Below, one piece after another: positions 1 to 64,000 of a stretch of DNA of 64,000 nucleotides; position 1 is the stretch's first letter; each line of letters starts with the position of its first letter. A model generated the notes under the pieces. It was not told where the DNA came from, did not search any database, and saw nothing but the letters and a program-made list of their open reading frames with translations. The stretch covers positions 1-64,000 of IMG/VR virus record IMGVR_UViG_3300008448_000046; one strand, given 5' to 3'. Made by a program: the position numbers and the translations under genes. The DNA comes from a virus.

Positions 1-284
1 AGCTTATTGTATGCAGGCTCGTTCCTACGTTCTTGAATTAGATCAATTAGATAATTTTTACCTGACTGTATTTTTCTCTGTATTTTTCTACCTCGCTCTA
101 CCTTACTGCGACGTTCTGCTCTTTTATCAGGATCAGGACCTGAAGGTGTTGGTGCAGGCGCACTAGGACTTGGTGTAGGTGTAGCTGGTGGTGTTAGTGG
201 AGTAGGCACCACAATAGGGCTTCCAGGACTAGCGGGTACATAACTAGTAGGACCAGCTTCAGCGATAAGATCAGAAATTCTCAT
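1..284 (-). CDS. Proline-rich phage protein, N-terminal part only
   Basis: Open reading frame on the minus strand starting at the ATG at 284-282 and running off the left edge without a stop, so about 94 residues are visible. It starts MRISDLIAEAG. Residues about 13-50 are a low-complexity linker rich in Pro, Thr, Ser and Ala (runs such as PTPLTPPATPTPSPSAPAP). A strongly basic segment with KRAERRSKVERGRK follows, then a helical-looking stretch. The short N-terminal peptide, disordered linker and basic region suggest a virion or DNA-associated protein, but I do not recognise the family. An A/T-rich stretch with AATAAATA lies only 8 bases upstream of the ATG, which is close for a promoter. The open frame is clear; the function is unknown. 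Confidence 0.6.
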   Translation of the reverse strand, partial: MRISDLIAEAGPTSYVPASPGSPIVVPTPLTPPATPTPSPSAPAPTPSGPDPDKRAERRSKVERGRKIQRKIQSGKNYLIDLIQERRNEPAYNK

Positions 285-776
285 GATATTTTATTTATTT
301 AGAATGATTTAAGATGAACTGCGTTCATCTGCTCTTCGCTAACGCTCGAGCTTTTCTTTATTTAATGATATAATTAGAAGTTATCACGTATGTGATAACT
401 GTTTAAAATTCATGTAGATTGTTTAGGTCAAACGGAACCTCCTACAGGTTCCAATTTTCATGTGAGTTGCCCCAGCCATACGTGGAAGTAGGTGTTTTTA
501 CCGTGTACTAATGGGCTCTGACCTTTCCCAACCTACGTCGATACGCTTAAAAAGCGCCTTAGACCTCGTTCCTAGTGTCTAAGTTTTTATAGCACGGTTT
601 TTCGTATGCTAACATTCATACTATATCAATGCGTTGGGCATATGGTTCGAACCCTCTGACTCGCTTCCAATTTTTCAGGATAGTGGATTAACTCCACGGG
701 AGTGCATCAATATGTTACGTGTCCGATTTCTTACGTCGGTTTTTCCACAGCGGTATTACAAACTGGCCCGCTAACC
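285..776. other. Gene-free region with many hairpins, possible structured RNA
   Basis: No convincing coding frame lies on either strand in this 492-base gap, the longest gene-free stretch in the window. Base composition is near 40-50% G+C in the middle (about half G/C at 481-540), above the A/T-rich surroundings. Perfect inverted repeats are dense: 312-318/324-330; 379-387/392-400 (9 bp, 4-base loop); 434-440/446-452; 488-493/531-536; 544-548/552-556; 558-564/577-583, followed on the plus strand by five T; 691-695/699-703; 749-753/768-772. A T-arm-like word (GGTTCGAACC) occurs at 643-652, but its flanks do not form a tRNA stem. This is compatible with a structured non-coding RNA or an origin or packaging-type site. 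Strand and class are undecided. Confidence 0.5.
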
Positions 777-1238
777 TTAAGTGTTAGATGATTTTAAATT
801 GTGTTCTAGAAGAGCCTGTCTAAGCGATGGTGAACTGCCTACACGTACATTGATTATGCCATTATAGTAGTCGTCAGTTTCGAGAACTCTACGATCAAAT
901 TGTTCTCTTGCTTCAATATAACTACATTCTGACTTGCTTTTACAGTAAAAGAGAATTTCTCTGAGAAAGCGATCAGGACCTAATGTTGTAACATCTTGAT
1001 TGAGCCTGTCGTTTGAGCCATAGTATTTTTGCCAATCGGAGTCTATTTTTGACTTAATGCGTTTCTTTTTTTTAGTACCGTTTTTAAGTGTTACTGTTTT
1101 ATAGCTAGTTTTACTGAATTTTGCCAGTTTTTTGCCTATATATTTTCTGCCTGTAGCTGTATTAGTGATAAGATACACGAATCCCACACAGTCTTCAGGC
1201 AATTCTGTAACAAGTTGATTTTGATAATACCATGACAT
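777..1238 (-). CDS. GIY-YIG-like endonuclease family protein
   Basis: A 153-residue protein. The ATG at 1238 is preferred over the in-frame TTG one codon upstream. Near residue 20 it has GFVYLITNTATGRKYIGKK, matching the two strands of the GIY-YIG nuclease fold (here FVY and YIG). Downstream are the spaced Arg/Glu positions expected of the family (SYIEAREQF) and a YYNGIINVRVG segment near the C terminus. A lysine-rich insert (KNGTKKKKRIK) could contact DNA. Close relatives in marine T4-like phages are often labelled Seg-like homing endonucleases, though a structural or repair role is possible. It follows the 46/47 operon with an 8-base gap from the small gene upstream. No intron or interrupted gene is visible nearby, so homing activity is inferred, not shown. 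Confidence 0.75.
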   Translation of the reverse strand: MSWYYQNQLVTELPEDCVGFVYLITNTATGRKYIGKKLAKFSKTSYKTVTLKNGTKKKKRIKSKIDSDWQKYYGSNDRLNQDVTTLGPDRFLREILFYCKSKSECSYIEAREQFDRRVLETDDYYNGIINVRVGSSPSLRQALLEHNLKSSNT

Positions 1239-1246
1239 CAACTTGT

Positions 1247-1492
1247 TTATGCCTCGTCGTCTTGTTTGTCCTGTAAAAGTGATTGTTTGTATTTTGGTGA
1301 TTTAATTTTTGGTTTGTTTTTTCTTACTTCGCCTATTTCTACTCGTCTAATTGTAGCTAATCTTCTAATTTCAGATAGCAGTGCCCTAGCTTCAATGCCT
1401 GAAGTATGCGTCTGTTTAGTTTCCCAACGCTGATTCGCCTCAAAATATTTTATAAAGGTTCTAATTATTTGTTCGTGAATATCACTAGTCAT
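1247..1492 (-). CDS. Small basic conserved phage protein
   Basis: An 81-residue protein whose ATG lies 8 bases inside the end of gene 46 (overlap 1485-1492), so it is probably translationally coupled. The N-terminal half looks alpha-helical (IIRTFIKYFEANQRWETK), followed by a second helix with the pattern ARALLSEIRRLATIRRVEIGEVRK. The C-terminal third is very basic (KNKPKIKSPKYKQ). Similar short proteins sit beside 46/47 in other marine T4-like phages. The charge and two-helix layout hint at nucleic-acid binding, but no named domain can be assigned. Real gene likely; function unknown. Confidence 0.7.
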   Translation of the reverse strand: MTSDIHEQIIRTFIKYFEANQRWETKQTHTSGIEARALLSEIRRLATIRRVEIGEVRKNKPKIKSPKYKQSLLQDKQDDEA

Positions 1493-3266
1493 TTAAAATC
1501 TCTAAATCTGAAGAATAAGATGTGAACCCGTTTTCTTTAATAACTTTTAAAACATTGTTTACACGCCCTACTAACTCATCCTTATGACTGATTAGATAGA
1601 TGTTTTTATTACGTTCCCTAGCCATCTTCTTTAAGACGCCAAGAGCATTTTCAACACCTATTGCATCTAGACCGTTGTCAATAAGTTCATCAACAAATAA
1701 CAGATTAATATTCTGATATAAGCTTTCCCATACATCTCGGAAGCTCCAACTTAGGCCTAGTATAAGTCTATTTCGTTCGCCTCTACTTAAATTATCAAAA
1801 TCTAAATCTTGACCTAGTTGTGTAATTTCTACATTTAAGTCATTTAAGAATGTTACTTGATGCGGTAAGCCCATTTTGTCTAAGTAGAACGACAACCTGT
1901 TGTTTAGATAAGCTAAATTCTGATCTATAATTTTTTTACGAATAAAAGAATCTTTGTTAGTCAGTAATTTTAACAGAAACTCTTGGTGCTCTTTAAGATT
2001 ATTCAAGACGTTTATTTGATCCCAAGTAATTTCTTGTAAGGCAGTATTTTTTAAATCTTCAATTTGTTCAGTATAGGGATCAGTCTCCTGTTGTCTTTTA
2101 CCTAAAGATTCTATTAAACTTTCAAGATTGTTTTGATGTTTAAGTGCTTCTTCAATAGTATCGTAAAAAGTTGAAGGTCTGCCGTTAATATCACCTATCT
2201 CTTCAAGTTCTTTTACAGTCTGTGCATAATTGTTAGATACACTTTCTAAGTAAGTACACGCATCTTCTAGATTTTTTTCTGCTAAAATTTTCATTTCGTC
2301 ATGCTTGTGATCTTGCAGCATTTGTTCGCATGATGGACATTTATGATCTTTAAGTTTTTCTACTTCTTTTTCATATTTTTTAACAGTCTTATCTGCCTGT
2401 ATAATTGCAGTTTCTAGCGTAGCCTTTTCTTTGTTTAAACTTTTTATTTTTGCTGCCAGTTCGTCATAACTTTTTAATTTTGCATGTTGCTCTAGTTCTT
2501 TTTCTATATCAACTGACTGTAGTTCAACAATTTTTTCAGCTAGTTTAAGACAATCAATCTCTCTTTGATTATGCCAAGCTGACTTTCTAGTCTCTAACCC
2601 AGCAATGCTTTGTTCAATTTTTTCGTTTGACTTTTTTGCAGCTTCAATGTTTGCGTTTTCTTGCTGCACTTGTTCTTTAGTTTCTCGTATCTGCTCTTTT
2701 AGCGACTCTGCTTTTTCACTTAGAAGAGTTATACCTAATAGTTGCTCAATAATTGATCTCTGATCATTAGCTCGCATACTTAAAAACGGCTCAGTGTAGG
2801 TATTAAGAGCTACAATATGTTTAAACATATCGTGACTCATACCTAAAAGATCGTCTAAATCTTTTTGCGTTTCGCGCATATCTCCTTGAGCGTCGTCGGT
2901 TTCATCGCCTTCTTGTTCTACATCGTTGATATAAAACTTTAAGATATTAGGTTTACGTCCTCGTTCAATCCTATAATCTATTCCATCTTTTTCAAAAGAC
3001 AGGGTAACTAACATATTCTTATTGTTAATTTTATTAATTAGATTGTCTTTTTTAATATTTGTCAATGCTTGACCAAATAATGCATAGCTTAAGGCGTTGA
3101 CAATAGTAGTTTTACCAGTTCCGTTGCGACTGCCACCATCGTCGCCGCCCATGTCTAGATTTTCGCCTAGTACAAGTGTTAATTGCTCTCGTTCAAAATC
3201 TACAGCTTGGGTTTGATTACCCACACTCATAAAATTTTTAACAGTTAGATTTTTTATTTTAATCAT
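1485..3266 (-). CDS. 46: Recombination endonuclease subunit gp46 (Rad50/SbcC-like ATPase)
   Basis: A 593-residue SMC-type ATPase, close to the T4 gp46 length. The N-terminal ATP-binding lobe holds the Walker A motif SRNGTGKTT (about 46-54). A long coiled-coil arm follows, broken by the zinc hook CPSC at 310-313, then the returning coil. The C-terminal lobe carries the ABC signature NLSRGERNR, Walker B LLFVDELID and the H-loop LISHKDE. With gp47 it should form the Mre11/Rad50-like complex that resects DNA ends for recombination-dependent replication and host DNA breakdown. Its ATG overlaps the stop of gene 47 (ATGA), so the two subunits are translationally coupled in the 55-47-46 operon. Confidence 0.96.
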   Translation of the reverse strand: MIKIKNLTVKNFMSVGNQTQAVDFEREQLTLVLGENLDMGGDDGGSRNGTGKTTIVNALSYALFGQALTNIKKDNLINKINNKNMLVTLSFEKDGIDYRIERGRKPNILKFYINDVEQEGDETDDAQGDMRETQKDLDDLLGMSHDMFKHIVALNTYTEPFLSMRANDQRSIIEQLLGITLLSEKAESLKEQIRETKEQVQQENANIEAAKKSNEKIEQSIAGLETRKSAWHNQREIDCLKLAEKIVELQSVDIEKELEQHAKLKSYDELAAKIKSLNKEKATLETAIIQADKTVKKYEKEVEKLKDHKCPSCEQMLQDHKHDEMKILAEKNLEDACTYLESVSNNYAQTVKELEEIGDINGRPSTFYDTIEEALKHQNNLESLIESLGKRQQETDPYTEQIEDLKNTALQEITWDQINVLNNLKEHQEFLLKLLTNKDSFIRKKIIDQNLAYLNNRLSFYLDKMGLPHQVTFLNDLNVEITQLGQDLDFDNLSRGERNRLILGLSWSFRDVWESLYQNINLLFVDELIDNGLDAIGVENALGVLKKMARERNKNIYLISHKDELVGRVNNVLKVIKENGFTSYSSDLEILND

Positions 3267-4276
3267 AGATTATTGTAGATTGATAGTAAAACTTTTGAAT
3301 CATATGTCTCGCTTTCTATGTTTACTAGTTGACTGGACACTATTTGATCTACTGATTCAAATGCTCGAATATCAATATTGGTATTGATTTCAATTTCTTT
3401 CTTTTCGGGAATTAGAGTAAGTTCTCTAATGTCATAATCGCCCATAAATTTTTCTTTAATAAAACTAGCTTCTTCGTAGCTGATGTCAATGTCTAAGCTA
3501 ACACGAAGATGTGCTTTAGGTAGTATAATATCTTCTGCACGATCAATCAAGTCACTAAGCTTAGTAGTTCTAAATGTAGGTTGCCCTGGCCATGTATGGT
3601 ATTCAGGTTGCTTACCCCATTCAAGTACCATCATTCCACGATCGTCGTCCCAGTTATCTGCGTAATTGTGCGGGAATGCATTGCCAATATAAATCATATT
3701 CTTTTGTTGCTGACGTTTATGAAAATGTCCGCTGAATCCTAATTCATAGTTTTGAAAATCGCTTAATTTAATGTCTCCGTGGTCCGGCATCTGCACCATG
3801 GCATTCATAAAAAACGTCGGCAATTCAAAGTGGCCAAAGATGTATTTGCCCCCTGACTTGCCAATAGTTTTCCATTCATCGCCTACTAACCACGGACACA
3901 TTGTTACATCACCTATGGTTACTGGTTTGTGTACAACTGTAATACCAGGAATGTACTTTCCAAATTCTACACTATGTATATCCCGTTTATCTTTGTAATA
4001 AAGATCGTGATTACCAGGAAAAAAATAAAATTGATCAAAAGCTTGGCCCAGTTTTTCAAGGGCTCTAAGGCTATAATCCATCGTAGTGATATTAAGACTG
4101 TTGCGATTATGATGCCAATCGCCGAGAAAAATTCCAGTATCACAGCCTTCCTCCTTTGCTTTAGTAATATACCAGTCTACAAAATCTTCGCAGTCTTGAT
4201 TGTGTATGCTGCTATTTGATTTTAACCCAAAATGTATGTCAGTGAAACACGCTGCTTTCTTAAACAGGTTAGTCAT
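3263..4276 (-). CDS. 47: Recombination endonuclease subunit gp47 (Mre11/SbcD-like nuclease)
   Basis: A 337-residue metallophosphoesterase, taking the ATG at 4276, which overlaps the end of gene 55 by 8 bases. A longer frame to 4309 exists, but its extra residues lie entirely inside gene 55 and do not resemble the family. Metal-binding motifs appear in the Mre11 order: FTDIHFG (DxH, residues 12-18), GDWHHNR, FPGNHDLY, GHFELP and GHFHKRQ (GHxH). The C-terminal third would cap the nuclease and bind gp46. It is the nuclease partner of the neighbouring ATPase. The order 55-47-46 on one transcript is usual for T4-like phages. Confidence 0.96.
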   Translation of the reverse strand: MTNLFKKAACFTDIHFGLKSNSSIHNQDCEDFVDWYITKAKEEGCDTGIFLGDWHHNRNSLNITTMDYSLRALEKLGQAFDQFYFFPGNHDLYYKDKRDIHSVEFGKYIPGITVVHKPVTIGDVTMCPWLVGDEWKTIGKSGGKYIFGHFELPTFFMNAMVQMPDHGDIKLSDFQNYELGFSGHFHKRQQQKNMIYIGNAFPHNYADNWDDDRGMMVLEWGKQPEYHTWPGQPTFRTTKLSDLIDRAEDIILPKAHLRVSLDIDISYEEASFIKEKFMGDYDIRELTLIPEKKEIEINTNIDIRAFESVDQIVSSQLVNIESETYDSKVLLSIYNNL

Positions 4277-5096
4277 CGTACCCCTCGTTTCGCTTTGAAG
4301 CAGCAGCATACTCTGCCTGCCCCGTTCTAGTATAACTAGGATTCATTCCGTTTATTTCCAGTATGTCGTCTCTAATACTTTGATTTCTTTTTTCAATATT
4401 GATTATTCGAACGAAGCTATTAGTAACAGCAGCAGTGAAATAAGCAAAAGGATTATCTGACTTTGACTCATCGAATTGTAGTCCTATCTGTGTTAGTTGT
4501 AAAATAGCCTGTCCGCGCATTTCATCGTTGTATGTATAACCTCTAACATTACCTCGTGTGGCGTAACGTTCGCAAAGTTTAATATACATTCGGGCTAGGG
4601 TATTTGTTATTTGTCCATGATCCTTACTGAACTTTCCTTTTTCTAGATCGCCCTTCCAGTGGCTTTTTCCTACACACACTAGTATGTCGTTTTCGTCAAA
4701 TTTCCAGTGTTGGAATGGAGGAAAGTTTACTTTGTCCCTGCCATCAGCAGTTGTTTTAGGATTCTTTTTTCTAGTGGCATTTAATGGAATATGATCGTAA
4801 GTCATGATTCTAAAAACCAAATCAGTTTTCAGAATTTTTTTGTAATCAACTTCGCAGTCGGCTTGTTTTACTTTTTCCTTGGCAGCTTTACGTCGTTCAT
4901 ATTCTATTTGACCAAGTCTTTTCGCTTGGTTACGTTTAGCTTCTGCGATTGTTCGAATATTAATTTTGTCAACATGCGGTAAAATTATATCATATCTGTG
5001 ATATTCTGGTTTAGAATAGCTGGAATATGTATTTTTTGATTTGTGTATTTCGTCTAATAAGTCTTTATTGTTAAGATAATTGATTTTTACGGTCAT
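4269..5096 (-). CDS. 55: Late-transcription sigma factor gp55
   Basis: A 275-residue protein matching the T4-like gp55 family, which directs host RNA polymerase to late promoters with the sliding clamp and gp33-type co-activator. The conserved sigma region-2-like part lies at about 170-245: a helix ARMYIKLCERYATRGN, then YTYNDEMRGQAILQ, a DNPFAYFTAAVTNSF segment and a basic end. The N-terminal part is charged and helical (AKRNQAKRLGQIEYERRKAAKEK). It is the first gene of the 55-47-46 operon, read from the strong promoter at 5117-5145, and its likely targets (nATAAATA boxes) occur in this window. It is longer than T4 gp55 (185 aa), mostly through an N-terminal extension, as in marine relatives. 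Confidence 0.9.
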   Translation of the reverse strand: MTVKINYLNNKDLLDEIHKSKNTYSSYSKPEYHRYDIILPHVDKINIRTIAEAKRNQAKRLGQIEYERRKAAKEKVKQADCEVDYKKILKTDLVFRIMTYDHIPLNATRKKNPKTTADGRDKVNFPPFQHWKFDENDILVCVGKSHWKGDLEKGKFSKDHGQITNTLARMYIKLCERYATRGNVRGYTYNDEMRGQAILQLTQIGLQFDESKSDNPFAYFTAAVTNSFVRIINIEKRNQSIRDDILEINGMNPSYTRTGQAEYAAASKRNEGYDD

Positions 5097-5116
5097 TATG
5101 AATCCTTTGTTGTAAA

Positions 5117-5145
5117 ATTATAAACTATGCACTTAATTTTGTCAA
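5117..5145 (-). promoter_or_regulatory. Consensus sigma-70-type early promoter for 55-47-46
   Basis: On the minus strand TTGACA (5145-5140) and TATAAT (5122-5117) are separated by exactly 17 bases, a perfect match to the bacterial housekeeping promoter. The start of transcription would fall near 5110, just upstream of gene 55. Its -35 box shares two bases with the oppositely directed late box at 5144-5151. Confidence 0.88.
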
Positions 5146-5151
5146 TAAATA
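5144..5151 (+). promoter_or_regulatory. T4-type late promoter before the tail module
   Basis: AATAAATA on the plus strand, one base from the T4 late consensus TATAAATA, 20 bases upstream of the gp48 start and followed by a clear ribosome site (AAGGAG at 5158-5163). It should be recognised by gp55-bound polymerase. It overlaps the -35 box of the divergent early promoter. Confidence 0.7.
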
Positions 5152-5171
5152 ATGGACAAGGAGAACGTCGA

Positions 5172-6122
5172 ATGCCAACAAATTTTGATCCGGCATCAAT
5201 TGCAAGAACTGCCGGTACAACTGCAAGAACTATTGGGTCCGGTATTTCTGCTGGACTCGGACTAGCTGCTAACTTAGGCGCAGCACTTAACAACATATCC
5301 GACCCACAAAAGCTACTATCAAGTCTTCGAAGTATAGGATTACCACCAGGTGGAAATATCCTAGGATCGTTTGGCGGAGCAAGTGCTAGCTTTAGTGATG
5401 GACAAGACTGGCGTGTTCGTCTTAGCCTACCGCCAGGTACATTTTTTGATAAAAGTCCGGTACTGAAACCGTTAATTGATGCTGGCGGGCTAATTTTTCC
5501 TTATACTCCTAGTATAACAATGTCCGGTGCTGCCAGTTACGGCGATCAATCTCCAGTGCATCAAAACTTTGGATTTTTTGCATATGAAAATTCAAAGGTT
5601 GATCAGATATCTATTCAAGGTACATTCTATTCCGAAGATGGCGTACAGGCAGCGTATTGGCTTGCTGTGGTACATTTTTTACGGAGTGCTACAAAAATGT
5701 TTTCAGGACAGAGTGAAAATGCTGGTAATCCTCCTGTAATTTTAAAGCTTAATGGCTATGGAGATTACGTATTTAAGAATATTCCTGTGGTGGTAAAAAG
5801 TTTTCAAATAGGATTACCTGCCGATGTTAACTACATTACTACAAAAGTAGGAGCCCCGGGCTCCCAAACAAGCTCAAGACCTTCGTTGTCAATTCCTGGA
5901 CTACAAAATAATATAGTTGGCGGAGCCTTTGGAGCACCACCTCTTCCTTCTAGTTCTTCTTTAACTAATCAAGGTCCTCCGATGGGAACAACACATGTTC
6001 CTACTAAGAGTGAGATAACAATAACTCTACAACCTGTTTACAGTAGAGAAACTGTTAGACAATTTAGTTTACAAAAATTTGTTAACGGTGAATATGTTAA
6101 TAACCCTGTAGGATTCGTATAA
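5172..6122 (+). CDS. 48: Baseplate tail-tube cap protein gp48-like
   Basis: A 316-residue protein starting at MPTNFDPAS; the ATG at 5172 follows AAGGAG at the right spacing, whereas the frame upstream lies in the promoter. The N-terminal 70 residues are rich in Ala, Gly and Ser. The middle carries DWRVRLSLPPGTFF, FPYTPSITMSG and FGFFAYENSKVDQISIQG, the layout of tail-tube-initiator proteins. The C terminus has KSEITITLQPVYSRETVR. In T4, gp48 sits on top of the hub and starts polymerisation of the tail tube. The position as first gene of the block 48-53-hub-5-25-6 supports the call. Confusion with the related gp54 is the main alternative. Confidence 0.82.
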   Translation: MPTNFDPASIARTAGTTARTIGSGISAGLGLAANLGAALNNISDPQKLLSSLRSIGLPPGGNILGSFGGASASFSDGQDWRVRLSLPPGTFFDKSPVLKPLIDAGGLIFPYTPSITMSGAASYGDQSPVHQNFGFFAYENSKVDQISIQGTFYSEDGVQAAYWLAVVHFLRSATKMFSGQSENAGNPPVILKLNGYGDYVFKNIPVVVKSFQIGLPADVNYITTKVGAPGSQTSSRPSLSIPGLQNNIVGGAFGAPPLPSSSSLTNQGPPMGTTHVPTKSEITITLQPVYSRETVRQFSLQKFVNGEYVNNPVGFV

Positions 6123-6421
6123 TGGCCAAATATTCTACTACCAGTCCTTGGTTTACTACATCGTTTACTAATGGTTATTTAGATTTACTAGCAATACGTC
6201 CAGTAAGTGCCGAACCCGATGACTTTCTTTATACCATTGAAAGTCAATATACACACCGACCAGATTTATTAGCTTATGACCTATACGGCACTCCAAGATT
6301 GTGGTGGGTCTTTATACAAAGAAATTTAGATATTTTACAAGACCCTATATTTGATTTTACTCCAGGAAAACAAATTTATATACCTAAAGGGTCAAGTTTA
6401 AAAGCAGTGTTAGGAGTATAA
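6122..6421 (+). CDS. 53: Baseplate wedge protein gp53-like
   Basis: A 99-residue protein whose ATG overlaps the last base of the gp48 stop. It contains the gp53 family core: YTIESQYTHRPDLLAYDLYGT, then PRLWWVFIQRNLD and a closing IYIPKGS, which resembles a LysM-like fold. T4 gp53 (about 196 aa) is roughly twice as long, so this is the short form seen in marine T4-like phages. gp53 helps clamp neighbouring wedges around the hub. The order directly after gp48 fits. Confidence 0.82.
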   Translation: MAKYSTTSPWFTTSFTNGYLDLLAIRPVSAEPDDFLYTIESQYTHRPDLLAYDLYGTPRLWWVFIQRNLDILQDPIFDFTPGKQIYIPKGSSLKAVLGV

Positions 6422-6422
6422 T

Positions 6423-8897
6423 ATGCCACCAGGTTTTTTCCCTCCAGGCTATACAAGCCCTAATTACCCAGGTGCAACTACAGCATCAACTGGCAGTAAT
6501 ACTACAGTAGGCAATACAGGACTAGCAAAGAATCTGTCAGTTTCTGGAAATGTTAAAGATCTAGTATCAGCCGGCGGCAATGCATTAAAGCAGATAGCAG
6601 CTAATAATTTACCAGGGATTCCTTCCTTACCTAATGTTAAAATTTTAGAGTTAGCAGATGTTGGAAAGTTATCAGAATACAGTGCAGCAGAAAAAACTAT
6701 AGTTCCTATAAATGAAACGCCACCGTTTCCTAACATCTTAGGTGTTTACTCTACAGTAAACTACATTTTTACCCTGTCGGTATTGACTGATGAAGAAATT
6801 AATTTTCCTGATGAAACATATCGAAAAGGAATATTTCGTCCAAACACTATCGTCCTTAGAAGCGGTAGCGGACTTCCGGATAACAGAATCCCTACAGCTA
6901 TAACAACACAGAATAACCCTTCGGGAAAATTTGATTTCTTTATGGATAATTTGCGTATCGAAGGCGCAATGGGGTTTGATAAAACTACAGGAAATACAAA
7001 TGCTACTGGATTAAGTTTTCAAATTACAGAAACTTATAGCATGGGATTGTTTATGCAGGCTATCCAAATTGCAGCTAAAAATGCCGGACATCAAAATTAT
7101 CTTACAGCACCTTTTTTACTTAAAATTGAATTTGCAGGGCATGTAGACAGCGATAATACATCAGTTAATATACCAGGAACTACTCGATATATTCCTTTAA
7201 AATTAAGAGAAGTTGAGATGGCAGTTGATGCTAAAGGTGCAACATATGCAGTTGAAGCATACCCATGGAACGAACAAGGGTTCGCAGATTCTTACTCAAT
7301 GCTACTGACAGAAGTTAACATTGCTGGAGCAACAGTACAAGAAATGTTGCAATCAGGACCAAAGAGTCTTCAAAAACAAATAAATGATAGAATTAGAGAA
7401 ACTGCAAATAAAGACACACAAGCTCAGGTTTCTGTTCCTGATGAAGTTGTAATTTTATTTCCTACAGATTTAAAAACAACAGGCAACGTATCAACAACAT
7501 CAACAACCTCTGCTACAACGAATCCTAATCAAGTAGGTGCTGCAACTACTATTGAAAACAAATTAGGAATTAGCAAGGGAGGGGATTCTGCATATTACAC
7601 TCAATCCTCAGTAAACAAAATTGGATCAGCTCAGATGGCATTTGATAGTTCTCGAGCAGCTGATAAAGAATTTGCCAAAGATAATGCTGCATACAATGAA
7701 TCAAGCGGATATTATAATCGAGCAGGAGTTGTAAGTCCAGTAAACACTTCTGATTTTAGATTTAAACAGGGTAGCAATATAACCAATGTAATCAATCAAG
7801 TTATTTTACAAAGCGATTATGCTAGACAAGCAACTAGTAATAATCAAATTACTAATGAAGGAATGATTCCTTGGTGGAGAATTGAAACACAAGTTTACAA
7901 TAAATCAACTGATGCTAACTTAGGACAAACTGGAGAGAAACCTAAAATAATAGTATATAGGATAGTGCCGTATCTAGTACACTCGAGTAGATTTATGCCA
8001 CCTAATACACCTCCTCCAGGGATTGATAAACTTAAAAAACAAGCAATTAAAGAATACAACTATGTGTTTACCGGTAAAAATCTAGATGTTTTAAGTTTTA
8101 ACATGCACTTTAACGCAGGCTTTTATCAAAGTTATACTGCTGATTCTGGTATTCTTAATCAAGATGTTAAAAAACAAACACAAGAAAGCGGCGCAGTTGA
8201 CGAAACAGTAGAAAGAGCACAAAATTCTACTGGGAATACAGTGATACCAGATAACTCAATGGGCACTCAACGAAGATACGATGCAATTAGTACTCGTACT
8301 GATAACGCCGGCGGTGGCGGAATTGAAACTGTAGAAACACGAATCGCCAGACAGTTCCATGATATTTTAACTGAAGGCGCAGACATGCTTGCTGTTGATA
8401 TGGAAATTATCGGAGATCCGTACTATCTTGGTGATAGTGGAATGGGTAATTATACTGCACCAGAAACAAGCTTAATTAATATTAATGCAGACGGTACTAT
8501 AGATTATCAAAGTGGCGAAGTAGATTTAGTTTTAAATTTTAGAACACCAGTTGATTTGAATGAAAATACCGGATTTTACGAATTTGGTCCGGATAAATTA
8601 GTAGCAGAGTACAGCGGACTTTATAAAGTTCAAACTATTGTTAGTAATTTTTCTAGGGGTAAATTTGTACAGCAATTAAGTATGACACGAAGAATGATAC
8701 AAGAACTTAAAGATGAAGCTCCTGCTACACCTTCTCTTGCAGTTGCTTCGGATAATCCTCCCACATGGGAACAGACACAAGCTAATGTTCTTGCTGCTAT
8801 TACTAAAACTAACCAAACTGGTGAGAAAAATGTAGTAGATAATAAAGGAACTGTAGTACCTGTAACACCACCAGTTAGACAACCATTTACAATTTAA
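6423..8897 (+). CDS. Large baseplate hub/tail structural protein
   Basis: An 824-residue protein one base after gp53. The N terminus is Pro/Gly/Thr rich (MPPGFFPPGYTSPNYPG). A conserved domain at about 100-330 includes GAMGFDKTTGNTNATGLSF and APFLLKIEFAGH. A Ser/Thr/Asn-rich linker follows near 350-400. The C-terminal domain has MEIIGDPYYLGDSGMGNY, VDLVLNFRTPVD and YKVQTIVSNFSRGKFVQQL, an ending seen in hub and spike-associated tail proteins, before a disordered tail. Its place between 53 and 5 suggests the central hub role that gp27 plays in T4, but sequence alone does not prove homology. It is conserved in marine T4-like phages as a virion protein. Confidence 0.72.
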   Translation: MPPGFFPPGYTSPNYPGATTASTGSNTTVGNTGLAKNLSVSGNVKDLVSAGGNALKQIAANNLPGIPSLPNVKILELADVGKLSEYSAAEKTIVPINETPPFPNILGVYSTVNYIFTLSVLTDEEINFPDETYRKGIFRPNTIVLRSGSGLPDNRIPTAITTQNNPSGKFDFFMDNLRIEGAMGFDKTTGNTNATGLSFQITETYSMGLFMQAIQIAAKNAGHQNYLTAPFLLKIEFAGHVDSDNTSVNIPGTTRYIPLKLREVEMAVDAKGATYAVEAYPWNEQGFADSYSMLLTEVNIAGATVQEMLQSGPKSLQKQINDRIRETANKDTQAQVSVPDEVVILFPTDLKTTGNVSTTSTTSATTNPNQVGAATTIENKLGISKGGDSAYYTQSSVNKIGSAQMAFDSSRAADKEFAKDNAAYNESSGYYNRAGVVSPVNTSDFRFKQGSNITNVINQVILQSDYARQATSNNQITNEGMIPWWRIETQVYNKSTDANLGQTGEKPKIIVYRIVPYLVHSSRFMPPNTPPPGIDKLKKQAIKEYNYVFTGKNLDVLSFNMHFNAGFYQSYTADSGILNQDVKKQTQESGAVDETVERAQNSTGNTVIPDNSMGTQRRYDAISTRTDNAGGGGIETVETRIARQFHDILTEGADMLAVDMEIIGDPYYLGDSGMGNYTAPETSLININADGTIDYQSGEVDLVLNFRTPVDLNENTGFYEFGPDKLVAEYSGLYKVQTIVSNFSRGKFVQQLSMTRRMIQELKDEAPATPSLAVASDNPPTWEQTQANVLAAITKTNQTGEKNVVDNKGTVVPVTPPVRQPFTI

Positions 8898-8900
8898 AAT

Positions 8901-10478
8901 ATGCCAGAGTTAACTAGATCATCGCAAGAATCATTACCAAATCCAGGACCGTTTCTGGCAAAAATTGTCAGCCACCTCGATACAGAGTACATGGGGACAT
9001 TAGAAGTAGAACTATTACATCCTGTGGGAAACAGTGATTCAAGGGAAGGACAGGTATTCCAAGTCAAATATCTAAGTCCTTTTTATGGAGTCACTAGTGC
9101 AGATTTTTTAGGAAAAGATTCTGACAACGATACTTACGATGAAACTCAAAAAAGTTATGGCTGGTGGATGATTCCACCGGACATAGGAACTACAGTAATG
9201 GTTATATTTGCTAACGGTGATCCTAAAAAAGGATTTTGGATAGGCTGTGTTCAAGACAGATATATGAATTTTATGGTGCCAGGAATGGCATCAACAAGCT
9301 ATAGTAAAGATGGCAAGAAACCTACAGTGCCGGTTGCAGAATATAACAAAGATATAAACGAAGCAGTTCAAGATCCAACTAAAATTAAAAAACCAGTACA
9401 CACTTATCTGCAAGATGTTTTAGAAACTCAAGGGTTATTAGAAGATGATATTAGAGGTCTTACAACATCTAGTGCCCGCCGAGAAGTTCCTAGTGCAGTA
9501 TTTGGAGTGTCAACCCCTGGACCAGTAGATAAGTCCGGAAAAAGAGGCAAAGTTGGAAAATTTGAACATAAGATTGCAGGAGCATTTGTCAGTAGATTAG
9601 GCGGGTCAACTTTAGTCATGGATGATGGCGACGATAAGTTTTTAAGAAAAAAAACTGCTAGTGAAGGCCCTCCTGAATATGCAAATGTAGAAGCAGATGA
9701 AACAGACGGCGACAAAAAAATTCCACATAATGAATTGATTAGAATTCGCACTCGAACTGGGCATCAAATACTATTACATAATAGTGAAGATTTAATCTAC
9801 ATTGGTAATGCTAGAGGAACCAGCTGGATTGAGTTATCAAGTGATGGAAAAATTGATATCTATGCTGAAGATAGTATAAGTGTACATACTGCACAGGATT
9901 TAAATTTCTTTGCAGAGCGTGATATTAATATGCAGGCCGGACGCAATTTTAATACTAAGGTTGCAGGTGAAATGCACACACATGTCAATAAAGATAGTGT
10001 ATTAATTGTAGATGAGAATCAACGAATTTTAGTTAAAAAGAACGTTGAGTCTACAGTTAATGAAAATTTTAAACACACTACAAAAGGCAATGTTGATTGG
10101 AAAACTACAAAAAATAATGCATTTACTGCCGGAGCTTACACTTATATTAAGAGTGGAAGCCAACATATTGAAACAGCAAGCAAAATTCATATGAACGGAC
10201 CATCTGCAACAGCCGCCGTTGAAGCTCAAGTTCCTAAAGAATTAAAAACACATCTGTTGCCTACTGATACTGGTAGTAAAGGAAACATGATTATGCGAAG
10301 AATGCCAACGCATGAACCATATCCTCAACACGAAAATTTAAATCCTACTGAAGTTAAACCTACAAAAACTGATAGAGATGTTGACGGTAGATACGAAGGA
10401 CAATCAACATCTCTATCATCAGCAGCACCACAGTGGAAAAAACTAAGCATTGTTGATACATTTAGAAAAGGGAGTTAA
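8901..10478 (+). CDS. 5: Baseplate central spike gp5-like, without a lysozyme domain
   Basis: A 525-residue spike protein. Residues about 10-130 form the OB-fold expected at the start of gp5/VgrG proteins (FLAKIVSHLDTEYMGTLEVEL, then WWMIPPDIGTTVMVIFANGD and GFWIGCVQD). Residues 300-440 are short beta repeats typical of the trimeric beta-helix needle (GKIDIYAEDSISVHTAQD, then ERDINMQAGRNF, KNVESTVNENFKHTTKG). Between them lies a region with GAFVSRLGGSTLVMDDGDD, as in VgrG-like spikes. The T4 gp5 lysozyme domain is not visible, so wall digestion must come from elsewhere. It should form the membrane-piercing tip under the hub. Genes before and after match T4 baseplate order. Confidence 0.85.
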   Translation: MPELTRSSQESLPNPGPFLAKIVSHLDTEYMGTLEVELLHPVGNSDSREGQVFQVKYLSPFYGVTSADFLGKDSDNDTYDETQKSYGWWMIPPDIGTTVMVIFANGDPKKGFWIGCVQDRYMNFMVPGMASTSYSKDGKKPTVPVAEYNKDINEAVQDPTKIKKPVHTYLQDVLETQGLLEDDIRGLTTSSARREVPSAVFGVSTPGPVDKSGKRGKVGKFEHKIAGAFVSRLGGSTLVMDDGDDKFLRKKTASEGPPEYANVEADETDGDKKIPHNELIRIRTRTGHQILLHNSEDLIYIGNARGTSWIELSSDGKIDIYAEDSISVHTAQDLNFFAERDINMQAGRNFNTKVAGEMHTHVNKDSVLIVDENQRILVKKNVESTVNENFKHTTKGNVDWKTTKNNAFTAGAYTYIKSGSQHIETASKIHMNGPSATAAVEAQVPKELKTHLLPTDTGSKGNMIMRRMPTHEPYPQHENLNPTEVKPTKTDRDVDGRYEGQSTSLSSAAPQWKKLSIVDTFRKGS

Positions 10479-10485
10479 ATAGTTT

Positions 10486-10929
10486 ATGGTTACTGGAAAC
10501 AGATTATATGAAAATATAACTTTACCTGCTCCTAAGCAGGCTAACTTTATCCCTGGCGCACGGACATATCGTGGGTTCAGTACACTTTCTAGTGATACTA
10601 ACTCATATACTCTCTATGATCTTAACTTGATTAAACAGGATATCATTAATCATTTCCATATCAGACAAGGTGAACGATTAGAGCAGCCCGAATTTGGTAC
10701 TGTAATTTGGGATTTATTGTTTGAACCATTAACTGATCAAGTGAAAAACTTGATAACAAAAAATGTTGAAACTATCATTAACTATGATCCGCGTGTTAGA
10801 GCAGATCAAATAATTGTAACACAGTACGAAACAGGTATTCAAATTGAGTGTTCACTGACTTACTTGCCTTATAACATTTCCGAAGCCCTAAGATTTAAAT
10901 TTGACCAGGATAACGGGCTTATCAATTAA
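10486..10929 (+). CDS. 25: Baseplate wedge protein gp25-like
   Basis: A 147-residue member of the gp25/GPW family. It has the family core LYDLNLIKQDIINHFHIRQGERLEQPEFG, here split for display as LYDLNLIKQDI and HIRQGERLEQPEFGT, followed by IWDLLFEPLTD and YDPRVRADQI, the last being the conserved Arg-containing turn. gp25 joins the wedge to the tail sheath and is conserved in contractile injection systems. The start lies 7 bases after gp5, and a 50-base gap with a late box follows before gp6. Confidence 0.92.
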   Translation: MVTGNRLYENITLPAPKQANFIPGARTYRGFSTLSSDTNSYTLYDLNLIKQDIINHFHIRQGERLEQPEFGTVIWDLLFEPLTDQVKNLITKNVETIINYDPRVRADQIIVTQYETGIQIECSLTYLPYNISEALRFKFDQDNGLIN

Positions 10930-10949
10930 ACACCCAGATAATAAATTCC

Positions 10950-10957
10950 AATAAATA
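10950..10957 (+). promoter_or_regulatory. T4-type late promoter before gp6
   Basis: AATAAATA in the only gap between gp25 and gp6, 22 bases before the gp6 ATG at 10980. It has the same core and spacing class as the box before gp48, so an additional late start for the gp6/giant-gene transcript is likely. Confidence 0.6.
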
Positions 10958-10979
10958 TATCTGTTAATAGGAAACAGAT

Positions 10980-13900
10980 ATGTCAGCAACTGATAGACAA
11001 AATAGACTTTTAGTCGCAGAAGACTGGAAAAGAATATACCAAAGTTATAGAAACGCAGACTTTCAAAGTTACGATTTTGAAAATCTTCGTAGAACTATGA
11101 TTAGCTATCTTCGAGAAAATTATCCAGAAGATTTTAATGATTATATTGAATCTAGCGAGTACCTTGCATTAATTGATCTAATAGCATTTTTGGGACAAAA
11201 TGTTGCATTTAGGGTTGATTTAAATGCTAGAGAAAACTTTTTAGAACTTGCAGAACGCAGAGATAGTGTCCTACGTCTAGCTAGATTACTAAGCTACACG
11301 CCAAAAAGGAATATTCCTGCTAGCGGATTACTAAAGTTCACTAGCGTAAGCACTACACAAACAGTTGTTGATAGTAACGGACGAAATTTATCCGGACAAA
11401 CTGTATTGTGGAATGATCCTGCTAATACTAATTGGTACGATCAATTTATTAAAATAATAAATGCAGCTATACCTGCAAGCAAACAGTTTGGAAATCCGGA
11501 CGATAAAAAGACAGTATACGGAGTCCCAACTGAACAATATAGATTTCAGAGCGTAAATGCAGATGTTCCGGTTTACTCGTTTACAAAAACAGTAGACGGC
11601 CGTAACATGGATTTTGAAATAGTTAGCACTGTGTTTACTGGAGCTGACGAAATATACGAAGAGTCCCCTAGCGTCGCAAACAATCTTGCTTTCCTTTATA
11701 GAGAAGACGGAAAAGGCCCAGCAAGTAATTCAACTGGATTCTTTTTACATTTTAGACAAGGTACATTAAATCAAGGAACGTTTACAATTACTCAACCTTC
11801 AACTAACGAAGTAGTTGACCTTGACGCTGTTAATGTTAACAACAGCGACATGTGGCTTTATAAAATTGATAACAATGGATTTGAAACAGAGCAGTGGGCT
11901 AAAGTTCCTTCATTAGAGGGTAACAATATCATTTATAACAGTCTGCAAAAAAATATTAAAAATATTTTTACTGTTATTACACGATCAAGTGATCGCGTAA
12001 GTTTATCGTTTAGTGACGGTACATTTGGAAACTTACCGCTTGGCACATTTAGAGTATACTATAGAATTAGTAACGGATTAAATTATACAATTAATCCAAA
12101 AGATGTTAGAGGAATCACTATTGATATTCCTTACGTTTCTAATATTGGTCAAGTTGAAACACTGACAATTACAATGTCATTACAAACAAGTGTGGCGAAT
12201 TCCGCAGCATCAGAAACAAATGCAGAAATTAAAAATAATGCACCGGCTACATATTACACACAAAATAGAATGATTACAGCTGAGGATTATAATATTAGTC
12301 CTTTATCAGTAAGTCAAAGTGTAGCAAAAATAAAATCAATCAATAGATCTAGCAGTGGCATAAGTCGATATTTTGATCTAGTTGATCCAACCGGGAAGTA
12401 TAGTAAGACTAATTTATTTGCCGACGATGGGGCTGTGTATATTGAAAAATTTATTGACAATTTTAAATTCAGTTATTTGACTAGAACAGATATTGAGAGT
12501 GTCATTTATAATGAAATTTCATCTATCTTAGAAAAAAATACATTAAGAGATTTTTACTATTCAGAATTTCCAAATGTAGATACCGCACCGGTTGATGTTA
12601 AGTGGATAAACGTAACTTCTGATACTAATCAGTCTACCGGATATTTTACCGACCTATCTGAAATTATTCCTTTTAAAACAGGAGCATTTACAACTACTGA
12701 GTTAAAACATATAGAATTTGGAGCCTTATTAAAATTTGTAGTACCTAATTCTGCAACACAATATTTTGACACATCCGATAGCAATAAAATTGTTACTACT
12801 ACTGAAAACACCAGCCTAATTCCTAATGCATCATCGGTGCTATGGACTAAGGTTGTTAGCGTATACGGTGACGGCACAAATAATAATACTGGTATTAAGC
12901 CAGATGGTGCTGGAACAGTACTATTGAACGATGTGATACCGTCAAACGCAGTGTTACAACAAATTATCCCTAGATGGCGCACTTCTCTTGAGACTACTGT
13001 AGTCAGTACAATGGTTGATTTAATTTATTCTAATAAACCATTTGGACTTCGATACGATGTTAATACAAAGACCTGGAAAATTATTTTTGAAGCCAATCTT
13101 AACCAAAGCACAACATTTAGTTTAGGCAAGGCTGGAGATATTGGAAATTCAAAATTAGATAACAGTTGGATATTTTTATTCACAACTGACACCGAGTACT
13201 ATACTGTCCAATATAGACAACTAAGATACATCTTCGAAAGTGATAAACAGATACGTTTTTATTTTGATGCTTCGGATAAAGTATATGATGTGAAATCAAA
13301 TACTACAATCAAGGATAAAATAAAAATTTTACGAATTAACACACGACCGTCGTTAACTATTCCCTATACATTAGATTTAGATTGGGAAATTTCTGAAGAG
13401 TTTAAAGGATTAGATGGTTACGTAGATACTAAAAAGATTCAAATTACATTTACTGACACTGATGAAGATAGTGTAGTAGATAACCCAGAATTATTTGAAC
13501 AACTTATTAACAAAAGCAGTTCAAAGTACTATGTAGTACTTGAAAAATATTCAATCGCACAAGGGCAAGAAGATTATAGATATCTTTCAAATACGGGAGA
13601 AGTAATAATTCTACCCTCAGAAAGTTCTGTGATTAATTTTAATGACTACAACGACAGTCAGCATTTTTATTTTGTTGATACGGATGTAGTTAAAAAATTA
13701 AATCTAGCCCAAGGAAAATTAAGTTTTAGTGATTCATATCGAGTATTTCAAGGAAGAGATAATTTAAATTTTCAGTATATTCATAATGCTGATTACGAAT
13801 CTAGAATTGATCCAGGCCTTACTAATATTGTAGACATTTTTGTTTTAACTAAAAACTACGATAAAGAATATCGAAGATACCTACAAGGAAGTTTAACGAC

Positions 13901-14444
13901 CGAACCACTACCACCAAGCAGCGATGAGTTGTTTAATTTATTATCTACAGATCTTAATAAAATAAAATCTATTAGCGATGAAATTATCTACCATCCTGTC
14001 AAATATAAAATTTTATTTGGAAATAAGGCATCTCCGGACCTTCAAGCAACCTTTAAAATTGTTAAAAATTCTGAAAAGGTAGTAAGTGATAATGATATTA
14101 AATCAAGAGCGTTATCTGCAATAAATCAATTTTTCTCTTTGGAAAATTGGGACTTCGGAGATAGTTTTTACTTTACAGAACTAGCAACATATGTGATGAA
14201 TCAATTAGCACCAGATATTGTAAATTTTATTATTGTACCTAATAAATCAAATTTATTTTTTGGTAGCTTATATGAAATTCAAGCAGAAAGAGATCAAATA
14301 TTTGTAAGCGGAGCATCTGTGGATAATATTGAAATTATTTCCGCAATTACTGCAACAAAAATTAAGAGCTCTGGTGAAATCTTTATACAATCAACAACAC
14401 TAAATGAACAAAATATTCTTAGCAGCACGATTGGGAGTGTTTAA
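10980..14444 (+). CDS. 6: Baseplate wedge protein gp6-like
   Basis: A 1,154-residue protein, much longer than T4 gp6 (660 aa) but matching the N-terminal pattern of marine homologues: LRRTMISYLRENYPEDFNDY, then SSEYLALIDLIAFLGQNVAFRVDLNARENF and RDSVLRLARLLSYTPKR (read as adjoining segments). This all-helical start is how gp6/J-type proteins begin. The C terminus has NDIKSRALSAINQFFSLENWDFGDSFYFTEL (in consecutive pieces) and a domain that in T4 makes the dimer contacts of the iris. gp6 builds the ring around the hub with gp25 and gp53, its neighbours here. The last base of its stop is the first base of the next gene's start. Confidence 0.87.
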   Translation: MSATDRQNRLLVAEDWKRIYQSYRNADFQSYDFENLRRTMISYLRENYPEDFNDYIESSEYLALIDLIAFLGQNVAFRVDLNARENFLELAERRDSVLRLARLLSYTPKRNIPASGLLKFTSVSTTQTVVDSNGRNLSGQTVLWNDPANTNWYDQFIKIINAAIPASKQFGNPDDKKTVYGVPTEQYRFQSVNADVPVYSFTKTVDGRNMDFEIVSTVFTGADEIYEESPSVANNLAFLYREDGKGPASNSTGFFLHFRQGTLNQGTFTITQPSTNEVVDLDAVNVNNSDMWLYKIDNNGFETEQWAKVPSLEGNNIIYNSLQKNIKNIFTVITRSSDRVSLSFSDGTFGNLPLGTFRVYYRISNGLNYTINPKDVRGITIDIPYVSNIGQVETLTITMSLQTSVANSAASETNAEIKNNAPATYYTQNRMITAEDYNISPLSVSQSVAKIKSINRSSSGISRYFDLVDPTGKYSKTNLFADDGAVYIEKFIDNFKFSYLTRTDIESVIYNEISSILEKNTLRDFYYSEFPNVDTAPVDVKWINVTSDTNQSTGYFTDLSEIIPFKTGAFTTTELKHIEFGALLKFVVPNSATQYFDTSDSNKIVTTTENTSLIPNASSVLWTKVVSVYGDGTNNNTGIKPDGAGTVLLNDVIPSNAVLQQIIPRWRTSLETTVVSTMVDLIYSNKPFGLRYDVNTKTWKIIFEANLNQSTTFSLGKAGDIGNSKLDNSWIFLFTTDTEYYTVQYRQLRYIFESDKQIRFYFDASDKVYDVKSNTTIKDKIKILRINTRPSLTIPYTLDLDWEISEEFKGLDGYVDTKKIQITFTDTDEDSVVDNPELFEQLINKSSSKYYVVLEKYSIAQGQEDYRYLSNTGEVIILPSESSVINFNDYNDSQHFYFVDTDVVKKLNLAQGKLSFSDSYRVFQGRDNLNFQYIHNADYESRIDPGLTNIVDIFVLTKNYDKEYRRYLQGSLTTEPLPPSSDELFNLLSTDLNKIKSISDEIIYHPVKYKILFGNKASPDLQATFKIVKNSEKVVSDNDIKSRALSAINQFFSLENWDFGDSFYFTELATYVMNQLAPDIVNFIIVPNKSNLFFGSLYEIQAERDQIFVSGASVDNIEIISAITATKIKSSGEIFIQSTTLNEQNILSSTIGSV

Positions 14445-17400
14445 TGGCATACGATAAAAATCAAAATGAGAACGGTGTCCCTATAAATTCAAACGAAAAA
14501 AGAAGATCGTCAAGTCTTCTTCCTAGATTTTATAGAACAGATGCTAACAAAAAATTTACCGAAGCCACTATAGATCAACTAACACAGCCTGGAAAAGTTA
14601 AAAAAGTAAATGGCTACATTGGAAGAAAAAACGCCAAAGCAGTCACGGCTAGCGATATTTTTATTGAAGCATCGGATATTGATAGATCTAATTATCAACT
14701 TGAACCTGCAGCAATTATTCAAGACTACTTAGGCAATGTATCATTTTTAAAAGATTATATAGATCACATTAATCATGTTAAGATCAACAACGGAATCGTT
14801 GATAACCATGAGAGATTAAACAAGCAAGAATTTTATTCTTGGGAACCTCATATCTGCTGGGACAAATTTGCTAATTTTCAACAGTATTTTTGGTTACCCT
14901 ATGGCCCTCCTGTTATTTCTGTAGCAGGACAACAACTAGCAATAGAAAGCACTTATACTGTTGTTACTGTTGACGAGGGAGATAACCGGTCTTTTGTTTT
15001 CACACCAGACGGATTAAGTAAAAATCCTTCTTTAACATTATACAGAGGACAAACTTATAATTTTATAATTAATTCTCCAGGAGAACCATTCAGTATTAAA
15101 ACTGAACGAACTATTGGCTCAACAGATCGTTACTTGCAGGGTGTAAGTCAAAATGCTGTAGAAGTAGGAGAAATTAAATTTTCAATTCCTGAGGACGCAC
15201 CGGACTTTTTATTTTACACAAGTGAAAATAATATTGATACTTCGGGCATATTTAAAATACAAGACATTACAGAAAACACATTTTTAGATGTTGAAAAAGA
15301 CATCCTAGGCAAAAAGACTTATACTATGTCTAATGGTGTTTCTTTTAGTAACGGAATGAAAATTAAATTTACTGGAACTGTATCTCCTGAAAAGTATTCT
15401 AATTCTATTTGGTATGTTGAGGGTGTAGGAAATAAAATTACATTAGTAAGCGAAAAAGATTTAGAAATCATCAGCACATATACTTCTGATAGTCAGGTGT
15501 TGTTCGATGACACTCCTTTTGATTTTTTACCTTTTAGTGATGCAAATAGTTTAGCTGCATCAAAAGATTATATTACTATCAATAGATCAAGTCCAGATAG
15601 AAATCCGTGGGCTAGATATAATCGATGGTTCCACGAAGATGTGATTAAAACTAGTTATGAATTAAATTCTTTAGCGCCAGATATTGATCAGAGCGGAAGA
15701 GCAAAAAGACCAATTATTGAATTTGATGCAGGTGTAAAATTATATAATTTTGGATCAGTTGCAAAGAAAAATGTAGATTTAGTAGATACATTTACTACTG
15801 ACGTTTTTAGTACTATTGAAGGAAGTTTAGGTTATAATATTGATAATGTAGATCTAGTAAACGGCCAGAGAATTCTGTTCACAGCTGATACAGATATACG
15901 AGTTCAAGGGAAAATTTTTGAAGTTAAGTTTATCAACGTAAAGCCAGCTAATCGACAAGTTGAATTTAACGGAATTACAAATGTAGAAATTCCGACTAAC
16001 CACCTTAATCTTGATATTGATCACGGATTAGTTAACGGAAGACGAGTAGAATATTTGTCAAACGGTAACACTGCAATTGGTGGACTAGTTAATCGCCAAG
16101 TTTATTATGTTTACGTAGTTGATAATAAAAGAATTAGACTATATTCAGATAAAAATCTAACACAAGTTGTTACCTTAACCTCGCAAAGTGAAGGAAATCA
16201 CTTGCTTGATATAGTAACGGTAGCACAAGATCAAATTACTCTAATTGAAACTGACGATACTGTTCCTATTAACGGAGAAACAGTTCTTGTAAAGTTCGGC
16301 CAAGAAAATCAAGGATCAATGTATTATTATAATGGATCCATTTGGAACAAAGGCCAGCAAAAAATAACAGTAAATCAGTCTCCTTTATTTGATTTATTTG
16401 ACGAGGATGGAAATAGCTTTGCAGACATTTCTGTTTACGACGGATCAAGTTTTGCAGGAAATAAGATTTTTTCATATAAAACTTCTTCACTTAGTGCCGA
16501 CTCTGAATTAGGGTTCGGGTTATCTTATCAAAATATAGCAAATGTAGGAGACATATTATTTGAATTTAATCTATTAACAGATTATTTTCAATATAAAGAA
16601 AACTTTGTTACACTATCAAAAAATACAGATACTGGATTTTTAAAAATTATTCACGGATATAATCTTGAAGAATATTCTAATGGATGGTGTAAGAATTTAA
16701 TTACTAATGCTCAACCTATTATTAGAATTTACGAAGGTACAGAATATAAGAATAACTTTCCTATTGACGTATACGATAATGCAAACGATTTATTAGATCT
16801 TGAAGTTAGAGTTTTAATTAACGGTAAAAGAATTCCAAAGACTGCGTTTACTGTAGAAACAGGAATAAACTACAAATACGTATCGCTTAATCAAAACAGT
16901 AGAATAACAATTACAGATTCAGATGTAATAACCTTAAAATGCTTTGCAAAACAAGCTAAGAATAAAAAAGGATATTACGAAATACCTTTAAGTTTACAAA
17001 ATAATCCTTTAAACAATAATTTACAATACTTTACTTTAGGCGAAGTTATTGATCATGTATCTTCAATCTCTGAAAATATTCCAGGATTTGTAGGAAATTA
17101 TATTGGACAAGGTAATCTTAGAGACTTAGGAGACACATCCTCGTACGGTACACGGTTCGTTCAGCACACATGTCCGTTAAATTTTAGCCTTTATCATCTT
17201 GGTTCAAAAACTGCTAATGTTCTAAAATCTGTTGAAGACGCTAAAGAAACGTATGCAACATTCAAAAGATTATTTTTAAGACTAGCCGAAGAATCAGGTT
17301 CTGGCAGCAATATTAGGGACCATGTTGATGAGATTTTATATCAAATAAATCAACAGACTCCTAAAACAAATCCTTATTATCTAAGCGATATGTTTGCCTA

Positions 17401-20400
17401 TGGACCAAGTAAAAAAACTGAATATCCTGTGTTGGATTCTCGTGTAAAGATGTACCCAATTTCTGATGTATTTGATATGTCAGCATTATCAAATAAGTCA
17501 GTTTTAGTTTATCTAAATGGTGAACAACTACTTTACGGATTGAATTATACCTTTACTTCTTCAGGATATTTAGAAATCATCTTAGACATCAACGAGGATG
17601 ACTTGATTGAAGTATATGAGTACGAGTCAACTGACGGAACTTTCGTACCTCCTACACCAACAAAATTAGGCATCTGGCCAAAGTTTGTTCCTGAAATTTT
17701 TCAAGATACAACTTATATTGAACCTACAGATGTTATACAAGGACACGACGGAAGTATTACTATTGCATTTGGTGATTATAGAGATGAATTGCTTCTAGAG
17801 TTAGAAAAAAGAATTTATAATAATATAAAAATCTCTTACAATCCAGAAATTTTTAACATTGAAGATACTATCCCAGGTTACTTTAGAAATACAGACTATG
17901 ATTTAGATGAATACAATCAAGTCCTATCAAAATATTTTTATTACTGGTCAAGCCAGATAGATCAAGATTACACTAGATTACCAACGTATGACAGAACTAA
18001 CGGCTTTACTTTCAATTATAGAGGAAACATTGCACCTGACGGAAGACCCGTGCCAGCACACTGGAGAGCAATTTATAAATGGCTCCTTGATACAGACAGA
18101 CCGCATTCACATCCTTGGGAAGTTTTAGGATTTACTATTAAACCTGTATGGTGGGAATCAGTATATGGACCAGCGCCATACACTGCTAATAATAGAATTC
18201 TTTGGCAAGATTTAAATGACGGTGCAGTTCGAGAGCCAGGAAAACCAGTAACTAGAAAGTTGCACTACAAGCGGCCAGGACTGATAGATATGATTCCTGT
18301 TGACCATCAAGGAAGATTAATAAGTCCGTACGAAACCGGAATGGTCACTGGCGTAATAAATCCAAGCCCAGCCGGATATTTAGAATTTGGAGATCAAGGT
18401 CCAGTTGAGACAGCATGGAGAAGATCAAGTCTTTATCCGTTTGCTGCGCTTCTAGCCTTCTTAACCTTATCTCCTAACAAAACATTAGGAACTTGCTTTG
18501 ATAGAAGTAGAATTGTAAAAAATAAAGCCAATCAGTTAGTATACAAAGACACCAATCTTCGTATAAGACTTCAGGATATAATTTTACCTTCGAATGTTAA
18601 TGATGCTACTCGAGAATATTCCAGCGGATTAATAAATTATATCTCTGATCATATTTTTACTATCAACAATTATAATATTTCTAGTTATAAGAGTGACTTG
18701 TCGTCTTTAACAAATAGAATAGTCAGCAAACTTGGCGGATTTACCAGTAAGGAAAAATTTAGATTAATTCTTGATTCTAAATCTCCAACTTCTAAAAATA
18801 ATGTATTTGTTCCGCAGGAGAATTATAACATTGTTCTTAACACTAGCTCTCCAATTAGAAAAATTTCTTATAGTGGAGTTATTATTGTTAAAGTGTCTGA
18901 CGGATTTAATATTGCAGGGTATAATCAAGACGAACCGTATTTTAGTTACTATTCTAAATTACAAGACGGTCCTACTATTAGAATTGGCGGAATAAGCGAA
19001 TCATTTACAGATTTTGATACTAACCAAACTTATGTAGCTGGAAAAGTAATTAGATACAACGGAAGATATTATAGAGTAAAAACTAATCACATAAGCGGAG
19101 ATACTTTTGATAAAGATCTTTATGTCTTATTACCAAGTCTCCCAGAAACAGGCGGAGTAGTTGCCACTCTTGGTAAAGTTTGGGAAAAACGTAAAGTATT
19201 AAAATTAAGTTACGGAACTACACTTAGTACAATACAAGAAGTGGTAAGTTTTTTAGAAGGATACGGTATCTATTTAGAAGACCAAGGATTTGTATTTGAC
19301 GACTTTAATACTAACACTGAAAGTATTTCTAATTGGAACACCAGCTTAAAAGAATTTATGTTCTGGGCTACTCAGAAATGGAAAACTGGAGCAGTTATCT
19401 CTCTAAGTCCTGCAGCAGAAAAAATTACTCTTAATACTGAGTTTTCAGTAGTTAATGATATTAAAGATAGTTTTTACGGATATAACATTTTAAGAGTTGA
19501 CGGGCAAAAATTAGATCCTGATCTAACAAGCATTTATAGAACAGATAACAATTATTCAGTAAGTCCTGCAAACACTAGCCACGGAATTTATTCAGCTACT
19601 TTTTATCTAATACAAAAAGAACATGTAGTTGTTATAGATAATAGAACAATGTTTAATGATGTTATCTATGATTTAGAACCAGGGTATCGTCAAGAAAGAA
19701 TTAAAATAAACGGCTACCTTACTCAAAGCTGGACAGGCGGATTTAGTATTCCAGGATTTATCTATGATGAAGCAGTAATTAAAGATTGGGAGCCTTGGAC
19801 AGATTACTCGTTAGGAACAATTGTAAAGTTTAAAGAATTTTATTATAGTGCAAACAAATTTATTCCCGGAGTAGAACTGTTTAATAGTAATGAGTGGAAG
19901 CTACTATTAGAAAAACCTACACCTAGGTTAATTCCTAACTGGGATTATAAAGCAGAACAGTTTACTGATTTCTATGATTTAGACACAGATAATTTTGATG
20001 CAGGCCAACAAAAAGTAGCGCAACATTTAATTGGATATCAAAATAGACAGTACCTTGAAAATATTATTCGAGACGACGTAAGTCAGTATAAGTTTTATCA
20101 AGGTATGATTATTGAGAAGGGCACAAAGAATGTTTTAAACAAACTGTTTGACGTTTTAAGTGCAAACGACCAAGATAGTCTTGTGTTTGATGAAGAATGG
20201 GCTGTTAGAGTAGGAGAATACGGTGCAAGTGCAGCGTTTGATGAAATTGAAATTAAACTAAAAGAAGATAATTTTAAAATTAATCCACAGCCAATTGAAT
20301 TTGTTAATTCTATTGATTCTAATATTGTTGACTCTGTTTACAGACAAGTGCCAACAGACCTTGTTGTTAGAACAGTTAATTATTCTAGTAATCCTTGGCC

Positions 20401-23400
20401 AATAAGATCTCATAAAACAAGATTTTTAAGAACTCCAGGGTATGTAAGATACGACGACGTAACACTTAGTGTTGATTCTTTACTTGACCTTTTAGATCAA
20501 AATCCAAATGAATTTTCAATAGGAGATTACATTTGGTGCGCCTTTGAAACATTAAATGCAGGCGGCGATTATTGGAATGTTTATAGAATTACTCGAGCAC
20601 CATTTACTATTATAGGTGCAACATATGACAACGGAATCTTAACATTTGAATGTGATATAACTCCTAATTTATCTATTGGGGATGTATTTGGATTACAATC
20701 GTCAGGCGACGCTGACGGATTTTATACAGTGTCTGATCTAATAGACGATACTATAGTTGTAGAAAAAGAAATTCCAAACTTTCAAGGATTATCAGGCGCA
20801 ACTAGAGAATTGATTTTTGTTAGTCAGAGACTTGAAAGTATTGATTTAGCTAATGAAATTTTATCTACAAATATTAAAGCCGGAGAACTGATATGGGCAG
20901 ATTCAAATGAACAGTCTAACAACTGGGCAGTTTGGAAAAATTCTCCAGTATATGCTAAAGTAGAATTAAAAAATGATGAGCCAAGAACCGAAGAAAAATT
21001 TGGTATTGCCCTAGCTACAAACAAGCTTGGAACTACTTTGGCTGTAGGAACAGAACAAAATAAAGTATTAATATACAATGTATTCAATGGAACTTGGGGA
21101 AGACTACAAGAACTTACTGTGTCAGCCTTAGGTCCTATAGCAGATTTTACAAATAGCGGCTTTGGAACTAAATTGGCAATGTCAGAAGATGCAGAGTGGT
21201 TAGCTATTGCTGCTCCTCGTGCTTCTAACATTAAAACAACTTACCGCGGCAATTATAATTCAACAGCAAATTATAATGAAAACGACATTGTTCGAGTTGG
21301 AAATGTTCATTGGCAAGCTGCAACTAACTTATTAGATGCTGAAACATCAACTATTGATCAATTTGCTCAAGACTGGACTCCCGCAAGATTAATCGAAGCA
21401 ACTAAATCAGGAACACCTTCTGGCTATGTTGGTCAAGGATTGGTTGTTTTATACAAAAGAATTGCTGATGGAACATACAGAGTAGTAACATCATTTACTA
21501 GCCCTCATCCTGTATTAAACAACGAAGAATTTGGTACAAAGATGAAGTTCTCTCAGTCTAATGGAGAGTATATTCTTGGTATAACAAGTCCTCTATCTGG
21601 AAAATTATATCTGTATAGATACTCTAACGTAAGTGACGATAGCGGCATTGAGTGGCACATGGATTATGATAGAAGGTATCGTGGCGCCTTTAGCAGTTTA
21701 ATTGAGTATTACCAGGGAGATTTAGTATTTTATAATCAAAGTATATATGAAGCAATTGAGGATTTATCTGCCGGTGCATTTGATATTGATCAATGGACAG
21801 TAGTAACTGATAAAAATATATTAGGATATTTCCCCAACGATGTATTAAACATTGAGGACACTAGCCCTGCTTCTGATAAGTTTGCTTATGATTTTGATTT
21901 TTCTTCCTCAGGGGATCGTTTAGCGATATCAGCCCCTAATGCAGACAAGGTATTTGTATATCAGTATAATGGCAATAGCTACGATCTTATTTTACCAGTA
22001 TTAGAACCGGCAACAGGCGATCTTGAAGCAAACACAAGATTTGGTGCCAGTGTAGCATTAAGCAGTACTGGAGATTCTCTAGCCATTGGAATTACAGACA
22101 TAGTAGGCGCTTCCAACAACGGAAAAATATTTGTCTATGATTTAACTAGCGAAACCTATGAAAAAGCTCAAACTATTCGTAGTATCAGTGATGAGATTGA
22201 CGAAAGATTTGGGTCAACTATTGAATTCATGAATGATGATAAAACACTATTAGTGTTTAGTAAGAAAGGCGACACCTTCCAAGACGGCAGCACTGTTATT
22301 CTAGATAACGGAAGAATAGATATATTTGACAAGTATTATACTAACTTCATATATGGAGAAAGTTTAACGTTTAATGATTCTTCCTTACTAAAATACGGAG
22401 AAAGTATTGCGGTAGCCGATAGTACTATACTAGTTTCGGCACCAGAGTATGACGATAGCTACGTTGAAAATACAGGAATTGTATATTCATTTAAAAAACT
22501 AAAAACTCAATACAGTTGGAAAAAACTTTATCAAGAGTCTGCAGTAGTAGACGTTGAAAAAATTAAAAAATTATTCGTTTATAATTCAAGAACAAATACA
22601 TTATTAAATTACCTAGACGTAATAGATCCTGTGCAAGGAAAGATTGCCGGACCTGCTGATCAAGAAATTAAATTTAAAACCTATTTTGATCCTGCGATCT
22701 ATTCTTATAGTAATAACGACTTAAACGTAGATGAAGGTTTAGACTGGACGTCGGAACAGGTTGGCGTATTATGGTGGGACTTAACCAACGCAAAATTTTT
22801 AGACAGCTATGTTGAAGACCTAGTATACAGATCAAGCACATGGAATACCTTGCATAAAAATGCAAGTATTGATATCTACGAATGGGTAGAATCAAAGATT
22901 TTACCATCTGCATGGGACGATATTGCAGATACTGAATCCGGTTTAAGTCAAGGAATAAGCGGTCAAAGTTTATACGGCGATAATGCCTACAGTATTAAGA
23001 AACGATACGATAGTATTTCAAAAACATTTAAGAACACTTACTATTTTTGGGTTAAAAACAAAGTTACAGTGCCATCAGTAGCAGGAAGAAATATCAGTGC
23101 TACTGATGTTGCAAATTTAATTTCAGATCCAAAAGCTCAGGGATATCAGTTTGTTTCTTTCTTATCAAAGAACAGTATAAATCTTTATAATTTTAAATCA
23201 TTACTTGAGAATAATGATGTAAATCTAAATTTCCAGTATTGGATAATTGATAAGACAGATAACAATTCACATTATCAGTGGAAAATTATTTCTGAAAACG
23301 AGAATACATCTATTCCTAAAGAGATTGAAGAAAAATGGTTTTACAGTTTAGTAGGCAAGGATGCTAATGATAGACCTCTACCGGATTTAAATTTACCTAT

Positions 23401-26400
23401 TAAATTACGATATGGTATTGAATCTAGGCCAAGACAGAGTATGTTTGTTAATAGATTAGAAGCATTAAAACAACTATTTGAACGTGCAAATTCTGTACTA
23501 GCTAAAAATCTAATAGCAGATGATTATGACTTGAGCGATTTGTTAATGACTGAACCAAAGCCCTCGTCTGTTTCTAGACTTTACGATAGAGTTATCGATA
23601 CAGAATTAGAATTAAGATTTATTAATACTGATAGTCTCCGCCAGGCAATATTAACTCCTGTTATTACTGATGGACGAATTACTGAAGTAGTTATTAGTAA
23701 TTCTGGATATGGATATACAACTGCACCGTCTATTAAAATATACGGATCAGGAAAAAATGCAGATATACTACCAGTAATAAACTCAAAAGGCCAAATTACT
23801 GAAGTTTTAATTAATAATCCTGGACAAGGATATTCAGATGGTACACGATTAACAGTAAGATATTATAGCGTACTTGTTAATAGTGATTCTGCTGCTCTTA
23901 ATCGATGGAGCATTTATCAGTGGGATAATGTTTCCTGGTTTAGAGCAAAAACTCAAACATACGATGTAACTCAATATTGGGATTATATTGATTATTATGC
24001 TACAGGTTACAACCAATTTACTAAAGTAGATTATGCAGTAGACGGTACTTATCAGCTACCATTACTTAAAACCAAAATTGGAGACACAGTTAAAGTTAAC
24101 AATATAGGATCAGGCGGCTGGATAATCCTTGAAAAATATGCAGATAGTACAAGTGTTGATTATACTCAAAGTTATAGTGTCGTTGGTCGTTATCAAGGAA
24201 CTATACAATTTAAAGATAATCTTTACAAATATAAAGAAGGTGGTGTTGGCTACGATGGAAGTTTATTTGATTCTGACGGGTACGATGAATTTGCCTCAGT
24301 CGAATTAAGAGTAATTTTAAATTCTTTTAAAGATAAAATTTTTGTCGATACATTAAGAGTTGAATATTTAAAACTGTTCTTCTCAAGTATTAGATATGTA
24401 CTATCGGAGCAAACATTAGTTGATTGGGTATTTAAAACTAGTTTTGTAAAGGCAAAACATAATGTAGGTAGTTTAAAACAAAAAGTTACCTACAATAATG
24501 ATAACTTAGATAATTTTGAAGATTATATTAATGAAGTTAAACCTTATAGAACTAAAATTAGAGAATTTATCAGTACGTATAATACAGTTCAAAATACTCC
24601 GTTAAGTCTAACAGACTTTGATTTACAATCTACTATTAGTAATCAGGATACAATTATTCCAGTAAATGTTAGGGTTTCTGAGACCGTAAATGCGGTTCCT
24701 CCTGTAACAGAGATTAGTGGTACTAGTGTATTATCGGAATATCCGTGGAAACATTGGTATGATAATGTTGGATTTACACTAAGTTCGATTGAAATCGTAG
24801 ATGGAGGTTCTGGATATATAACAGCCCCAACCGTTATTATAGAAGATAGTTATGGAGTAAAAGCATCAGCAAAAGCATTTATTTCAAACGGACAGGTGTC
24901 TAAAATTCGAATAATAAATTCCGGAACTAGATTCCTTAAAGCACCAATTGTAACTCTTTCTGGGGGAACAGCCTTATCAGACAATTATGCTAGAGCTGTA
25001 GCAATTATTGAAAATGGTGTCGTTAGAAGTTCTATGATTAAAATGAGATTTGATAGAACAACTAGAACATATGCAGTAACTAGTATTCTTGAAACAGAAA
25101 CATTCTCTGGCGACATTCAAGTAACAGGAAAGAGATTACAATTTGATCTAAAATGGGCACCAAATACTGAGGTTGGGAAAACTTTAATTACAATTAATAA
25201 TGTTGAAATATTAAGAGATGATTATAGATTAGTTGTTAAGAATACACAAATAAATGGATTTACACAGTACTACGGATCTGTAATTTTTGAAACTCCGCCG
25301 ACAAAAGGTGCAACTGTAGTTATTAGATATAATAAATCATCTATACATCTTAATGCTGCGGATAGAATTAATTTTTATTACGATCCTCAGACTGCTCAAT
25401 TAGGTAAGCAACTAAGTCAATTAATGACAGGCGTTGACTACGGTGGCGTAAACATAGTTGGTCTTGATTTCAATATACAATACGGCTGGGATAACTTACC
25501 TTGGATGACAATTCCGTGGGACACATTTGATGATTCTTTTGATGATTATGTCTATACCGGTGCGAATTATGAAGTAGTTTTAGATTATGTTCCTGCATTA
25601 AATGAAGAAATTAACGTTTATATTAGTAGGTACGATCCTGAGGACCTAAGGTCTGTGAACGGTTATTTGCCGCCTGTTAGAATCGACAACTATGATTATG
25701 AAGGTGTTCCTATTCCTGGATACCCTGATGCAGTAATGGCTACATTTGTAGGAGACGGAGTAAATCAAACAGTGGTGATCCCCGAAGATAAAATTACAAT
25801 TAACAGCAATGATATTGTTATTGTAAGACGATCAACAAGCGATGGCAGCTATAAACCTTTAGAAACTAACTATGACATACGTCTTGACGGAGGACCAATT
25901 GATTATTCATCTGCTACAGGGTTAAATGCAGATGATATTATTATTGACGGTGACGGATTCGTTACACCAACGTCAAGTTCGGCACCCGAAGAAGTTGTAC
26001 CAGGACATATTTCTGACACTGTAGCAATTAAAGTTTATAATAGACCAACAAGCGGGTCTGCAAAAATTATCTCTAAAAATTACAAAGGAGACAATTCAAC
26101 ATCTAGTTTTACCCTTGATCAGATTCCAAATGGAAATGCTGTATTAATTGTAAAATTGGACGATCAAATTTTAACCAGAGGTGTTGATTATCAGTACGAT
26201 TGGAAACTAAATGAAGTTAAGTTAACAGCAGCAGCGTCTAATACACAGATAGTTAACATTACATCTTTTGGATTAAATTCATCTAATGTAGTTGATTTAG
26301 ATTATTTTATAGCTGACGGTGTTTCGACAGAATTCATAACTAGAGCATCTTGGTCAAGTAATTTTGAAGGATTCGTTCTAGTTAACGGCGAAGCAATAGA

Positions 26401-28243
26401 CTATGTTTTATTTGAAACTGATGAATCATATGGAGAATCTAGTATAGGTAAATTAGGAATAAAATTTGCAGCACCGCCTGAATTAGATTCTGTGATTACC
26501 TATGCAATTACTCCTATTATCGAAGGAACACCAGTACTTGATAAGATGTCAATTATTCGATCTGAATCTTTTGAAGCAGAAGAAGAAGTGTTTAGTTATA
26601 CTCTTACTATTCCTATAGGTAAAAAATTACCGTTTGGAAGAAATTCAATTGTAAGAGTAGGACAAGAAGTTTTAAGATCTCCTAGAACATTTTATTTTAC
26701 ATTAAGTGGAGGTCAGTTAACTTACAATATTCCTCAATATCAGTTAACTCCAAGTACATTAACTATCTCTAATTTATCAGTATATGTTGATGGTAAGCTG
26801 CTATCTCCTGTGATTGATTATACTTTTAATGGTGCAGGAATATCGGTTACATTGTTAAGTTCTTCGTATGTCGAAGGAACAGTGCTATCTATTGCAATTT
26901 TAACTGATGCTGATTACAGAATTGAAATTGACAGTGGCGGCGTAACTAACTTAATACTTACAGAGTCATATCCAACAGGTACTGAGGTTGAAGTTATTAC
27001 ATACTACAATCATGATATCCTTAATGTAGAAAGAACAAATAACAAATTAGAATCCCAAGGTACAATAGTTCCAATGTCTGCAGACTATTATGAATTTAAG
27101 AAAAATACTGCCGGTATGTTTTCTTTAAAGGCACCAGTGTCTTCAGACGATTATGTATGGGTAACTAAGAATAGAAAATTATTAACTCATAGTGTAGATT
27201 ATTCTTTACATCCTTTAAAACAATCAATAATGCTGTCTGAAGATCTAATATCTAGCGATATAGTTGAGATTATAGTATTCAATGATCAAGTAACTGAGCA
27301 AGCAATTAGTTACATGCAATTTAAAGATATTTTAAATAGGGTGCATTATAAGAGATTACGCTCTGACAAGCAAACTTCCTTAGCAAGAGAATTAAATTAT
27401 TATGATTCAGAAATTGAAGTTACTAATGGAAGTGTGTTAGCAGATCCATTAAGTTTAAAAAATATTCCAGGAATTATTGAAATTAACGGAGAACGTATAG
27501 AATATCTTTATAAAAATGGAAATATTCTAGGTCAGTTAAGAAGAGGAACTTTAGGTACAGGTGTACCTACATTACATAGTTTTGGTATGCTTGTACAAGA
27601 TATTAGTTTTTCAGAAACTATTCCTTATAATGATGAGTTAATTATAGAAAATCATTATAGCGACGGTAGCACTAAATTAGTACCGTTAGAGTTTACTCCA
27701 GCATTAACATCAGGAACCGTAGCCGACGGAAGTACTTTATATACTGGATGGCGCCGATCATCAACCCCAACACAGTTTGGACAGTGCGATGATGTTGAAG
27801 TGTTTGTCGGGGGTTGGCTAGTAATGGGAGATTGGACATCAGATACAAGTTACAATTTAGGAGATATTGTAATTTATGGTAGCTATAACTATAGATGTAC
27901 AAGCGATCATATAAGCTCTGATAGCTTTTTTAATGATTCAGATAAGTGGAAATTCTTTACTGGAAACAGAAGATTAAAGAAACATCCTTATGAAGTACAC
28001 TGCTTAGATAACGGACCCGAAAGTCCTGGAGCAGATGTTGAATTTGATGCAGATTTTGCAGTCGATGGCACTACAAAGGGTGTATTGTTAAGCGAAATTC
28101 CAAGTATTGGAACTAAGATTAGTATAGTTAAACGACAAGGGAAGATTTGGAATGAGCCAGGGAAATCCTTATCGTTCTCTAATACTCCAATAGCAAAATT
28201 TTTAAAAAGATACGAAGGAGCATGGCCTAATAAAACACCATAA
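14444..28243 (+). CDS. Giant multidomain tail/baseplate protein (4,599 aa) at the gp7 position
   Basis: One uninterrupted frame of 13.8 kb, coupled to gp6. The N-terminal 150 residues contain ASDIDRSNYQLEPAAIIQDY and WEPHICWDKFANFQQYFWLP, like the wedge proteins after gp6 in marine T4-like phages; T4 gp7 is only about 1,030 aa. Visible modules: immunoglobulin-like beta repeats of the form 'vlvNGxxl..g.dY....i.l...p..gd.v.i' from about 790 to 4,290; five aromatic modules resembling carbohydrate-binding CBM5/12 near residues 1525, 1785, 2270, 2415 and 4465; seven FG-GAP-type beta-propeller blades between about 2170 and 2690; GxGYxxAPxV strands near 3070 and 3450. No signal peptide or membrane segment is evident. 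It likely forms a wedge arm and glycan-contacting fibre. Homology to gp7 is positional inference. Confidence 0.8.
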   Translation: MAYDKNQNENGVPINSNEKRRSSSLLPRFYRTDANKKFTEATIDQLTQPGKVKKVNGYIGRKNAKAVTASDIFIEASDIDRSNYQLEPAAIIQDYLGNVSFLKDYIDHINHVKINNGIVDNHERLNKQEFYSWEPHICWDKFANFQQYFWLPYGPPVISVAGQQLAIESTYTVVTVDEGDNRSFVFTPDGLSKNPSLTLYRGQTYNFIINSPGEPFSIKTERTIGSTDRYLQGVSQNAVEVGEIKFSIPEDAPDFLFYTSENNIDTSGIFKIQDITENTFLDVEKDILGKKTYTMSNGVSFSNGMKIKFTGTVSPEKYSNSIWYVEGVGNKITLVSEKDLEIISTYTSDSQVLFDDTPFDFLPFSDANSLAASKDYITINRSSPDRNPWARYNRWFHEDVIKTSYELNSLAPDIDQSGRAKRPIIEFDAGVKLYNFGSVAKKNVDLVDTFTTDVFSTIEGSLGYNIDNVDLVNGQRILFTADTDIRVQGKIFEVKFINVKPANRQVEFNGITNVEIPTNHLNLDIDHGLVNGRRVEYLSNGNTAIGGLVNRQVYYVYVVDNKRIRLYSDKNLTQVVTLTSQSEGNHLLDIVTVAQDQITLIETDDTVPINGETVLVKFGQENQGSMYYYNGSIWNKGQQKITVNQSPLFDLFDEDGNSFADISVYDGSSFAGNKIFSYKTSSLSADSELGFGLSYQNIANVGDILFEFNLLTDYFQYKENFVTLSKNTDTGFLKIIHGYNLEEYSNGWCKNLITNAQPIIRIYEGTEYKNNFPIDVYDNANDLLDLEVRVLINGKRIPKTAFTVETGINYKYVSLNQNSRITITDSDVITLKCFAKQAKNKKGYYEIPLSLQNNPLNNNLQYFTLGEVIDHVSSISENIPGFVGNYIGQGNLRDLGDTSSYGTRFVQHTCPLNFSLYHLGSKTANVLKSVEDAKETYATFKRLFLRLAEESGSGSNIRDHVDEILYQINQQTPKTNPYYLSDMFAYGPSKKTEYPVLDSRVKMYPISDVFDMSALSNKSVLVYLNGEQLLYGLNYTFTSSGYLEIILDINEDDLIEVYEYESTDGTFVPPTPTKLGIWPKFVPEIFQDTTYIEPTDVIQGHDGSITIAFGDYRDELLLELEKRIYNNIKISYNPEIFNIEDTIPGYFRNTDYDLDEYNQVLSKYFYYWSSQIDQDYTRLPTYDRTNGFTFNYRGNIAPDGRPVPAHWRAIYKWLLDTDRPHSHPWEVLGFTIKPVWWESVYGPAPYTANNRILWQDLNDGAVREPGKPVTRKLHYKRPGLIDMIPVDHQGRLISPYETGMVTGVINPSPAGYLEFGDQGPVETAWRRSSLYPFAALLAFLTLSPNKTLGTCFDRSRIVKNKANQLVYKDTNLRIRLQDIILPSNVNDATREYSSGLINYISDHIFTINNYNISSYKSDLSSLTNRIVSKLGGFTSKEKFRLILDSKSPTSKNNVFVPQENYNIVLNTSSPIRKISYSGVIIVKVSDGFNIAGYNQDEPYFSYYSKLQDGPTIRIGGISESFTDFDTNQTYVAGKVIRYNGRYYRVKTNHISGDTFDKDLYVLLPSLPETGGVVATLGKVWEKRKVLKLSYGTTLSTIQEVVSFLEGYGIYLEDQGFVFDDFNTNTESISNWNTSLKEFMFWATQKWKTGAVISLSPAAEKITLNTEFSVVNDIKDSFYGYNILRVDGQKLDPDLTSIYRTDNNYSVSPANTSHGIYSATFYLIQKEHVVVIDNRTMFNDVIYDLEPGYRQERIKINGYLTQSWTGGFSIPGFIYDEAVIKDWEPWTDYSLGTIVKFKEFYYSANKFIPGVELFNSNEWKLLLEKPTPRLIPNWDYKAEQFTDFYDLDTDNFDAGQQKVAQHLIGYQNRQYLENIIRDDVSQYKFYQGMIIEKGTKNVLNKLFDVLSANDQDSLVFDEEWAVRVGEYGASAAFDEIEIKLKEDNFKINPQPIEFVNSIDSNIVDSVYRQVPTDLVVRTVNYSSNPWPIRSHKTRFLRTPGYVRYDDVTLSVDSLLDLLDQNPNEFSIGDYIWCAFETLNAGGDYWNVYRITRAPFTIIGATYDNGILTFECDITPNLSIGDVFGLQSSGDADGFYTVSDLIDDTIVVEKEIPNFQGLSGATRELIFVSQRLESIDLANEILSTNIKAGELIWADSNEQSNNWAVWKNSPVYAKVELKNDEPRTEEKFGIALATNKLGTTLAVGTEQNKVLIYNVFNGTWGRLQELTVSALGPIADFTNSGFGTKLAMSEDAEWLAIAAPRASNIKTTYRGNYNSTANYNENDIVRVGNVHWQAATNLLDAETSTIDQFAQDWTPARLIEATKSGTPSGYVGQGLVVLYKRIADGTYRVVTSFTSPHPVLNNEEFGTKMKFSQSNGEYILGITSPLSGKLYLYRYSNVSDDSGIEWHMDYDRRYRGAFSSLIEYYQGDLVFYNQSIYEAIEDLSAGAFDIDQWTVVTDKNILGYFPNDVLNIEDTSPASDKFAYDFDFSSSGDRLAISAPNADKVFVYQYNGNSYDLILPVLEPATGDLEANTRFGASVALSSTGDSLAIGITDIVGASNNGKIFVYDLTSETYEKAQTIRSISDEIDERFGSTIEFMNDDKTLLVFSKKGDTFQDGSTVILDNGRIDIFDKYYTNFIYGESLTFNDSSLLKYGESIAVADSTILVSAPEYDDSYVENTGIVYSFKKLKTQYSWKKLYQESAVVDVEKIKKLFVYNSRTNTLLNYLDVIDPVQGKIAGPADQEIKFKTYFDPAIYSYSNNDLNVDEGLDWTSEQVGVLWWDLTNAKFLDSYVEDLVYRSSTWNTLHKNASIDIYEWVESKILPSAWDDIADTESGLSQGISGQSLYGDNAYSIKKRYDSISKTFKNTYYFWVKNKVTVPSVAGRNISATDVANLISDPKAQGYQFVSFLSKNSINLYNFKSLLENNDVNLNFQYWIIDKTDNNSHYQWKIISENENTSIPKEIEEKWFYSLVGKDANDRPLPDLNLPIKLRYGIESRPRQSMFVNRLEALKQLFERANSVLAKNLIADDYDLSDLLMTEPKPSSVSRLYDRVIDTELELRFINTDSLRQAILTPVITDGRITEVVISNSGYGYTTAPSIKIYGSGKNADILPVINSKGQITEVLINNPGQGYSDGTRLTVRYYSVLVNSDSAALNRWSIYQWDNVSWFRAKTQTYDVTQYWDYIDYYATGYNQFTKVDYAVDGTYQLPLLKTKIGDTVKVNNIGSGGWIILEKYADSTSVDYTQSYSVVGRYQGTIQFKDNLYKYKEGGVGYDGSLFDSDGYDEFASVELRVILNSFKDKIFVDTLRVEYLKLFFSSIRYVLSEQTLVDWVFKTSFVKAKHNVGSLKQKVTYNNDNLDNFEDYINEVKPYRTKIREFISTYNTVQNTPLSLTDFDLQSTISNQDTIIPVNVRVSETVNAVPPVTEISGTSVLSEYPWKHWYDNVGFTLSSIEIVDGGSGYITAPTVIIEDSYGVKASAKAFISNGQVSKIRIINSGTRFLKAPIVTLSGGTALSDNYARAVAIIENGVVRSSMIKMRFDRTTRTYAVTSILETETFSGDIQVTGKRLQFDLKWAPNTEVGKTLITINNVEILRDDYRLVVKNTQINGFTQYYGSVIFETPPTKGATVVIRYNKSSIHLNAADRINFYYDPQTAQLGKQLSQLMTGVDYGGVNIVGLDFNIQYGWDNLPWMTIPWDTFDDSFDDYVYTGANYEVVLDYVPALNEEINVYISRYDPEDLRSVNGYLPPVRIDNYDYEGVPIPGYPDAVMATFVGDGVNQTVVIPEDKITINSNDIVIVRRSTSDGSYKPLETNYDIRLDGGPIDYSSATGLNADDIIIDGDGFVTPTSSSAPEEVVPGHISDTVAIKVYNRPTSGSAKIISKNYKGDNSTSSFTLDQIPNGNAVLIVKLDDQILTRGVDYQYDWKLNEVKLTAAASNTQIVNITSFGLNSSNVVDLDYFIADGVSTEFITRASWSSNFEGFVLVNGEAIDYVLFETDESYGESSIGKLGIKFAAPPELDSVITYAITPIIEGTPVLDKMSIIRSESFEAEEEVFSYTLTIPIGKKLPFGRNSIVRVGQEVLRSPRTFYFTLSGGQLTYNIPQYQLTPSTLTISNLSVYVDGKLLSPVIDYTFNGAGISVTLLSSSYVEGTVLSIAILTDADYRIEIDSGGVTNLILTESYPTGTEVEVITYYNHDILNVERTNNKLESQGTIVPMSADYYEFKKNTAGMFSLKAPVSSDDYVWVTKNRKLLTHSVDYSLHPLKQSIMLSEDLISSDIVEIIVFNDQVTEQAISYMQFKDILNRVHYKRLRSDKQTSLARELNYYDSEIEVTNGSVLADPLSLKNIPGIIEINGERIEYLYKNGNILGQLRRGTLGTGVPTLHSFGMLVQDISFSETIPYNDELIIENHYSDGSTKLVPLEFTPALTSGTVADGSTLYTGWRRSSTPTQFGQCDDVEVFVGGWLVMGDWTSDTSYNLGDIVIYGSYNYRCTSDHISSDSFFNDSDKWKFFTGNRRLKKHPYEVHCLDNGPESPGADVEFDADFAVDGTTKGVLLSEIPSIGTKISIVKRQGKIWNEPGKSLSFSNTPIAKFLKRYEGAWPNKTP

Positions 28244-28291
28244 TCTTAAAAAATAACAGATATGTTATTAAAATAGTGTATTATGCGTGTT

Positions 28292-28299
28292 GATAAATA
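28292..28299 (+). promoter_or_regulatory. T4-type late promoter after the giant gene
   Basis: GATAAATA on the plus strand, 19 bases before the ATG at 28319, within the 75-base gap after the giant gene. The same box occurs at 33195-33202 and in minus orientation at 57817-57810. Confidence 0.62.
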
Positions 28300-28318
28300 A
28301 TTTATTAGCGAGATTATT

Positions 28319-28927
28319 ATGCAAGGTAAAGATCATTCAGGATTACATATAGAAGGCCATATAAAAATATGGCACCCAGACACGGGCGAAATCGTTGTGA
28401 ATAAAAGAAATGCTATTCATTATGAAAACATTAGCATTGCCCTTGCTGAAAGTATTGCGAACGAAGGGCAAGGATTTATACAAGAAATGGTATTTGGTAA
28501 CGGGGGAACTACAATTGATCCTACCGGAATTATTACATATTTGACACCAAATTCAACAGGCACTAATGCAACTTTGTATAATGAAAAATTCTCTAAAGTC
28601 GTTAACGATAGACAAAGAACAAATATAGACCCTACGAGAAATAGGGTCGAGACTAGACATGTTACAGGAACTAATTATACAGATGTTTTTGTAACTTGTT
28701 TTTTAGATTACGGTGAGCCAGCCGGACAAGAAGCATTTGATAATACGTCGAATAATAACGGAGATTTCGTTTTTGATGAACTTGGTCTTAGAGCGTACAG
28801 TGCAACAGGTACTGGAAGATTGTTAACTCACGTAATATTCCATCCCGTACAGAAATCACTGAATAGGGTAATTCAAGTAGACTACACCGTTAGAATTCAA
28901 AGTCTAACTGGTTTAAGTGAGGTGTAA
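28319..28927 (+). CDS. Conserved marine-myovirus tail/baseplate protein
   Basis: A 202-residue protein with strongly conserved blocks: GLHIEGHIKIWHPDTGEIVV, KRNAIHYENISIALAESIAN, FGNGGTTIDPTGIITYL, VFDELGLRAYS and HVIFHPVQKSLNRVIQVDYT. Near-identical blocks occur in tail-region proteins of cyanophages and related marine T4-like phages, where it is annotated only as a virion structural protein. It lies between the giant gene and the tail-fibre-like genes and has its own late box, so a baseplate or fibre-attachment role is reasonable. Some annotations place it at the gp8 position, but I see no clear resemblance to T4 gp8. Confidence 0.75.
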   Translation: MQGKDHSGLHIEGHIKIWHPDTGEIVVNKRNAIHYENISIALAESIANEGQGFIQEMVFGNGGTTIDPTGIITYLTPNSTGTNATLYNEKFSKVVNDRQRTNIDPTRNRVETRHVTGTNYTDVFVTCFLDYGEPAGQEAFDNTSNNNGDFVFDELGLRAYSATGTGRLLTHVIFHPVQKSLNRVIQVDYTVRIQSLTGLSEV

Positions 28928-28928
28928 T

Positions 28929-31277
28929 ATGGGATACTACCTAGTTAATTACACTGATACTAACAAGGAACCAATACAGGTACAAGACCAGATTGGGGAT
29001 AACTCCACTAGTATAAAATTTACCGGAAGGAATACTACCTCTTACGGTGTTGACATAGCTGAAAACTTCTTACACTTATTAGAAAATTTTGCCAGCAACG
29101 CCCAGCCAGAAAACCCAGTTACCGGACAACTTTGGTTTGATGCAAGTCCTAGCACCCAACAATTACAAGTTTTTGATGGAGAAAATTTTGTTCCTGCTGG
29201 AAATATTTTTAGAGCAAGCGCAACTCCGACCTCAGGACGTCCAGGCGATTTATGGGTTGATACTGAAAATCAACAGTTGTACCTATACAACGGTTCATCT
29301 TGGGCATTAATAGGACCAAACTTTAACGAAGTCAATAAGACTGGTGCTGAAGGCGAAACAATAACAGGTAAAGATGGCCAAGATTATAATGTTGTTACAA
29401 TGTTTTCAAACGGTAATCGTGTAGCAATCATTAGTAAAGATAGATTTTCACCTAAGGCAGCAATTCTTGGGTTTACAGAAATAAAACAAGGTATTAATGT
29501 TTCTGCTTTAAACTTTAACGATAACACTGAAACTAATAAACTTTGGGGAACAGCGGAAGCAGCTGACGGGCTAGTAGTATCTAATAAGATTATACCAGCG
29601 GCGAATTTTTTGCGGTCAGATGTAGCATCCTATACTAACTATTCTTTTTCTGTTAGAAATGATGGAGGCATTAGTGTAGGAGCAAATGCATCTACATCTA
29701 TTAGTACAGATACTGCTGGATCAGCAAAGATATATCACAAAACATCTGGATCAAGTATTGACTTTGTAGTTAATAACGGCGGAACAGATTCAGTTGCATT
29801 AAGAATTTTAGCAACAGGTCCTAGAGTTGGAATTAATAATTTATCTCCTGATACAGAATTAGATGTAACAGGATCAGCTAAGATTAGTAATAGCTTAACT
29901 GTATCAGGAACGGGCGCATTATCTATTGCAACCGCTGGCGGCATAAGCGTAGAAAAATCAGTAACAGTAGGAGAAAATCTTAGTGTTGCTGGGCAAATTA
30001 CCTCAAATAGTATTATACCAAACTTAGATAGTTCTTATGATTTAGGAACTAATCCGTCAGTATCTGGCGGAAAAGCATGGAGGAATGTCTATGCTGATAA
30101 AGTATATTCAGGAGAATTTATAGGTCCCGTGACCGGTAGTTTAACTGGAACAGCAACTTCGGCTATTAGGTTAGTTGGTACTACTAACTTTAGTATCACA
30201 GGGGATATTTCAGCTCCTGCTATTGCGTTTAATGGCGAGACTGTTGGAGGGAATGTACAATTCCAAGCAACATTAAGCCAAAACCTTGTAACAAATAAAA
30301 CTGAAATTTTTAGTTCCGAGTTTACTGATGAACTATTAATACACAGACCTAATACGGGTTTAAGAAAAGTAACTAAAGCAAATCTTCTAAACAATGTTCC
30401 TATTATACCAGCCGGAACTATTCTACCATATGCTGGAGAAACTCCTCCAAGCGGATATTTATTTTGCGACGGTAGCGAGATAACCATTGGTGCTTATCCT
30501 GATTTATTTGCAGTCATTGGATACAAATATAAAGAACAAACTCTTTTAATTGGTATCAATACATTTGCCTTACCGGATATGCGAGGAAGATTCGCACTAG
30601 GTAGAGATAGTATGGACAATCAGACCTTTATTACTAGATCTACTCAGTTTGATTTTGTGATAGACGATCCGGGCGATGGTTACGCAGCAGTATCAACAAC
30701 TTATACTAATGTTCAAATTAGCGGCGGAGACGGCGTAGGATTAACTGTTGATGTGATAGTAAATTCTCTTGGACAGGTAACATCGGTAGTTCTTAATGCC
30801 AAAGGAACAGAGTTCACTGAAGGTACATTTACCGGGGCACTTGTTGTTGGATCAGGTATACCTTCATTACCAACTCCGGTGTCACCGGCAGTAATATTTG
30901 TAACAGTAACGTTACCAATAACAGGATTTTCTGGAGCTAGACCTATCATTGATGGTAGTGTCGAAACTCCGTTTAGTACAACTATTGGAAAATCAAGTGG
31001 TAATCCGGAGGTTTCGATAGCTGTAAGCCAACTTCCACAGCATAGCCACAATCTAAAAGGTGGTGCAGGAAATCAATATTATGCTGTAAGACAAGTTGCT
31101 GGAACTCCACCGGATCTTGATGCGATATCGGGATTAGGAGGCACTGCACCTTTGCAAGCACAATACTTAACAAACAGTGGCGGAATTGACACAACAGGCT
31201 CGTTAGGACAACCAATTGATGTCACTAACCCATTTACAACAATTAACTACATAATCTTTACTGGGGTAATTGCATGA
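28929..31277 (+). CDS. Tail fibre-like protein with tail-collar domain (first of three relatives)
   Basis: A 782-residue protein from MGYYLVNYTD; the ATG at 28929 follows GAGGTG and sits just past the stop of the preceding gene. Residues about 25-140 are the module shared with the next two genes: YGVDIAENFLHLLENFAS, TGQLWFDAS, GRPGDLWVDTENQQLYLYNG. Next come beta-rich repeats (VGINNLSPDTELDVTGSAKI) like those preceding trimeric fibres. A phage tail-collar domain near 500-560 reads IPAGTILPYAGETPPSGYLF with PDMRGRFALGRD, followed later by VSQLPQHSHN, the signature of short tail-fibre tips (gp12-like). It is probably a receptor-binding fibre attached to the baseplate through the N-terminal module. 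Confidence 0.82.
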   Translation: MGYYLVNYTDTNKEPIQVQDQIGDNSTSIKFTGRNTTSYGVDIAENFLHLLENFASNAQPENPVTGQLWFDASPSTQQLQVFDGENFVPAGNIFRASATPTSGRPGDLWVDTENQQLYLYNGSSWALIGPNFNEVNKTGAEGETITGKDGQDYNVVTMFSNGNRVAIISKDRFSPKAAILGFTEIKQGINVSALNFNDNTETNKLWGTAEAADGLVVSNKIIPAANFLRSDVASYTNYSFSVRNDGGISVGANASTSISTDTAGSAKIYHKTSGSSIDFVVNNGGTDSVALRILATGPRVGINNLSPDTELDVTGSAKISNSLTVSGTGALSIATAGGISVEKSVTVGENLSVAGQITSNSIIPNLDSSYDLGTNPSVSGGKAWRNVYADKVYSGEFIGPVTGSLTGTATSAIRLVGTTNFSITGDISAPAIAFNGETVGGNVQFQATLSQNLVTNKTEIFSSEFTDELLIHRPNTGLRKVTKANLLNNVPIIPAGTILPYAGETPPSGYLFCDGSEITIGAYPDLFAVIGYKYKEQTLLIGINTFALPDMRGRFALGRDSMDNQTFITRSTQFDFVIDDPGDGYAAVSTTYTNVQISGGDGVGLTVDVIVNSLGQVTSVVLNAKGTEFTEGTFTGALVVGSGIPSLPTPVSPAVIFVTVTLPITGFSGARPIIDGSVETPFSTTIGKSSGNPEVSIAVSQLPQHSHNLKGGAGNQYYAVRQVAGTPPDLDAISGLGGTAPLQAQYLTNSGGIDTTGSLGQPIDVTNPFTTINYIIFTGVIA

Positions 31278-33193
31278 CCTATAAAATTAATAACACAGAA
31301 AATGTAGAGATTACTCAAATTATAGATGGAACCATTGATCAAACTACAGATCTTACCTTAATTGGTAAAAATGTTTCCGGCTACGGTGAATATATCAATG
31401 AGAATTTTTTAAAACTATTAGAAAATTTTGCATCTACTACTGAACCATCGAACAAAATAACAGGACAGTTGTGGTTCGATACTAGCGTAAACAAATTAAA
31501 AGTATATGATGGTTCTAGATTTAAAGCAGCTGGCGGTTCAACAGTCAGTTCTACACAACCTGCACTAGCTCAAGGCGACATTTGGATTAACCCAACTGAT
31601 AATCAAATGTATTTTTATGATGGGTCAGATTTAGTATTAGCTGGACCAGTATATAAAAGTAGTCAAGGTCTTTCAGGATTTACAGTTGAAACAATTTTAG
31701 ATACAACTGAAACAAGTAGAACTTTAGTTTATCTCTGGTGCGCACAAATATTATTAGGAATTTTTAGTAAAGACACTTCAGAATTCACACCAAAGAAAAT
31801 TATACCTGGATATCCTTCCACTAACGGTATTTCAAATACAATTAGAAAAGGGTTCAATCCTGGAACTATTTCTCCTAAGTTTTATGTAACTGCTTCAGCA
31901 GCAGAAAATTTAGTTGATGAAAATGGTACAGTTAGATCCGTGTCTAATTTTATGACAACCTATCAAGACACTGGGACAATAGGTACAATAACTATTCAAA
32001 ACTCTACTCCTTTAAAGTTAGGAGAAGCAGACGAAAGCCAAATATATGTAGATGATACAATATTTGAAATCTCTAGTAATGCGATCAATCAAGGGTTTAG
32101 TATTAAAGCATTACGGGGCGGTGGCCCGATATCTGCTTTAAAAATTGAAACATTAGAAGGTCGAGTTGGTATCTTTAACGAATACCCAGAATATAATCTT
32201 GATGTAACCGGTGATGCAAGAATTACAGGCGACTTAATTGTCGAAGGTGAAACTGTTACAATGAATACTACAGTTATCACTTCAGAAGATAAAAATATTG
32301 AATTGAATCGTCCTGCATTGGGCGATAGTACTGCTCAGACTGATTTAAGTGCCGACGGTGGCGGAATAATTTTAGTCGGAGCAACAGACAAAACTATATT
32401 ATACAACTTGTCAAATGATGCTTGGGAACTATCTCAAACTATTAATATTCCTACCGGAACAGAATACAGAATTGACAATTCTTTAATTTTAAGTTCTACC
32501 ACATTAGGCCCATCTGTAGTTAGTTCAAGTTTAACTTCTTTAGGAACTCTAGCACAACTTAACATTGATAATATAAACATTAACGGAAATACTGTAAGTT
32601 CTACAGATACAAACGGCAATATTATTATTAGTCCAAATGGATCAGGATCAGTTGATGTTAATTCTAGTTTAATTAAGAATGTAACAGCTCCAGTAAGTCA
32701 AACTGATGCAGCAAACAGATCTTATGTTGATACTAGACCTGTAGGGTTTTCATTAGATATTACAGATTTACCGGCACCAACTGATGACAGTATTGCATTA
32801 GTCTGTCATGACATTTATCCCGAAGATGAATTTCGAGTCGGTGCTGTAGCTAGAGTACACTGCACTTTAGATGATAATATTAATCCTGTATCTAGATTTT
32901 TAAAGAAATTTCAAGTTACTGCTTCTGCAACAGTTGCATTATCGACTGCTGCTAGAGCGACAAATTTAGCAACAATTACAGTTGGTAGTCCTCATGGATA
33001 CAGCACTGGAAATGTAATTGATATTGTTTGTTCAACAGACACTACATTTAGTGCCTTAACAAGTATTACAGTAACTGGCCCAAGCTCATTTACCTACAGT
33101 AATCTGGGCACAGATCAAGGATCATTTTCAGTCGTAGGAACTGCCGAAAAACATGCTTGGTCCTTTGTAACTAACCTAACAAGTAGCGTTTGA
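31274..33193 (+). CDS. Tail fibre-like protein (second of three relatives)
   Basis: A 639-residue protein whose ATG overlaps the preceding stop (ATGA). Its N-terminal module repeats that of its neighbours: YGEYINENFLKLLENFAS, TGQLWFDTSVNKLKVYDG and QGDIWINPTDNQMYFYDG. The middle has the beta-repeat VGIFNEYPEYNLDVTGDARI, almost the same as in the first relative. The C terminus differs: no collar domain, but a PHGYSTGNVIDIVCSTDTTF repeat of the 'HGl..Gd.V.l' kind common in marine phage fibres. It is likely a structural fibre or fibre-connector built on the same attachment module with a swapped tip. Confidence 0.78.
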   Translation: MTYKINNTENVEITQIIDGTIDQTTDLTLIGKNVSGYGEYINENFLKLLENFASTTEPSNKITGQLWFDTSVNKLKVYDGSRFKAAGGSTVSSTQPALAQGDIWINPTDNQMYFYDGSDLVLAGPVYKSSQGLSGFTVETILDTTETSRTLVYLWCAQILLGIFSKDTSEFTPKKIIPGYPSTNGISNTIRKGFNPGTISPKFYVTASAAENLVDENGTVRSVSNFMTTYQDTGTIGTITIQNSTPLKLGEADESQIYVDDTIFEISSNAINQGFSIKALRGGGPISALKIETLEGRVGIFNEYPEYNLDVTGDARITGDLIVEGETVTMNTTVITSEDKNIELNRPALGDSTAQTDLSADGGGIILVGATDKTILYNLSNDAWELSQTINIPTGTEYRIDNSLILSSTTLGPSVVSSSLTSLGTLAQLNIDNININGNTVSSTDTNGNIIISPNGSGSVDVNSSLIKNVTAPVSQTDAANRSYVDTRPVGFSLDITDLPAPTDDSIALVCHDIYPEDEFRVGAVARVHCTLDDNINPVSRFLKKFQVTASATVALSTAARATNLATITVGSPHGYSTGNVIDIVCSTDTTFSALTSITVTGPSSFTYSNLGTDQGSFSVVGTAEKHAWSFVTNLTSSV

Positions 33194-33194
33194 T

Positions 33195-33202
33195 GATAAA
33201 TA
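33195..33202 (+). promoter_or_regulatory. T4-type late promoter before the third fibre gene
   Basis: GATAAATA immediately after the TGA of the second fibre gene and 21 bases before the ATG at 33224, with AGGGG ahead of the start as ribosome site. It is the same sequence as the box at 28292-28299. Confidence 0.62.
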
Positions 33203-33223
33203 TTTTGAATAAAGGGGTAATTA

Positions 33224-34717
33224 ATGCCGTACACAATTGATAGATACAGTGGCGCTTTCGATCCAATAATCGTAGAAGATGGCACTGTTGATAGCACTTT
33301 AGATATCAAGTTAGTTGGAAAAAACTATGCCGGATACGGAGAAGTGCAGAATGAAAACTTTGTACATTTGCTAGAAAATTTTGCAGGCGGAACTGAGCCA
33401 CCTCGAAAAATTGCCGGACAACTTTGGTATAATTCTAGCACTAAAAAACTTAATTACTTTGACGGTACACGATTTAAAGTCGCTGGCGGCTCTATTGCTA
33501 GTGGTCAAGAACCATCGGGATTAGTAGCAGGCGATTTTTGGTTTGATACAGACAACGACTTGTTATATGTTTGGAACGGAACAGAAAAAGTTCTAATTGG
33601 GCCACAGGGTATTGCCGGACAAGGCACTATTCAAATGAAGGCACTTGAAGTTACAGCAGATGACAATACTCTAAGATATATTATTGCAGGTATCGTAGAA
33701 GATATTGGAGTATTTACAGTAAGTTCTTCGGCCGATTTTGTATTATCGGAACCAGATAAACCTACTGAATTAGAATACTTTACTGAAATCAAAACAGGAC
33801 TCACGCTAAGTGCCGATGCAGGATATAAGTATCACGGAGTAGCATCTGATGCTGATCAGTTAGGTGGAATCCCATCTTCAGATTATGTTACTAAATCCGG
33901 TGTAAATGCAGCGTTTACTAGCGTAGCATCATTTTCTAATTCTGGTTTTACTGTAGGAACTTCGACTCCTAAACTTGAATGTTTAATGCAAGGGTCGGAT
34001 CCTACAGTAAGAGCTACTGGCTCAAGTTTAACATTAGGTGTAGGTAATGCAAAACTTATGCAGATATTTCCAACTAAAATTATGCCCGATGTTGGAAATA
34101 CGTACGATATTGGTGACCCTGGAGCAAAGTATGCTGTAGTATATGCTACACAATTTAATGGTACTGCTACACAATCTAATACTTTAAGAGAAGCCGGCGG
34201 CAGTTATGCAGCAGCTGATATTACCGGCACTTCCGGAACGATTGTTTGTAGAACCGATACTTCAGAAGTAATAGATGGTACTACTATACCTCCAGGCTCA
34301 ATCAAAGGCGAATATTTTACAGGTATTGCTTTACAAGCACAATTTGCTGACTTAGCAGAAAAATATCTAGCTGACAGTGACTACATTGTAGGAACCGTAG
34401 TTACTGTAGGCGGTGACGCTGAAGTGACTGCATCACAAAGTGGTGACAGAGCACTAGGTGTAGTAAGTGGAAACCCTGCTTATATGATGAACAGTACACT
34501 AGAAGGCGGCACATACATTGCTTTAAAAGGAAGAGTGCCAGTAAAAGTGGTTGGTCCAGTAAACAAAGGTGACCGATTAATTGCGGCCAACGATGGTTGT
34601 GCCGAAAGAGTTGCGGTAGGTAACACTATTAGCAAGGGAATTTTTAATATTTTCGCTATTGCCCTAGAATCAAACAATGATTCTGGTGTCAAATTAGTCG
34701 AAGCAGTTATTTTATAA
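33224..34717 (+). CDS. Tail fibre-like protein (third of three relatives)
   Basis: A 497-residue protein with the shared N-terminal module (YGEVQNENFVHLLENFAG, AGQLWYNSSTKKLNYFDG, AGDFWFDTDNDLLYVWNG). The middle has VGNTYDIGDPGAKYAVVYAT, a fibre repeat that usually precedes a C-terminal chaperone or tip domain. The C-terminal 130 residues start ADLAEKYLADSDYIVGTVV and run through GDRALGVVSGNPAYMMN to the end; this block recurs in marine T4-like fibre proteins and may be an autoprocessing or trimerisation domain, though no catalytic residues can be named. It has its own late box. Confidence 0.76.
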   Translation: MPYTIDRYSGAFDPIIVEDGTVDSTLDIKLVGKNYAGYGEVQNENFVHLLENFAGGTEPPRKIAGQLWYNSSTKKLNYFDGTRFKVAGGSIASGQEPSGLVAGDFWFDTDNDLLYVWNGTEKVLIGPQGIAGQGTIQMKALEVTADDNTLRYIIAGIVEDIGVFTVSSSADFVLSEPDKPTELEYFTEIKTGLTLSADAGYKYHGVASDADQLGGIPSSDYVTKSGVNAAFTSVASFSNSGFTVGTSTPKLECLMQGSDPTVRATGSSLTLGVGNAKLMQIFPTKIMPDVGNTYDIGDPGAKYAVVYATQFNGTATQSNTLREAGGSYAAADITGTSGTIVCRTDTSEVIDGTTIPPGSIKGEYFTGIALQAQFADLAEKYLADSDYIVGTVVTVGGDAEVTASQSGDRALGVVSGNPAYMMNSTLEGGTYIALKGRVPVKVVGPVNKGDRLIAANDGCAERVAVGNTISKGIFNIFAIALESNNDSGVKLVEAVIL

Positions 34718-34729
34718 GGAATTGAAAAA

Positions 34730-35785
34730 ATGGCAAAAATTACAGCAGCACAATATAATGCTATTCAATCTTCAGTTGCATCTATTTTAGGCACCGGTAG
34801 CGGGAATTCTGGTTATGGACAATCAGTAGCTTCTTCTCAAGTTGTGGCAGGATCAACTATTAGATTGAGTCAGTTTACAAATCTACGAAACGATTTGATA
34901 AGAATCAGAAATCACCAGGGAGTGGGTATTACTAACGGCTCCGGAGCAACTGGTAGTCCAGCTGGTTCCTATAATCAACTTATTGTTCCAACAAGTACAT
35001 CTGTTATTTCTGATGCGCTTAGAGTACAATATACCAACATGTCCGGACAAATTGCAACAGACAAACTAGTTAGACCAGCTGAGGCTAATTTAATAGTTTC
35101 AGTTATCAACAACACAGTAACGATCCCAGCTCAGTTTTCGCTAACAACATTAGCAAATGCGGCTGGTTCAAATTCAACTACTGCTACTTTTAATGGTACT
35201 AGAGTTCATACTATTACTGTTACTGGCAGTACTGCTAATCCAGCAAGCGGTAATCAAGGGTCAACAACAGCTAACTCCGCTGCTAATCTAAGACATTTCT
35301 TTAATGCAGGCGGAAGTTTTAGATTTAGCGCAAGTCGTACCGGTGGATCAGTTAACAATAAAAACACCTACTGGACAGCATTGCTTAATTTTGGAACAAT
35401 TGAGTTTAGAGGAGATACTGTTACTGTTTCTACTGCTGGTTTGTATAGCGGTACAGTTACTACTAGTGTTAATTATAGAACATTAACAACTAGCCCACAG
35501 ACATTCTTTACTATTGCTGGTTCAGTTGTAACTGGTGCGACTAACACTCCGTACAATACTGCTTCTGTTACTATGACAGCTCAAAAAACAGCAGACAACT
35601 CGGGAATGACATTCATCATCACTTATAATGATGCTTCAGTTGGCGGCGGTGGCCCTAACGATGAACAAGTTGACGGAACATTTGCTAGTAACTGTGCTTT
35701 ATTAAGACCGGTTGGAACTATTCAAACTTCCGGAACTAACAGTGTTACAATTGTCGCTCCAACAGTTACATCCACAATGACTTAA
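34730..35785 (+). CDS. Ser/Thr/Asn-rich virion protein of marine myoviruses
   Basis: A 351-residue protein 12 bases after the fibre triplet with AAGGA ahead of its ATG. The N terminus MAKITAAQYNAIQSSVASIL and the block STIRLSQFTNLRNDLIRIRNHQG are conserved in proteins placed beside the fibre genes of marine T4-like phages. The rest is beta-rich with many Thr, Asn, Gly and Ser (SNSTTATFNGTRVHTITVTG; FRFSASRTGGSVNNKNTYW), as in surface decoration or fibre-tip adhesins. No enzymatic motif is seen. It is the last gene of the structural block before the terminator at 35819. Confidence 0.68.
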   Translation: MAKITAAQYNAIQSSVASILGTGSGNSGYGQSVASSQVVAGSTIRLSQFTNLRNDLIRIRNHQGVGITNGSGATGSPAGSYNQLIVPTSTSVISDALRVQYTNMSGQIATDKLVRPAEANLIVSVINNTVTIPAQFSLTTLANAAGSNSTTATFNGTRVHTITVTGSTANPASGNQGSTTANSAANLRHFFNAGGSFRFSASRTGGSVNNKNTYWTALLNFGTIEFRGDTVTVSTAGLYSGTVTTSVNYRTLTTSPQTFFTIAGSVVTGATNTPYNTASVTMTAQKTADNSGMTFIITYNDASVGGGGPNDEQVDGTFASNCALLRPVGTIQTSGTNSVTIVAPTVTSTMT

Positions 35786-35818
35786 TCAAGACTTTAGATT
35801 AAGGCTTAAAAAAAAGAT

Positions 35819-35853
35819 AACTATACTTGCTTAGGCAGTATAGTTATTTTTTT
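35819..35853 (+). terminator. Rho-independent terminator closing the structural block
   Basis: Perfect 9-bp stem AACTATACT (35819-35827) with AGTATAGTT (35837-35845), a 9-base loop, and an A then seven T (35846-35853). A run of eight A lies just upstream, so the hairpin could also work on the other strand. Confidence 0.88.
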
Positions 35854-35862
35854 GGAGTAAAA

Positions 35863-36213
35863 ATGGACGACAAAGTTCAAAAAGCGTATGAAGTTGCCAA
35901 TTATATGACAACTTTAGCTAATCAAAAGTCAATTTTAAAGCAAGAATTCAAACAAAATCTAGTTTATTTTTTCCAAGGGCACACGTTCCAAGTATCAAAA
36001 GATCTAATAACTTTTGTAAAAACTCTTATAGACTTGAAACAAGATACAGATGTGGTGCTTATAGATGATAACGACCTTCCCATCAAGATCAAAAATCTTA
36101 ATGTGTTTTTAGAAGATATTCTAAATCAGTACTTTATGGCAGTTAACAGTTATCAAACCAAATATCAACAATTAAAACTTTCTAGAAAGGTTGAGAGTTT
36201 AGTTCAATTATGA
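35863..36213 (+). CDS. Uncharacterised helical protein
   Basis: A 116-residue protein starting at MDDKVQKAYE; the ATG at 35863 follows GGAG in the T-rich tail of the terminator, whereas the longer frame would begin inside the hairpin. It looks mostly alpha-helical (AYEVANYMTTLANQKSILK; YFMAVNSYQTKYQQLKL) with a central beta-like segment DTDVVLIDDNDLPIKI. I do not recognise the family. Its stop overlaps the next start (ATGA), so it opens the accessory operon and may be a chaperone or partner for the transferase-like proteins that follow. Confidence 0.6.
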   Translation: MDDKVQKAYEVANYMTTLANQKSILKQEFKQNLVYFFQGHTFQVSKDLITFVKTLIDLKQDTDVVLIDDNDLPIKIKNLNVFLEDILNQYFMAVNSYQTKYQQLKLSRKVESLVQL

Positions 36214-37043
36214 CTAAGGGTGTCTTAATCTTTGCCTTCAATAACGAAACTATTGATTATGTTAAATTAGCCAAGCTGGCTGCTAGTAGAGTCGCACAAT
36301 TTTTAAAGGTACCTGTTACATTAGTTACTGATGTACAAGTTGATAAAGAAAATTTATTTGACAATGTTATTCTTTTAGCGAAAGAATTGGGTCAAAAAAG
36401 ATTATTTCATGACGGGTCTTTAAAAAACTTTGTCGATGAGTGGAATAATCTTTCTAGACACACCTGTTATGACCTAAGTCCTTACGATGAAACTTTAGTA
36501 ATTGACTGCGATTATATAATTAACTCTGATTTTTTAAATTGTTGCTGGGGTAAGACTAGCGATTTTTTAATTTTTAAAGATAGTTTTGATCTAGCTAGTT
36601 GGAGAAATATCAAAGAATTTAATCACATTAGTGAATATAGCATTGATTTTTATTGGGCCACTGTTTTTTATTTTAGAAAAACTGAAAAGAATCAATTATT
36701 TTTTAATTTAGTTGAATATATTAAAGATAATTGGAGCTATTATGTGATGATGTATCAAACATTAAGTTCAAATTATCGAAATGACATCGCGTATAGTATT
36801 GCGATACATATGTTTAATGGGTTTTCTAAAGAAAATTTTATAGAAATATTTCCAGCCAAAATAGCATATGTATTAGATAAAGATCATATCTTATCATTTG
36901 AAGATAATAAAATGACATTTTTATTAGAACATCCCTCGTCTGCTAATGAATACATTGTGTCCAAGACTGAAGGTATGGATGTGCATGTTATGAATAAACT
37001 TAGTTTACTACGATTAATGGACAATAAGGAATTATATGTCTAA
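36210..37043 (+). CDS. Glycosyltransferase-like protein (GT-A fold, first of pair)
   Basis: A 277-residue protein related in length and layout to the next gene. An N-terminal Rossmann-like start (KGVLIFAFNNETIDYVKLAK) is followed by PVTLVTDV, then LVIDCDYII with the DxD-type pair D99/D101 that binds metal and nucleotide-sugar in GT-A enzymes. A WRNIKEFNHISEYSIDFYW segment follows. No membrane segment or signal peptide is visible, so it would act in the host cytoplasm. The acceptor is unknown. Assignment rests on fold-like pattern and the DxD, not on a close match. Confidence 0.6.
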   Translation: MTKGVLIFAFNNETIDYVKLAKLAASRVAQFLKVPVTLVTDVQVDKENLFDNVILLAKELGQKRLFHDGSLKNFVDEWNNLSRHTCYDLSPYDETLVIDCDYIINSDFLNCCWGKTSDFLIFKDSFDLASWRNIKEFNHISEYSIDFYWATVFYFRKTEKNQLFFNLVEYIKDNWSYYVMMYQTLSSNYRNDIAYSIAIHMFNGFSKENFIEIFPAKIAYVLDKDHILSFEDNKMTFLLEHPSSANEYIVSKTEGMDVHVMNKLSLLRLMDNKELYV

Positions 37044-37890
37044 AGGTCATGTTATTTTTGCTCAAAATTCTGATGTAAACTATCTTAGACAGGCATACGC
37101 ACTTGCATTAAGTATAAAATTACATAATAAAATAAATCAAGTTTGTGTTATTACTAATGACAAAGTACCCGAGCACTATAAAAAAGTATTTGATTATATA
37201 GTCGAAATTCCGTGGAATGATGAAGCTAAAGACAGTGTTTGGAAAATTGAAAATAGATGGAAAATAATTTATGTAACACCGTTTAAAGAAAATTTAGTTT
37301 ATGACAGCGATATGCTATTGTTGAATTCTAATGATCATTGGTGGAATGTTTTAAAAAATAAAGATGTAGTGTTATCTAGCAACGTGTTTAATTATCGAGG
37401 TAATAAAATTACTTCTAATTATTATAGACAATCTTTTGAAGAAAATAAATTACCAAATACATATTTTGGATTACATTATTTCAAAAAAAATGAAAGTTCT
37501 TTTGAATTTTATAAATGGTTAGAAATTTTAACAAAAAATTATCAGACCTTTTATCAAAAATTTTGTCCTAGCACTCAACAAACTTGGGCTAGTATGGATG
37601 TTTCGTCGGCATTGATTTTAAAAATTTTAGATGTTGAGGAACAATGTACACTAAAAACTCTGTCAATCCCAACCTTTACACATATGAAACCAGCATTACA
37701 AGATTGGTCATTGTTGCCCTTTTCTTGGTATGATACTGTAAGTAGTGTGTTTACTGATCAATGCGAATTAAAAATAGGAAATATTTTGCAAAACGGTGTA
37801 TTCCATTATGTAGAAGATGAGTTTTTAACACATGAGATTATTCAAAAACTTGAAAATAAATTAAAGAAAAATGCCGAAGAAAAAATATAA
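37036..37890 (+). CDS. GT8-like glycosyltransferase (second of pair)
   Basis: A 284-residue protein overlapping the previous gene by 8 bases, with AAGGA before its ATG. It begins KGHVIFAQNSDVNYLRQAYA, has ALSIKLHNKINQVCVITND, and the DxD motif LVYDSDMLLL (D90, D92) typical of GT8 and related nucleotide-sugar transferases. TYFGLHYFKKNESSFEFYKW and TWASMDVSSALILKIL fit the acceptor half. The shared N-terminal pattern with the preceding gene indicates tandem duplication and divergence. Probable role: adding sugars to a phage or host-surface molecule. Donor and acceptor are unknown. Confidence 0.68.
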   Translation: MSKGHVIFAQNSDVNYLRQAYALALSIKLHNKINQVCVITNDKVPEHYKKVFDYIVEIPWNDEAKDSVWKIENRWKIIYVTPFKENLVYDSDMLLLNSNDHWWNVLKNKDVVLSSNVFNYRGNKITSNYYRQSFEENKLPNTYFGLHYFKKNESSFEFYKWLEILTKNYQTFYQKFCPSTQQTWASMDVSSALILKILDVEEQCTLKTLSIPTFTHMKPALQDWSLLPFSWYDTVSSVFTDQCELKIGNILQNGVFHYVEDEFLTHEIIQKLENKLKKNAEEKI

Positions 37891-38422
37891 TCCAACAGAC
37901 ATATTTTTATATTTTAATGATAGCGGAGTTATAGAATCTATAAGTCCTGAATTAGAAGAATCTAAAAAATTTATAGCTTTAGACTTTGACGAACAGCAAA
38001 AATTTTCAAGTAGTGGATTTCAAATTGGTAATTGTATGATAACTTTTGCCGATGACGGTAGTTATGAAATTAAAGAAGTTGAAAAATCTATACCTCCTAC
38101 AGTACACAGTTATATTCACATTATTAGACCAATGATTGATTCACGTGAAGAGTGCTTGATTCAAAGAATGTCCAATTGTTGGAGATTTAGACTTTCGCCT
38201 ACAGTTAAAAAAAGAATATTAAGAGATCAAAATAGGAATATAAATTTCTATATTTGTAAAAAACAAGACATACACTTTTTAATTAGAACAATAAGATTTC
38301 AATTATATGATTTAGTTGAAAATGACTTTATCGAAGTTCCGTATGCTTACGAAAACGAAAACGATTTAACAAAGTTTTCAATGGTAACAGAACAGTATTT
38401 TAAAACATATGGATTATTATGA
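37871..38422 (+). CDS. Uncharacterised conserved phage protein
   Basis: A 183-residue protein that starts 20 bases inside the preceding gene. The N terminus PTDIFLYFNDSGVIESISPE resembles a small beta-rich domain seen in proteins near marine phage tail genes, where a DNG/DSG turn precedes 'ISP'. A second part holds IIRPMIDSREECLIQRMSN and CWRFRLSPTVKKRIL. No catalytic motif is evident. It sits between two pairs of transferase-like genes, so it may bind or guide their substrate. That is context only. Confidence 0.58.
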   Translation: MPKKKYNPTDIFLYFNDSGVIESISPELEESKKFIALDFDEQQKFSSSGFQIGNCMITFADDGSYEIKEVEKSIPPTVHSYIHIIRPMIDSREECLIQRMSNCWRFRLSPTVKKRILRDQNRNINFYICKKQDIHFLIRTIRFQLYDLVENDFIEVPYAYENENDLTKFSMVTEQYFKTYGLL

Positions 38423-39348
38423 CTAAAACTTTTAACATTATTGATTGCGATGTGATATATTTGAGCTATGACGAGCCAAACGCTGAAAAAAATTATGCAG
38501 ATTTGCTAACTAAATGCCCGTGGGCAAAGCGTGTACACGGTGTTGAAGGATCTGATTCAGCGCACAAGGCCTGTGCAAAATTAGCAGACACCGAAAGAAT
38601 CGTTATAATTGATGGAGATAACATAGTAAATCCTAAATTTTTTGAACAAACAATTGAAATTGATTCAGAAGAGTTATATAATCGAAGTGTAGTGTCTTGG
38701 TGTGCATTAAATGTAGTAAACGGATTAATGTATGGAAACGGTGGGATCAAAAGTTGGCCCAGAGAGTTCGTGTTGAACATGAAAACTCATGAAAACGCTG
38801 ACGCTAATAATCCTCAAAGCCAAGTTGATTTTTGTTGGGATATTAATTACATAACATTAGACGAATGCATGAGTTGGGTGTATAATAATGCTACACCTTG
38901 GCAAGCATGGCGGGCCGGATTCCGTGAAGGTGTCAAAATGAGTTTGACACAAGGAGTTAAACTAGAAAATACTAAAAAATTTATTCACAGTGTACATAAA
39001 AAGAATTATCATAGATTGTTAGCCTGGTTAAATGTTGGATCAGATGTAGAAAACGGTTACTGGGCAATGTTCGGGGCAAGACAAGGATGTTATATGACAA
39101 ATTGTACTGATTGGGATTATGTAAATGTTAGAGATTTTAAATGGTTAAATCAATTTTGGGAAGATCAAAATGCAACACTGACTGAAGATCGTATGAAAGA
39201 TGAAGTAGAAATTTTAGGAGAAAAACTTAAAAGCGAATTAGATATTCCTGTGAGTAGTCCGCTTGATCCAATACAGAGTAAATTTTTTAAAGAAGTGTTT
39301 ACTAACCCTTCTAGAGTAACTACTGGTGCTAGAGTTGTTAAACGATGA
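38419..39348 (+). CDS. Phage glycosyltransferase-like protein (first of second pair)
   Basis: A 309-residue protein coupled to the preceding stop (ATGA). Conserved blocks are VIYLSYDEPNAEKNYADLL, AKRVHGVEGSDSAHKACAK and IVIIDGDNIV (DGD, D65/D67), then NVVNGLMYGNGGIKSWPRE and WQAWRAGFREGVKM. The same blocks, including RVHG and DGD, occur in the next gene. This family is widespread in marine T4-like phages and looks like a GT-A-type transferase, with the DGD pair as metal site. The substrate is unknown. The C-terminal 100 residues are specific to this copy. Confidence 0.62.
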   Translation: MTKTFNIIDCDVIYLSYDEPNAEKNYADLLTKCPWAKRVHGVEGSDSAHKACAKLADTERIVIIDGDNIVNPKFFEQTIEIDSEELYNRSVVSWCALNVVNGLMYGNGGIKSWPREFVLNMKTHENADANNPQSQVDFCWDINYITLDECMSWVYNNATPWQAWRAGFREGVKMSLTQGVKLENTKKFIHSVHKKNYHRLLAWLNVGSDVENGYWAMFGARQGCYMTNCTDWDYVNVRDFKWLNQFWEDQNATLTEDRMKDEVEILGEKLKSELDIPVSSPLDPIQSKFFKEVFTNPSRVTTGARVVKR

Positions 39349-40025
39349 TGTATGACATTGTGTTTATCAGCTACCAAGAACCTAATGCTGAGGAAAATTA
39401 CAAAAATTTACTAAACAACTTTCCAATGACAAAACGTGTACACGGAGTTAAAGGAATACATCAAGCACACATTGCCGCAGCACAGAAATGTTTAACTAAG
39501 ATGTTTTGGGTTGTTGATGGTGATGCAAAAGTGTTAGAAGATTTTAATTTTGATTATAATGTTTCTAATCAGTATCTAGAACATGTTCACGTCTGGAGAA
39601 GTCTAAATCCAGTTAACGGACTAGTGTACGGATACGGAGGAATCAAACTTCTCCCAAGAAAACTAACTTTAAATATGGATGTTTCTAAACCTGATATGAC
39701 AACTAGTATTAGTAGACATTTTGTTCCAGTTTCCCAGGTTAGTAATATTACTGTTTTTAATACTGATCCGTTTAATACATGGAAAAGTGCATTTAGAGAG
39801 TGTGTAAAATTAAGTAGTAAAGTAATTGATAGGCAAAAATCTAATGAGACTGAGGAAAGATTAAATGTTTGGAGATCAGTAGGATCTGATAAGCCTTATG
39901 GAGAATATGCAATTCGCGGTGCGCATGAGGGTACTAACTACGGAACTGAAAACAAAGGCAACGTTGATGCCTTAAAAAAAATAAACGACTTTATATGGTT
40001 AAAGGAAAAATTTGATGGAAATTAA
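39345..40025 (+). CDS. Phage glycosyltransferase-like protein (second of second pair)
   Basis: A 226-residue shorter relative of the preceding protein. It has IVFISYQEPNAEENYKNLL, TKRVHGVKGIHQAHIAAA, WVVDGDAKVL (DGD, D58/D60), NPVNGLVYGYGGIKLLPRK and WKSAFRECVKL. Two adjacent ATGs (39345, 39348) are possible; the first overlaps the previous stop. It lacks the C-terminal extension of its neighbour. Tandem duplicates of this family suggest two successive or alternative sugar additions. Function is inferred from motifs and setting. Confidence 0.63.
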   Translation: MMYDIVFISYQEPNAEENYKNLLNNFPMTKRVHGVKGIHQAHIAAAQKCLTKMFWVVDGDAKVLEDFNFDYNVSNQYLEHVHVWRSLNPVNGLVYGYGGIKLLPRKLTLNMDVSKPDMTTSISRHFVPVSQVSNITVFNTDPFNTWKSAFRECVKLSSKVIDRQKSNETEERLNVWRSVGSDKPYGEYAIRGAHEGTNYGTENKGNVDALKKINDFIWLKEKFDGN

Positions 40026-41124
40026 AGATTTGTTGGATAGATTTGAACTGTTATTCAATACTAATGAACGAATATCTGATTTACGCAGGTCTTATACTGA
40101 TAAAGACTTTTCTAGTATTTTTAGATTATTAGATAATGAAGAATTAAGAAAAGCTGTAATGGAGAAAAATCTACACAGTATTTTTAGACTTTTTGATGAG
40201 AATGAATATACTGAGGATATAAGAAAAGCAGTCATTGAAGAAAATATGTATAGTATTTTTAGAGTTATTCCTAATTTAGAAAACGATGGAATTGAAGAAT
40301 TAAGAAAAGCTGTAACTGAAAAAAATTTACACAGTATTTTTAGATTAGTAGAAAATGAAGAATTAAGAAAGGCAGTTGTTGAAGAAAATTTATATAGTAT
40401 TTTTAGGATTTGTAATAATGAAGAATTAAGAAAATTAGTACTAGAAGACAACGTTTGGAGTCTTTGGAAGATTTTATCTAACGAATTAGAAACACAGTTT
40501 GTTTCAGCATTTAAAAGTTTTTATATTGAACAAGTAAATTATGATGACGATTGTTTTTCTCGAGGACAACTAGCTAGCAAAATGTGGTTAATACATGAGC
40601 TAAAGAAACTTGATTTAGATTTAGGAACGGTATTTTTATGTGCAGGCTGGTACGGTACTCTTGCTGTAATGATGTTCGAAAGCAATTTAAAAATTAACAA
40701 AGTTAGAAGTTTTGATATTGATCCTAGTTGTGTTAAAATAGCAGAAAGATTTAATAAACCGTGGGAAATGGATTCGTGGAAATTTAAAGCTGGAATTGCT
40801 GACATTTTAAGCTTAAATTATAATAAGACAACTTACGATGTTTTTAAGCCAGACGGAACAACAGTAACTTTAGTAGATATTCCTAATACGATAATTAATA
40901 CTAGTTGTGAACATATAGGAAATTTTAATCAATGGTACGAAAGTATACCAGATGGGACACTAGTGATTTTGCAAACTAACGATTATTTTGACATTGAAGA
41001 TCACGTAAACTGTTCTAGTTCTTTGATTGACTTTACAGACAAAACTCCGATGAGAGATTGTCTGTACGAAGGTGAATTAGAATTACCAAAATATAGGAGA
41101 TTTTTGAGAATTGGATATAAATGA
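40015..41124 (+). CDS. Repeat-domain protein fused to a methyltransferase-like domain
   Basis: A 369-residue protein; the ATG at 40015 overlaps the previous gene by 11 bases. Residues about 23-158 are six degenerate copies of a 21-27-residue unit with consensus 'LRKAVxEeNlySIFRlxdNEE', probably short helical hairpins. The C-terminal half resembles a class I SAM-dependent methyltransferase as found in marine T4-like phages: SRGQLASKMWLIHEL, the glycine-type loop LCAGWYGTLAVMMFE, then VRSFDIDPSCVKIAERFN as the acidic strand-2 motif and AGIADILSL. I infer a methyltransferase carrying a repeat scaffold for substrate or partner binding. The repeat-plus-methyltransferase fusion is unusual. Neighbouring transferase and radical SAM genes suggest one pathway. 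Confidence 0.66.
   Translation: MEIKDLLDRFELLFNTNERISDLRRSYTDKDFSSIFRLLDNEELRKAVMEKNLHSIFRLFDENEYTEDIRKAVIEENMYSIFRVIPNLENDGIEELRKAVTEKNLHSIFRLVENEELRKAVVEENLYSIFRICNNEELRKLVLEDNVWSLWKILSNELETQFVSAFKSFYIEQVNYDDDCFSRGQLASKMWLIHELKKLDLDLGTVFLCAGWYGTLAVMMFESNLKINKVRSFDIDPSCVKIAERFNKPWEMDSWKFKAGIADILSLNYNKTTYDVFKPDGTTVTLVDIPNTIINTSCEHIGNFNQWYESIPDGTLVILQTNDYFDIEDHVNCSSSLIDFTDKTPMRDCLYEGELELPKYRRFLRIGYK
40081..40488 (+). repeat. Six in-frame imperfect coding repeats
   Basis: Units begin at 40081, 40144, 40219, 40300, 40363 and 40426. Spacings of 63, 75, 81, 63 and 63 bases keep the reading frame. The most conserved DNA words are TTAAGAAAAGCTGTA at the start and AGTATTTTTAGA in the middle. Third-position changes and insertions of 4 and 6 codons show divergence after duplication. 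Confidence 0.85.
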
Positions 41125-41335
41125 TTTTGATTTAAGAACTCTTCAAAAAGAATCTGCAAGAGCTCTAGTAGCTATAGAAGCTACCAACAATAATATTTTT
41201 AAATTTAACCAGCAGGCTCATCACGATAGCCAAAATTGGTATAAGGCTGTAATTGAATGGTATATCAACGAGTATGGTGGATTACCAAGTCATGTTGGTC
41301 CAGGAAAAGATGTTAAATTAGTTTTGGATAATTAA
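41111..41335 (+). CDS. Small uncharacterised protein with a TTG start
   Basis: A 74-residue protein. No in-frame ATG is available at the 5' end, and the TTG at 41111 overlaps the end of the methyltransferase-like gene by 14 bases. An N-terminal helix (ESARALVAIEATNNNIFKF) is followed by DSQNWYKAVIEWYINEYGG and LPSHVGPGKDVKL. Its last base is the first base of the next start codon. Size and position beside radical SAM genes make it a possible small substrate or scaffold protein, but it has no Cys and no clear leader/core division, so this is weak. Confidence 0.5.
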   Translation: MDINDFDLRTLQKESARALVAIEATNNNIFKFNQQAHHDSQNWYKAVIEWYINEYGGLPSHVGPGKDVKLVLDN

Positions 41336-41706
41336 TGTTAGAATTTACCAAGCCATTAAAAATTTATTTGTTTAAAGAAACTAACGAAGTTAGTTTAAGT
41401 ATTCTTGTCAGCTCTAACACAGTAAACACTTACATGTTAAAGGTGGAAGATTTTGAAAAAATATTAGGATTTTGGAATAAAAAAGGTGGATGTCAAATAC
41501 AAACTGATAATGCAGTTTGGCACATCCAATATAAAACTTCGGGACCTAGACCAGAGTCAAAACCTGTTGCATATGTTAGAATAGCAATATACTTAAAAAG
41601 TCAAGCATTTCATTATAGAGTAGATTACGATGATGTATATGAAATGCAAAAAGATTACTTTTATCAAAAAAATAATAAAATGTATTGGGATAAGGAAACA
41701 CAATGA
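41335..41706 (+). CDS. Uncharacterised protein
   Basis: A 123-residue protein coupled at both ends (TAATG-type overlap upstream, ATGA downstream). It looks like a compact alpha/beta domain: LKIYLFKETNEVSLSILVSS, MLKVEDFEKILGFWNKKGGC, VWHIQYKTSG and VAYVRIAIYLKSQAFHY. There is one cysteine. I do not recognise it. Immediate coupling to the radical SAM gene makes a role as its partner or peptide-recognition subunit conceivable, but this is only context. Confidence 0.5.
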   Translation: MLEFTKPLKIYLFKETNEVSLSILVSSNTVNTYMLKVEDFEKILGFWNKKGGCQIQTDNAVWHIQYKTSGPRPESKPVAYVRIAIYLKSQAFHYRVDYDDVYEMQKDYFYQKNNKMYWDKETQ

Positions 41707-42977
41707 ATCGAGAAGAATTTTTAAATAGATTTTCTCCAGGTACACATCCAACAATGTGTCCTTTGTTATTCAATCATTTTAGTACAGAAACTAAAGGACA
41801 AATAAAATTTTGTTGCGAAGCAAAGTATAATCCTGACATAGAAAAAGTTGACGGTAAGTCTACAAAGATTATAGAAATTTTTAATAATTCATACTACAAC
41901 GAATCTAGAAAACGGATGATAAATGGAGAAAAACTTTCAGAATGTGAATCTTGTTGGATCAAAGAAAAACAAGGATTAGTTTCTAAACGATTAGAAGAGT
42001 GGAATGTCTTTCAACAAAATTATGATACTTCATTACCTGAAGATTTTTCTAATTGGGAAAAGTTTGATACAAAGTTAGTACCCAGCTATTATAATTTGCA
42101 AGTAGCTAAAACTTGTAACTATGCTTGCATTATGTGTTCTACAGATTGGTCTTCTTTAATTACTTCTATAGGGCAAAAAATGGGAGAAGAAAAAAAGACA
42201 ATGTTGTTAAATCAACGATGGTGGTCTAATAATCCAGGAGAAGAACAATTAGATAAAAGTGAAACTTTTTGGGAAGGGCTTAAAGACATTGCAAATAAGT
42301 TAGAGCATCTGTATGTTACAGGCGGCGAACCTTTTATTATTAAACCTCTTTGGAACTTTATAACCTTTCTTGTTGAGCAAGGTTACTCATCAAACATTGT
42401 ATTCTGGTGTAATACAAATACGTCTCAGTTTAGCGAATACCAATTAAATCTTCTTAAAAGTTTTAAAAGTGTAGAATTAAATTTAAGTATTGATGCGTAT
42501 GGCGAATTGAATGAATATTTAAGAACGAGTTCAGATTGGAATAATATTGAAAAAAATGTTAACTTAGCGGTCAAACATGTAGACGATAATTTCCAACTTA
42601 CTTTAGTACCTGTAGTCAGCGGGTTAAATGTAAGATATTTAGATAATTTAATTTATTGGTGGAAAAAAACACTTGGAGATAAAAGATGTGTAATTAAACC
42701 AATTATACTCACTTGGCCACGATCAATGTCTATTAATGTTCTTCCAAAAAAATATATTATGAAGTCAAAACAATCTTTAATTAATGTTATTAACGATTGT
42801 AATTTAGATTATAAATCAGACTTTCAAAATGTTTTTGATTTATTAGACAATCACGATTTTAGTACAAGAGCAAATAATAAGTTAAAAGAAGAATTTCTGT
42901 ATTTTCAAGAAGCAGTAAATAAAGATTATTTAAAACAATTTAGTTATCTATTTGAACAAGATGATATACCACTATAA
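41703..42977 (+). CDS. Radical SAM enzyme with N-terminal auxiliary cysteines
   Basis: A 424-residue radical SAM protein. The cluster motif CNYACIMC (C138, C142, C145) is followed by a GGEP motif (VTGGEPFII) that binds SAM. An N-terminal extension carries extra cysteines (C19, C37, C38, C81, C84) spaced like an auxiliary cluster domain of the twitch/SPASM kind, but placed before the core. The layout is shared with the gene at 44160 and points to modification of a protein, peptide or sugar-linked substrate. An ATGA overlap with the preceding gene and a 17-base overlap with the next radical SAM gene show tight co-expression. Confidence 0.85.
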   Translation: MNREEFLNRFSPGTHPTMCPLLFNHFSTETKGQIKFCCEAKYNPDIEKVDGKSTKIIEIFNNSYYNESRKRMINGEKLSECESCWIKEKQGLVSKRLEEWNVFQQNYDTSLPEDFSNWEKFDTKLVPSYYNLQVAKTCNYACIMCSTDWSSLITSIGQKMGEEKKTMLLNQRWWSNNPGEEQLDKSETFWEGLKDIANKLEHLYVTGGEPFIIKPLWNFITFLVEQGYSSNIVFWCNTNTSQFSEYQLNLLKSFKSVELNLSIDAYGELNEYLRTSSDWNNIEKNVNLAVKHVDDNFQLTLVPVVSGLNVRYLDNLIYWWKKTLGDKRCVIKPIILTWPRSMSINVLPKKYIMKSKQSLINVINDCNLDYKSDFQNVFDLLDNHDFSTRANNKLKEEFLYFQEAVNKDYLKQFSYLFEQDDIPL

Positions 42978-44139
42978 CGACATTAGAACTGTACACTTAG
43001 AAGTTACAGATAGCTGTAACGCAGCCTGCCCAATGTGTGCTAGAAACATTAACGGTGGCGAAGACAATCCTCAGTTACCAAACACAGAATTACATCTTGA
43101 TGATGTTAAAAGAATATTTACAGTTGAGTTTATACAGCAATTAGACAGACTATATATGTGTGGCAATTATGGAGATCCTATTGCTGCTAGAGATACTTTA
43201 GAAATATTTGAATATTTTAGACAATCTAATCCTAAAATGAATTTAAGTATGCACACCAACGGCAGTGCGAAGAAACCGGATTGGTGGGCACGTCTTGCTC
43301 AAGTTATGGGAAAAAATTCTAATGTAGTGTTTAGTTTAGACGGATTAGAAGATACTAATCATCTGTACAGACAAAATACTATATGGTCTAAAATTATGGA
43401 AAATGCTCAGGCTTTTATAAATGCTGGCGGCAGGGCAAGATGGGATTATATTGTATTTGAACACAACGAACATCAGGTCGACGAGGCCAGAGCATTAAGT
43501 GGGAAAATGGGGTTTGAAAAGTTTCAATTTAAAAAATCAGCAAGATTTTTCAGCAATGCCTCGGGCGCAACAAAAGACACTCATCAAGCGGCCAATCGTA
43601 AAGGACAAGCAACTACTCTTTTAAAACCTCCTACTGATGACAAGTATAAAAATACAGCATTAGCAGAATTAAGTAAAATTGATAAAAAACTAGAAGATAC
43701 TATTTCTTTTGTTCCAAGTAAAGCAGAAGAAGCATTCATTGTGCAAAGTAAACAAAAATTTCATATTGATCCCTCTAAGAAAAAACCAATGGAGAAGTAT
43801 TGGGACGAAGTTCCAATAAAATGTAAAGTAGCAGAAGAAAAAAGTCTTTATGTTTCAGCTGAAGGTATTGTTCAACCTTGTTGTTGGACCGCCGGACAAA
43901 TGTATGTTTGGTATTGGTTACCAGAAGGCGGCCAAATTTGGCAAGCAATTAATAAAGTAGGAAAAGAAAATTTAAATGCCAAAAATCACAGTTTAGAATC
44001 AATCGTAAATGGATTATATTTTCAAGATATTGTTCCTAATAGTTGGACCAAATCTAGTTGTGCTGACGGGAAATTACAAATCTGTGCCAAAACATGTGGT
44101 GTAAAAAACGATATGTTCAGTAACCAATTTGCCAATTAA
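42961..44139 (+). CDS. Radical SAM enzyme with C-terminal SPASM-like cysteines
   Basis: A 392-residue protein from the ATG at 42961; an upstream TTG start is less likely. LEVTDSCNAACPMCARNI gives the cluster cysteines C19, C23 and C26, followed by LYMCGNYGDP in place of the usual GGEP and FSLDGLEDTNHLYR. The C-terminal part has a SPASM-like cysteine set: IKCKVAEEKSLYVSAEG, VQPCCW, then SSCADGKLQICAKTCG. SPASM enzymes modify peptides or proteins or act as dehydrogenases. This clade is common in marine T4-like phages and its substrate is unknown. A 20-base gap separates it from the next radical SAM gene. Confidence 0.86.
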   Translation: MIYHYNDIRTVHLEVTDSCNAACPMCARNINGGEDNPQLPNTELHLDDVKRIFTVEFIQQLDRLYMCGNYGDPIAARDTLEIFEYFRQSNPKMNLSMHTNGSAKKPDWWARLAQVMGKNSNVVFSLDGLEDTNHLYRQNTIWSKIMENAQAFINAGGRARWDYIVFEHNEHQVDEARALSGKMGFEKFQFKKSARFFSNASGATKDTHQAANRKGQATTLLKPPTDDKYKNTALAELSKIDKKLEDTISFVPSKAEEAFIVQSKQKFHIDPSKKKPMEKYWDEVPIKCKVAEEKSLYVSAEGIVQPCCWTAGQMYVWYWLPEGGQIWQAINKVGKENLNAKNHSLESIVNGLYFQDIVPNSWTKSSCADGKLQICAKTCGVKNDMFSNQFAN

Positions 44140-44159
44140 CATAATAACTAAATATTTCC

Positions 44160-45566
44160 ATGACACAAAAATATCCATCAGACACATTTTGTATTCTTCC
44201 TTGGATACATTTAAGTACAAGACCTGACGGTAGTATGAGAGTATGTTGCACTGCTAATGCTAGCGGTGTTGGATCTACAAATGCTGAAACCGGGGGTCAT
44301 GTCGGAATGTTGAAGACAGAAGAAGGTAAACCAGCTAACTTAAATGTTAGCGATTTCCAATCAAGCTGGAACAGCACTTACATGAAAAATGTAAGAAAAA
44401 TTATGTTAGATAATGGACAGCCAGAAAGCTGTTCAAAATGTTATAAAGAAGAAGAATCTGGTCATGTAAGCAAAAGACAATGGGAAACTAACTATTGGGC
44501 TCAGCGTGTGGACATCGATCAGTTAATTGCACAGACAACAGATGATGGACAAGTCCCTCCTAATTTAAAATATATTGATCTTAGATTCGGATCTAAATGT
44601 CAATTAGCCTGTGTAATGTGCAGTCCGCATGATAGTAGTAATTGGATTCCAGAATGGAATAAGATCCATCCTACTATACAGAATAGAGAATTAAGCAAGA
44701 CCATGGCATGGGAAAACAAGGGCAGTGTTAACGGCTCAAGTTTTAATTGGCATAAAAATAATCCTCTTTTTTGGCAGCAATTCTATGAACAAATCCCGAA
44801 TATGCAACAGCTTTATTTTGCAGGTGGCGAGCCATTAATCATAGAAGAACATTACGAAATTTTAGAAGAATGTATAAAGCAAGGACATGCTAAGAATTTA
44901 GAACTTCGTTATAACAGTAACGGAGTCGAATGGCGAGAAGATTTATTTGAGTTATGGAAAGAATTTAAACTTGTTCGATTCCATTATAGTGTTGATGCAA
45001 TAGGTGAAAAGAATGCCTATATTAGATATCCTAGTAAATGGGAACGTACAGAAGAAGTATTTAAGATTCTAGATACACAAACATCTGACAACGTAGAAAT
45101 TACAGTTGCATGTGCAGTACAGGCATTGAACATTTATTATATTCCAGAATTTATCAAATGGAAATTACAACAGAACTATAAAAAGATTAACATGTGGCCA
45201 TTTGGTGCAGGTGGAATTAATCATCATTTTGTATATTGGCCACCACACCTAAATGTCAAGATCTTACCTCAATGGTTTAAAGACAAATGCGAACAACACT
45301 ATGAGGAATTTATACCATGGTGGATAGAAAACTGGGAACTAGGTGTTCCTGAATGGCATAAAGGTAAGGTAACAAAAGAACAGTGGCTTAACGCCGAGTA
45401 TGGTATCAAAAGATTGCGCGGCATGATTAAATTTATGAAATCAGAAGATTGGACTAACCGATTACCTGAAACAACAGAATATTTAAAAGCACTTGATACA
45501 CATAGAGGTTTAAATTTTGAAGAAATTTTTCCAGAAATGACAGGAGTATTTTATGGAGTACACTAA
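44160..45566 (+). CDS. Radical SAM enzyme, relative of the 41703 gene
   Basis: A 468-residue protein. The N-terminal cysteine region (C11, C29, C30, C91, C94) precedes the core CQLACVMC (C147, C151, C154) and YFAGGEPLII. The same order and spacing as in the gene at 41703 indicate a shared origin, with one SPASM-type gene between them. FHYSVDAIGEKNAYIRYPS resembles the substrate loop of related enzymes. The start has no strong ribosome site. The next gene begins 14 bases before its stop. Confidence 0.86.
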   Translation: MTQKYPSDTFCILPWIHLSTRPDGSMRVCCTANASGVGSTNAETGGHVGMLKTEEGKPANLNVSDFQSSWNSTYMKNVRKIMLDNGQPESCSKCYKEEESGHVSKRQWETNYWAQRVDIDQLIAQTTDDGQVPPNLKYIDLRFGSKCQLACVMCSPHDSSNWIPEWNKIHPTIQNRELSKTMAWENKGSVNGSSFNWHKNNPLFWQQFYEQIPNMQQLYFAGGEPLIIEEHYEILEECIKQGHAKNLELRYNSNGVEWREDLFELWKEFKLVRFHYSVDAIGEKNAYIRYPSKWERTEEVFKILDTQTSDNVEITVACAVQALNIYYIPEFIKWKLQQNYKKINMWPFGAGGINHHFVYWPPHLNVKILPQWFKDKCEQHYEEFIPWWIENWELGVPEWHKGKVTKEQWLNAEYGIKRLRGMIKFMKSEDWTNRLPETTEYLKALDTHRGLNFEEIFPEMTGVFYGVH

Positions 45567-46455
45567 AGGTTTAAGAAGGGAGCATTATATGCTTCCAATG
45601 GATCATCCTATAGCAGTTGAAAATATGCGTAGGCATATTAGCCGAGCATCAAAATCTGAAGATGCAATGTTTTCAAAAGAAGAATTAGATTGGATTTGGA
45701 AATTTGCATTTGCCGGAGGCAAAGAAGTTAGAATGAATAAAAACGGAACTGTGTTAGTAGCAGGACAGTTACATGAAGTTTATTTAAAATTTAAAGATAG
45801 AATCGATCAGTGTTTAGGTATACCTGCTGAAAAAAGTCCACAAGTGGGCGGTAATTATTTTATTACTCCCCAACAATATGGATTACATAATGATAGTATA
45901 AGGCCTGAAGATTTTACAACTACATTTGATAAAGTCCCGTTGAATCACGAACAACGAAAATACACTTGTTGGAAAAATTGGTTGTTACCTTTATGGATAG
46001 GAACACATCTTAATGAAGAAGATGGTGGACAAATTGTATTCTTCGATCAGCGACATATTGACTGGGCGCATGTTTATAATGGTGGCGGTCTAGTTCCTAA
46101 TATTGCTAGTGTGTATAAAATTACCACTGATTACACTGAACTTCAATTCTATGACGGTCAAGGAACTGCTGTTCCTAAAGAAAACAATGCAACACCTTTT
46201 GATAAATCTGTTTTTGAGCAGGTAATGAATACTCCGTATGAAAGATTAAAAGGTTTAAGTGCTGAAACTATTTTAGATTGGGAACCAGGTAAACCTATGT
46301 GGTTCGATGCAGTACAGTTGCATAATACTAATGAAGGTACTAAGAGCAAAGGTAAAAAATTATGGAACGCTAAGATGGGTTTATTACTAACTTTCTTAGT
46401 TGAACTCGATGATGATTTACTTATAGAGTGGCGAAAAGAACAAGCTAAGATGTAA
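45553..46455 (+). CDS. 2OG-Fe(II) oxygenase-like protein
   Basis: A 300-residue protein with CAGGAG as ribosome site, 14 bases inside the previous gene. The metal triad of the 2-oxoglutarate/Fe(II) family is suggested by YGLHNDSIRP (H112, D114) and the distal histidine in FDAVQLHNTNEG (H257). LWIGTHLNEEDGGQIVFFDQ is a family-like core strand pair. The usual Arg that holds 2-oxoglutarate is not obvious; K274 may serve. Such phage oxygenases may hydroxylate proteins, peptides or sugars. It ends exactly where the inverted minus-strand block begins: convergent, with no gap. Confidence 0.72.
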   Translation: MEYTKGLRREHYMLPMDHPIAVENMRRHISRASKSEDAMFSKEELDWIWKFAFAGGKEVRMNKNGTVLVAGQLHEVYLKFKDRIDQCLGIPAEKSPQVGGNYFITPQQYGLHNDSIRPEDFTTTFDKVPLNHEQRKYTCWKNWLLPLWIGTHLNEEDGGQIVFFDQRHIDWAHVYNGGGLVPNIASVYKITTDYTELQFYDGQGTAVPKENNATPFDKSVFEQVMNTPYERLKGLSAETILDWEPGKPMWFDAVQLHNTNEGTKSKGKKLWNAKMGLLLTFLVELDDDLLIEWRKEQAKM

Positions 46456-47163
46456 TTATAGATAGGGTAGTAGTCTAGGAACAATTAATTCTTCGGCTAC
46501 TATCCTATTTCCTTGACTACTTAAATGGTGTCCGTCGTCTACAATATAAGAATTAAAATTGTCACCTAATTGTGTTTCAACATCAAAATCAAGTAGATCA
46601 GTTGTGTGAGCCTGAAAGATATTATTATGTTTTTCCCACCAGATATTCCGATGACTATAGATTATGTAAGGAGTATTAGATTTTTCTAATATTTTTTTAA
46701 TCGAACATATTTGACCAAAGTATAAACTTTGATCATCCCAGTCGTAAGAGTAACTAAGTTTAGCAGCCATTCGATAATCTCTGTTATGTTTATGCCAGAA
46801 TTGATCTATAGCTTTTCCGTAATTTGGATTCCAGAACACAAAACTTTTTCTTAAAGAAACATCACACTTATAAATGTTTGGATGAGAAACAGTAGGAGTC
46901 CAGTCTAAATTATAATGACCAGTTCTTATATGATGTCTACTGTCAGAAGTAACTTGAAATATAATAAAATCGTAGCCTTTACCTATCTCTGATTTTAGTA
47001 CTTCAAATTGTGTTCCAAGATCGCAACCACCATGGGATGCACTGTAATAGAGAACATCAACATTTTTCTCTTTTAATACTTCGACTGTATTTTCAGGTAC
47101 TCCTTTTTGTCCTTCGTGATTAAATTGACTCCAACTGCACCCTAAATGTAATATTTTTTTCAT
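46456..47163 (-). CDS. SGNH-hydrolase-like protein (first of pair)
   Basis: A 235-residue protein. The N terminus MKKILHLGCSWSQ has the nucleophile-type GxSxS position with Ser10, preceded by a hydrophobic strand. The C-terminal DDGHHLSSQGNRIVAEEL is the DxxH motif of SGNH/GDSL esterases. SASHGGCDLGTQFEVL may carry the second-block Gly. These enzymes usually remove or transfer acyl groups on glycans or lipids. The gene next upstream is a clear relative. It is the last gene of the inverted block. Confidence 0.7.
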   Translation of the reverse strand: MKKILHLGCSWSQFNHEGQKGVPENTVEVLKEKNVDVLYYSASHGGCDLGTQFEVLKSEIGKGYDFIIFQVTSDSRHHIRTGHYNLDWTPTVSHPNIYKCDVSLRKSFVFWNPNYGKAIDQFWHKHNRDYRMAAKLSYSYDWDDQSLYFGQICSIKKILEKSNTPYIIYSHRNIWWEKHNNIFQAHTTDLLDFDVETQLGDNFNSYIVDDGHHLSSQGNRIVAEELIVPRLLPYL

Positions 47164-47894
47164 TTTAATTTTTCAATAATTTTTGGTATTAAAACATTTT
47201 CAGCTATATATCTGTCACCGTTGGGCGACATATGAAATCCTCTGTCGATGGCAAATTTCTTAAAAGTTTCAATACCAATGTACTCGTTAACACAAAAGTC
47301 TAGTTCGTCGTATATTTCTTTAAGTACTAATTGAGATATCCGAGTTTTATCTACCATTTGTTTCGAATCGTGTGCATATATTAAAAACGGAATATTTCTT
47401 TTTTTAAGTAAATTTTTAATTGTTACTATTCTACTTAAAAAAATACTTTCCCAATTAAAGTCGCCCGCATTTAAAAGTTTGGCCATTTTTAAATATGTTC
47501 CTTTATTCGACAGATAAGGCCAATGTTGATTAATAATTTCTTTATGCAGCGGCATCCAAAAAATATAGTTTTTAATAAGCCAGTTTCGACATTGTACAAT
47601 ATTAGGATGACTATCTTCTTTTTCCCATACAATATCAGAGTCTAATAGTTGACAATGAAATCTGTCAAATGTAGTTACTTCAAATAAAACAAAATCAATT
47701 TTTTCTTTACCGTTTAAAATGTTTAATAAAATTTCAAATTGAACACCTAATCCACAACCGCCCATAGCTGTTGAATAATAGTTTACATCAATACCTCGAT
47801 TAATAAGGCCTTCTGTTACAAAAAATGGTAAGCTATGATTAGGTACACCATTTACTTCACTCCAACTACTTCCAAGATGCAATATATTCTTCAT
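47160..47894 (-). CDS. SGNH-hydrolase-like protein (second of pair)
   Basis: A 244-residue relative of the gene at 46456, coupled by a 4-base overlap. MKNILHLGSSWSEVNG gives the Ser motif, YYSTAMGGCGLGVQFEILL the glycine block, and DRGFHMSPNGDRYIAENV the DxxH end. The shared YYS.....GGC.LG.QFE and ISHPN/SHPNIV segments show tandem duplication. The reaction is likely hydrolysis or transfer of an acyl or sugar-linked ester. Substrate unknown. Confidence 0.7.
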   Translation of the reverse strand: MKNILHLGSSWSEVNGVPNHSLPFFVTEGLINRGIDVNYYSTAMGGCGLGVQFEILLNILNGKEKIDFVLFEVTTFDRFHCQLLDSDIVWEKEDSHPNIVQCRNWLIKNYIFWMPLHKEIINQHWPYLSNKGTYLKMAKLLNAGDFNWESIFLSRIVTIKNLLKKRNIPFLIYAHDSKQMVDKTRISQLVLKEIYDELDFCVNEYIGIETFKKFAIDRGFHMSPNGDRYIAENVLIPKIIEKLK

Positions 47895-48606
47895 ATGTTT
47901 TTTTATAACTTTCTATAACTAAATTTCTGTACTCTTTATATTGTTGAACTGGCCATCCATGTACAATAATATGTATTCTGGGAGTTTTACTATTGTTCCA
48001 AACAGCATGATTCGTGCTTATATCTATTAATCTAACATCTCCAGATTTCCATGGTATAACTCCGTAGTTTTCCATACCAAATTCGCAACCAACTGGATTA
48101 TTTAACGCTATATTAATTGCTTGTAACTTTCTTTTATTGTTATCTCTATGAGGCATAATGTAGCCATCTGGTTCTAAAAGCATAAATCGTACCCTGAGAA
48201 ATTTATCTAAAGGCCAACAACTTTTTAACCACATAGTTGTTATAGGACATTTGTCGGCTATCTCAGTCCAATGATAGTCGGGAAGATCTTTTAAATTTTC
48301 GTATTGTTCGTCACCTTGAGTAATATGTTTTCCTCGTCCGTGAATAACAAGACTTTTCCACCCTCTGTGATCTTCGCCTTCGTCTCGATGAGAATAAAAT
48401 TCGTCAAGAAGAATTTCAGCTTCTTGATACATCTGTTCATGGGGAATCTCAACATTTAATCTAAGAGTTCTTAAGTTTGATTCTTCAATAATCCATTTTA
48501 ACTGAGCATCTAAATTTAGATGTTTTGGTATCTCAGTTAAATTATGATAATGATTTTCTTCTTTCCTTTTCTCGAAGAATTCCGAGATATTCAGTGTAGT
48601 ATTCAT
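47866..48606 (-). CDS. Aspartyl/asparaginyl beta-hydroxylase-like 2OG-Fe(II) oxygenase
   Basis: A 246-residue protein. The double-stranded beta-helix metal motif is IMPHRDNNKR (H153, D155), with the distal histidine H200 in DISTNHAVWNNSKTPRIHIIVH and the 2OG-binding R210 in the same segment. The pattern matches the Asp/Asn hydroxylase family better than the 45553 protein does. It overlaps the following SGNH gene by 29 bases and its own upstream neighbour by 65 bases, long for a real overlap, but no later in-frame ATG preserves the domain. It would hydroxylate a protein, peptide or small molecule. Substrate unknown. Confidence 0.78.
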   Translation of the reverse strand: MNTTLNISEFFEKRKEENHYHNLTEIPKHLNLDAQLKWIIEESNLRTLRLNVEIPHEQMYQEAEILLDEFYSHRDEGEDHRGWKSLVIHGRGKHITQGDEQYENLKDLPDYHWTEIADKCPITTMWLKSCWPLDKFLRVRFMLLEPDGYIMPHRDNNKRKLQAINIALNNPVGCEFGMENYGVIPWKSGDVRLIDISTNHAVWNNSKTPRIHIIVHGWPVQQYKEYRNLVIESYKKTYEEYIASWK

Positions 48607-49894
48607 ATAATTTTTGTCTCCAAGGAAAGTTGAATTCTGTATCAGGATCTAAACTAACATCTTTAACATGCATTAACGCATATCCTCTTGTCGATGCTTC
48701 GCTAGTAGGTAACATTCCTAAAAAATAACTATCATTTTTTGCTAGTCTTTCTGCACTAGCTAATGTTTTTAACATTAAATTAAAATGAATTTGACTGTAC
48801 AAGTATGCTGTTTTCCTATAAGACAGAATATTGCTAAACGCATACAATGTATTACCATTCATCCTATTAATTAAATCTTCTATTTCAAAGAAGCTTTCTT
48901 TGAAATAGTTACAATTCAGTTCTAGTAATCTAAACTGCATTTCGGAATAAGGTTCTACAAGCCCGTTTAAAAATTCTTGTTCTGATTTTCTAATAGACTC
49001 TTGATTGCTAACTTGAAGATTGTACCCGCTAGAAAAACATAGTTGGTCATAATCTTTTCCGATATAATTGTCTAAAACATTTTTTGTAAAATTGATTGCA
49101 GATTGACTAATATCTCTAAAATCTACAGTAGTAGCATTAGGGCACTTGTCAATAATCTGTAAGGCTTGTAGTCCGTTTGCGGGAGTTACAATTCTTTTAA
49201 TTTGCGGGAGTTCAAATTTTACAATTGGTTCATTTGTACAATTAAAGATAGTGTCGTCAAACGTACATTCTATACGTAGATAAGATCCGTACTTTAAAAC
49301 TAGATCATCGTATAGGTAAAACTTATGCTTTCTTTCTTCTGAAGTCCACGGCCTAATTTTAAATCCGTGTTCTAACAATTTACTAATAATTAATCCGCCT
49401 GGCTTTATCTTTTTATAGGTCTTTGTTCCATCACCTTTATCAACTGATAAAGGAGTGTGGTGATCATGAAAATTGTTCTCGCTCCTACTGATATTTGTAC
49501 ATGTTTGCTCTCCAGGAGAATTATACATAGGAGATCCGGATTGTTTCCAATCTTTAACATCTAATATAAAACATTGATTGTGTAGTTCGTAGTATTCTTC
49601 ACCTTTGTCTAAAAGATGTCCAATTAGAGAATACTCTGGATTTTTAGAAACTAACTGTGCTAACCATATTGGATCAAATGTGTTTCCTGGTCTTGTAAAA
49701 ATGACTTTAGGAGCTGTTTCTGTTTGTAAACTTTTAAATGCATCGTCGTAAGATAAAAAGTATTTGTAAAGCATGTCGTGCCTTACAGATGCTTCTAGAA
49801 GATTATAACCAATTTCCTGACCTAAGGTGTCTTTATAATCCTTGTTATCATCAACAATGTATATGATGTATGTATTTTTAACTAGTTTTCTCAT
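48542..49894 (-). CDS. Uncharacterised 450-residue protein
   Basis: First gene of the inverted block, read from the TATAAATA at 49942-49935. The N-terminal third has YIIYIVDDNKDYKDTLG and PKVIFTRPGNTFDPIWLAQL. The middle has HNQCFILDVKDWKQSGSP and a GGLIISKLLEHGFKIRPW stretch, and further on TPANGLQALQIIDKCPNATT followed by VDFRDISQSAINFTKNVLD, which faintly recalls a methyltransferase core. The C terminus is helical (RLAKNDSYFLGMLPTSEAST). Similar proteins occur in marine T4-like phages without assigned function. I do not name one. Confidence 0.6.
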   Translation of the reverse strand: MRKLVKNTYIIYIVDDNKDYKDTLGQEIGYNLLEASVRHDMLYKYFLSYDDAFKSLQTETAPKVIFTRPGNTFDPIWLAQLVSKNPEYSLIGHLLDKGEEYYELHNQCFILDVKDWKQSGSPMYNSPGEQTCTNISRSENNFHDHHTPLSVDKGDGTKTYKKIKPGGLIISKLLEHGFKIRPWTSEERKHKFYLYDDLVLKYGSYLRIECTFDDTIFNCTNEPIVKFELPQIKRIVTPANGLQALQIIDKCPNATTVDFRDISQSAINFTKNVLDNYIGKDYDQLCFSSGYNLQVSNQESIRKSEQEFLNGLVEPYSEMQFRLLELNCNYFKESFFEIEDLINRMNGNTLYAFSNILSYRKTAYLYSQIHFNLMLKTLASAERLAKNDSYFLGMLPTSEASTRGYALMHVKDVSLDPDTEFNFPWRQKLYEYYTEYLGILREKERRKSLS

Positions 49895-49934
49895 GGGTTC
49901 TTCAAATTATGTTGGCTAGTTTTTACTAGCTAAA

Positions 49935-49942
49935 TATTTATA
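49935..49942 (-). promoter_or_regulatory. Perfect T4 late box for the inverted block
   Basis: TATAAATA on the minus strand (49942-49935), an exact match to the T4 late consensus, about 40 bases before the ATG at 49894. The gap to the divergent gene at 49977 also carries CTAAATATTT on the plus strand, which could serve that gene weakly. Confidence 0.72.
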
Positions 49943-49976
49943 TGCTACTATTTCAAAGTAAAAATAAGAGGAAGAT

Positions 49977-50531
49977 GTGAGCTCCAAAATACTAATAACC
50001 GGAAATAAAAATTTTGGATTGTCTTCTGAACTATTTAAAATATATCCGGACGCTACTTTTGTATCAAGGACAACTGGCTACGATTTAACCTCAGCGGATG
50101 GACAGTTATCTCTAGCCAAAAAAGTTTTAGATTACGATATTTTTATAAATTGTTCAGCACTATGGAAATTTAACCAAACTGTACTACTAGATGCAGTTTA
50201 TAAATCTTGCATAGAAAACAAAAAAGATCTAAAAATAATTTGTGTAGGATCAACAACTGATCGAGTTAAAAAAGGCGGAGCATGGTTATATAATGCAGAG
50301 AAAAAAGCTTTGAGAGATTATTGTAATACACTTTCGATGAACGGTGTATGGCAAGGAGGTCCTACAGTCACTTTAGTAAGTTTTGGTAGTTTATCTAATG
50401 TACAACATAAACATCCAACTAGGACTTGTATGGATATTAGTCTTGCAGCAAATTACATAAAATGGGTTATTGAACAGCCTAAAGAATTTCATATAAACGA
50501 AATAAGCATAGACCCAATTCAGAAAGTTTAA
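49977..50531 (+). CDS. Short SDR/epimerase-like NAD(P)-binding protein
   Basis: A 184-residue protein with a GTG start at 49977, supported by AGAGGAAG just upstream. KILITGNKNFGLSSELF gives the Rossmann start (G9, G14). IFINCSALWK and IICVGSTTDRV are the following strands with the catalytic-type Ser, and YNAEKKAL (Y105, K109) is the YxxxK motif of the short-chain dehydrogenase/reductase superfamily. It is shorter than classical members (about 250 aa) and may act on a nucleotide sugar. One base separates it from the radical SAM gene. Confidence 0.72.
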   Translation: MSSKILITGNKNFGLSSELFKIYPDATFVSRTTGYDLTSADGQLSLAKKVLDYDIFINCSALWKFNQTVLLDAVYKSCIENKKDLKIICVGSTTDRVKKGGAWLYNAEKKALRDYCNTLSMNGVWQGGPTVTLVSFGSLSNVQHKHPTRTCMDISLAANYIKWVIEQPKEFHINEISIDPIQKV

Positions 50532-50532
50532 C

Positions 50533-51693
50533 ATGGAAAAATCAGAATACGATTTTAAAAAAATACCGTTTGAAAATATAGTTCGTGTTGGACAACGAAA
50601 TATGTTATATAGAGACCTTTTTACAGTAAGTTGGTTATTAGGCAGATATTGTAACTATCGTTGTAGCTATTGTTGGCCTTATGCACGGAGTGATAAAAAA
50701 GATCATAGACCAACAGAATTATGTATTAAAACTGTAGACGAAATTAAACGACAGGCTAGAGAAAGAGGATTTAATAGTTTTCATTTTAGCCTTAGTGGAG
50801 GCGAACCAACCTTTCATCCAGGGTACATAGATATTTTAAATCATTTGAATAATGATGCCCCAAATACAAATTACACCAGTGTTCATATGACAACTAATAT
50901 GAGCAGAACTGTAAAATGGTTTAACGATGAATATTGTCCTGCTGTTAGTAAATTCCACCGTGCAAGTATAACTGCTAGTCTACACACTGAACATGTTGAC
51001 ACTAAAGAGAAGCTAAAAGAATTTGGAGATAAATTAGAACTTTGTCAAGACCATGATGTACAAGTTACAATTAATATGGTCATGGTACCAGAGTGGTTTG
51101 ATAAAGATTATGAAAACGCTCTTTACTTTCATAATAGGGGTATTAATGTTACATTAAAGCCTCAAAGCGATCCCACTGCTAGTCGGGTAGTAGATGGTTA
51201 TACTTCTGAAATGTTAGAAAAGTTACATAACGGAATGCCTCAACGGGCGTTTACTGAAGCTAAAGCTGCCACTGCTAAACTAGTCTCAAGACCATTTCCT
51301 ACTTTTGTTAAGATGCCTGATCCAATTTATAAAGCAGAAAATCAAAATATCCCACAACACTTTCAAGTAGAATTTATAGATAAAGAACAAAAGGTGTGGT
51401 ACATGGATCAGGCCGAACGATTTAATGCCTTTAATTTTAACAAATTTGAAGGATGGGAATGTAGTAGTGGATATCGAGGTATTATTATACGCGAACCAGA
51501 CGGAAGCATCAAACGAAGTTATAGCTGTCACGATGTGCCATTGGGAAATATAGAAACAGGTTTTAGATTATTTGATAGTCCTAAACCTTGTATTACTCCA
51601 AGTTGTGTAAGTAGTGCCGATAGTAAAATTCCTAAAAGAGCACCTAATACTGAACTACCGTTATTTCCTGGAGATAAAACTTATGCTAAGTAA
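50533..51693 (+). CDS. Radical SAM enzyme with SPASM-like C terminus
   Basis: A 386-residue protein, fourth radical SAM enzyme of the island. GRYCNYRCSYCWPY gives C40, C44 and C47; FSLSGGEPTFHPGY is the SAM-binding GGEP. The C-terminal cysteines (WECSSGYRGIIIRE, then SYSCHDVPLGN and CITPSC) are spaced like an auxiliary cluster. It differs from the twitch-type pair at 41703/44160 and is read after the SDR-like gene. SPASM-type members commonly mature peptides, but no precursor peptide with a clear core is visible nearby. Confidence 0.86.
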   Translation: MEKSEYDFKKIPFENIVRVGQRNMLYRDLFTVSWLLGRYCNYRCSYCWPYARSDKKDHRPTELCIKTVDEIKRQARERGFNSFHFSLSGGEPTFHPGYIDILNHLNNDAPNTNYTSVHMTTNMSRTVKWFNDEYCPAVSKFHRASITASLHTEHVDTKEKLKEFGDKLELCQDHDVQVTINMVMVPEWFDKDYENALYFHNRGINVTLKPQSDPTASRVVDGYTSEMLEKLHNGMPQRAFTEAKAATAKLVSRPFPTFVKMPDPIYKAENQNIPQHFQVEFIDKEQKVWYMDQAERFNAFNFNKFEGWECSSGYRGIIIREPDGSIKRSYSCHDVPLGNIETGFRLFDSPKPCITPSCVSSADSKIPKRAPNTELPLFPGDKTYAK

Positions 51694-52801
51694 ATCTCAT
51701 TTAAACGTACTACAAGAGAGAGTTAAAGATAAAGATTGGGTATGGTTAAACAGAGACATAGTTCATCTTCTAGAAGGTAGAGGAAAACGTAAAATAGGCG
51801 TAATTAATTTTGATGTAGCAGCTTTAAAATATTGGGATAACCTTGGCAGGATAAAACTTTTTATTGTTGGCCATAGCATAAAGAAATTAAAAGAATACCC
51901 TAAACTTTTATTAATGGTCAGAAATGAAGCGTTACCAAATTACAGATGGAAAGAAATAGTAGACTTTATTTTAGAAATAACAGGAAAAAATATTGAAGAT
52001 ATAATGGTTGTTGATGCAGGATATACTACAGACGGAAGTTACCCTCACATAGGTACAAATCCTTTTGTTATTAATCCTGTATTGGATCTAACAAGTGTAG
52101 TGCGAGCACTAACGCCTATTTCTCAAAGAAAAACTTTTTACAATTCTTTATCAAGAAATCCAAAAAATTTTAGATTATTATTTACTTTAGAATTAGTTAA
52201 ACGAGACCTTTTAAATTTAGGGTGTGTGAGTTTTGGAGTTTCAGACGATTACGGGGACGAATTATATAAAGAATTAATACCTGCAGAATACACACATTTG
52301 TTTCCAATGTATGCTGACGGAATAGTAAAAAGAAATCAGTATGTAGTCACTTACCCGCCCGAAGCAATAGATTCAATAGTAAAAGTAGTTTTAGAATCTA
52401 CTTATGACGATTCTATTATACCTGGAACAAAATGTACTAACTACTGTGGAGGTATTTTTAGTGATAGAGTATTTTTAACAGAGAAAACGTTTTTTGCTTT
52501 TCAATCTTATCAGATACCATTATTTGTAACAGTTAAAGGGCATGTGCAAGCTGTTAGGGATCACGGGTTTGATGTCTTTGATGATATTGTAGATCATTCT
52601 TACGATTTAGAACCAAATCCGGGTAATCGAATAAAAATGGTAGCAGAAGAGCTAGAACGTCTTTTAAAGAACAAAGATTCCATAATGTCCGTTACTAATC
52701 TCAACGAGAGGCTAAAAAAGAACAATCAGCATAGACAGATTGTTCAAGAGCAGATCGGAAAAAATCTTAAAGAAAAACTTACTGAATGGTTTAATCAGTA
52801 A
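51683..52801 (+). CDS. Uncharacterised protein with a possible transferase motif
   Basis: A 372-residue protein; the ATG at 51683 (MLSKSHLNVLQ) overlaps the previous gene by 11 bases, while the longer frame lies inside that gene. The C-terminal half has VFLTEKTFFAFQSYQIPLF, then VQAVRDHGFDVFDDIVDHSYD. The 'EKtf....g.Pl.....l..lr..GFd.Fd..iD.sYD' pattern recurs in marine phage proteins and is reminiscent of the donor-binding part of GT-B or fucosyltransferase-like enzymes. DxD is absent. It ends inside the 3' end of the convergent thyX gene (11-base overlap). Confidence 0.62.
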   Translation: MLSKSHLNVLQERVKDKDWVWLNRDIVHLLEGRGKRKIGVINFDVAALKYWDNLGRIKLFIVGHSIKKLKEYPKLLLMVRNEALPNYRWKEIVDFILEITGKNIEDIMVVDAGYTTDGSYPHIGTNPFVINPVLDLTSVVRALTPISQRKTFYNSLSRNPKNFRLLFTLELVKRDLLNLGCVSFGVSDDYGDELYKELIPAEYTHLFPMYADGIVKRNQYVVTYPPEAIDSIVKVVLESTYDDSIIPGTKCTNYCGGIFSDRVFLTEKTFFAFQSYQIPLFVTVKGHVQAVRDHGFDVFDDIVDHSYDLEPNPGNRIKMVAEELERLLKNKDSIMSVTNLNERLKKNNQHRQIVQEQIGKNLKEKLTEWFNQ

Positions 52802-53459
52802 TAAAATTATTGATCATAGGAACTACTTTAGAAATTACTTCTGCACATGCACGAGCAATTTCCATGTGTTCTTTTTGTGTTCCATTAGAGGAACGAAGTT
52901 CGATATAATGTATCCAGCTACGCAATGTACCGTTCATATATAAACGACTTTCAATAAGCCCTTCCGGCAATACAGCACGAGCTTGTTCTTTAGCTATACC
53001 GTTTTCAATAGCCCAATTATATGCCATACGTGCTTCAGTAATAACATTGTTCTGCCACCGACGCCATTGTTGTTGTAAGTCGTCATCGTCGGTTTCTATA
53101 CTGTTCTGTCGATTAGCAGTATCCTGGAGTCGTGCCTCTCTATGTACAAAGTTAAGGTCCTTTGTTGGATCAGCGTAGCGTTGACTAAATTCTTGAAAGC
53201 TAAAACTACGATGTCGTAGCATTTGCCTTGCAATGTCTCGTGTTGTTTCGATTTCTAAACACACTGATACCATTTCAAGCGGACTCCAATGTTTATGTTT
53301 AACTAGATAGTTAATTAATTTTTCGCTGGTTCCTGTATTGAACTGATTACTTGGATTACTTACTCTTGCACAAAAAGCTATAAGATCTTGTGCATCTTCG
53401 AGCCCTTGTGCAAGAATTTCAGGAGATGGTGTACTATGTGATATTAACTTTACTTTCAT
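52791..53459 (-). CDS. thyX: Flavin-dependent thymidylate synthase ThyX
   Basis: A 222-residue enzyme making dTMP from dUMP with FAD, NADPH and methylene-tetrahydrofolate. The family motif RHRSFSFQEFSQRY lies at 82-95. NGTLRSWIHYIELRSSNGTQ near the end carries the FAD/dUMP-contacting residues and the Arg and Ser expected there. It supplies thymidine for the phage's AT-rich DNA. The gene follows a 112-residue phage protein with a 4-base overlap and ends convergently with the accessory island. Confidence 0.95.
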   Translation of the reverse strand: MKVKLISHSTPSPEILAQGLEDAQDLIAFCARVSNPSNQFNTGTSEKLINYLVKHKHWSPLEMVSVCLEIETTRDIARQMLRHRSFSFQEFSQRYADPTKDLNFVHREARLQDTANRQNSIETDDDDLQQQWRRWQNNVITEARMAYNWAIENGIAKEQARAVLPEGLIESRLYMNGTLRSWIHYIELRSSNGTQKEHMEIARACAEVISKVVPMINNFITD

Positions 53460-53794
53460 TTTAACTTTCTATTTTTGAAGAATTTTTTAGTACTGTTTGT
53501 AATGTCTACTCTAAGTCTCTCTGTGTCGAGTTTAAAATTAACATGTTCTATGTCATCTTTATAAGATCCGAGCATTTCTCGAACTTCCTTCTCAAAATCA
53601 CTCCACGATGTATAGGATAATTTTTTTTCTACTTCTATTGACCAAACTTTTTTATTTTTGAAAACAACATCAATGGCATGTATGTATTCAATTGGTATAG
53701 CATCAAATTCAATTTCTTCAAAAATTTCAGACCAAGTATCGTTGATATCTTTAGGAAACCATTTGTTTTCGCTCTGGTTTTTTCGTTGGGACAA
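53456..53794 (-). CDS. Conserved phage protein beside thyX
   Basis: A 112-residue protein. Patterns WFPKDINDTWSEIFEEIEFD and PIEYIHAIDVVFKNKKVWSIE resemble a small alpha/beta domain, then DIEHVNFKLDTERLRVDI and a basic end. Homologues with the same start sit upstream of thyX or near cobS-like genes in marine T4-like phages. No function is known to me. It overlaps its upstream neighbour by 44 bases. Confidence 0.65.
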   Translation of the reverse strand: MSQRKNQSENKWFPKDINDTWSEIFEEIEFDAIPIEYIHAIDVVFKNKKVWSIEVEKKLSYTSWSDFEKEVREMLGSYKDDIEHVNFKLDTERLRVDITNSTKKFFKNRKLK

Positions 53795-54371
53795 GATCTT
53801 CCGCCAGTCTTCTTAAGTTTGCAGCTTCCTTACTTAGTTTGTCTGCTTGACTTCTGTATAGTTTTGCAGTCTCCTCTGGTGTTGCATTTGGATTAGGAGT
53901 AACTAAATCAGGTTCAGAAACTTTCGGTACTTCTTGAATAGTAGCCACATCTACTGTTTCAGATTTTGGACCTTCTGATTTACTAGGCGATTTAAGAGCT
54001 AATTCATCTACAGTGGTTCCTCTTTGCTCGGCAATCATTTGATTTAACTCAGACAGCTGAATAGCAGTAGTATGATTAGGAATCATTTCAATATCTTTAG
54101 TAGCTATTCTAACTAGCTTTCCTTCAGCATGTAAAGCTGGTAACATCATTCTACCATCTGAAAATGGAACCCTAGCTAATACCTCGCCAAACTCAAAGGA
54201 AGCTTGTGCAGTATTACCTTCGACGCAGCTAATAATCGCGTCGTGTTGACTGTCTGATAATAACTCTGTAGGAACTATAAGGCAATAACTAGAGTCACCA
54301 GGCAGTGTTCGAAAAACGACTAAGCATTTTTTTGCATCAGCCTTAACGCGACCTACGTGTTTAAGATCCAT
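53751..54371 (-). CDS. Conserved protein of marine T4-like phages
   Basis: A 206-residue protein starting at MDLKHVGRVK; the ATG at 54371 follows AAAGGAG and overlaps the preceding gene by 11 bases. The N-terminal 130 residues are the conserved domain (CLVVFRTLPGDSSYCLIVPT, ISCVEGNTAQASFEFGEVLA, RMMLPALHAEGKLVRI, NQMIAEQRGTTVDELAL). A Ser/Pro/Glu-rich linker and a helical tail with LYRSQADKLSKEAANLRRL follow. It is repeatedly found next to cobS-like genes. The role is unknown. Confidence 0.72.
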   Translation of the reverse strand: MDLKHVGRVKADAKKCLVVFRTLPGDSSYCLIVPTELLSDSQHDAIISCVEGNTAQASFEFGEVLARVPFSDGRMMLPALHAEGKLVRIATKDIEMIPNHTTAIQLSELNQMIAEQRGTTVDELALKSPSKSEGPKSETVDVATIQEVPKVSEPDLVTPNPNATPEETAKLYRSQADKLSKEAANLRRLAEDLVPTKKPERKQMVS

Positions 54372-54615
54372 TAGATGCTCCTTTAGATACAGCATTTAAG
54401 AATGCAGTAAGTTTATTATAAGTTTGTCCAACTGCCATCATTTCTGCAGGCTTAAATGCACCTCTTGAACTAGCAATGTCAACAATCATTTTCATTGCAG
54501 CCAGATCATTGATGTTTAATTCGGTACCAGCAGCATTTTGAGAGCCTGCCTCGGACTGAGCTTCGGCAGACTGTGCAGTTAAATTAATTTGATTTTCTTG
54601 TGTTTCGTGTTCCAT
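54361..54615 (-). CDS. Small conserved phage protein
   Basis: An 84-residue protein from the ATG at 54615 with AAGGAG at the right distance; the upstream in-frame ATG at 54633 lacks this. The N-terminal 40 residues are rich in Ala, Gln, Glu and Asn and probably disordered. The rest is a helical domain LNINDLAAMKMIVDIASSRG and FKPAEMMAVGQTYNKLTAFL. Similar short proteins precede the 206-residue gene in other marine T4-like phages. Function unknown. Confidence 0.7.
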   Translation of the reverse strand: MEHETQENQINLTAQSAEAQSEAGSQNAAGTELNINDLAAMKMIVDIASSRGAFKPAEMMAVGQTYNKLTAFLNAVSKGASNGS

Positions 54616-54677
54616 AATAATCTCCTTATACACTATATATGATAAAAATTTGTTTCATAGAACAGAAATGAGCAAAA

Positions 54678-55859
54678 TTATGATTCTTGAAATTTTGGAT
54701 TTTCGTAGTAGGCATATGTTCCAAACGGCGGAACAATTTTATCATTACCGTGAATAATAAAGACAGTATCGCAGTAATTTTCGTCACCCCAACTACCCCA
54801 AGGATATCCATCAGTAAACATGATAAATTTCTTTGGTTCAATATTGTTTTCTTTCATATAATGCCAATTAGCATCAAAGTCAGTACCACCGCCACCTTTG
54901 ACTTCGTATCCTCCGATGTCGTCATTATACCCGTCAAAATCTGCCTCGTTGTAAACACTTGTATCAAAGCACCAAATCTTTAACTTAAAATCTTTGTACT
55001 CTTCCATAATTCCTTTAATTTCTGAAAGGAAATCTCTAGCTTGATCATCGCCAATGGATCCACTCATATCTAAAGAAATAGCTATATCGATAGTTTCGTC
55101 AAATCGCATACCTGGTAAAACAGCACCAGTGTGCCAACCTTTTCGATTTGGACGCATAAAAGTATAATCGTTTTTAATAGTGCTTTGGATTTGTTGACGT
55201 AGCAATGTGCGCCAATTTATTTTAGGTTCTGTTAATTCTTTAATTAATCGTTCTACACCCGATGGCACATTACCTGCGCCTGCACCTTGAGCTGCTTGAA
55301 TAGTAGCATCTCTGATCTCGTCACGAATTTTTTTCAATTCTTCTTTTGAATATGACGGCCTACCGTCGCCGTTATCTTTATTCCAGTCAATGTGTTCGTC
55401 AAGTAACTGACCTAGAGCTTTAAGTTGCTCTTCATCCATGTTTGAAAAGATTTCATCATACACTTGTTCTGCACCCCAACCGTAATATTTGGAGTCATGA
55501 AATATTTTAATTTCTGGCGGAACTTCTCCGATCTTGTCTCGAACTAATTGACCATTTACACAATAGTCAGCAGCCGCGTTCCAAATGAATCGATCACGGC
55601 CTTCGACACGACTCATATGATCAAACACATTATGTAGAATTTCGTGTGCAACAACAAATTCAATTTGTTTGATATTTAGAGTTTCGAAAAATTTAGTATT
55701 ATAGTATAAATGACGTCCGTCAGTAGCCGCAGTAGGACACCAATCGTCTGCTTCTTTAATTTGTAGACGAGTAGCCATGTTACCAAAAAACGGATGACGT
55801 AGCAGGAGACCAACTCGAGCTACAACAATTTTATCAACGATTGGATCAGTATTATACAT
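54678..55859 (-). CDS. VWA-domain protein with zinc-metallopeptidase-like domain (CobT-like partner)
   Basis: A 393-residue protein in two parts. The N-terminal half has VVAHEILHNVFDH with the HExxH zinc site at residues 72-76 and fits the metallopeptidase-like domain that precedes VWA domains. The C-terminal half is a VWA domain with the MIDAS motif SLDMSGSIG (264-268) and later GGGGTDF and FTDGYPWGSW. Such proteins pair with MoxR/CobS-type AAA+ ATPases, encoded just upstream, as metal-insertion or protein-remodelling machines. A ribosome site AAGGA and its own consensus promoter at 55888-55916 are present. Confidence 0.88.
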   Translation of the reverse strand: MYNTDPIVDKIVVARVGLLLRHPFFGNMATRLQIKEADDWCPTAATDGRHLYYNTKFFETLNIKQIEFVVAHEILHNVFDHMSRVEGRDRFIWNAAADYCVNGQLVRDKIGEVPPEIKIFHDSKYYGWGAEQVYDEIFSNMDEEQLKALGQLLDEHIDWNKDNGDGRPSYSKEELKKIRDEIRDATIQAAQGAGAGNVPSGVERLIKELTEPKINWRTLLRQQIQSTIKNDYTFMRPNRKGWHTGAVLPGMRFDETIDIAISLDMSGSIGDDQARDFLSEIKGIMEEYKDFKLKIWCFDTSVYNEADFDGYNDDIGGYEVKGGGGTDFDANWHYMKENNIEPKKFIMFTDGYPWGSWGDENYCDTVFIIHGNDKIVPPFGTYAYYENPKFQES

Positions 55860-55887
55860 ATTTTTCCTTAACTGTTAGTATGTACAT

Positions 55888-55916
55888 ATTATAACACCGC
55901 CCGTAGGCGGTGTCAA
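55888..55916 (-). promoter_or_regulatory. Consensus promoter with palindromic spacer
   Basis: Minus strand TTGACA (55916-55911) and TATAAT (55893-55888) with a 17-base spacer. The spacer and the end of the -35 box form a perfect 8-bp inverted repeat (55894-55901 with 55906-55913, loop CGTA) that could be an operator or an RNA hairpin. It drives the VWA gene. Confidence 0.88.
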
Positions 55917-55935
55917 TGTTTAATGGACCAAACAA

Positions 55936-57024
55936 TTATCGATCGGTCGCTTGGCTAATATATTTGCCATATTTAGCATGGAAATCGTCAAAACATTCGA
56001 TCTCGTCTGGATCTAATGGCAGCTGATACTGTGTAAGTGCTAACTTAGTACCCATAATAACCAATTCAGTTTCAAAGTTATTCATGATAAAGTTAAAGAA
56101 ATTGTTAACTTTTTTGTTCCAATCCTTATCGTTTTTATCACATGCATCTTTGAGTTCATAGCACAAACTAATAGTCAAAGAGTACATAGCTGAAATCTCT
56201 TTTGATTCCATCTTTTTAACCTTGCCAGTTAACACATCTTCAGGCTTAGGCATCTTGCTAGCCACTTTACGATGTGCCATAAATTTAATAGCAAGACCTT
56301 CGCCCACTGCACCTGATACCAAGTCAGTAAGAGTGTTCTCGTCACCGTCTTCGTCGTCGAGTAATTCACTTACAAAACTCCAAGTACGAGGAGTAGCAAA
56401 TGCACGACTAGCAGACTTAGGATCAAAATCATAAAGATCTTTTTTGCTGAAAGAAAGGAAACCAACGACATCCTTATTGATCTTATTTTCAGTAGCCCAA
56501 CCAAAGTAGTCGTCCCAGTCTACACGCATTTCCAAGTGAACAAAACGGTTCGCCAATGGAGCAGGCATACGATAAGTAACACCCTTGTCGCTTTCGCGGT
56601 TACCAGCGGCAACTAGAAAAACATTGTCAGGCAATTCATATGTGCCAACACGACGATTAAGAATCAACTGATAGGCAGCAGCCTGTACTGTGGGCGCCGC
56701 AGAATTCATTTCGTCTAGGAACAAAATGACATTTTTATATTTTGATGCTAGTGCTTTACTGGGCAATTCAGATGGGGGAGCCCATGCCATTGTACTATTG
56801 TTAGAATCAAAGTACGGAATACCTTTGATGTCAGTCGGCTCCCAGAGGCTCAAACGAACATCAATTACATGAGCATCAAGCTCGACGCCCAACTGCTTAA
56901 TAATGTCCGACTTACCGATACCCGGAGGTCCCCAAAGGAATACAGGACGCTTGTGCTTGAATGCTTTACGCAAACCTTTTTTAGCAGCATTGGGTCCAAC
57001 TTGTCGAGATGAGATTTCGCTCAT
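55936..57024 (-). CDS. MoxR/CobS-like AAA+ ATPase
   Basis: A 362-residue AAA+ ATPase. Walker A is WGPPGIGKSD (31-40), Walker B ILFLDEMNSA (100-109), with sensor-type VFLVAAGNRESDKGVTYRMP and arginine-finger candidates in PAPLANRFVHLE. It is the family annotated as CobS in marine T4-like phages, where involvement in cobalt chelation for cobalamin is proposed but not established. The MoxR-type partner with VWA protein arrangement here is equally compatible with a chaperone or remodelling role. It has a strong promoter upstream and ribosome site AAAGGA before its ATG. Confidence 0.9.
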   Translation of the reverse strand: MSEISSRQVGPNAAKKGLRKAFKHKRPVFLWGPPGIGKSDIIKQLGVELDAHVIDVRLSLWEPTDIKGIPYFDSNNSTMAWAPPSELPSKALASKYKNVILFLDEMNSAAPTVQAAAYQLILNRRVGTYELPDNVFLVAAGNRESDKGVTYRMPAPLANRFVHLEMRVDWDDYFGWATENKINKDVVGFLSFSKKDLYDFDPKSASRAFATPRTWSFVSELLDDEDGDENTLTDLVSGAVGEGLAIKFMAHRKVASKMPKPEDVLTGKVKKMESKEISAMYSLTISLCYELKDACDKNDKDWNKKVNNFFNFIMNNFETELVIMGTKLALTQYQLPLDPDEIECFDDFHAKYGKYISQATDR

Positions 57025-57070
57025 TTATTATCCTTTAAAAAAATTGTGGTTAAATTGTGTTACAGTCAGT

Positions 57071-57099
57071 ATTATATGACAGAGTTAGGCAACTGTCAA
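57071..57099 (-). promoter_or_regulatory. Consensus promoter before the AAA+ gene
   Basis: Minus strand TTGACA (57099-57094) and TATAAT (57076-57071), 17-base spacer. An inverted repeat TGACAG/CTGTCA (57077-57082 with 57093-57098) spans the spacer and the -35 box, similar in position to the palindrome at 55894-55913. The leader to the ATG at 57024 is about 40 bases. Confidence 0.88.
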
Positions 57100-57106
57100 A
57101 TACTTT

Positions 57107-57502
57107 TTAGCCATTTTGGACTTCTTCTCTGTTTTTCATAGCTTTAACCAATCCGTATTTTCGAATGTCGTCCGAAAACATGTAAAGTTCAAAAGCTTTT
57201 TTTTCAGAAAAAACAACCAAATAACTGTTAGTAAGATAATAAGGACAATCAATATATCTATCAAAAAATATGATTGTTTGGGGACTTAGTTCGATTGGTT
57301 CAGTGAACTTAACTTCGTAACTTCTTAACTCTAGCTCTTTGGTTAAGAAATCGTATCCTTCATCGGATAATCTCAATCCGCCTTCTTTTTTTGAACGGTG
57401 ACTTTGCCACCATTTGAACATATGAATTTTTATGTTAGCAGGATCACAAGATTTTTCTTTTTGTTTAAGAAAAATTTTTGTGTATGTTTCCTTGGCTATC
57501 AT
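57107..57502 (-). CDS. Conserved phage protein of unknown function
   Basis: A 131-residue protein overlapping the preceding gene by 4 bases. A basic N-terminal half (FLKQKEKSCDPANIKIHMFK, WWQSHRSKKEGGLRLSDEGY) looks like a short winged or zinc-less nucleic-acid domain, and IIFFDRYIDCPYYLTNSYLV then VFSEKKAFELYMFSDDI form the second half. Homologues occur in marine T4-like phages with no known function. Confidence 0.65.
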   Translation of the reverse strand: MIAKETYTKIFLKQKEKSCDPANIKIHMFKWWQSHRSKKEGGLRLSDEGYDFLTKELELRSYEVKFTEPIELSPQTIIFFDRYIDCPYYLTNSYLVVFSEKKAFELYMFSDDIRKYGLVKAMKNREEVQNG

Positions 57503-57783
57503 TTAACTGGATCGCCGGATGTTAATTTATAAACTTGAAAATCTTTACAATTAAACATTTGATTTAATTTTTTAGCAAGATTGTGTGCATGTCCGGGGTT
57601 ACTAAAACTGACTTTTTTATATTTTGGTCCAGGGTAACTAGTTAAACTATTAAAACTTTTTAAATTGAAAGGACTACCTTTATAGAAGACAGCCCAAACT
57701 GCTTCTGCTTCTAAAATTTGATCGCATTTATAATTTTTTTTATTTACTTGTTCCAGAAGAACTTTTGGTTTTGGTCTCGACAT
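57499..57783 (-). CDS. Small conserved protein of marine T4-like phages
   Basis: A 94-residue protein. MSRPKPKVLLEQVNKKNYKC, then ILEAEAVWAVFYKGSPFNLK, SLTSYPGPKYKKVSFSNPGH and AHNLAKKLNQMF are blocks highly conserved across these phages, which supports a real gene. No catalytic motif is seen. It is led by CGGAGA and the late-type box at 57817-57810. Confidence 0.72.
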   Translation of the reverse strand: MSRPKPKVLLEQVNKKNYKCDQILEAEAVWAVFYKGSPFNLKSFNSLTSYPGPKYKKVSFSNPGHAHNLAKKLNQMFNCKDFQVYKLTSGDPVK

Positions 57784-57809
57784 ATATACGTCTCCGAAAT
57801 GTACGTATA

Positions 57810-57817
57810 TATTTATC
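57810..57817 (-). promoter_or_regulatory. Possible late promoter before two small genes
   Basis: GATAAATA on the minus strand (57817-57810), 27 bases before the ATG at 57783, the same core as the boxes before the tail genes. An inverted repeat TATACGT/ACGTATA flanks the ribosome site region (57784-57809). Support is weaker than for the plus-strand boxes because the neighbouring genes look early. Confidence 0.5.
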
Positions 57818-57827
57818 CATTTTTTAG

Positions 57828-58064
57828 TTAAAAACCACCACCGTCCATTTTTATAGTAACCGATTCTCCAGATGTTTTTTGTAGTGCAGAAAGAACTTCT
57901 GTATAGTCTTGCAGCAGTTTAGCACTAATTTCACCTAAACAAAATGCTAAATTTTTAGCAGTTTTTATATCTAACTTAATTTCTCTTTGTTGGCTTAGTT
58001 CTGCAGCCCTTACCTGTTGTATAAACTGCTGAATAGGTAATGTGTTAATAGTATTATTTTGCAT
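57828..58064 (-). CDS. Small uncharacterised phage protein
   Basis: A 78-residue helical protein (LPIQQFIQQVRAAELSQQRE, IKLDIKTAKNLAFCLGEIS, KLLQDYTEVLSALQK) with a C-terminal ESVTIKMDGGGF. It overlaps the upstream gene by 11 bases. Similar short helical proteins occur in early regions of marine T4-like phages. Function unknown. Confidence 0.65.
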   Translation of the reverse strand: MQNNTINTLPIQQFIQQVRAAELSQQREIKLDIKTAKNLAFCLGEISAKLLQDYTEVLSALQKTSGESVTIKMDGGGF

Positions 58065-58524
58065 GACTAAGTACCTGTTTCATTTCTAATTCAGTTTTAA
58101 AAGGTCCTCTGGATTCATATCTTTCAATAGTGATTAGTTTAGGACAGAACGATTTTACCCATCCTTTATCAAATCTAATGGTATAATATCCTGCACAGTA
58201 TAAACTTTTACTTTGACTACTCTTTGTAAACAAAGGTAATTTTCTCTTAATATCAAAAAGAGGATTGTATGGATGACATGGTGTAGGAAATCCGTAAACA
58301 TCTCTTACTTCTATTGAAGAGATTTTAGTTTTGATAGATTTTCCAAAGAAATCTTTTCCAAAAATTTTAGTTAGTTCGTCTTTACGATTAAAATATTTTT
58401 CGCCGTCTTTGGAACTTAACATAAACTTGTTGTTTTCTTTTTTATGTAAGATAGCAACCTTTTCACCATCTTTTTCTATTATCCAATACTTTCCTTCTAT
58501 AATGGGTTTAGCTTTTAAATTCAT
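58054..58524 (-). CDS. Conserved phage protein of unknown function
   Basis: A 156-residue protein with AAAGGA before the ATG. KYWIIEKDGEKVAILHKKEN, RKDELTKIFGKDFFG and VYGFPTPCHPYNPLFDIKRK are conserved-looking blocks, followed by SLYCAGYYTIRFDKGWVKSF and CPKLITIERYESRGPF. Two cysteines and a histidine (PCHP) could bind metal, but no family is recognised. Such genes lie near the exonuclease gene in marine T4-like phages. Confidence 0.66.
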   Translation of the reverse strand: MNLKAKPIIEGKYWIIEKDGEKVAILHKKENNKFMLSSKDGEKYFNRKDELTKIFGKDFFGKSIKTKISSIEVRDVYGFPTPCHPYNPLFDIKRKLPLFTKSSQSKSLYCAGYYTIRFDKGWVKSFCPKLITIERYESRGPFKTELEMKQVLSHAK

Positions 58525-58541
58525 TTGTATCCTTTATAGAT

Positions 58542-59546
58542 TTAAATTAGTTCAACTTCTTTACTAGTATATTTGGCAGCGAATGGTTCTGCATATTGTT
58601 GAATGTTGTCTGAAATTTTTTGTAAGTCAAATAAATTACAAAATTTTAACATTCGAATTCCAACTTGGTCAATTTTCTTAGGAGAACTAGTCTGTGCATG
58701 AATAGTTTCTTTAATCAAAGATCTAATATGATCAGGTTGTGCAGTTAGATCACAGAGCTGTACATTTCTATTATAGTCGTCGAGCACTCTATGTTCAACA
58801 CCGTTATGATCCATCCAACGTTGTAACATGAGATTGTTCCACGCGAATCCTTTTGAGTTTCTATCTTCAAACGCTTCTGTTAGTCCTACTTTATTTTTTG
58901 TTCCTTTAACGCGAACTCCTGGGTATGCTGAAAACACATTATCGCTTGTATCACCTCGCATACATTTTTCGAATAGCAGCCATTGTGGATTAGGTGCCGG
59001 CTTCGGCTGCTTAGTTTTTTTATCAATTACTTCTTTTCCTCGATCGTCAAAATATCCTTTGTGCGTAGTAGTTACATTTGCTACGCCGTTGTATTGCCGA
59101 ACAGTTGGAGAAATTAGTTGTGCAAAGTCGCTGTCAGTGCTAATAATAACATGACTGTCGTGAGGATGACTTTGTATCCATCCTGCAATAAGATCATCTG
59201 CTTCTAACTGTGGGTGTTGTAACACAGTACAATTAGATTTCTCAGTAATGAATTCCTTAAACTTATCAAAGGTTTCCCAAAAGAGTTTATCTTCTTCTGC
59301 TTCTTTTGGAGTCATAGCAGCTCGAGTTTCGGCTCTATTAGCCTTATAGGGCGTATAAACGTCTTTACGCCATGATCGACCTTCAAGACAGAATACAACA
59401 TGCTTGCCCTCAAAATCTTGCCAGGCCTTTTTAATACTGTTAAAAGTAATATGGAGAGCCATACCAAGTTTAGTATCAGCATCTCCACGAACTACGTGCC
59501 TAGCACGGAAAAATGTATTAGCAGTATCTACTAGAATATATGTCAT
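58542..59546 (-). CDS. rnh: RNase H / 5'-3' exonuclease (FEN family)
   Basis: A 334-residue protein of the flap-endonuclease family to which T4 RNase H belongs. Acidic metal sites are visible: ILVDTANTFF (D7), QLEADDLIAGW, IISTDSDFAQL and MRGDTSDNVFSAYPGVRVKG, the last with the helix-hairpin DNA-binding turn. It should remove RNA primers and flaps from lagging-strand fragments during phage replication. The start overlaps the upstream gene's stop (ATGA). Confidence 0.9.
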   Translation of the reverse strand: MTYILVDTANTFFRARHVVRGDADTKLGMALHITFNSIKKAWQDFEGKHVVFCLEGRSWRKDVYTPYKANRAETRAAMTPKEAEEDKLFWETFDKFKEFITEKSNCTVLQHPQLEADDLIAGWIQSHPHDSHVIISTDSDFAQLISPTVRQYNGVANVTTTHKGYFDDRGKEVIDKKTKQPKPAPNPQWLLFEKCMRGDTSDNVFSAYPGVRVKGTKNKVGLTEAFEDRNSKGFAWNNLMLQRWMDHNGVEHRVLDDYNRNVQLCDLTAQPDHIRSLIKETIHAQTSSPKKIDQVGIRMLKFCNLFDLQKISDNIQQYAEPFAAKYTSKEVELI

Positions 59547-59992
59547 GAAACTTCTAATTTGCCTTTTGAAATTGGAACAACGTTAATATATCCGGCTCCT
59601 CGAGTAATATCTTGACCTTCTTCGGCTAAGATATTACGAGCAAGGTCACGGAACCATAAATCAACAACAAGCTCGTCTGGATCACCATCTAAACCATAAC
59701 CCGCTTGTCTTAATTGTACAATAAAGTATTCGTTCCAGTCAAGTTCAAAAAAGCCATTTCTAGGATTTTCTGGATTGACCTTAGTATCTAAAACAGCAAT
59801 ATAAGGTTCTTGGTTAGCAGTAGCTCGTTCTTTTGGCGTCATTTTAGCCAATTCTTCTTGTTGACGAGCTTCTTCTTCTGCCTTTTTAGCTGCTTCTTCG
59901 CTAGCTTTAGCTTCAGCTAAACGAGCTAATGATTCAGCTCTTTCTTTTTCTAATCGTTCGATGCCCGTTATTTTTTTAATAAAGTTTTTCAT
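59543..59992 (-). CDS. Conserved phage protein with charged coiled-coil start
   Basis: A 149-residue protein taking the ATG at 59992, which forms a TAATG junction with queE and has GGGGAA upstream; another ATG four codons earlier is possible. Residues 10-60 are a charged helix (RLEKERAESLARLAEAKASE, EEARQQEELAKMTPKERA). The conserved C-terminal domain is EPYIAVLDTKVNPENPRNGF, FELDWNEYFIVQLRQAGYG and LVVDLWFRDLARNILAEEG, found beside the exonuclease in marine T4-like phages. Function unknown. Confidence 0.72.
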   Translation of the reverse strand: MKNFIKKITGIERLEKERAESLARLAEAKASEEAAKKAEEEARQQEELAKMTPKERATANQEPYIAVLDTKVNPENPRNGFFELDWNEYFIVQLRQAGYGLDGDPDELVVDLWFRDLARNILAEEGQDITRGAGYINVVPISKGKLEVS

Positions 59993-60849
59993 TAGGTTCC
60001 CCATTCGTTTTTAAATAACGGCACTTGAAGTCGATCACTGTACCGCCATCCTTTTTGCATTGCCATCTGTGCCACTGTTCTATTATTAAGATTGTACACC
60101 CGTTCAACACCCCCGACAGGCATAAGATAAATGTGACCTTCGAAACCGTTATCGCGATATTCTTGAACTGCCTGTTCTGCATCTTTAAGATCCTCTTCAG
60201 TGGCGACTACGAATTTTAGATAAGTGTGTCCTAGTTCTTCATATTCTCTAACGATATCTGGACGTATAGCGTCTTCTTTCTTCTCTCCGCTTACACCTAG
60301 TTTTGGACTCACGCTAAACGTAAGATTGTGATACCCTTGTTTGTGTGTCCACTTTTCTAAGTACTTTCTAAAATCTTTAGATATTTCTTGAGTACCATTT
60401 GTTTCAAATGTTATATCTTTTAATTTTTTCATTTTATCGTGACTTAACAAATCTGGATAAGCACGTTGCCAACCTAGCAAAGGTTCACCGCCTGTAATAA
60501 CAAGATGCTCACTGCGCCATTTATTATAAGGAAGTAATTCCATTATTCTATCAACTATAGCATCTACAGTTAGCATAGGGCTTAGATCTTTAAATGCTGG
60601 ATGCCAACTTGCATAACTATCACAGCCTGTAGTAACTAACGGCAGTTCTTCGTACTTATGAAAAGATTCAATATTGGCATGTGTATATGCAATATCATCT
60701 GCTTCAATACTAATCTCACCGCGTGGCATACCAAATCCGGCGCATTTAAAATTACAACCGTATGTACGTAAGAAAACAGAAGGAACACCCATAAAGCGTC
60801 CTTCGCCTTGTATGCTATAAAAAAGCTCTGCTATTTTTATTTTACTCAT
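59992..60849 (-). CDS. queE: 7-carboxy-7-deazaguanine synthase QueE (radical SAM)
   Basis: A 285-residue radical SAM enzyme converting 6-carboxy-tetrahydropterin to 7-carboxy-7-deazaguanine, a precursor of queuosine or of 7-deazaguanine DNA modifications. ELFYSIQGEGRFMGVPSVFL is the QueE start, LRTYGCNFKCAG holds C32 and C36, and the third cluster cysteine is probably C76 in VTTGCDSYASW, 39 residues later. HLVITGGEPLLGWQ is the SAM motif, and FSVSPKLGVSG with YLMPVG complete the family. Other genes of the route, except folE at 62198, are not in the window. The gene is coupled to its neighbours by overlaps. Confidence 0.92.
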   Translation of the reverse strand: MSKIKIAELFYSIQGEGRFMGVPSVFLRTYGCNFKCAGFGMPRGEISIEADDIAYTHANIESFHKYEELPLVTTGCDSYASWHPAFKDLSPMLTVDAIVDRIMELLPYNKWRSEHLVITGGEPLLGWQRAYPDLLSHDKMKKLKDITFETNGTQEISKDFRKYLEKWTHKQGYHNLTFSVSPKLGVSGEKKEDAIRPDIVREYEELGHTYLKFVVATEEDLKDAEQAVQEYRDNGFEGHIYLMPVGGVERVYNLNNRTVAQMAMQKGWRYSDRLQVPLFKNEWGT

Positions 60850-61195
60850 CTTTTTTCTTTCTAATATAACTTTCTCTTAATTTGTCTACATATTCTATAG
60901 AAGATTTTAAAACTTCAGAATAATTAAGAGCTTGTTGTGTTGTAAGAGAAATCGACGACTCTGTCTCTATATAGCCCTTAGTTAATAATATCCAAATTTG
61001 TTTTAGTCGATTAATAGACCACCATTTAGATTTAACTGTGGTATAGATTGTAATATCTATACCTATGTCGCTGGCTTCTACCCAAAGATCGTGAGAATGA
61101 TTTGCATCGTGACAATTACAGGCAATACGGTAAGACACTGAGTCCCCCCATTCGCCCGTTTTATAAATTCCTTCTGCAGGTATCTGCGGTGTCAT
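60842..61195 (-). CDS. Uncharacterised phage protein
   Basis: A 117-residue protein upstream of queE, overlapping its start by 8 bases. The N-terminal half has the pattern VSYRIACNCHDANHSHDLWV, a Cys/His-rich loop that could bind metal, and DIGIDITIYTTVKSKWW. The rest is helical (SLTTQQALNYSEVLKSSIEY) with a basic end. I do not recognise it. Confidence 0.62.
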   Translation of the reverse strand: MTPQIPAEGIYKTGEWGDSVSYRIACNCHDANHSHDLWVEASDIGIDITIYTTVKSKWWSINRLKQIWILLTKGYIETESSISLTTQQALNYSEVLKSSIEYVDKLRESYIRKKKDE

Positions 61196-61497
61196 TGCTT
61201 TAATACCTCTAATGTGGCTATCTTAGCTATTTTCTCTCCAAAGTCTTCATCCTTACCAATAACATACATCTGATTATGACTACGATCACTGTTACGATCA
61301 TGATATCTAAATTCTACTACTTTACCGCCAACAGCATTGTATACAGTAAACTGTAAAACAGCATCGCTATTCAATTGACGAGTTTCATAAACACTGTTAG
61401 GAATACCAATGCCTAAAGATTGTGATTTTTCCATACCGGCGTCCCACGCTTCCTTAGACCAATCTCTGAATTTTTTCTTAAACCATTTTTTAATCAT
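61192..61497 (-). CDS. Uncharacterised small phage protein
   Basis: A 101-residue protein with a basic N-terminal helix (IKKWFKKKFRDWSKEAWD) and a beta-rich C-terminal half (LQFTVYNAVGGKVVEFRYHD, QMYVIGKDEDFGEKIAKIA). Overlaps with both neighbours indicate one transcript. No family is recognised. Confidence 0.62.
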   Translation of the reverse strand: MIKKWFKKKFRDWSKEAWDAGMEKSQSLGIGIPNSVYETRQLNSDAVLQFTVYNAVGGKVVEFRYHDRNSDRSHNQMYVIGKDEDFGEKIAKIATLEVLKQ

Positions 61498-61708
61498 CGT
61501 TCATTCCTGCAATAAATTCGCTAACGCGACGTTCTGCTTCTTCTCTATCAACAGCCATTAATGTTACTGTCAATACATTGTTTTTGTCAAGCTTAACATC
61601 ATACGGCATCTTGCCATTAAGAACAAATCCTTCGGAGACATTACGTACTACTTTGTACTCTCTAAGATTTTTCATCCTATGAATAACATCTTCGACTTTT
61701 TTGTCCAT
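61490..61708 (-). CDS. Uncharacterised small phage protein
   Basis: A 72-residue alpha/beta protein (VEDVIHRMKNLREYKVVRNV, then GKMPYDVKLDKNNVLTVTLM and DREEAERRVSEFI). TAATG junction with the upstream gene. Function unknown. Confidence 0.6.
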   Translation of the reverse strand: MDKKVEDVIHRMKNLREYKVVRNVSEGFVLNGKMPYDVKLDKNNVLTVTLMAVDREEAERRVSEFIAGMNDD

Positions 61709-61896
61709 TACTCTCTTTCCATTGATGAAACTTCAGTAACTATAGAAACTACCTGTTCTAAATTTTGACAAAGTACTTTAGCAGTTGCCCAGTCGCCGTC
61801 GGAATTACGTCCCGACACTTCTACCATAAATCCGTTGTCATACATATTGATAGTAAAACTATCTCCTACTTTTGCTAGCTTGTCGCCTATATTCAT
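61708..61896 (-). CDS. Uncharacterised small phage protein
   Basis: A 62-residue protein with an AAGGAG ribosome site. MNIGDKLAKVGDSFTINMYD and NGFMVEVSGRNSDGDWATAK suggest a compact beta fold, ending in a short helix. It shares the 'Gf.V.v.g....dW..a.v' layout with its small neighbours only loosely. Function unknown. Confidence 0.6.
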   Translation of the reverse strand: MNIGDKLAKVGDSFTINMYDNGFMVEVSGRNSDGDWATAKVLCQNLEQVVSIVTEVSSMERE

Positions 61897-61897
61897 T

Positions 61898-62176
61898 TTA
61901 TTTCTCCTTGTTTAATAAATTACGATAGTTGCATAGATCATCTATTAACGGCGAATGCCCCCATAATAAAAATTCTTCGGCAGTCCATCCAATATAGTAA
62001 TCGTTAGCTTCTCTTCTTTCGGGCCACCAGTCGACAGGAAATTCCTCATCTCCTAGTAGATCCCATTTTTCTCCATTTATAATTTGAAAACTAAATTGTT
62101 CTTCAAGTGTTCCTGTTAAACAAAGATACTGATCTTCATCTACTTCTATTATATCATCTTTGTTAATTAAAGTCAC
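61898..62176 (-). CDS. Uncharacterised small acidic phage protein, GTG start
   Basis: A 92-residue acidic protein with a GTG start at 62176; the overlapping ATG at 62178 runs straight into a stop. WDLLGDEEFPVDWWPERREA and YYIGWTAEEFLLWGHSPLID are rich in Trp and acidic residues, a composition often seen in phage proteins that bind host factors, but that is only a hint. Function unknown. Confidence 0.55.
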   Translation of the reverse strand: MTLINKDDIIEVDEDQYLCLTGTLEEQFSFQIINGEKWDLLGDEEFPVDWWPERREANDYYIGWTAEEFLLWGHSPLIDDLCNYRNLLNKEK

Positions 62177-62197
62177 ATTTAAGTTTCTTTCATTTTA

Positions 62198-62962
62198 TTA
62201 TCTTGGAGCAAAATCTTGTTGTAGTTTGATGTTATCAAAGAATTCTTTTTTAGTGCCTTGATCATCTTTGAACGCACCTTTTAATACTGTAGTCTGTGTA
62301 AGACTACTATGTGCCATAATACCTCGATTCTCACAGCAGCCATGTGTGGCCTGAATGTACACACCTACATCTTTAGCGTCAGTAGCTCGACTAATTTCTC
62401 TTGCAATATCGTTGGCCAGTTCTTCTTGTAGAGTACCGCGTCTAGCACACCATTGAGCGATTCGAGTGTACTTAGATAAGCCAATAAGTTTATTAGCAGC
62501 AATGATACCAATATATGCTACACCATTAACTGGTTGATGATGATGACTACACATACTTCTTAATTCGCTACGTACTACTAACATTCCTTCATATCGTTCT
62601 TCTGAATCGTTAGGAAATGCTGTACAGTCCGGCGCCGGGTCATATCTTCCTGCCATTATTTCGTTGAAATACATTTTAGCAAGCCTGCGGGCTGTGCCTT
62701 TACTGTTAGGATCGTTTTCGCGATCAATCAGCAGTGTGTCTAGTACACCTTCAAATGCTTCTGTAGCTTCATTAATTAAGTGCTCTTTGTCGCTGTCATG
62801 AAGATAGTCGCTGATATTGTCTCCTGCCCAGAAACGCTTTCCTTCTCTTTTCATTTTAGCACGTAGTACAGCAGATAATGTTGATTCTTGGTAGCCACCA
62901 TCTCCGGCCATAGCATCTAAGCCAGTCTCGTCGTTGCTTTCATACATTTTGTTATATACCAT
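62198..62962 (-). CDS. folE: GTP cyclohydrolase I FolE
   Basis: A 254-residue enzyme making dihydroneopterin triphosphate from GTP, the first step toward folate and toward 7-deazaguanine. The zinc ligands are likely C138 and H141 in MCSHHHQPVNGVAYIGI and C209 in THGCCENRGI. GLSKYTRIAQWCARR with LQEELANDIA is the family core. The N-terminal 50 residues are longer than in bacterial FolE. Together with queE it points to a deazaguanine pathway. Ribosome site AAAGGA and the promoter at 62981-63009 precede it. Confidence 0.94.
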   Translation of the reverse strand: MVYNKMYESNDETGLDAMAGDGGYQESTLSAVLRAKMKREGKRFWAGDNISDYLHDSDKEHLINEATEAFEGVLDTLLIDRENDPNSKGTARRLAKMYFNEIMAGRYDPAPDCTAFPNDSEERYEGMLVVRSELRSMCSHHHQPVNGVAYIGIIAANKLIGLSKYTRIAQWCARRGTLQEELANDIAREISRATDAKDVGVYIQATHGCCENRGIMAHSSLTQTTVLKGAFKDDQGTKKEFFDNIKLQQDFAPR

Positions 62963-62980
62963 AAGTTTTCCTTTATTGCT

Positions 62981-63009
62981 ATTTTACAATGTTATTTAGG
63001 TTTAGTCAA
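62981..63009 (-). promoter_or_regulatory. Near-consensus promoter before folE
   Basis: Minus strand TTGACT (63009-63004) and TAAAAT (62986-62981) with a 17-base spacer, each one base off consensus. The -35 box lies inside the end of the dehydrogenase gene, so folE has its own start in addition to any read-through. Confidence 0.68.
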
Positions 63010-63789
63010 CCTTAAAAGAGTATTTTTCTTTACGGCTGCATCAAGAGTATTTAGGTTTACACTATGATCATCTGCATATTTTAATAGTGCTTCTGTATCT
63101 TTAGGAAAACATGCTCCACCGAACCCATAATACTTGTCAGGCCCGGGCACTTGCATATGACTATCGCCTATGCGCTTGTCCATATTAATCAAATTAGACA
63201 GTTGCCTCCAATTGTAACCTTTCTTATCGGATAATTGATATAGTTCATTCATAAAGACAACTTTTGTAGCAAGGAAACTGTTAATGGAATATTTGACAAA
63301 TGCTGCTTCACCGATACCGCATAGTTCAATATGCCTAAGTTCGGTTTGCAGTTGTTTAATAATTCTTATTGCTTCTCTTTGATAAGCACCAACAGTGCCG
63401 CCAACTATAGTCCATTCTGCTCTAGCAAAGTCTGTTATACCAGATGAGGCTCTAAGAAATTCTGGAACGTAAACTAAATTAGGTAACAGTTTACCCCAGT
63501 CTTCGTAAAAGTCTGGCGGCGCAGTTACTTTACTAATAATAGTTCCAGTAAATCCAAATTGCAATTCTTTTAAAACACTCTCAATAATACTAGTATCACA
63601 TTGTCCGTCTGCACCTTGCGGACTTGGGACACATATAAACACACAAGAACATTCTTTTTTTAGATCATAGTAAGTTGTGTTCCATCCCTTGGCTGGATCA
63701 ATAATAACTGCTTGAAATGGAGGCACTATGCTTTGTGCTATTGCTTCTCCAACATAGCCATGACCAATAATTCCTATTTTTTCATACAT
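62992..63789 (-). CDS. Short UDP-glucose/GDP-mannose 6-dehydrogenase-like protein
   Basis: A 265-residue protein. IGIIGHGYVGEAIA is the NAD-binding Rossmann motif, CVFICVPSPQGADGQ and VYVPEFLRASSGITDF are family strands, and YYGFGGACFPKDTEAL carries the catalytic Cys (in ACFPKD). Full-length members have about 390-440 residues and a C-terminal nucleotide-sugar-binding domain, which is missing here, as in several marine phage forms. It may oxidise a sugar nucleotide to an uronic acid, feeding surface glycan synthesis, if a partner supplies the missing part. TAATG junction with the upstream gene. Confidence 0.85.
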   Translation of the reverse strand: MYEKIGIIGHGYVGEAIAQSIVPPFQAVIIDPAKGWNTTYYDLKKECSCVFICVPSPQGADGQCDTSIIESVLKELQFGFTGTIISKVTAPPDFYEDWGKLLPNLVYVPEFLRASSGITDFARAEWTIVGGTVGAYQREAIRIIKQLQTELRHIELCGIGEAAFVKYSINSFLATKVVFMNELYQLSDKKGYNWRQLSNLINMDKRIGDSHMQVPGPDKYYGFGGACFPKDTEALLKYADDHSVNLNTLDAAVKKNTLLRLTKPK

Positions 63790-64000
63790 TACAAATACTC
63801 GCTTAATAATATTTCACATAATACACGATCTTTTTCTGATTTAAATGTAAATGTCATAAAGTGTGTAGTAGGATGACTAGTATATCTGTGACCAGGTAAT
63901 CCAAATACTTCCATTACCTTAGCACAGATTTCAGTCCACGGCATATCAGGGTGCTGCCAATTGATCCATACTGTGTGTGGATTTTTTATAGTTTCCTTTT
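63789..64000 (-). CDS. Conserved phage protein, C-terminal part
   Basis: Open frame entering from the right edge and ending at the stop 63791-63789, so about 69 residues are visible. VWINWQHPDMPWTEICAKVM, then EVFGLPGHRYTSHPTTHFMT and a FKSEKDRVLCEILLSEYL end match a small protein family of marine T4-like phages with 'W.e.ca.v.e.fGLPG.rY' as its core. Function unknown; the start is off the window. Confidence 0.68.
   Translation of the reverse strand, partial: KETIKNPHTVWINWQHPDMPWTEICAKVMEVFGLPGHRYTSHPTTHFMTFTFKSEKDRVLCEILLSEYL

Follow-up and report, generated by a model that had tools for sequence, protein, structure and literature searches.

The stretch of DNA analyzed here, referred to as the window, comprises the first 64,000 nucleotides of IMG/VR record IMGVR_UViG_3300008448_000046, a T4-like myovirus genome fragment of 76 kb whose DNA polymerase has its nearest relatives in jumbo T4-like phages infecting Sinorhizobium and Agrobacterium. 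An enzyme island at positions 36210-52801 contains 19 ORFs, mostly overlapping and open under translation table 11, confirming the gene positions and overlaps given in an earlier sequence-only reading. Tail-fibre and collar-type virion genes lie 5' of the island, and thyX and then early genes follow it directly. The features are listed below, with family occurrence counted over 101 phage groups, in which many loci are partial.

4269-5096, minus strand: T4 gp55-like late sigma factor (phrog_12791, E 4.2e-77)
28917-35785, plus strand: tail-fibre/collar-type virion genes, 5' of the island
33196-33205, plus strand: late-promoter-like word ATAAATATTT, before the fibre gene at 33224
35827-36213, plus strand: orf128, small conserved gene 5' of GTa1; family in 32 groups
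36210-37043, plus strand: GTa1, glycosyltransferase-like, DxD read by eye; family in 32 groups
37036-37890, plus strand: GTa2, glycosyltransferase-like, DxD read by eye; family in 34 groups
37871-38422, plus strand: u183
38419-39348, plus strand: GTb1, core GT-A-fold glycosyltransferase candidate (from its model); family in 94 groups
39345-40025, plus strand: GTb2, core paralogue of GTb1 (34% identity, E 2e-36)
40012-41124, plus strand: repMT, core protein with N-terminal helical repeats and a C-terminal class I methyltransferase domain
41111-41335, plus strand: u74, conserved 74-aa protein encoded between the methyltransferase and the radical SAM genes; 53 groups
41335-41706, plus strand: u123, accessory
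41703-42977, plus strand: rS1, N-twitch radical SAM protein
42952-44139, plus strand: rS2, core radical SAM protein
44148-44157, plus strand: late-promoter-like word CTAAATATTT, before rS3
44160-45566, plus strand: rS3, core N-twitch radical SAM protein
45553-46455, plus strand: OG1, putative 2OG-Fe(II) oxygenase, motif read by eye
46456-47163, minus strand: SG1, SGNH-like hydrolase, motif read by eye
47160-47894, minus strand: SG2, SGNH-like hydrolase, motif read by eye
47866-48606, minus strand: OG2, Asp/Asn beta-hydroxylase-type oxygenase (PF05118)
48542-49894, minus strand: u450
49930-49942, both strands: two-way late-promoter-like site between u450 (minus) and the SDR gene (plus)
49977-50531, plus strand: SDR-like Rossmann protein, motif read by eye; 28 groups
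50533-51693, plus strand: rS4, fourth radical SAM protein; 51 groups
51614-52801, plus strand: u395

Upstream of the island, the PHROG search gave matches to tail and collar-fibre families for 28917-31277, virion-structural and weaker fibre matches for 31274-34717, and no match for 34730-35785. The four radical SAM enzymes proposed from sequence were borne out, since all four proteins score over the PF04055 cut-off (E 1.1e-8 for rS2 and 1.9e-15 for rS4) and a CxxxCxxC motif is visible in each translation. With 271.8 and 430 bits, rS1 and rS3 exceed the curated cut-off of 170 bits of the N-twitch family NF033640 (N_Twi_rSAM), and rS2 and rS4 fall below it (53.1 and 42.5 bits). The C-terminal SPASM match of rS2 is weak (17.5 bits, below the SPASM cut-off), and several peptide maturase profiles were matched by the radical SAM proteins, all under their respective cut-offs. 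The MCL family of rS2 occurs in 99 groups and that of rS3 in 91, each of these families having served as search bait for collecting loci. Up to 13 radical SAM-family ORFs were found in a single locus of ~21 kb, and some phage records contain up to 19 radical SAM matches.

The proposed repeat-methyltransferase was also confirmed, as the model of repMT (mean pLDDT 94.3) shows helical repeats followed by a class I (Rossmann-type) methyltransferase fold that aligns with NodS (Z 16.4, rmsd 2.6, 168 aligned). Of the four transferase-like proteins, the claim is strengthened for GTb1, whose model (pLDDT 91.0) adopts a GT-A fold with a best Z of 10.2 (rmsd 3.2, 140 aligned), and by extension for its paralogue GTb2; GTa1 and GTa2 retain their eye-read DxD, with no match in Pfam or PHROG for GTa1 and a weak one to phrog_1903, a family without assigned function, for GTa2. 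The DxD of GTb1 (D65 and D67) is invariant in an alignment of 52 rows, making this protein a candidate GT-A-fold sugar transferase. RmlT, WrtF and SunS are among its Foldseek rows; nucleotidyltransferases appear there too, which counts against the sugar-transfer proposal. As for the two suggested oxygenases, OG2 matches Asp_Arg_Hydrox (E 3.3e-17), and OG1, recognized by its motif, gave no Pfam, PHROG or NCBIfam family over cut-off. The two hydrolases, which are 35% paralogues, and the SDR-like protein likewise keep the assignments read by eye, with no Pfam family over cut-off for the pair and no Pfam match for the SDR-like protein. No family match was obtained for u395 in profile searches; its C-terminus, judged by eye, is presumably fucosyltransferase-like.

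The sequence-only reading treated the whole set as one complete pathway. This is not supported, since the SGNH-like family occurs in 3, u450 in 6, u123 in 10, OG2 in 13 and OG1 in 27 of the 101 groups, and the u183 and u395 families cluster within the phage group of the window alone. With u183 as tblastn query, 20 loci matched, nine being 100% copies and the others 22-32% identical. What is conserved is a smaller unit consisting of GTb, the methyltransferase, an rS2-family radical SAM protein and an N-twitch radical SAM protein, in kept order. All 74 testable phage groups have a GTb gene immediately 5' of the methyltransferase gene, followed within three ORFs by an rS2-family gene in 70 of them. 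A second search, baited with the methyltransferase, yielded 36 fresh loci, none overlapping the first set, of which 35 carry GTb, 34 a C-type and 33 an N-type radical SAM gene, and 32 all three. The methyltransferase is a separate gene in 80 groups and is fused to GTb in 7. Other fusions join an N-type radical SAM domain to a PP-loop-like domain (2), an SGNH-like domain to N (1), and C to N (1); u450 is fused to OG2 in two relatives. In one clade, carbamoyltransferase, GatZ-like and shikimate-DH-like genes immediately precede the core, as do NTP-transferase and cupin genes that score just under the cut-off. The predicted co-occurrence was thus found for a core subset, which also recurs in some Bdellovibrionota genomes, and not for the whole set; the sparse accessory genes and those confined to the window's own group indicate that the region consists of a fixed core and interchangeable cargo.

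The gp55-like sigma factor implies T4-type late promoters, and words resembling these are enriched before island genes. Over 100 loci, 54 of 217 occurrences of ATAAATA fall in upstream gaps, which make up 0.79% of the sequence, compared to 0.8-2.5% for control words; the genes preceded by this word include 12 N, 5 R4, 3 C and 2 u450 genes. In the window, TAAATATTT is found in upstream gaps only, at three sites, one of which can be read both ways. At this two-way site, the palindromic TAAATATTTA is read at 49931 (plus) and 49940 (minus), and TATAAATA has its single occurrence in the window (49935-49942, minus). This pattern suggests that the island is expressed late in infection.

Taken together, an unusual modification is the probable product of the island, made at a late stage of infection and most likely carried by the virion. 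The reading that we favour, tentatively, is a late, soluble tailoring pathway that decorates a virion protein, with modification of the host envelope a close second. The fixed core, consisting of GTb-family GT-A proteins, the repeat class I methyltransferase, often u74, and rS2-family and N-twitch radical SAM enzymes, would attach at least one sugar to an acceptor in the cytoplasm, for which a virion protein synthesized concurrently, such as a tail fibre, is the most likely candidate. The sugar, or the residue to which it is attached, would then be altered by the methyltransferase and the radical SAM enzymes. The cargo may vary this chemistry with further radical SAM enzymes, oxygenases, SGNH-like hydrolases and an SDR, and elsewhere with carbamoyltransferase, PP-loop-like and sugar-nucleotide-like genes, so that decorations are added or removed and the particle surface is diversified. 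No obvious acceptor repeat was seen in the three fibre ORFs inspected. The accessible text of PMC7029224 compares two pelagimyophages whose tail fibres are highly similar and whose islands differ by their radical SAM cassettes, which argues against a tight coupling to the fibre. A bolder form of the same proposal, which we consider doubtful, is that the conserved GT-A/GT-A/methyltransferase/u74/radical SAM machine makes radical-tailored glycans or glyco-amino acids of a new class on virion proteins, is of old descent shared with Bdellovibrionota, and with its swappable radical SAM and oxygenase cargo acts as a generator of surface diversity.

The module could instead alter an envelope glycan of the infected cell (O-chain or similar), using a host lipid carrier and export, so that infected cells and debris stop binding phage. 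This is how such pelagimyophage islands are read in PMC7029224, as far as its accessible text goes, and the bacterial relatives point in the same direction. Diverged versions of the core occur in some Bdellovibrionota genomes (L190, L197, L254, L256, L270 and others), where C-, N- and R4-type radical SAM families are found within ~20 kb together with GTb and/or the methyltransferase, with a patchy linkage (8 of 20). L197 and L254, on long contigs of 328 kb and 2.04 Mb, have GT2 and flavin amine-oxidase-type genes as neighbours, and several clusters have proteins with multiple transmembrane (TM) segments. By a crude hydropathy rule, the same for phage and bacterial ORFs, at least two TM segments are predicted for 5 of 117 ORFs from 11 bacterial clusters; membrane proteins lie inside 5 of the 11 and within 3 kb of 9, which suggests an envelope product there. 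In the phage islands, however, this holds for 1 of 1146 ORFs, and for 6 of 1496 once 3-kb flanks are included, so that neither a flippase nor a polymerase or ligase is indicated. Likewise, none of 21 window proteins has at least two predicted TM segments, and hence no integral-membrane flippase, polymerase, ligase or transporter was seen among them. Moreover, the late-promoter-like words suggest an expression that would be late for excluding rival phages. We regard an envelope product as possible, yet on the unlikely side.

That the enzymes modify a protein or ribosomal peptide without sugar, as in SPASM radical SAM maturation, with the GT-A proteins in another role, seems unlikely. Such chemistry would be an equally good fit for the radical SAM/SPASM enzymes and the Asp/Asn hydroxylase, and the sub-cut-off matches to peptide maturases, the Asp_Arg_Hydrox gene and the fusion of a PP-loop-like domain to a radical SAM protein favour it. 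However, no precursor candidate emerged from the ORFs of at least 55 aa surveyed in relatives, u74 being conserved over its whole length (54-row alignment), and the methyltransferase has as its most tightly linked partner GTb, with its invariant DxD.

DNA modification is a live theme because QueE-like and GTP cyclohydrolase I genes are present in the window's genome. In addition, a PP-loop protein adjoining the bacterial L197 matches QueC, and 16 of 19 records, including this one, have a gene that we take, from a motif, to be TGT/DpdA-like. The three phage genes belong to the early region and not to the island, and PF00303, a match that does not tell thymidylate synthase from hydroxymethylase, was found in 5 of 19 records and is absent from the window's fragment. 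The long-contig relatives L197 and L254, with their GT2 genes, also speak against a hypermodified base as the product, which we consider improbable. Finally, a mere collection point for unrelated accessory genes without a common product is very improbable, being conceivable for cargo such as the sporadic SGNH, u450, u183, u395 and u123 genes and disfavoured for the core by its order, fusions and recurrence in bacteria.

With a core of kept order, fusions, two folds and a bacterial counterpart, an island of enzymes becomes one testable pathway, with few genes to express and a single modification to seek. If the favoured virion-tailoring pathway is correct, phage radical SAM chemistry on sugars or glycoproteins would be a new mechanism of surface variation and a source of new enzymes, and would help to account for the phage records richest in radical SAM matches.

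To call the system undescribed, as had been done from sequence, is too strong, because modules or islands of this type have been reported, with tentative functions only in the published accounts since 2010, as far as their accessible text goes: in T4-like Campylobacter phages, interchangeable modules of radical SAM genes (PMC2853527, 2010), a marine T4-like genome with 12 radical SAM genes (PMC5332604, 2017), and islands at tail-fibre genes that hold glycosyltransferases and radical SAM cassettes (PMC7029224, 2020). No description of the conserved core or of its bacterial relative was found in the literature searched. Among 50,697 phage records, tblastn found a methyltransferase relative in one, Pelagibacter phage Mosig EXVC030M, and GTb1, rS3 and rS4 had no match in phage records at 1e-5. 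The Mosig island (53-72 kb), tail-fibre-adjacent like that of the window, has three MoaA-like radical SAM genes, Asp_Arg_Hydrox and a carbamoyltransferase, adjoined by the methyltransferase related to repMT (27%, E 1e-7); it has no GTb1 relative at 1e-5, and instead an ArnB-like aminotransferase and nitroreductases. In the 156-174 kb region of Vibrio phage K566, three genes annotated as radical SAM lie between hypothetical ones; one of the three matches rS2 weakly (E 3e-4), and the phage has no GTb1 relative at 1e-5 and no methyltransferase relative at 0.1. The five radical SAM genes of the CP220/CPt10 module, described as interchangeable between related phages in the accessible part of PMC2853527, form a variable block as in the window, and rS2 matches this module weakly (27%, E 4e-11). 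The CP220 cluster is preceded by a baseplate lysozyme gene and followed by two genes for nucleotide-diphospho-sugar transferases; the CP220/CPt10 module also carries an amidinotransferase, for which the island proteins of the window gave no Pfam match. The island also resembles the host recognition cluster (HRC) of pelagimyophages and cyanomyophages, defined in PMC7029224 by its location between VrlC and gp14 and by its variability: both are hypervariable and lie with tail-fibre genes in T4-like phages, and the window island, situated in the structural region, combines glycosyltransferases with radical SAM cassettes. In contrast to the HRC as portrayed in the accessible text of that paper, where no fixed core is described, the island has a GT-GT-methyltransferase-radical SAM core; it also differs in having thyX and early genes on its 3' side. 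The Bdellovibrionota clusters differ in gene order, several carry GT2, flavin amine-oxidase-type or multi-TM proteins, and their rS2 relatives branch outside the phage clade in a quick tree; in common with the phage island they have GTb and/or the methyltransferase, and the three radical SAM families.

As the sequence-only reading had described, the island genes mostly overlap, and this was borne out from the transferase-like gene GTa1 to u395. The same genes were found again, at 99-100% protein identity, in an IMG/VR contig of 180,861 bases (L028, L081), so the source virus record of 76,387 bases is a fragment. Judging from its gp46/47-like genes, gp55-like late sigma factor, baseplate hub and wedge, fibres and the affinity of its DNA polymerase, the phage is a T4-like myovirus, and among named phages this polymerase comes closest, at 50% identity, to the one in Sinorhizobium phage Phosso (469 kb). 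In the 64-kb window no tRNA or tmRNA genes were found. The genes outside the island that are mentioned here are listed below, L161 being a further part of the same record.

window 14444-28243 (+): virion protein of 4599 aa; its best stretch, 776-1779, is matched by phrog_10938
window 59992-60849 (-): QueE-like radical SAM protein
window 62198-62962 (-): GTP cyclohydrolase I
window 62992-63789 (-): UDP-glucose/GDP-mannose dehydrogenase-like protein of 265 aa, with Pfam matches confined to the N-terminal and central domains
L161:2177-3274 (-) (record 66177-67274): protein with relatives annotated as glycosyltransferase in phages Phosso and PAC2
L161:5213-6745 (-) (record 69213-70745): protein with a GDSGGFQ motif
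L161:11300-11785 (-): further Asp_Arg_Hydrox gene

All four radical SAM genes of the island exceed the PF04055 cut-off, and rS1 and rS3 belong to the N-twitch family NF033640 (N_Twi_rSAM; type N), next to the rS2 type (C) and the rS4 type (R4). The oxygenase OG2 matches PF05118, while the oxygenase OG1, the SGNH pair SG1/SG2 and the SDR are putative assignments based on motifs recognized by eye. There are three paralogue pairs (GTb1/GTb2, SG1/SG2 and rS1/rS3). The model of repMT, built from 46 alignment rows with a pLDDT of 94.3, predicts a class I methyltransferase preceded by helical repeats. When compared by sequence with solved structures, the methyltransferase profile found no convincing relative (4 rows, best E 0.38), the GTb profile and rS3 found none, and rS2 gave weak NifB and MoaA matches across its radical SAM part.

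Gene neighbourhoods were compared in loci from two viral scans using rS2 and rS3 as baits, which contributed the best 80 of 189 and the best 80 of 179 confirmed loci. One locus was shared, and the 159 distinct loci were merged into 101 groups wherever 90% identity extended across half of the shorter sequence, the window's own record (L160 and L161) having been removed ahead of counting. Virus records are fragments; ORFs of relatives were called from 55 aa up and clustered with MCL on BLAST scores. The recurring order is orf128-GTa1-GTa2-(u)-GTb-GTb-repMT-u74-rS2-like-[variable]-SDR-rS4-thyX. A second clade carries carbamoyltransferase, GatZ-like and shikimate-DH-like genes ahead of GTb-GTb-GTb-repMT-rS2-like, as well as cupin and NTP-transferase genes before the core, with matches just below Pfam's cut-off. 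GTb lies immediately upstream of repMT in 74 of the 74 testable groups, and an rS2-family gene follows repMT within 3 ORFs in 70 of them; the other 27 of the 101 groups were dropped because they had no separate methyltransferase ORF with enough neighbours. Loci carry 3-13 radical SAM-family ORFs (median 7; 70 best-covered loci), the cluster labels being those of the genes in the window and of a few ORFs put through family searches, and 20 whole virus records contained 6-19 PF04055 matches each.

An independent scan with the repMT profile as sole bait gave at least 598 stretches. Of the 80 loci kept, 78 were new; they gave 59 groups that did not overlap those already collected, 36 of them with sufficient flanking sequence. 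Among these 36, GTb was found in 35, type C in 34, type N in 33 and u74 in 25, and GTb, C and N occurred together in 32. A methyltransferase without the other core genes was seen on a 342-kb contig (L298). The earlier proposal that the whole island is one complete pathway was to be refuted, in part, by genes occurring independently of each other; the core genes are linked and escape this refutation. The remaining genes do not and are sporadic, with OG1 in 27 of the 101 groups, OG2 in 13, u123 in 10, u450 in 6, SGNH (a motif-based label in relatives) in 3, and u183 and u395 in 1 each.

Several of these genes are fused. GTb is joined to repMT in 7 groups, a type N radical SAM to a PP-loop-like domain in 2 (a motif-based label, the phage match lying below the Pfam cut-off), u450 to OG2 in 2, an SGNH-like protein to a type N radical SAM in 1, and two radical SAM types to each other in 1. 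A GTb and methyltransferase in one polypeptide, as in some phages, would couple sugar transfer to a later methylation step, and neighbouring radical SAM enzymes of two types could carry out radical tailoring after sugar transfer. Late timing and a soluble protein set would favour an acceptor present in the cytoplasm and synthesized late in infection, hence a virion protein. We therefore tentatively favour, at somewhat less than even chance, that the island product decorates a virion protein made late in the cytoplasm.

Late-promoter words were counted in the window and in relatives. TATAAATA, which we take to be the T4 late word, is depleted in the window (1 match versus 12.5 expected, sd 3.25), and this was counted against decoration of a virion protein; the sole match lies 40 bases upstream of u450. 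The word TAAATATTT, chosen after looking, has four readings on both strands at three sites, each in a gap upstream of a same-strand gene (the fibre gene at 33224, rS3 and the SDR/u450 gap, where a palindromic site supplies two of the four). Across relatives this pattern was not upheld (gaps contain 12 of 162 occurrences, from 8 of 100 loci), and only the shorter ATAAATA keeps the gap preference. In the 100 groups that remain of the 101 once that of the window's own phage (L081) is left out, 54 of 217 ATAAATA sites fall in upstream gaps, which make up 0.79% of the sequence, versus 1/120 to 2/80 for four control words. These gap sites, from 35 groups, precede, among other genes, 12 of type N, 5 of type R4, 3 of type C and 2 copies of u450.

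The patchy linkage among bacterial relatives also counts against the virion protein reading. repMT occurs in at least 37 of 368 Bdellovibrionota genomes, a lower bound because no more than 6 candidates were scored in any one genome. Of 20 repMT-centred stretches of 12.6-20 kb, 8 had a neighbour from the GTb or a radical SAM family, a raw share from stretches picked out of the 37 genomes by score and absence of an earlier locus at the same place. A GTb profile search of genome contigs gave 56 loci. Ten of these (L165-L168, L170, L171, L173, L174, L177, L200) are probably of phage origin and were binned together with bacterial contigs, since they carry fibre and GTa genes. L169 and L213 likewise look phage-derived, their rS2-like rows, as that of L167, falling within the phage clade; L165, L167, L169, L171, L177, L200 and L213 are filed as bacterial or archaeal MAGs. 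Seven bacterial loci (L190, L191, L194, L197, L199, L176, L208) combine GTb and/or repMT with an N, C or R4 radical SAM, and their genomes are all labelled Bdellovibrionota. A quick tree built from 117 rS2-like proteins places 97 rows from phages together with the three MAG rows in a single starred clade (99), separate from the remaining bacterial rows; phage rows L110 and L132 are placed elsewhere on very long branches. Isolates of Roseibium, Tateyamaria and Photorhabdus have GTb, lack repMT, and show no more than a weak match to radical SAM. Lone GTb relatives without repMT or radical SAM neighbours (L178, L179, L180, L182, L185, L186, L187, L189, L192, L193, L196) come from Roseibium, Tateyamaria, Ruegeria and other alphaproteobacteria.

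Next in rank, and rather unlikely, is modification of the host envelope, the reading in print for such islands. Among the bacterial loci, L197 and L254, the latter on a 2.04-Mb contig, have GT2 glycosyltransferases, flavin amine-oxidase-type and multi-TM proteins as neighbours. In a crude hydropathy scan, 1124 of 1146 phage island ORFs had no TM segment, and two or more were found in 1 of 1146. By the same rule, 11 bacterial clusters chosen by hand contained 5 such ORFs among 117, spread over 5 of the clusters. With 3-kb flanks added, these proportions are 9 of 11 clusters versus 6 of 98 phage groups. Equal-rule counting makes the contrast between phage and bacteria narrower and leaves the odds of the readings unmoved.

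We consider it improbable that a protein or peptide is modified without sugar. The GTb1 model (52 alignment rows, pLDDT 91.0) has a predicted GT-A fold and the DxD motif is invariant, and since its fold matches mix glycosyltransferases with nucleotidyltransferases, sugar transfer is something we infer. u74 was ruled out as a peptide precursor, its conservation spanning the whole length. Collagen-type fibre modification was considered because the fold matches of GTb1 include LH3 and mimivirus R699, and was rejected, as no Gly-X-Y repeats were seen by eye in three fibre ORFs.

Hypermodification of DNA is more doubtful still as the island's function, and the candidate genes for it lie elsewhere. 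The GDSGGFQ motif, which we assume to be typical of TGT/DpdA enzymes, is found in a protein present in 16 of 19 records searched, with no match in Pfam, PHROG or PDB. In PA5oct and other Pseudomonas jumbo phages, its relatives adjoin those of the L161:2177-3274 protein, and the two are a candidate base exchange and glycosylation pair. The QueE-like protein and GTP cyclohydrolase I, both encoded in the early region, may belong to a 7-deazaguanine pathway. That the island merely collects unrelated cargo genes would suit its sporadic members and is, given the linked core, very improbable; the remaining probability is assigned to unforeseen explanations.

Among named phages, megablast with the whole island (36000-53000) found no similarity, and tblastn with rS3, GTb1 and rS4 gave no match at 1e-5; the search itself works, as a DNA polymerase control matched 2593 records. 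In the openly licensed literature, as far as its text was available, we found no description of the conserved core, the fusions, the late-promoter words or the Bdellovibrionota counterpart. The type of island is already known from three reports. A T4-like marine genome of 183 kb has 12 radical SAM genes (PMC5332604), and the host recognition cluster of pelagimyophages, for which a role in coinfection avoidance has been suggested, combines radical SAM cassettes with fibre and glycosyltransferase genes (PMC7029224). Mycobacteriophage virion proteins carry glycans (Freeman 2023, as cited in PMC12619734). Phages CP220 and CPt10 have interchangeable clusters in which an amidinotransferase accompanies five radical SAM genes (PMC2853527), and in CP220 two nucleotide-diphospho-sugar transferase genes lie downstream of the radical SAM cluster.
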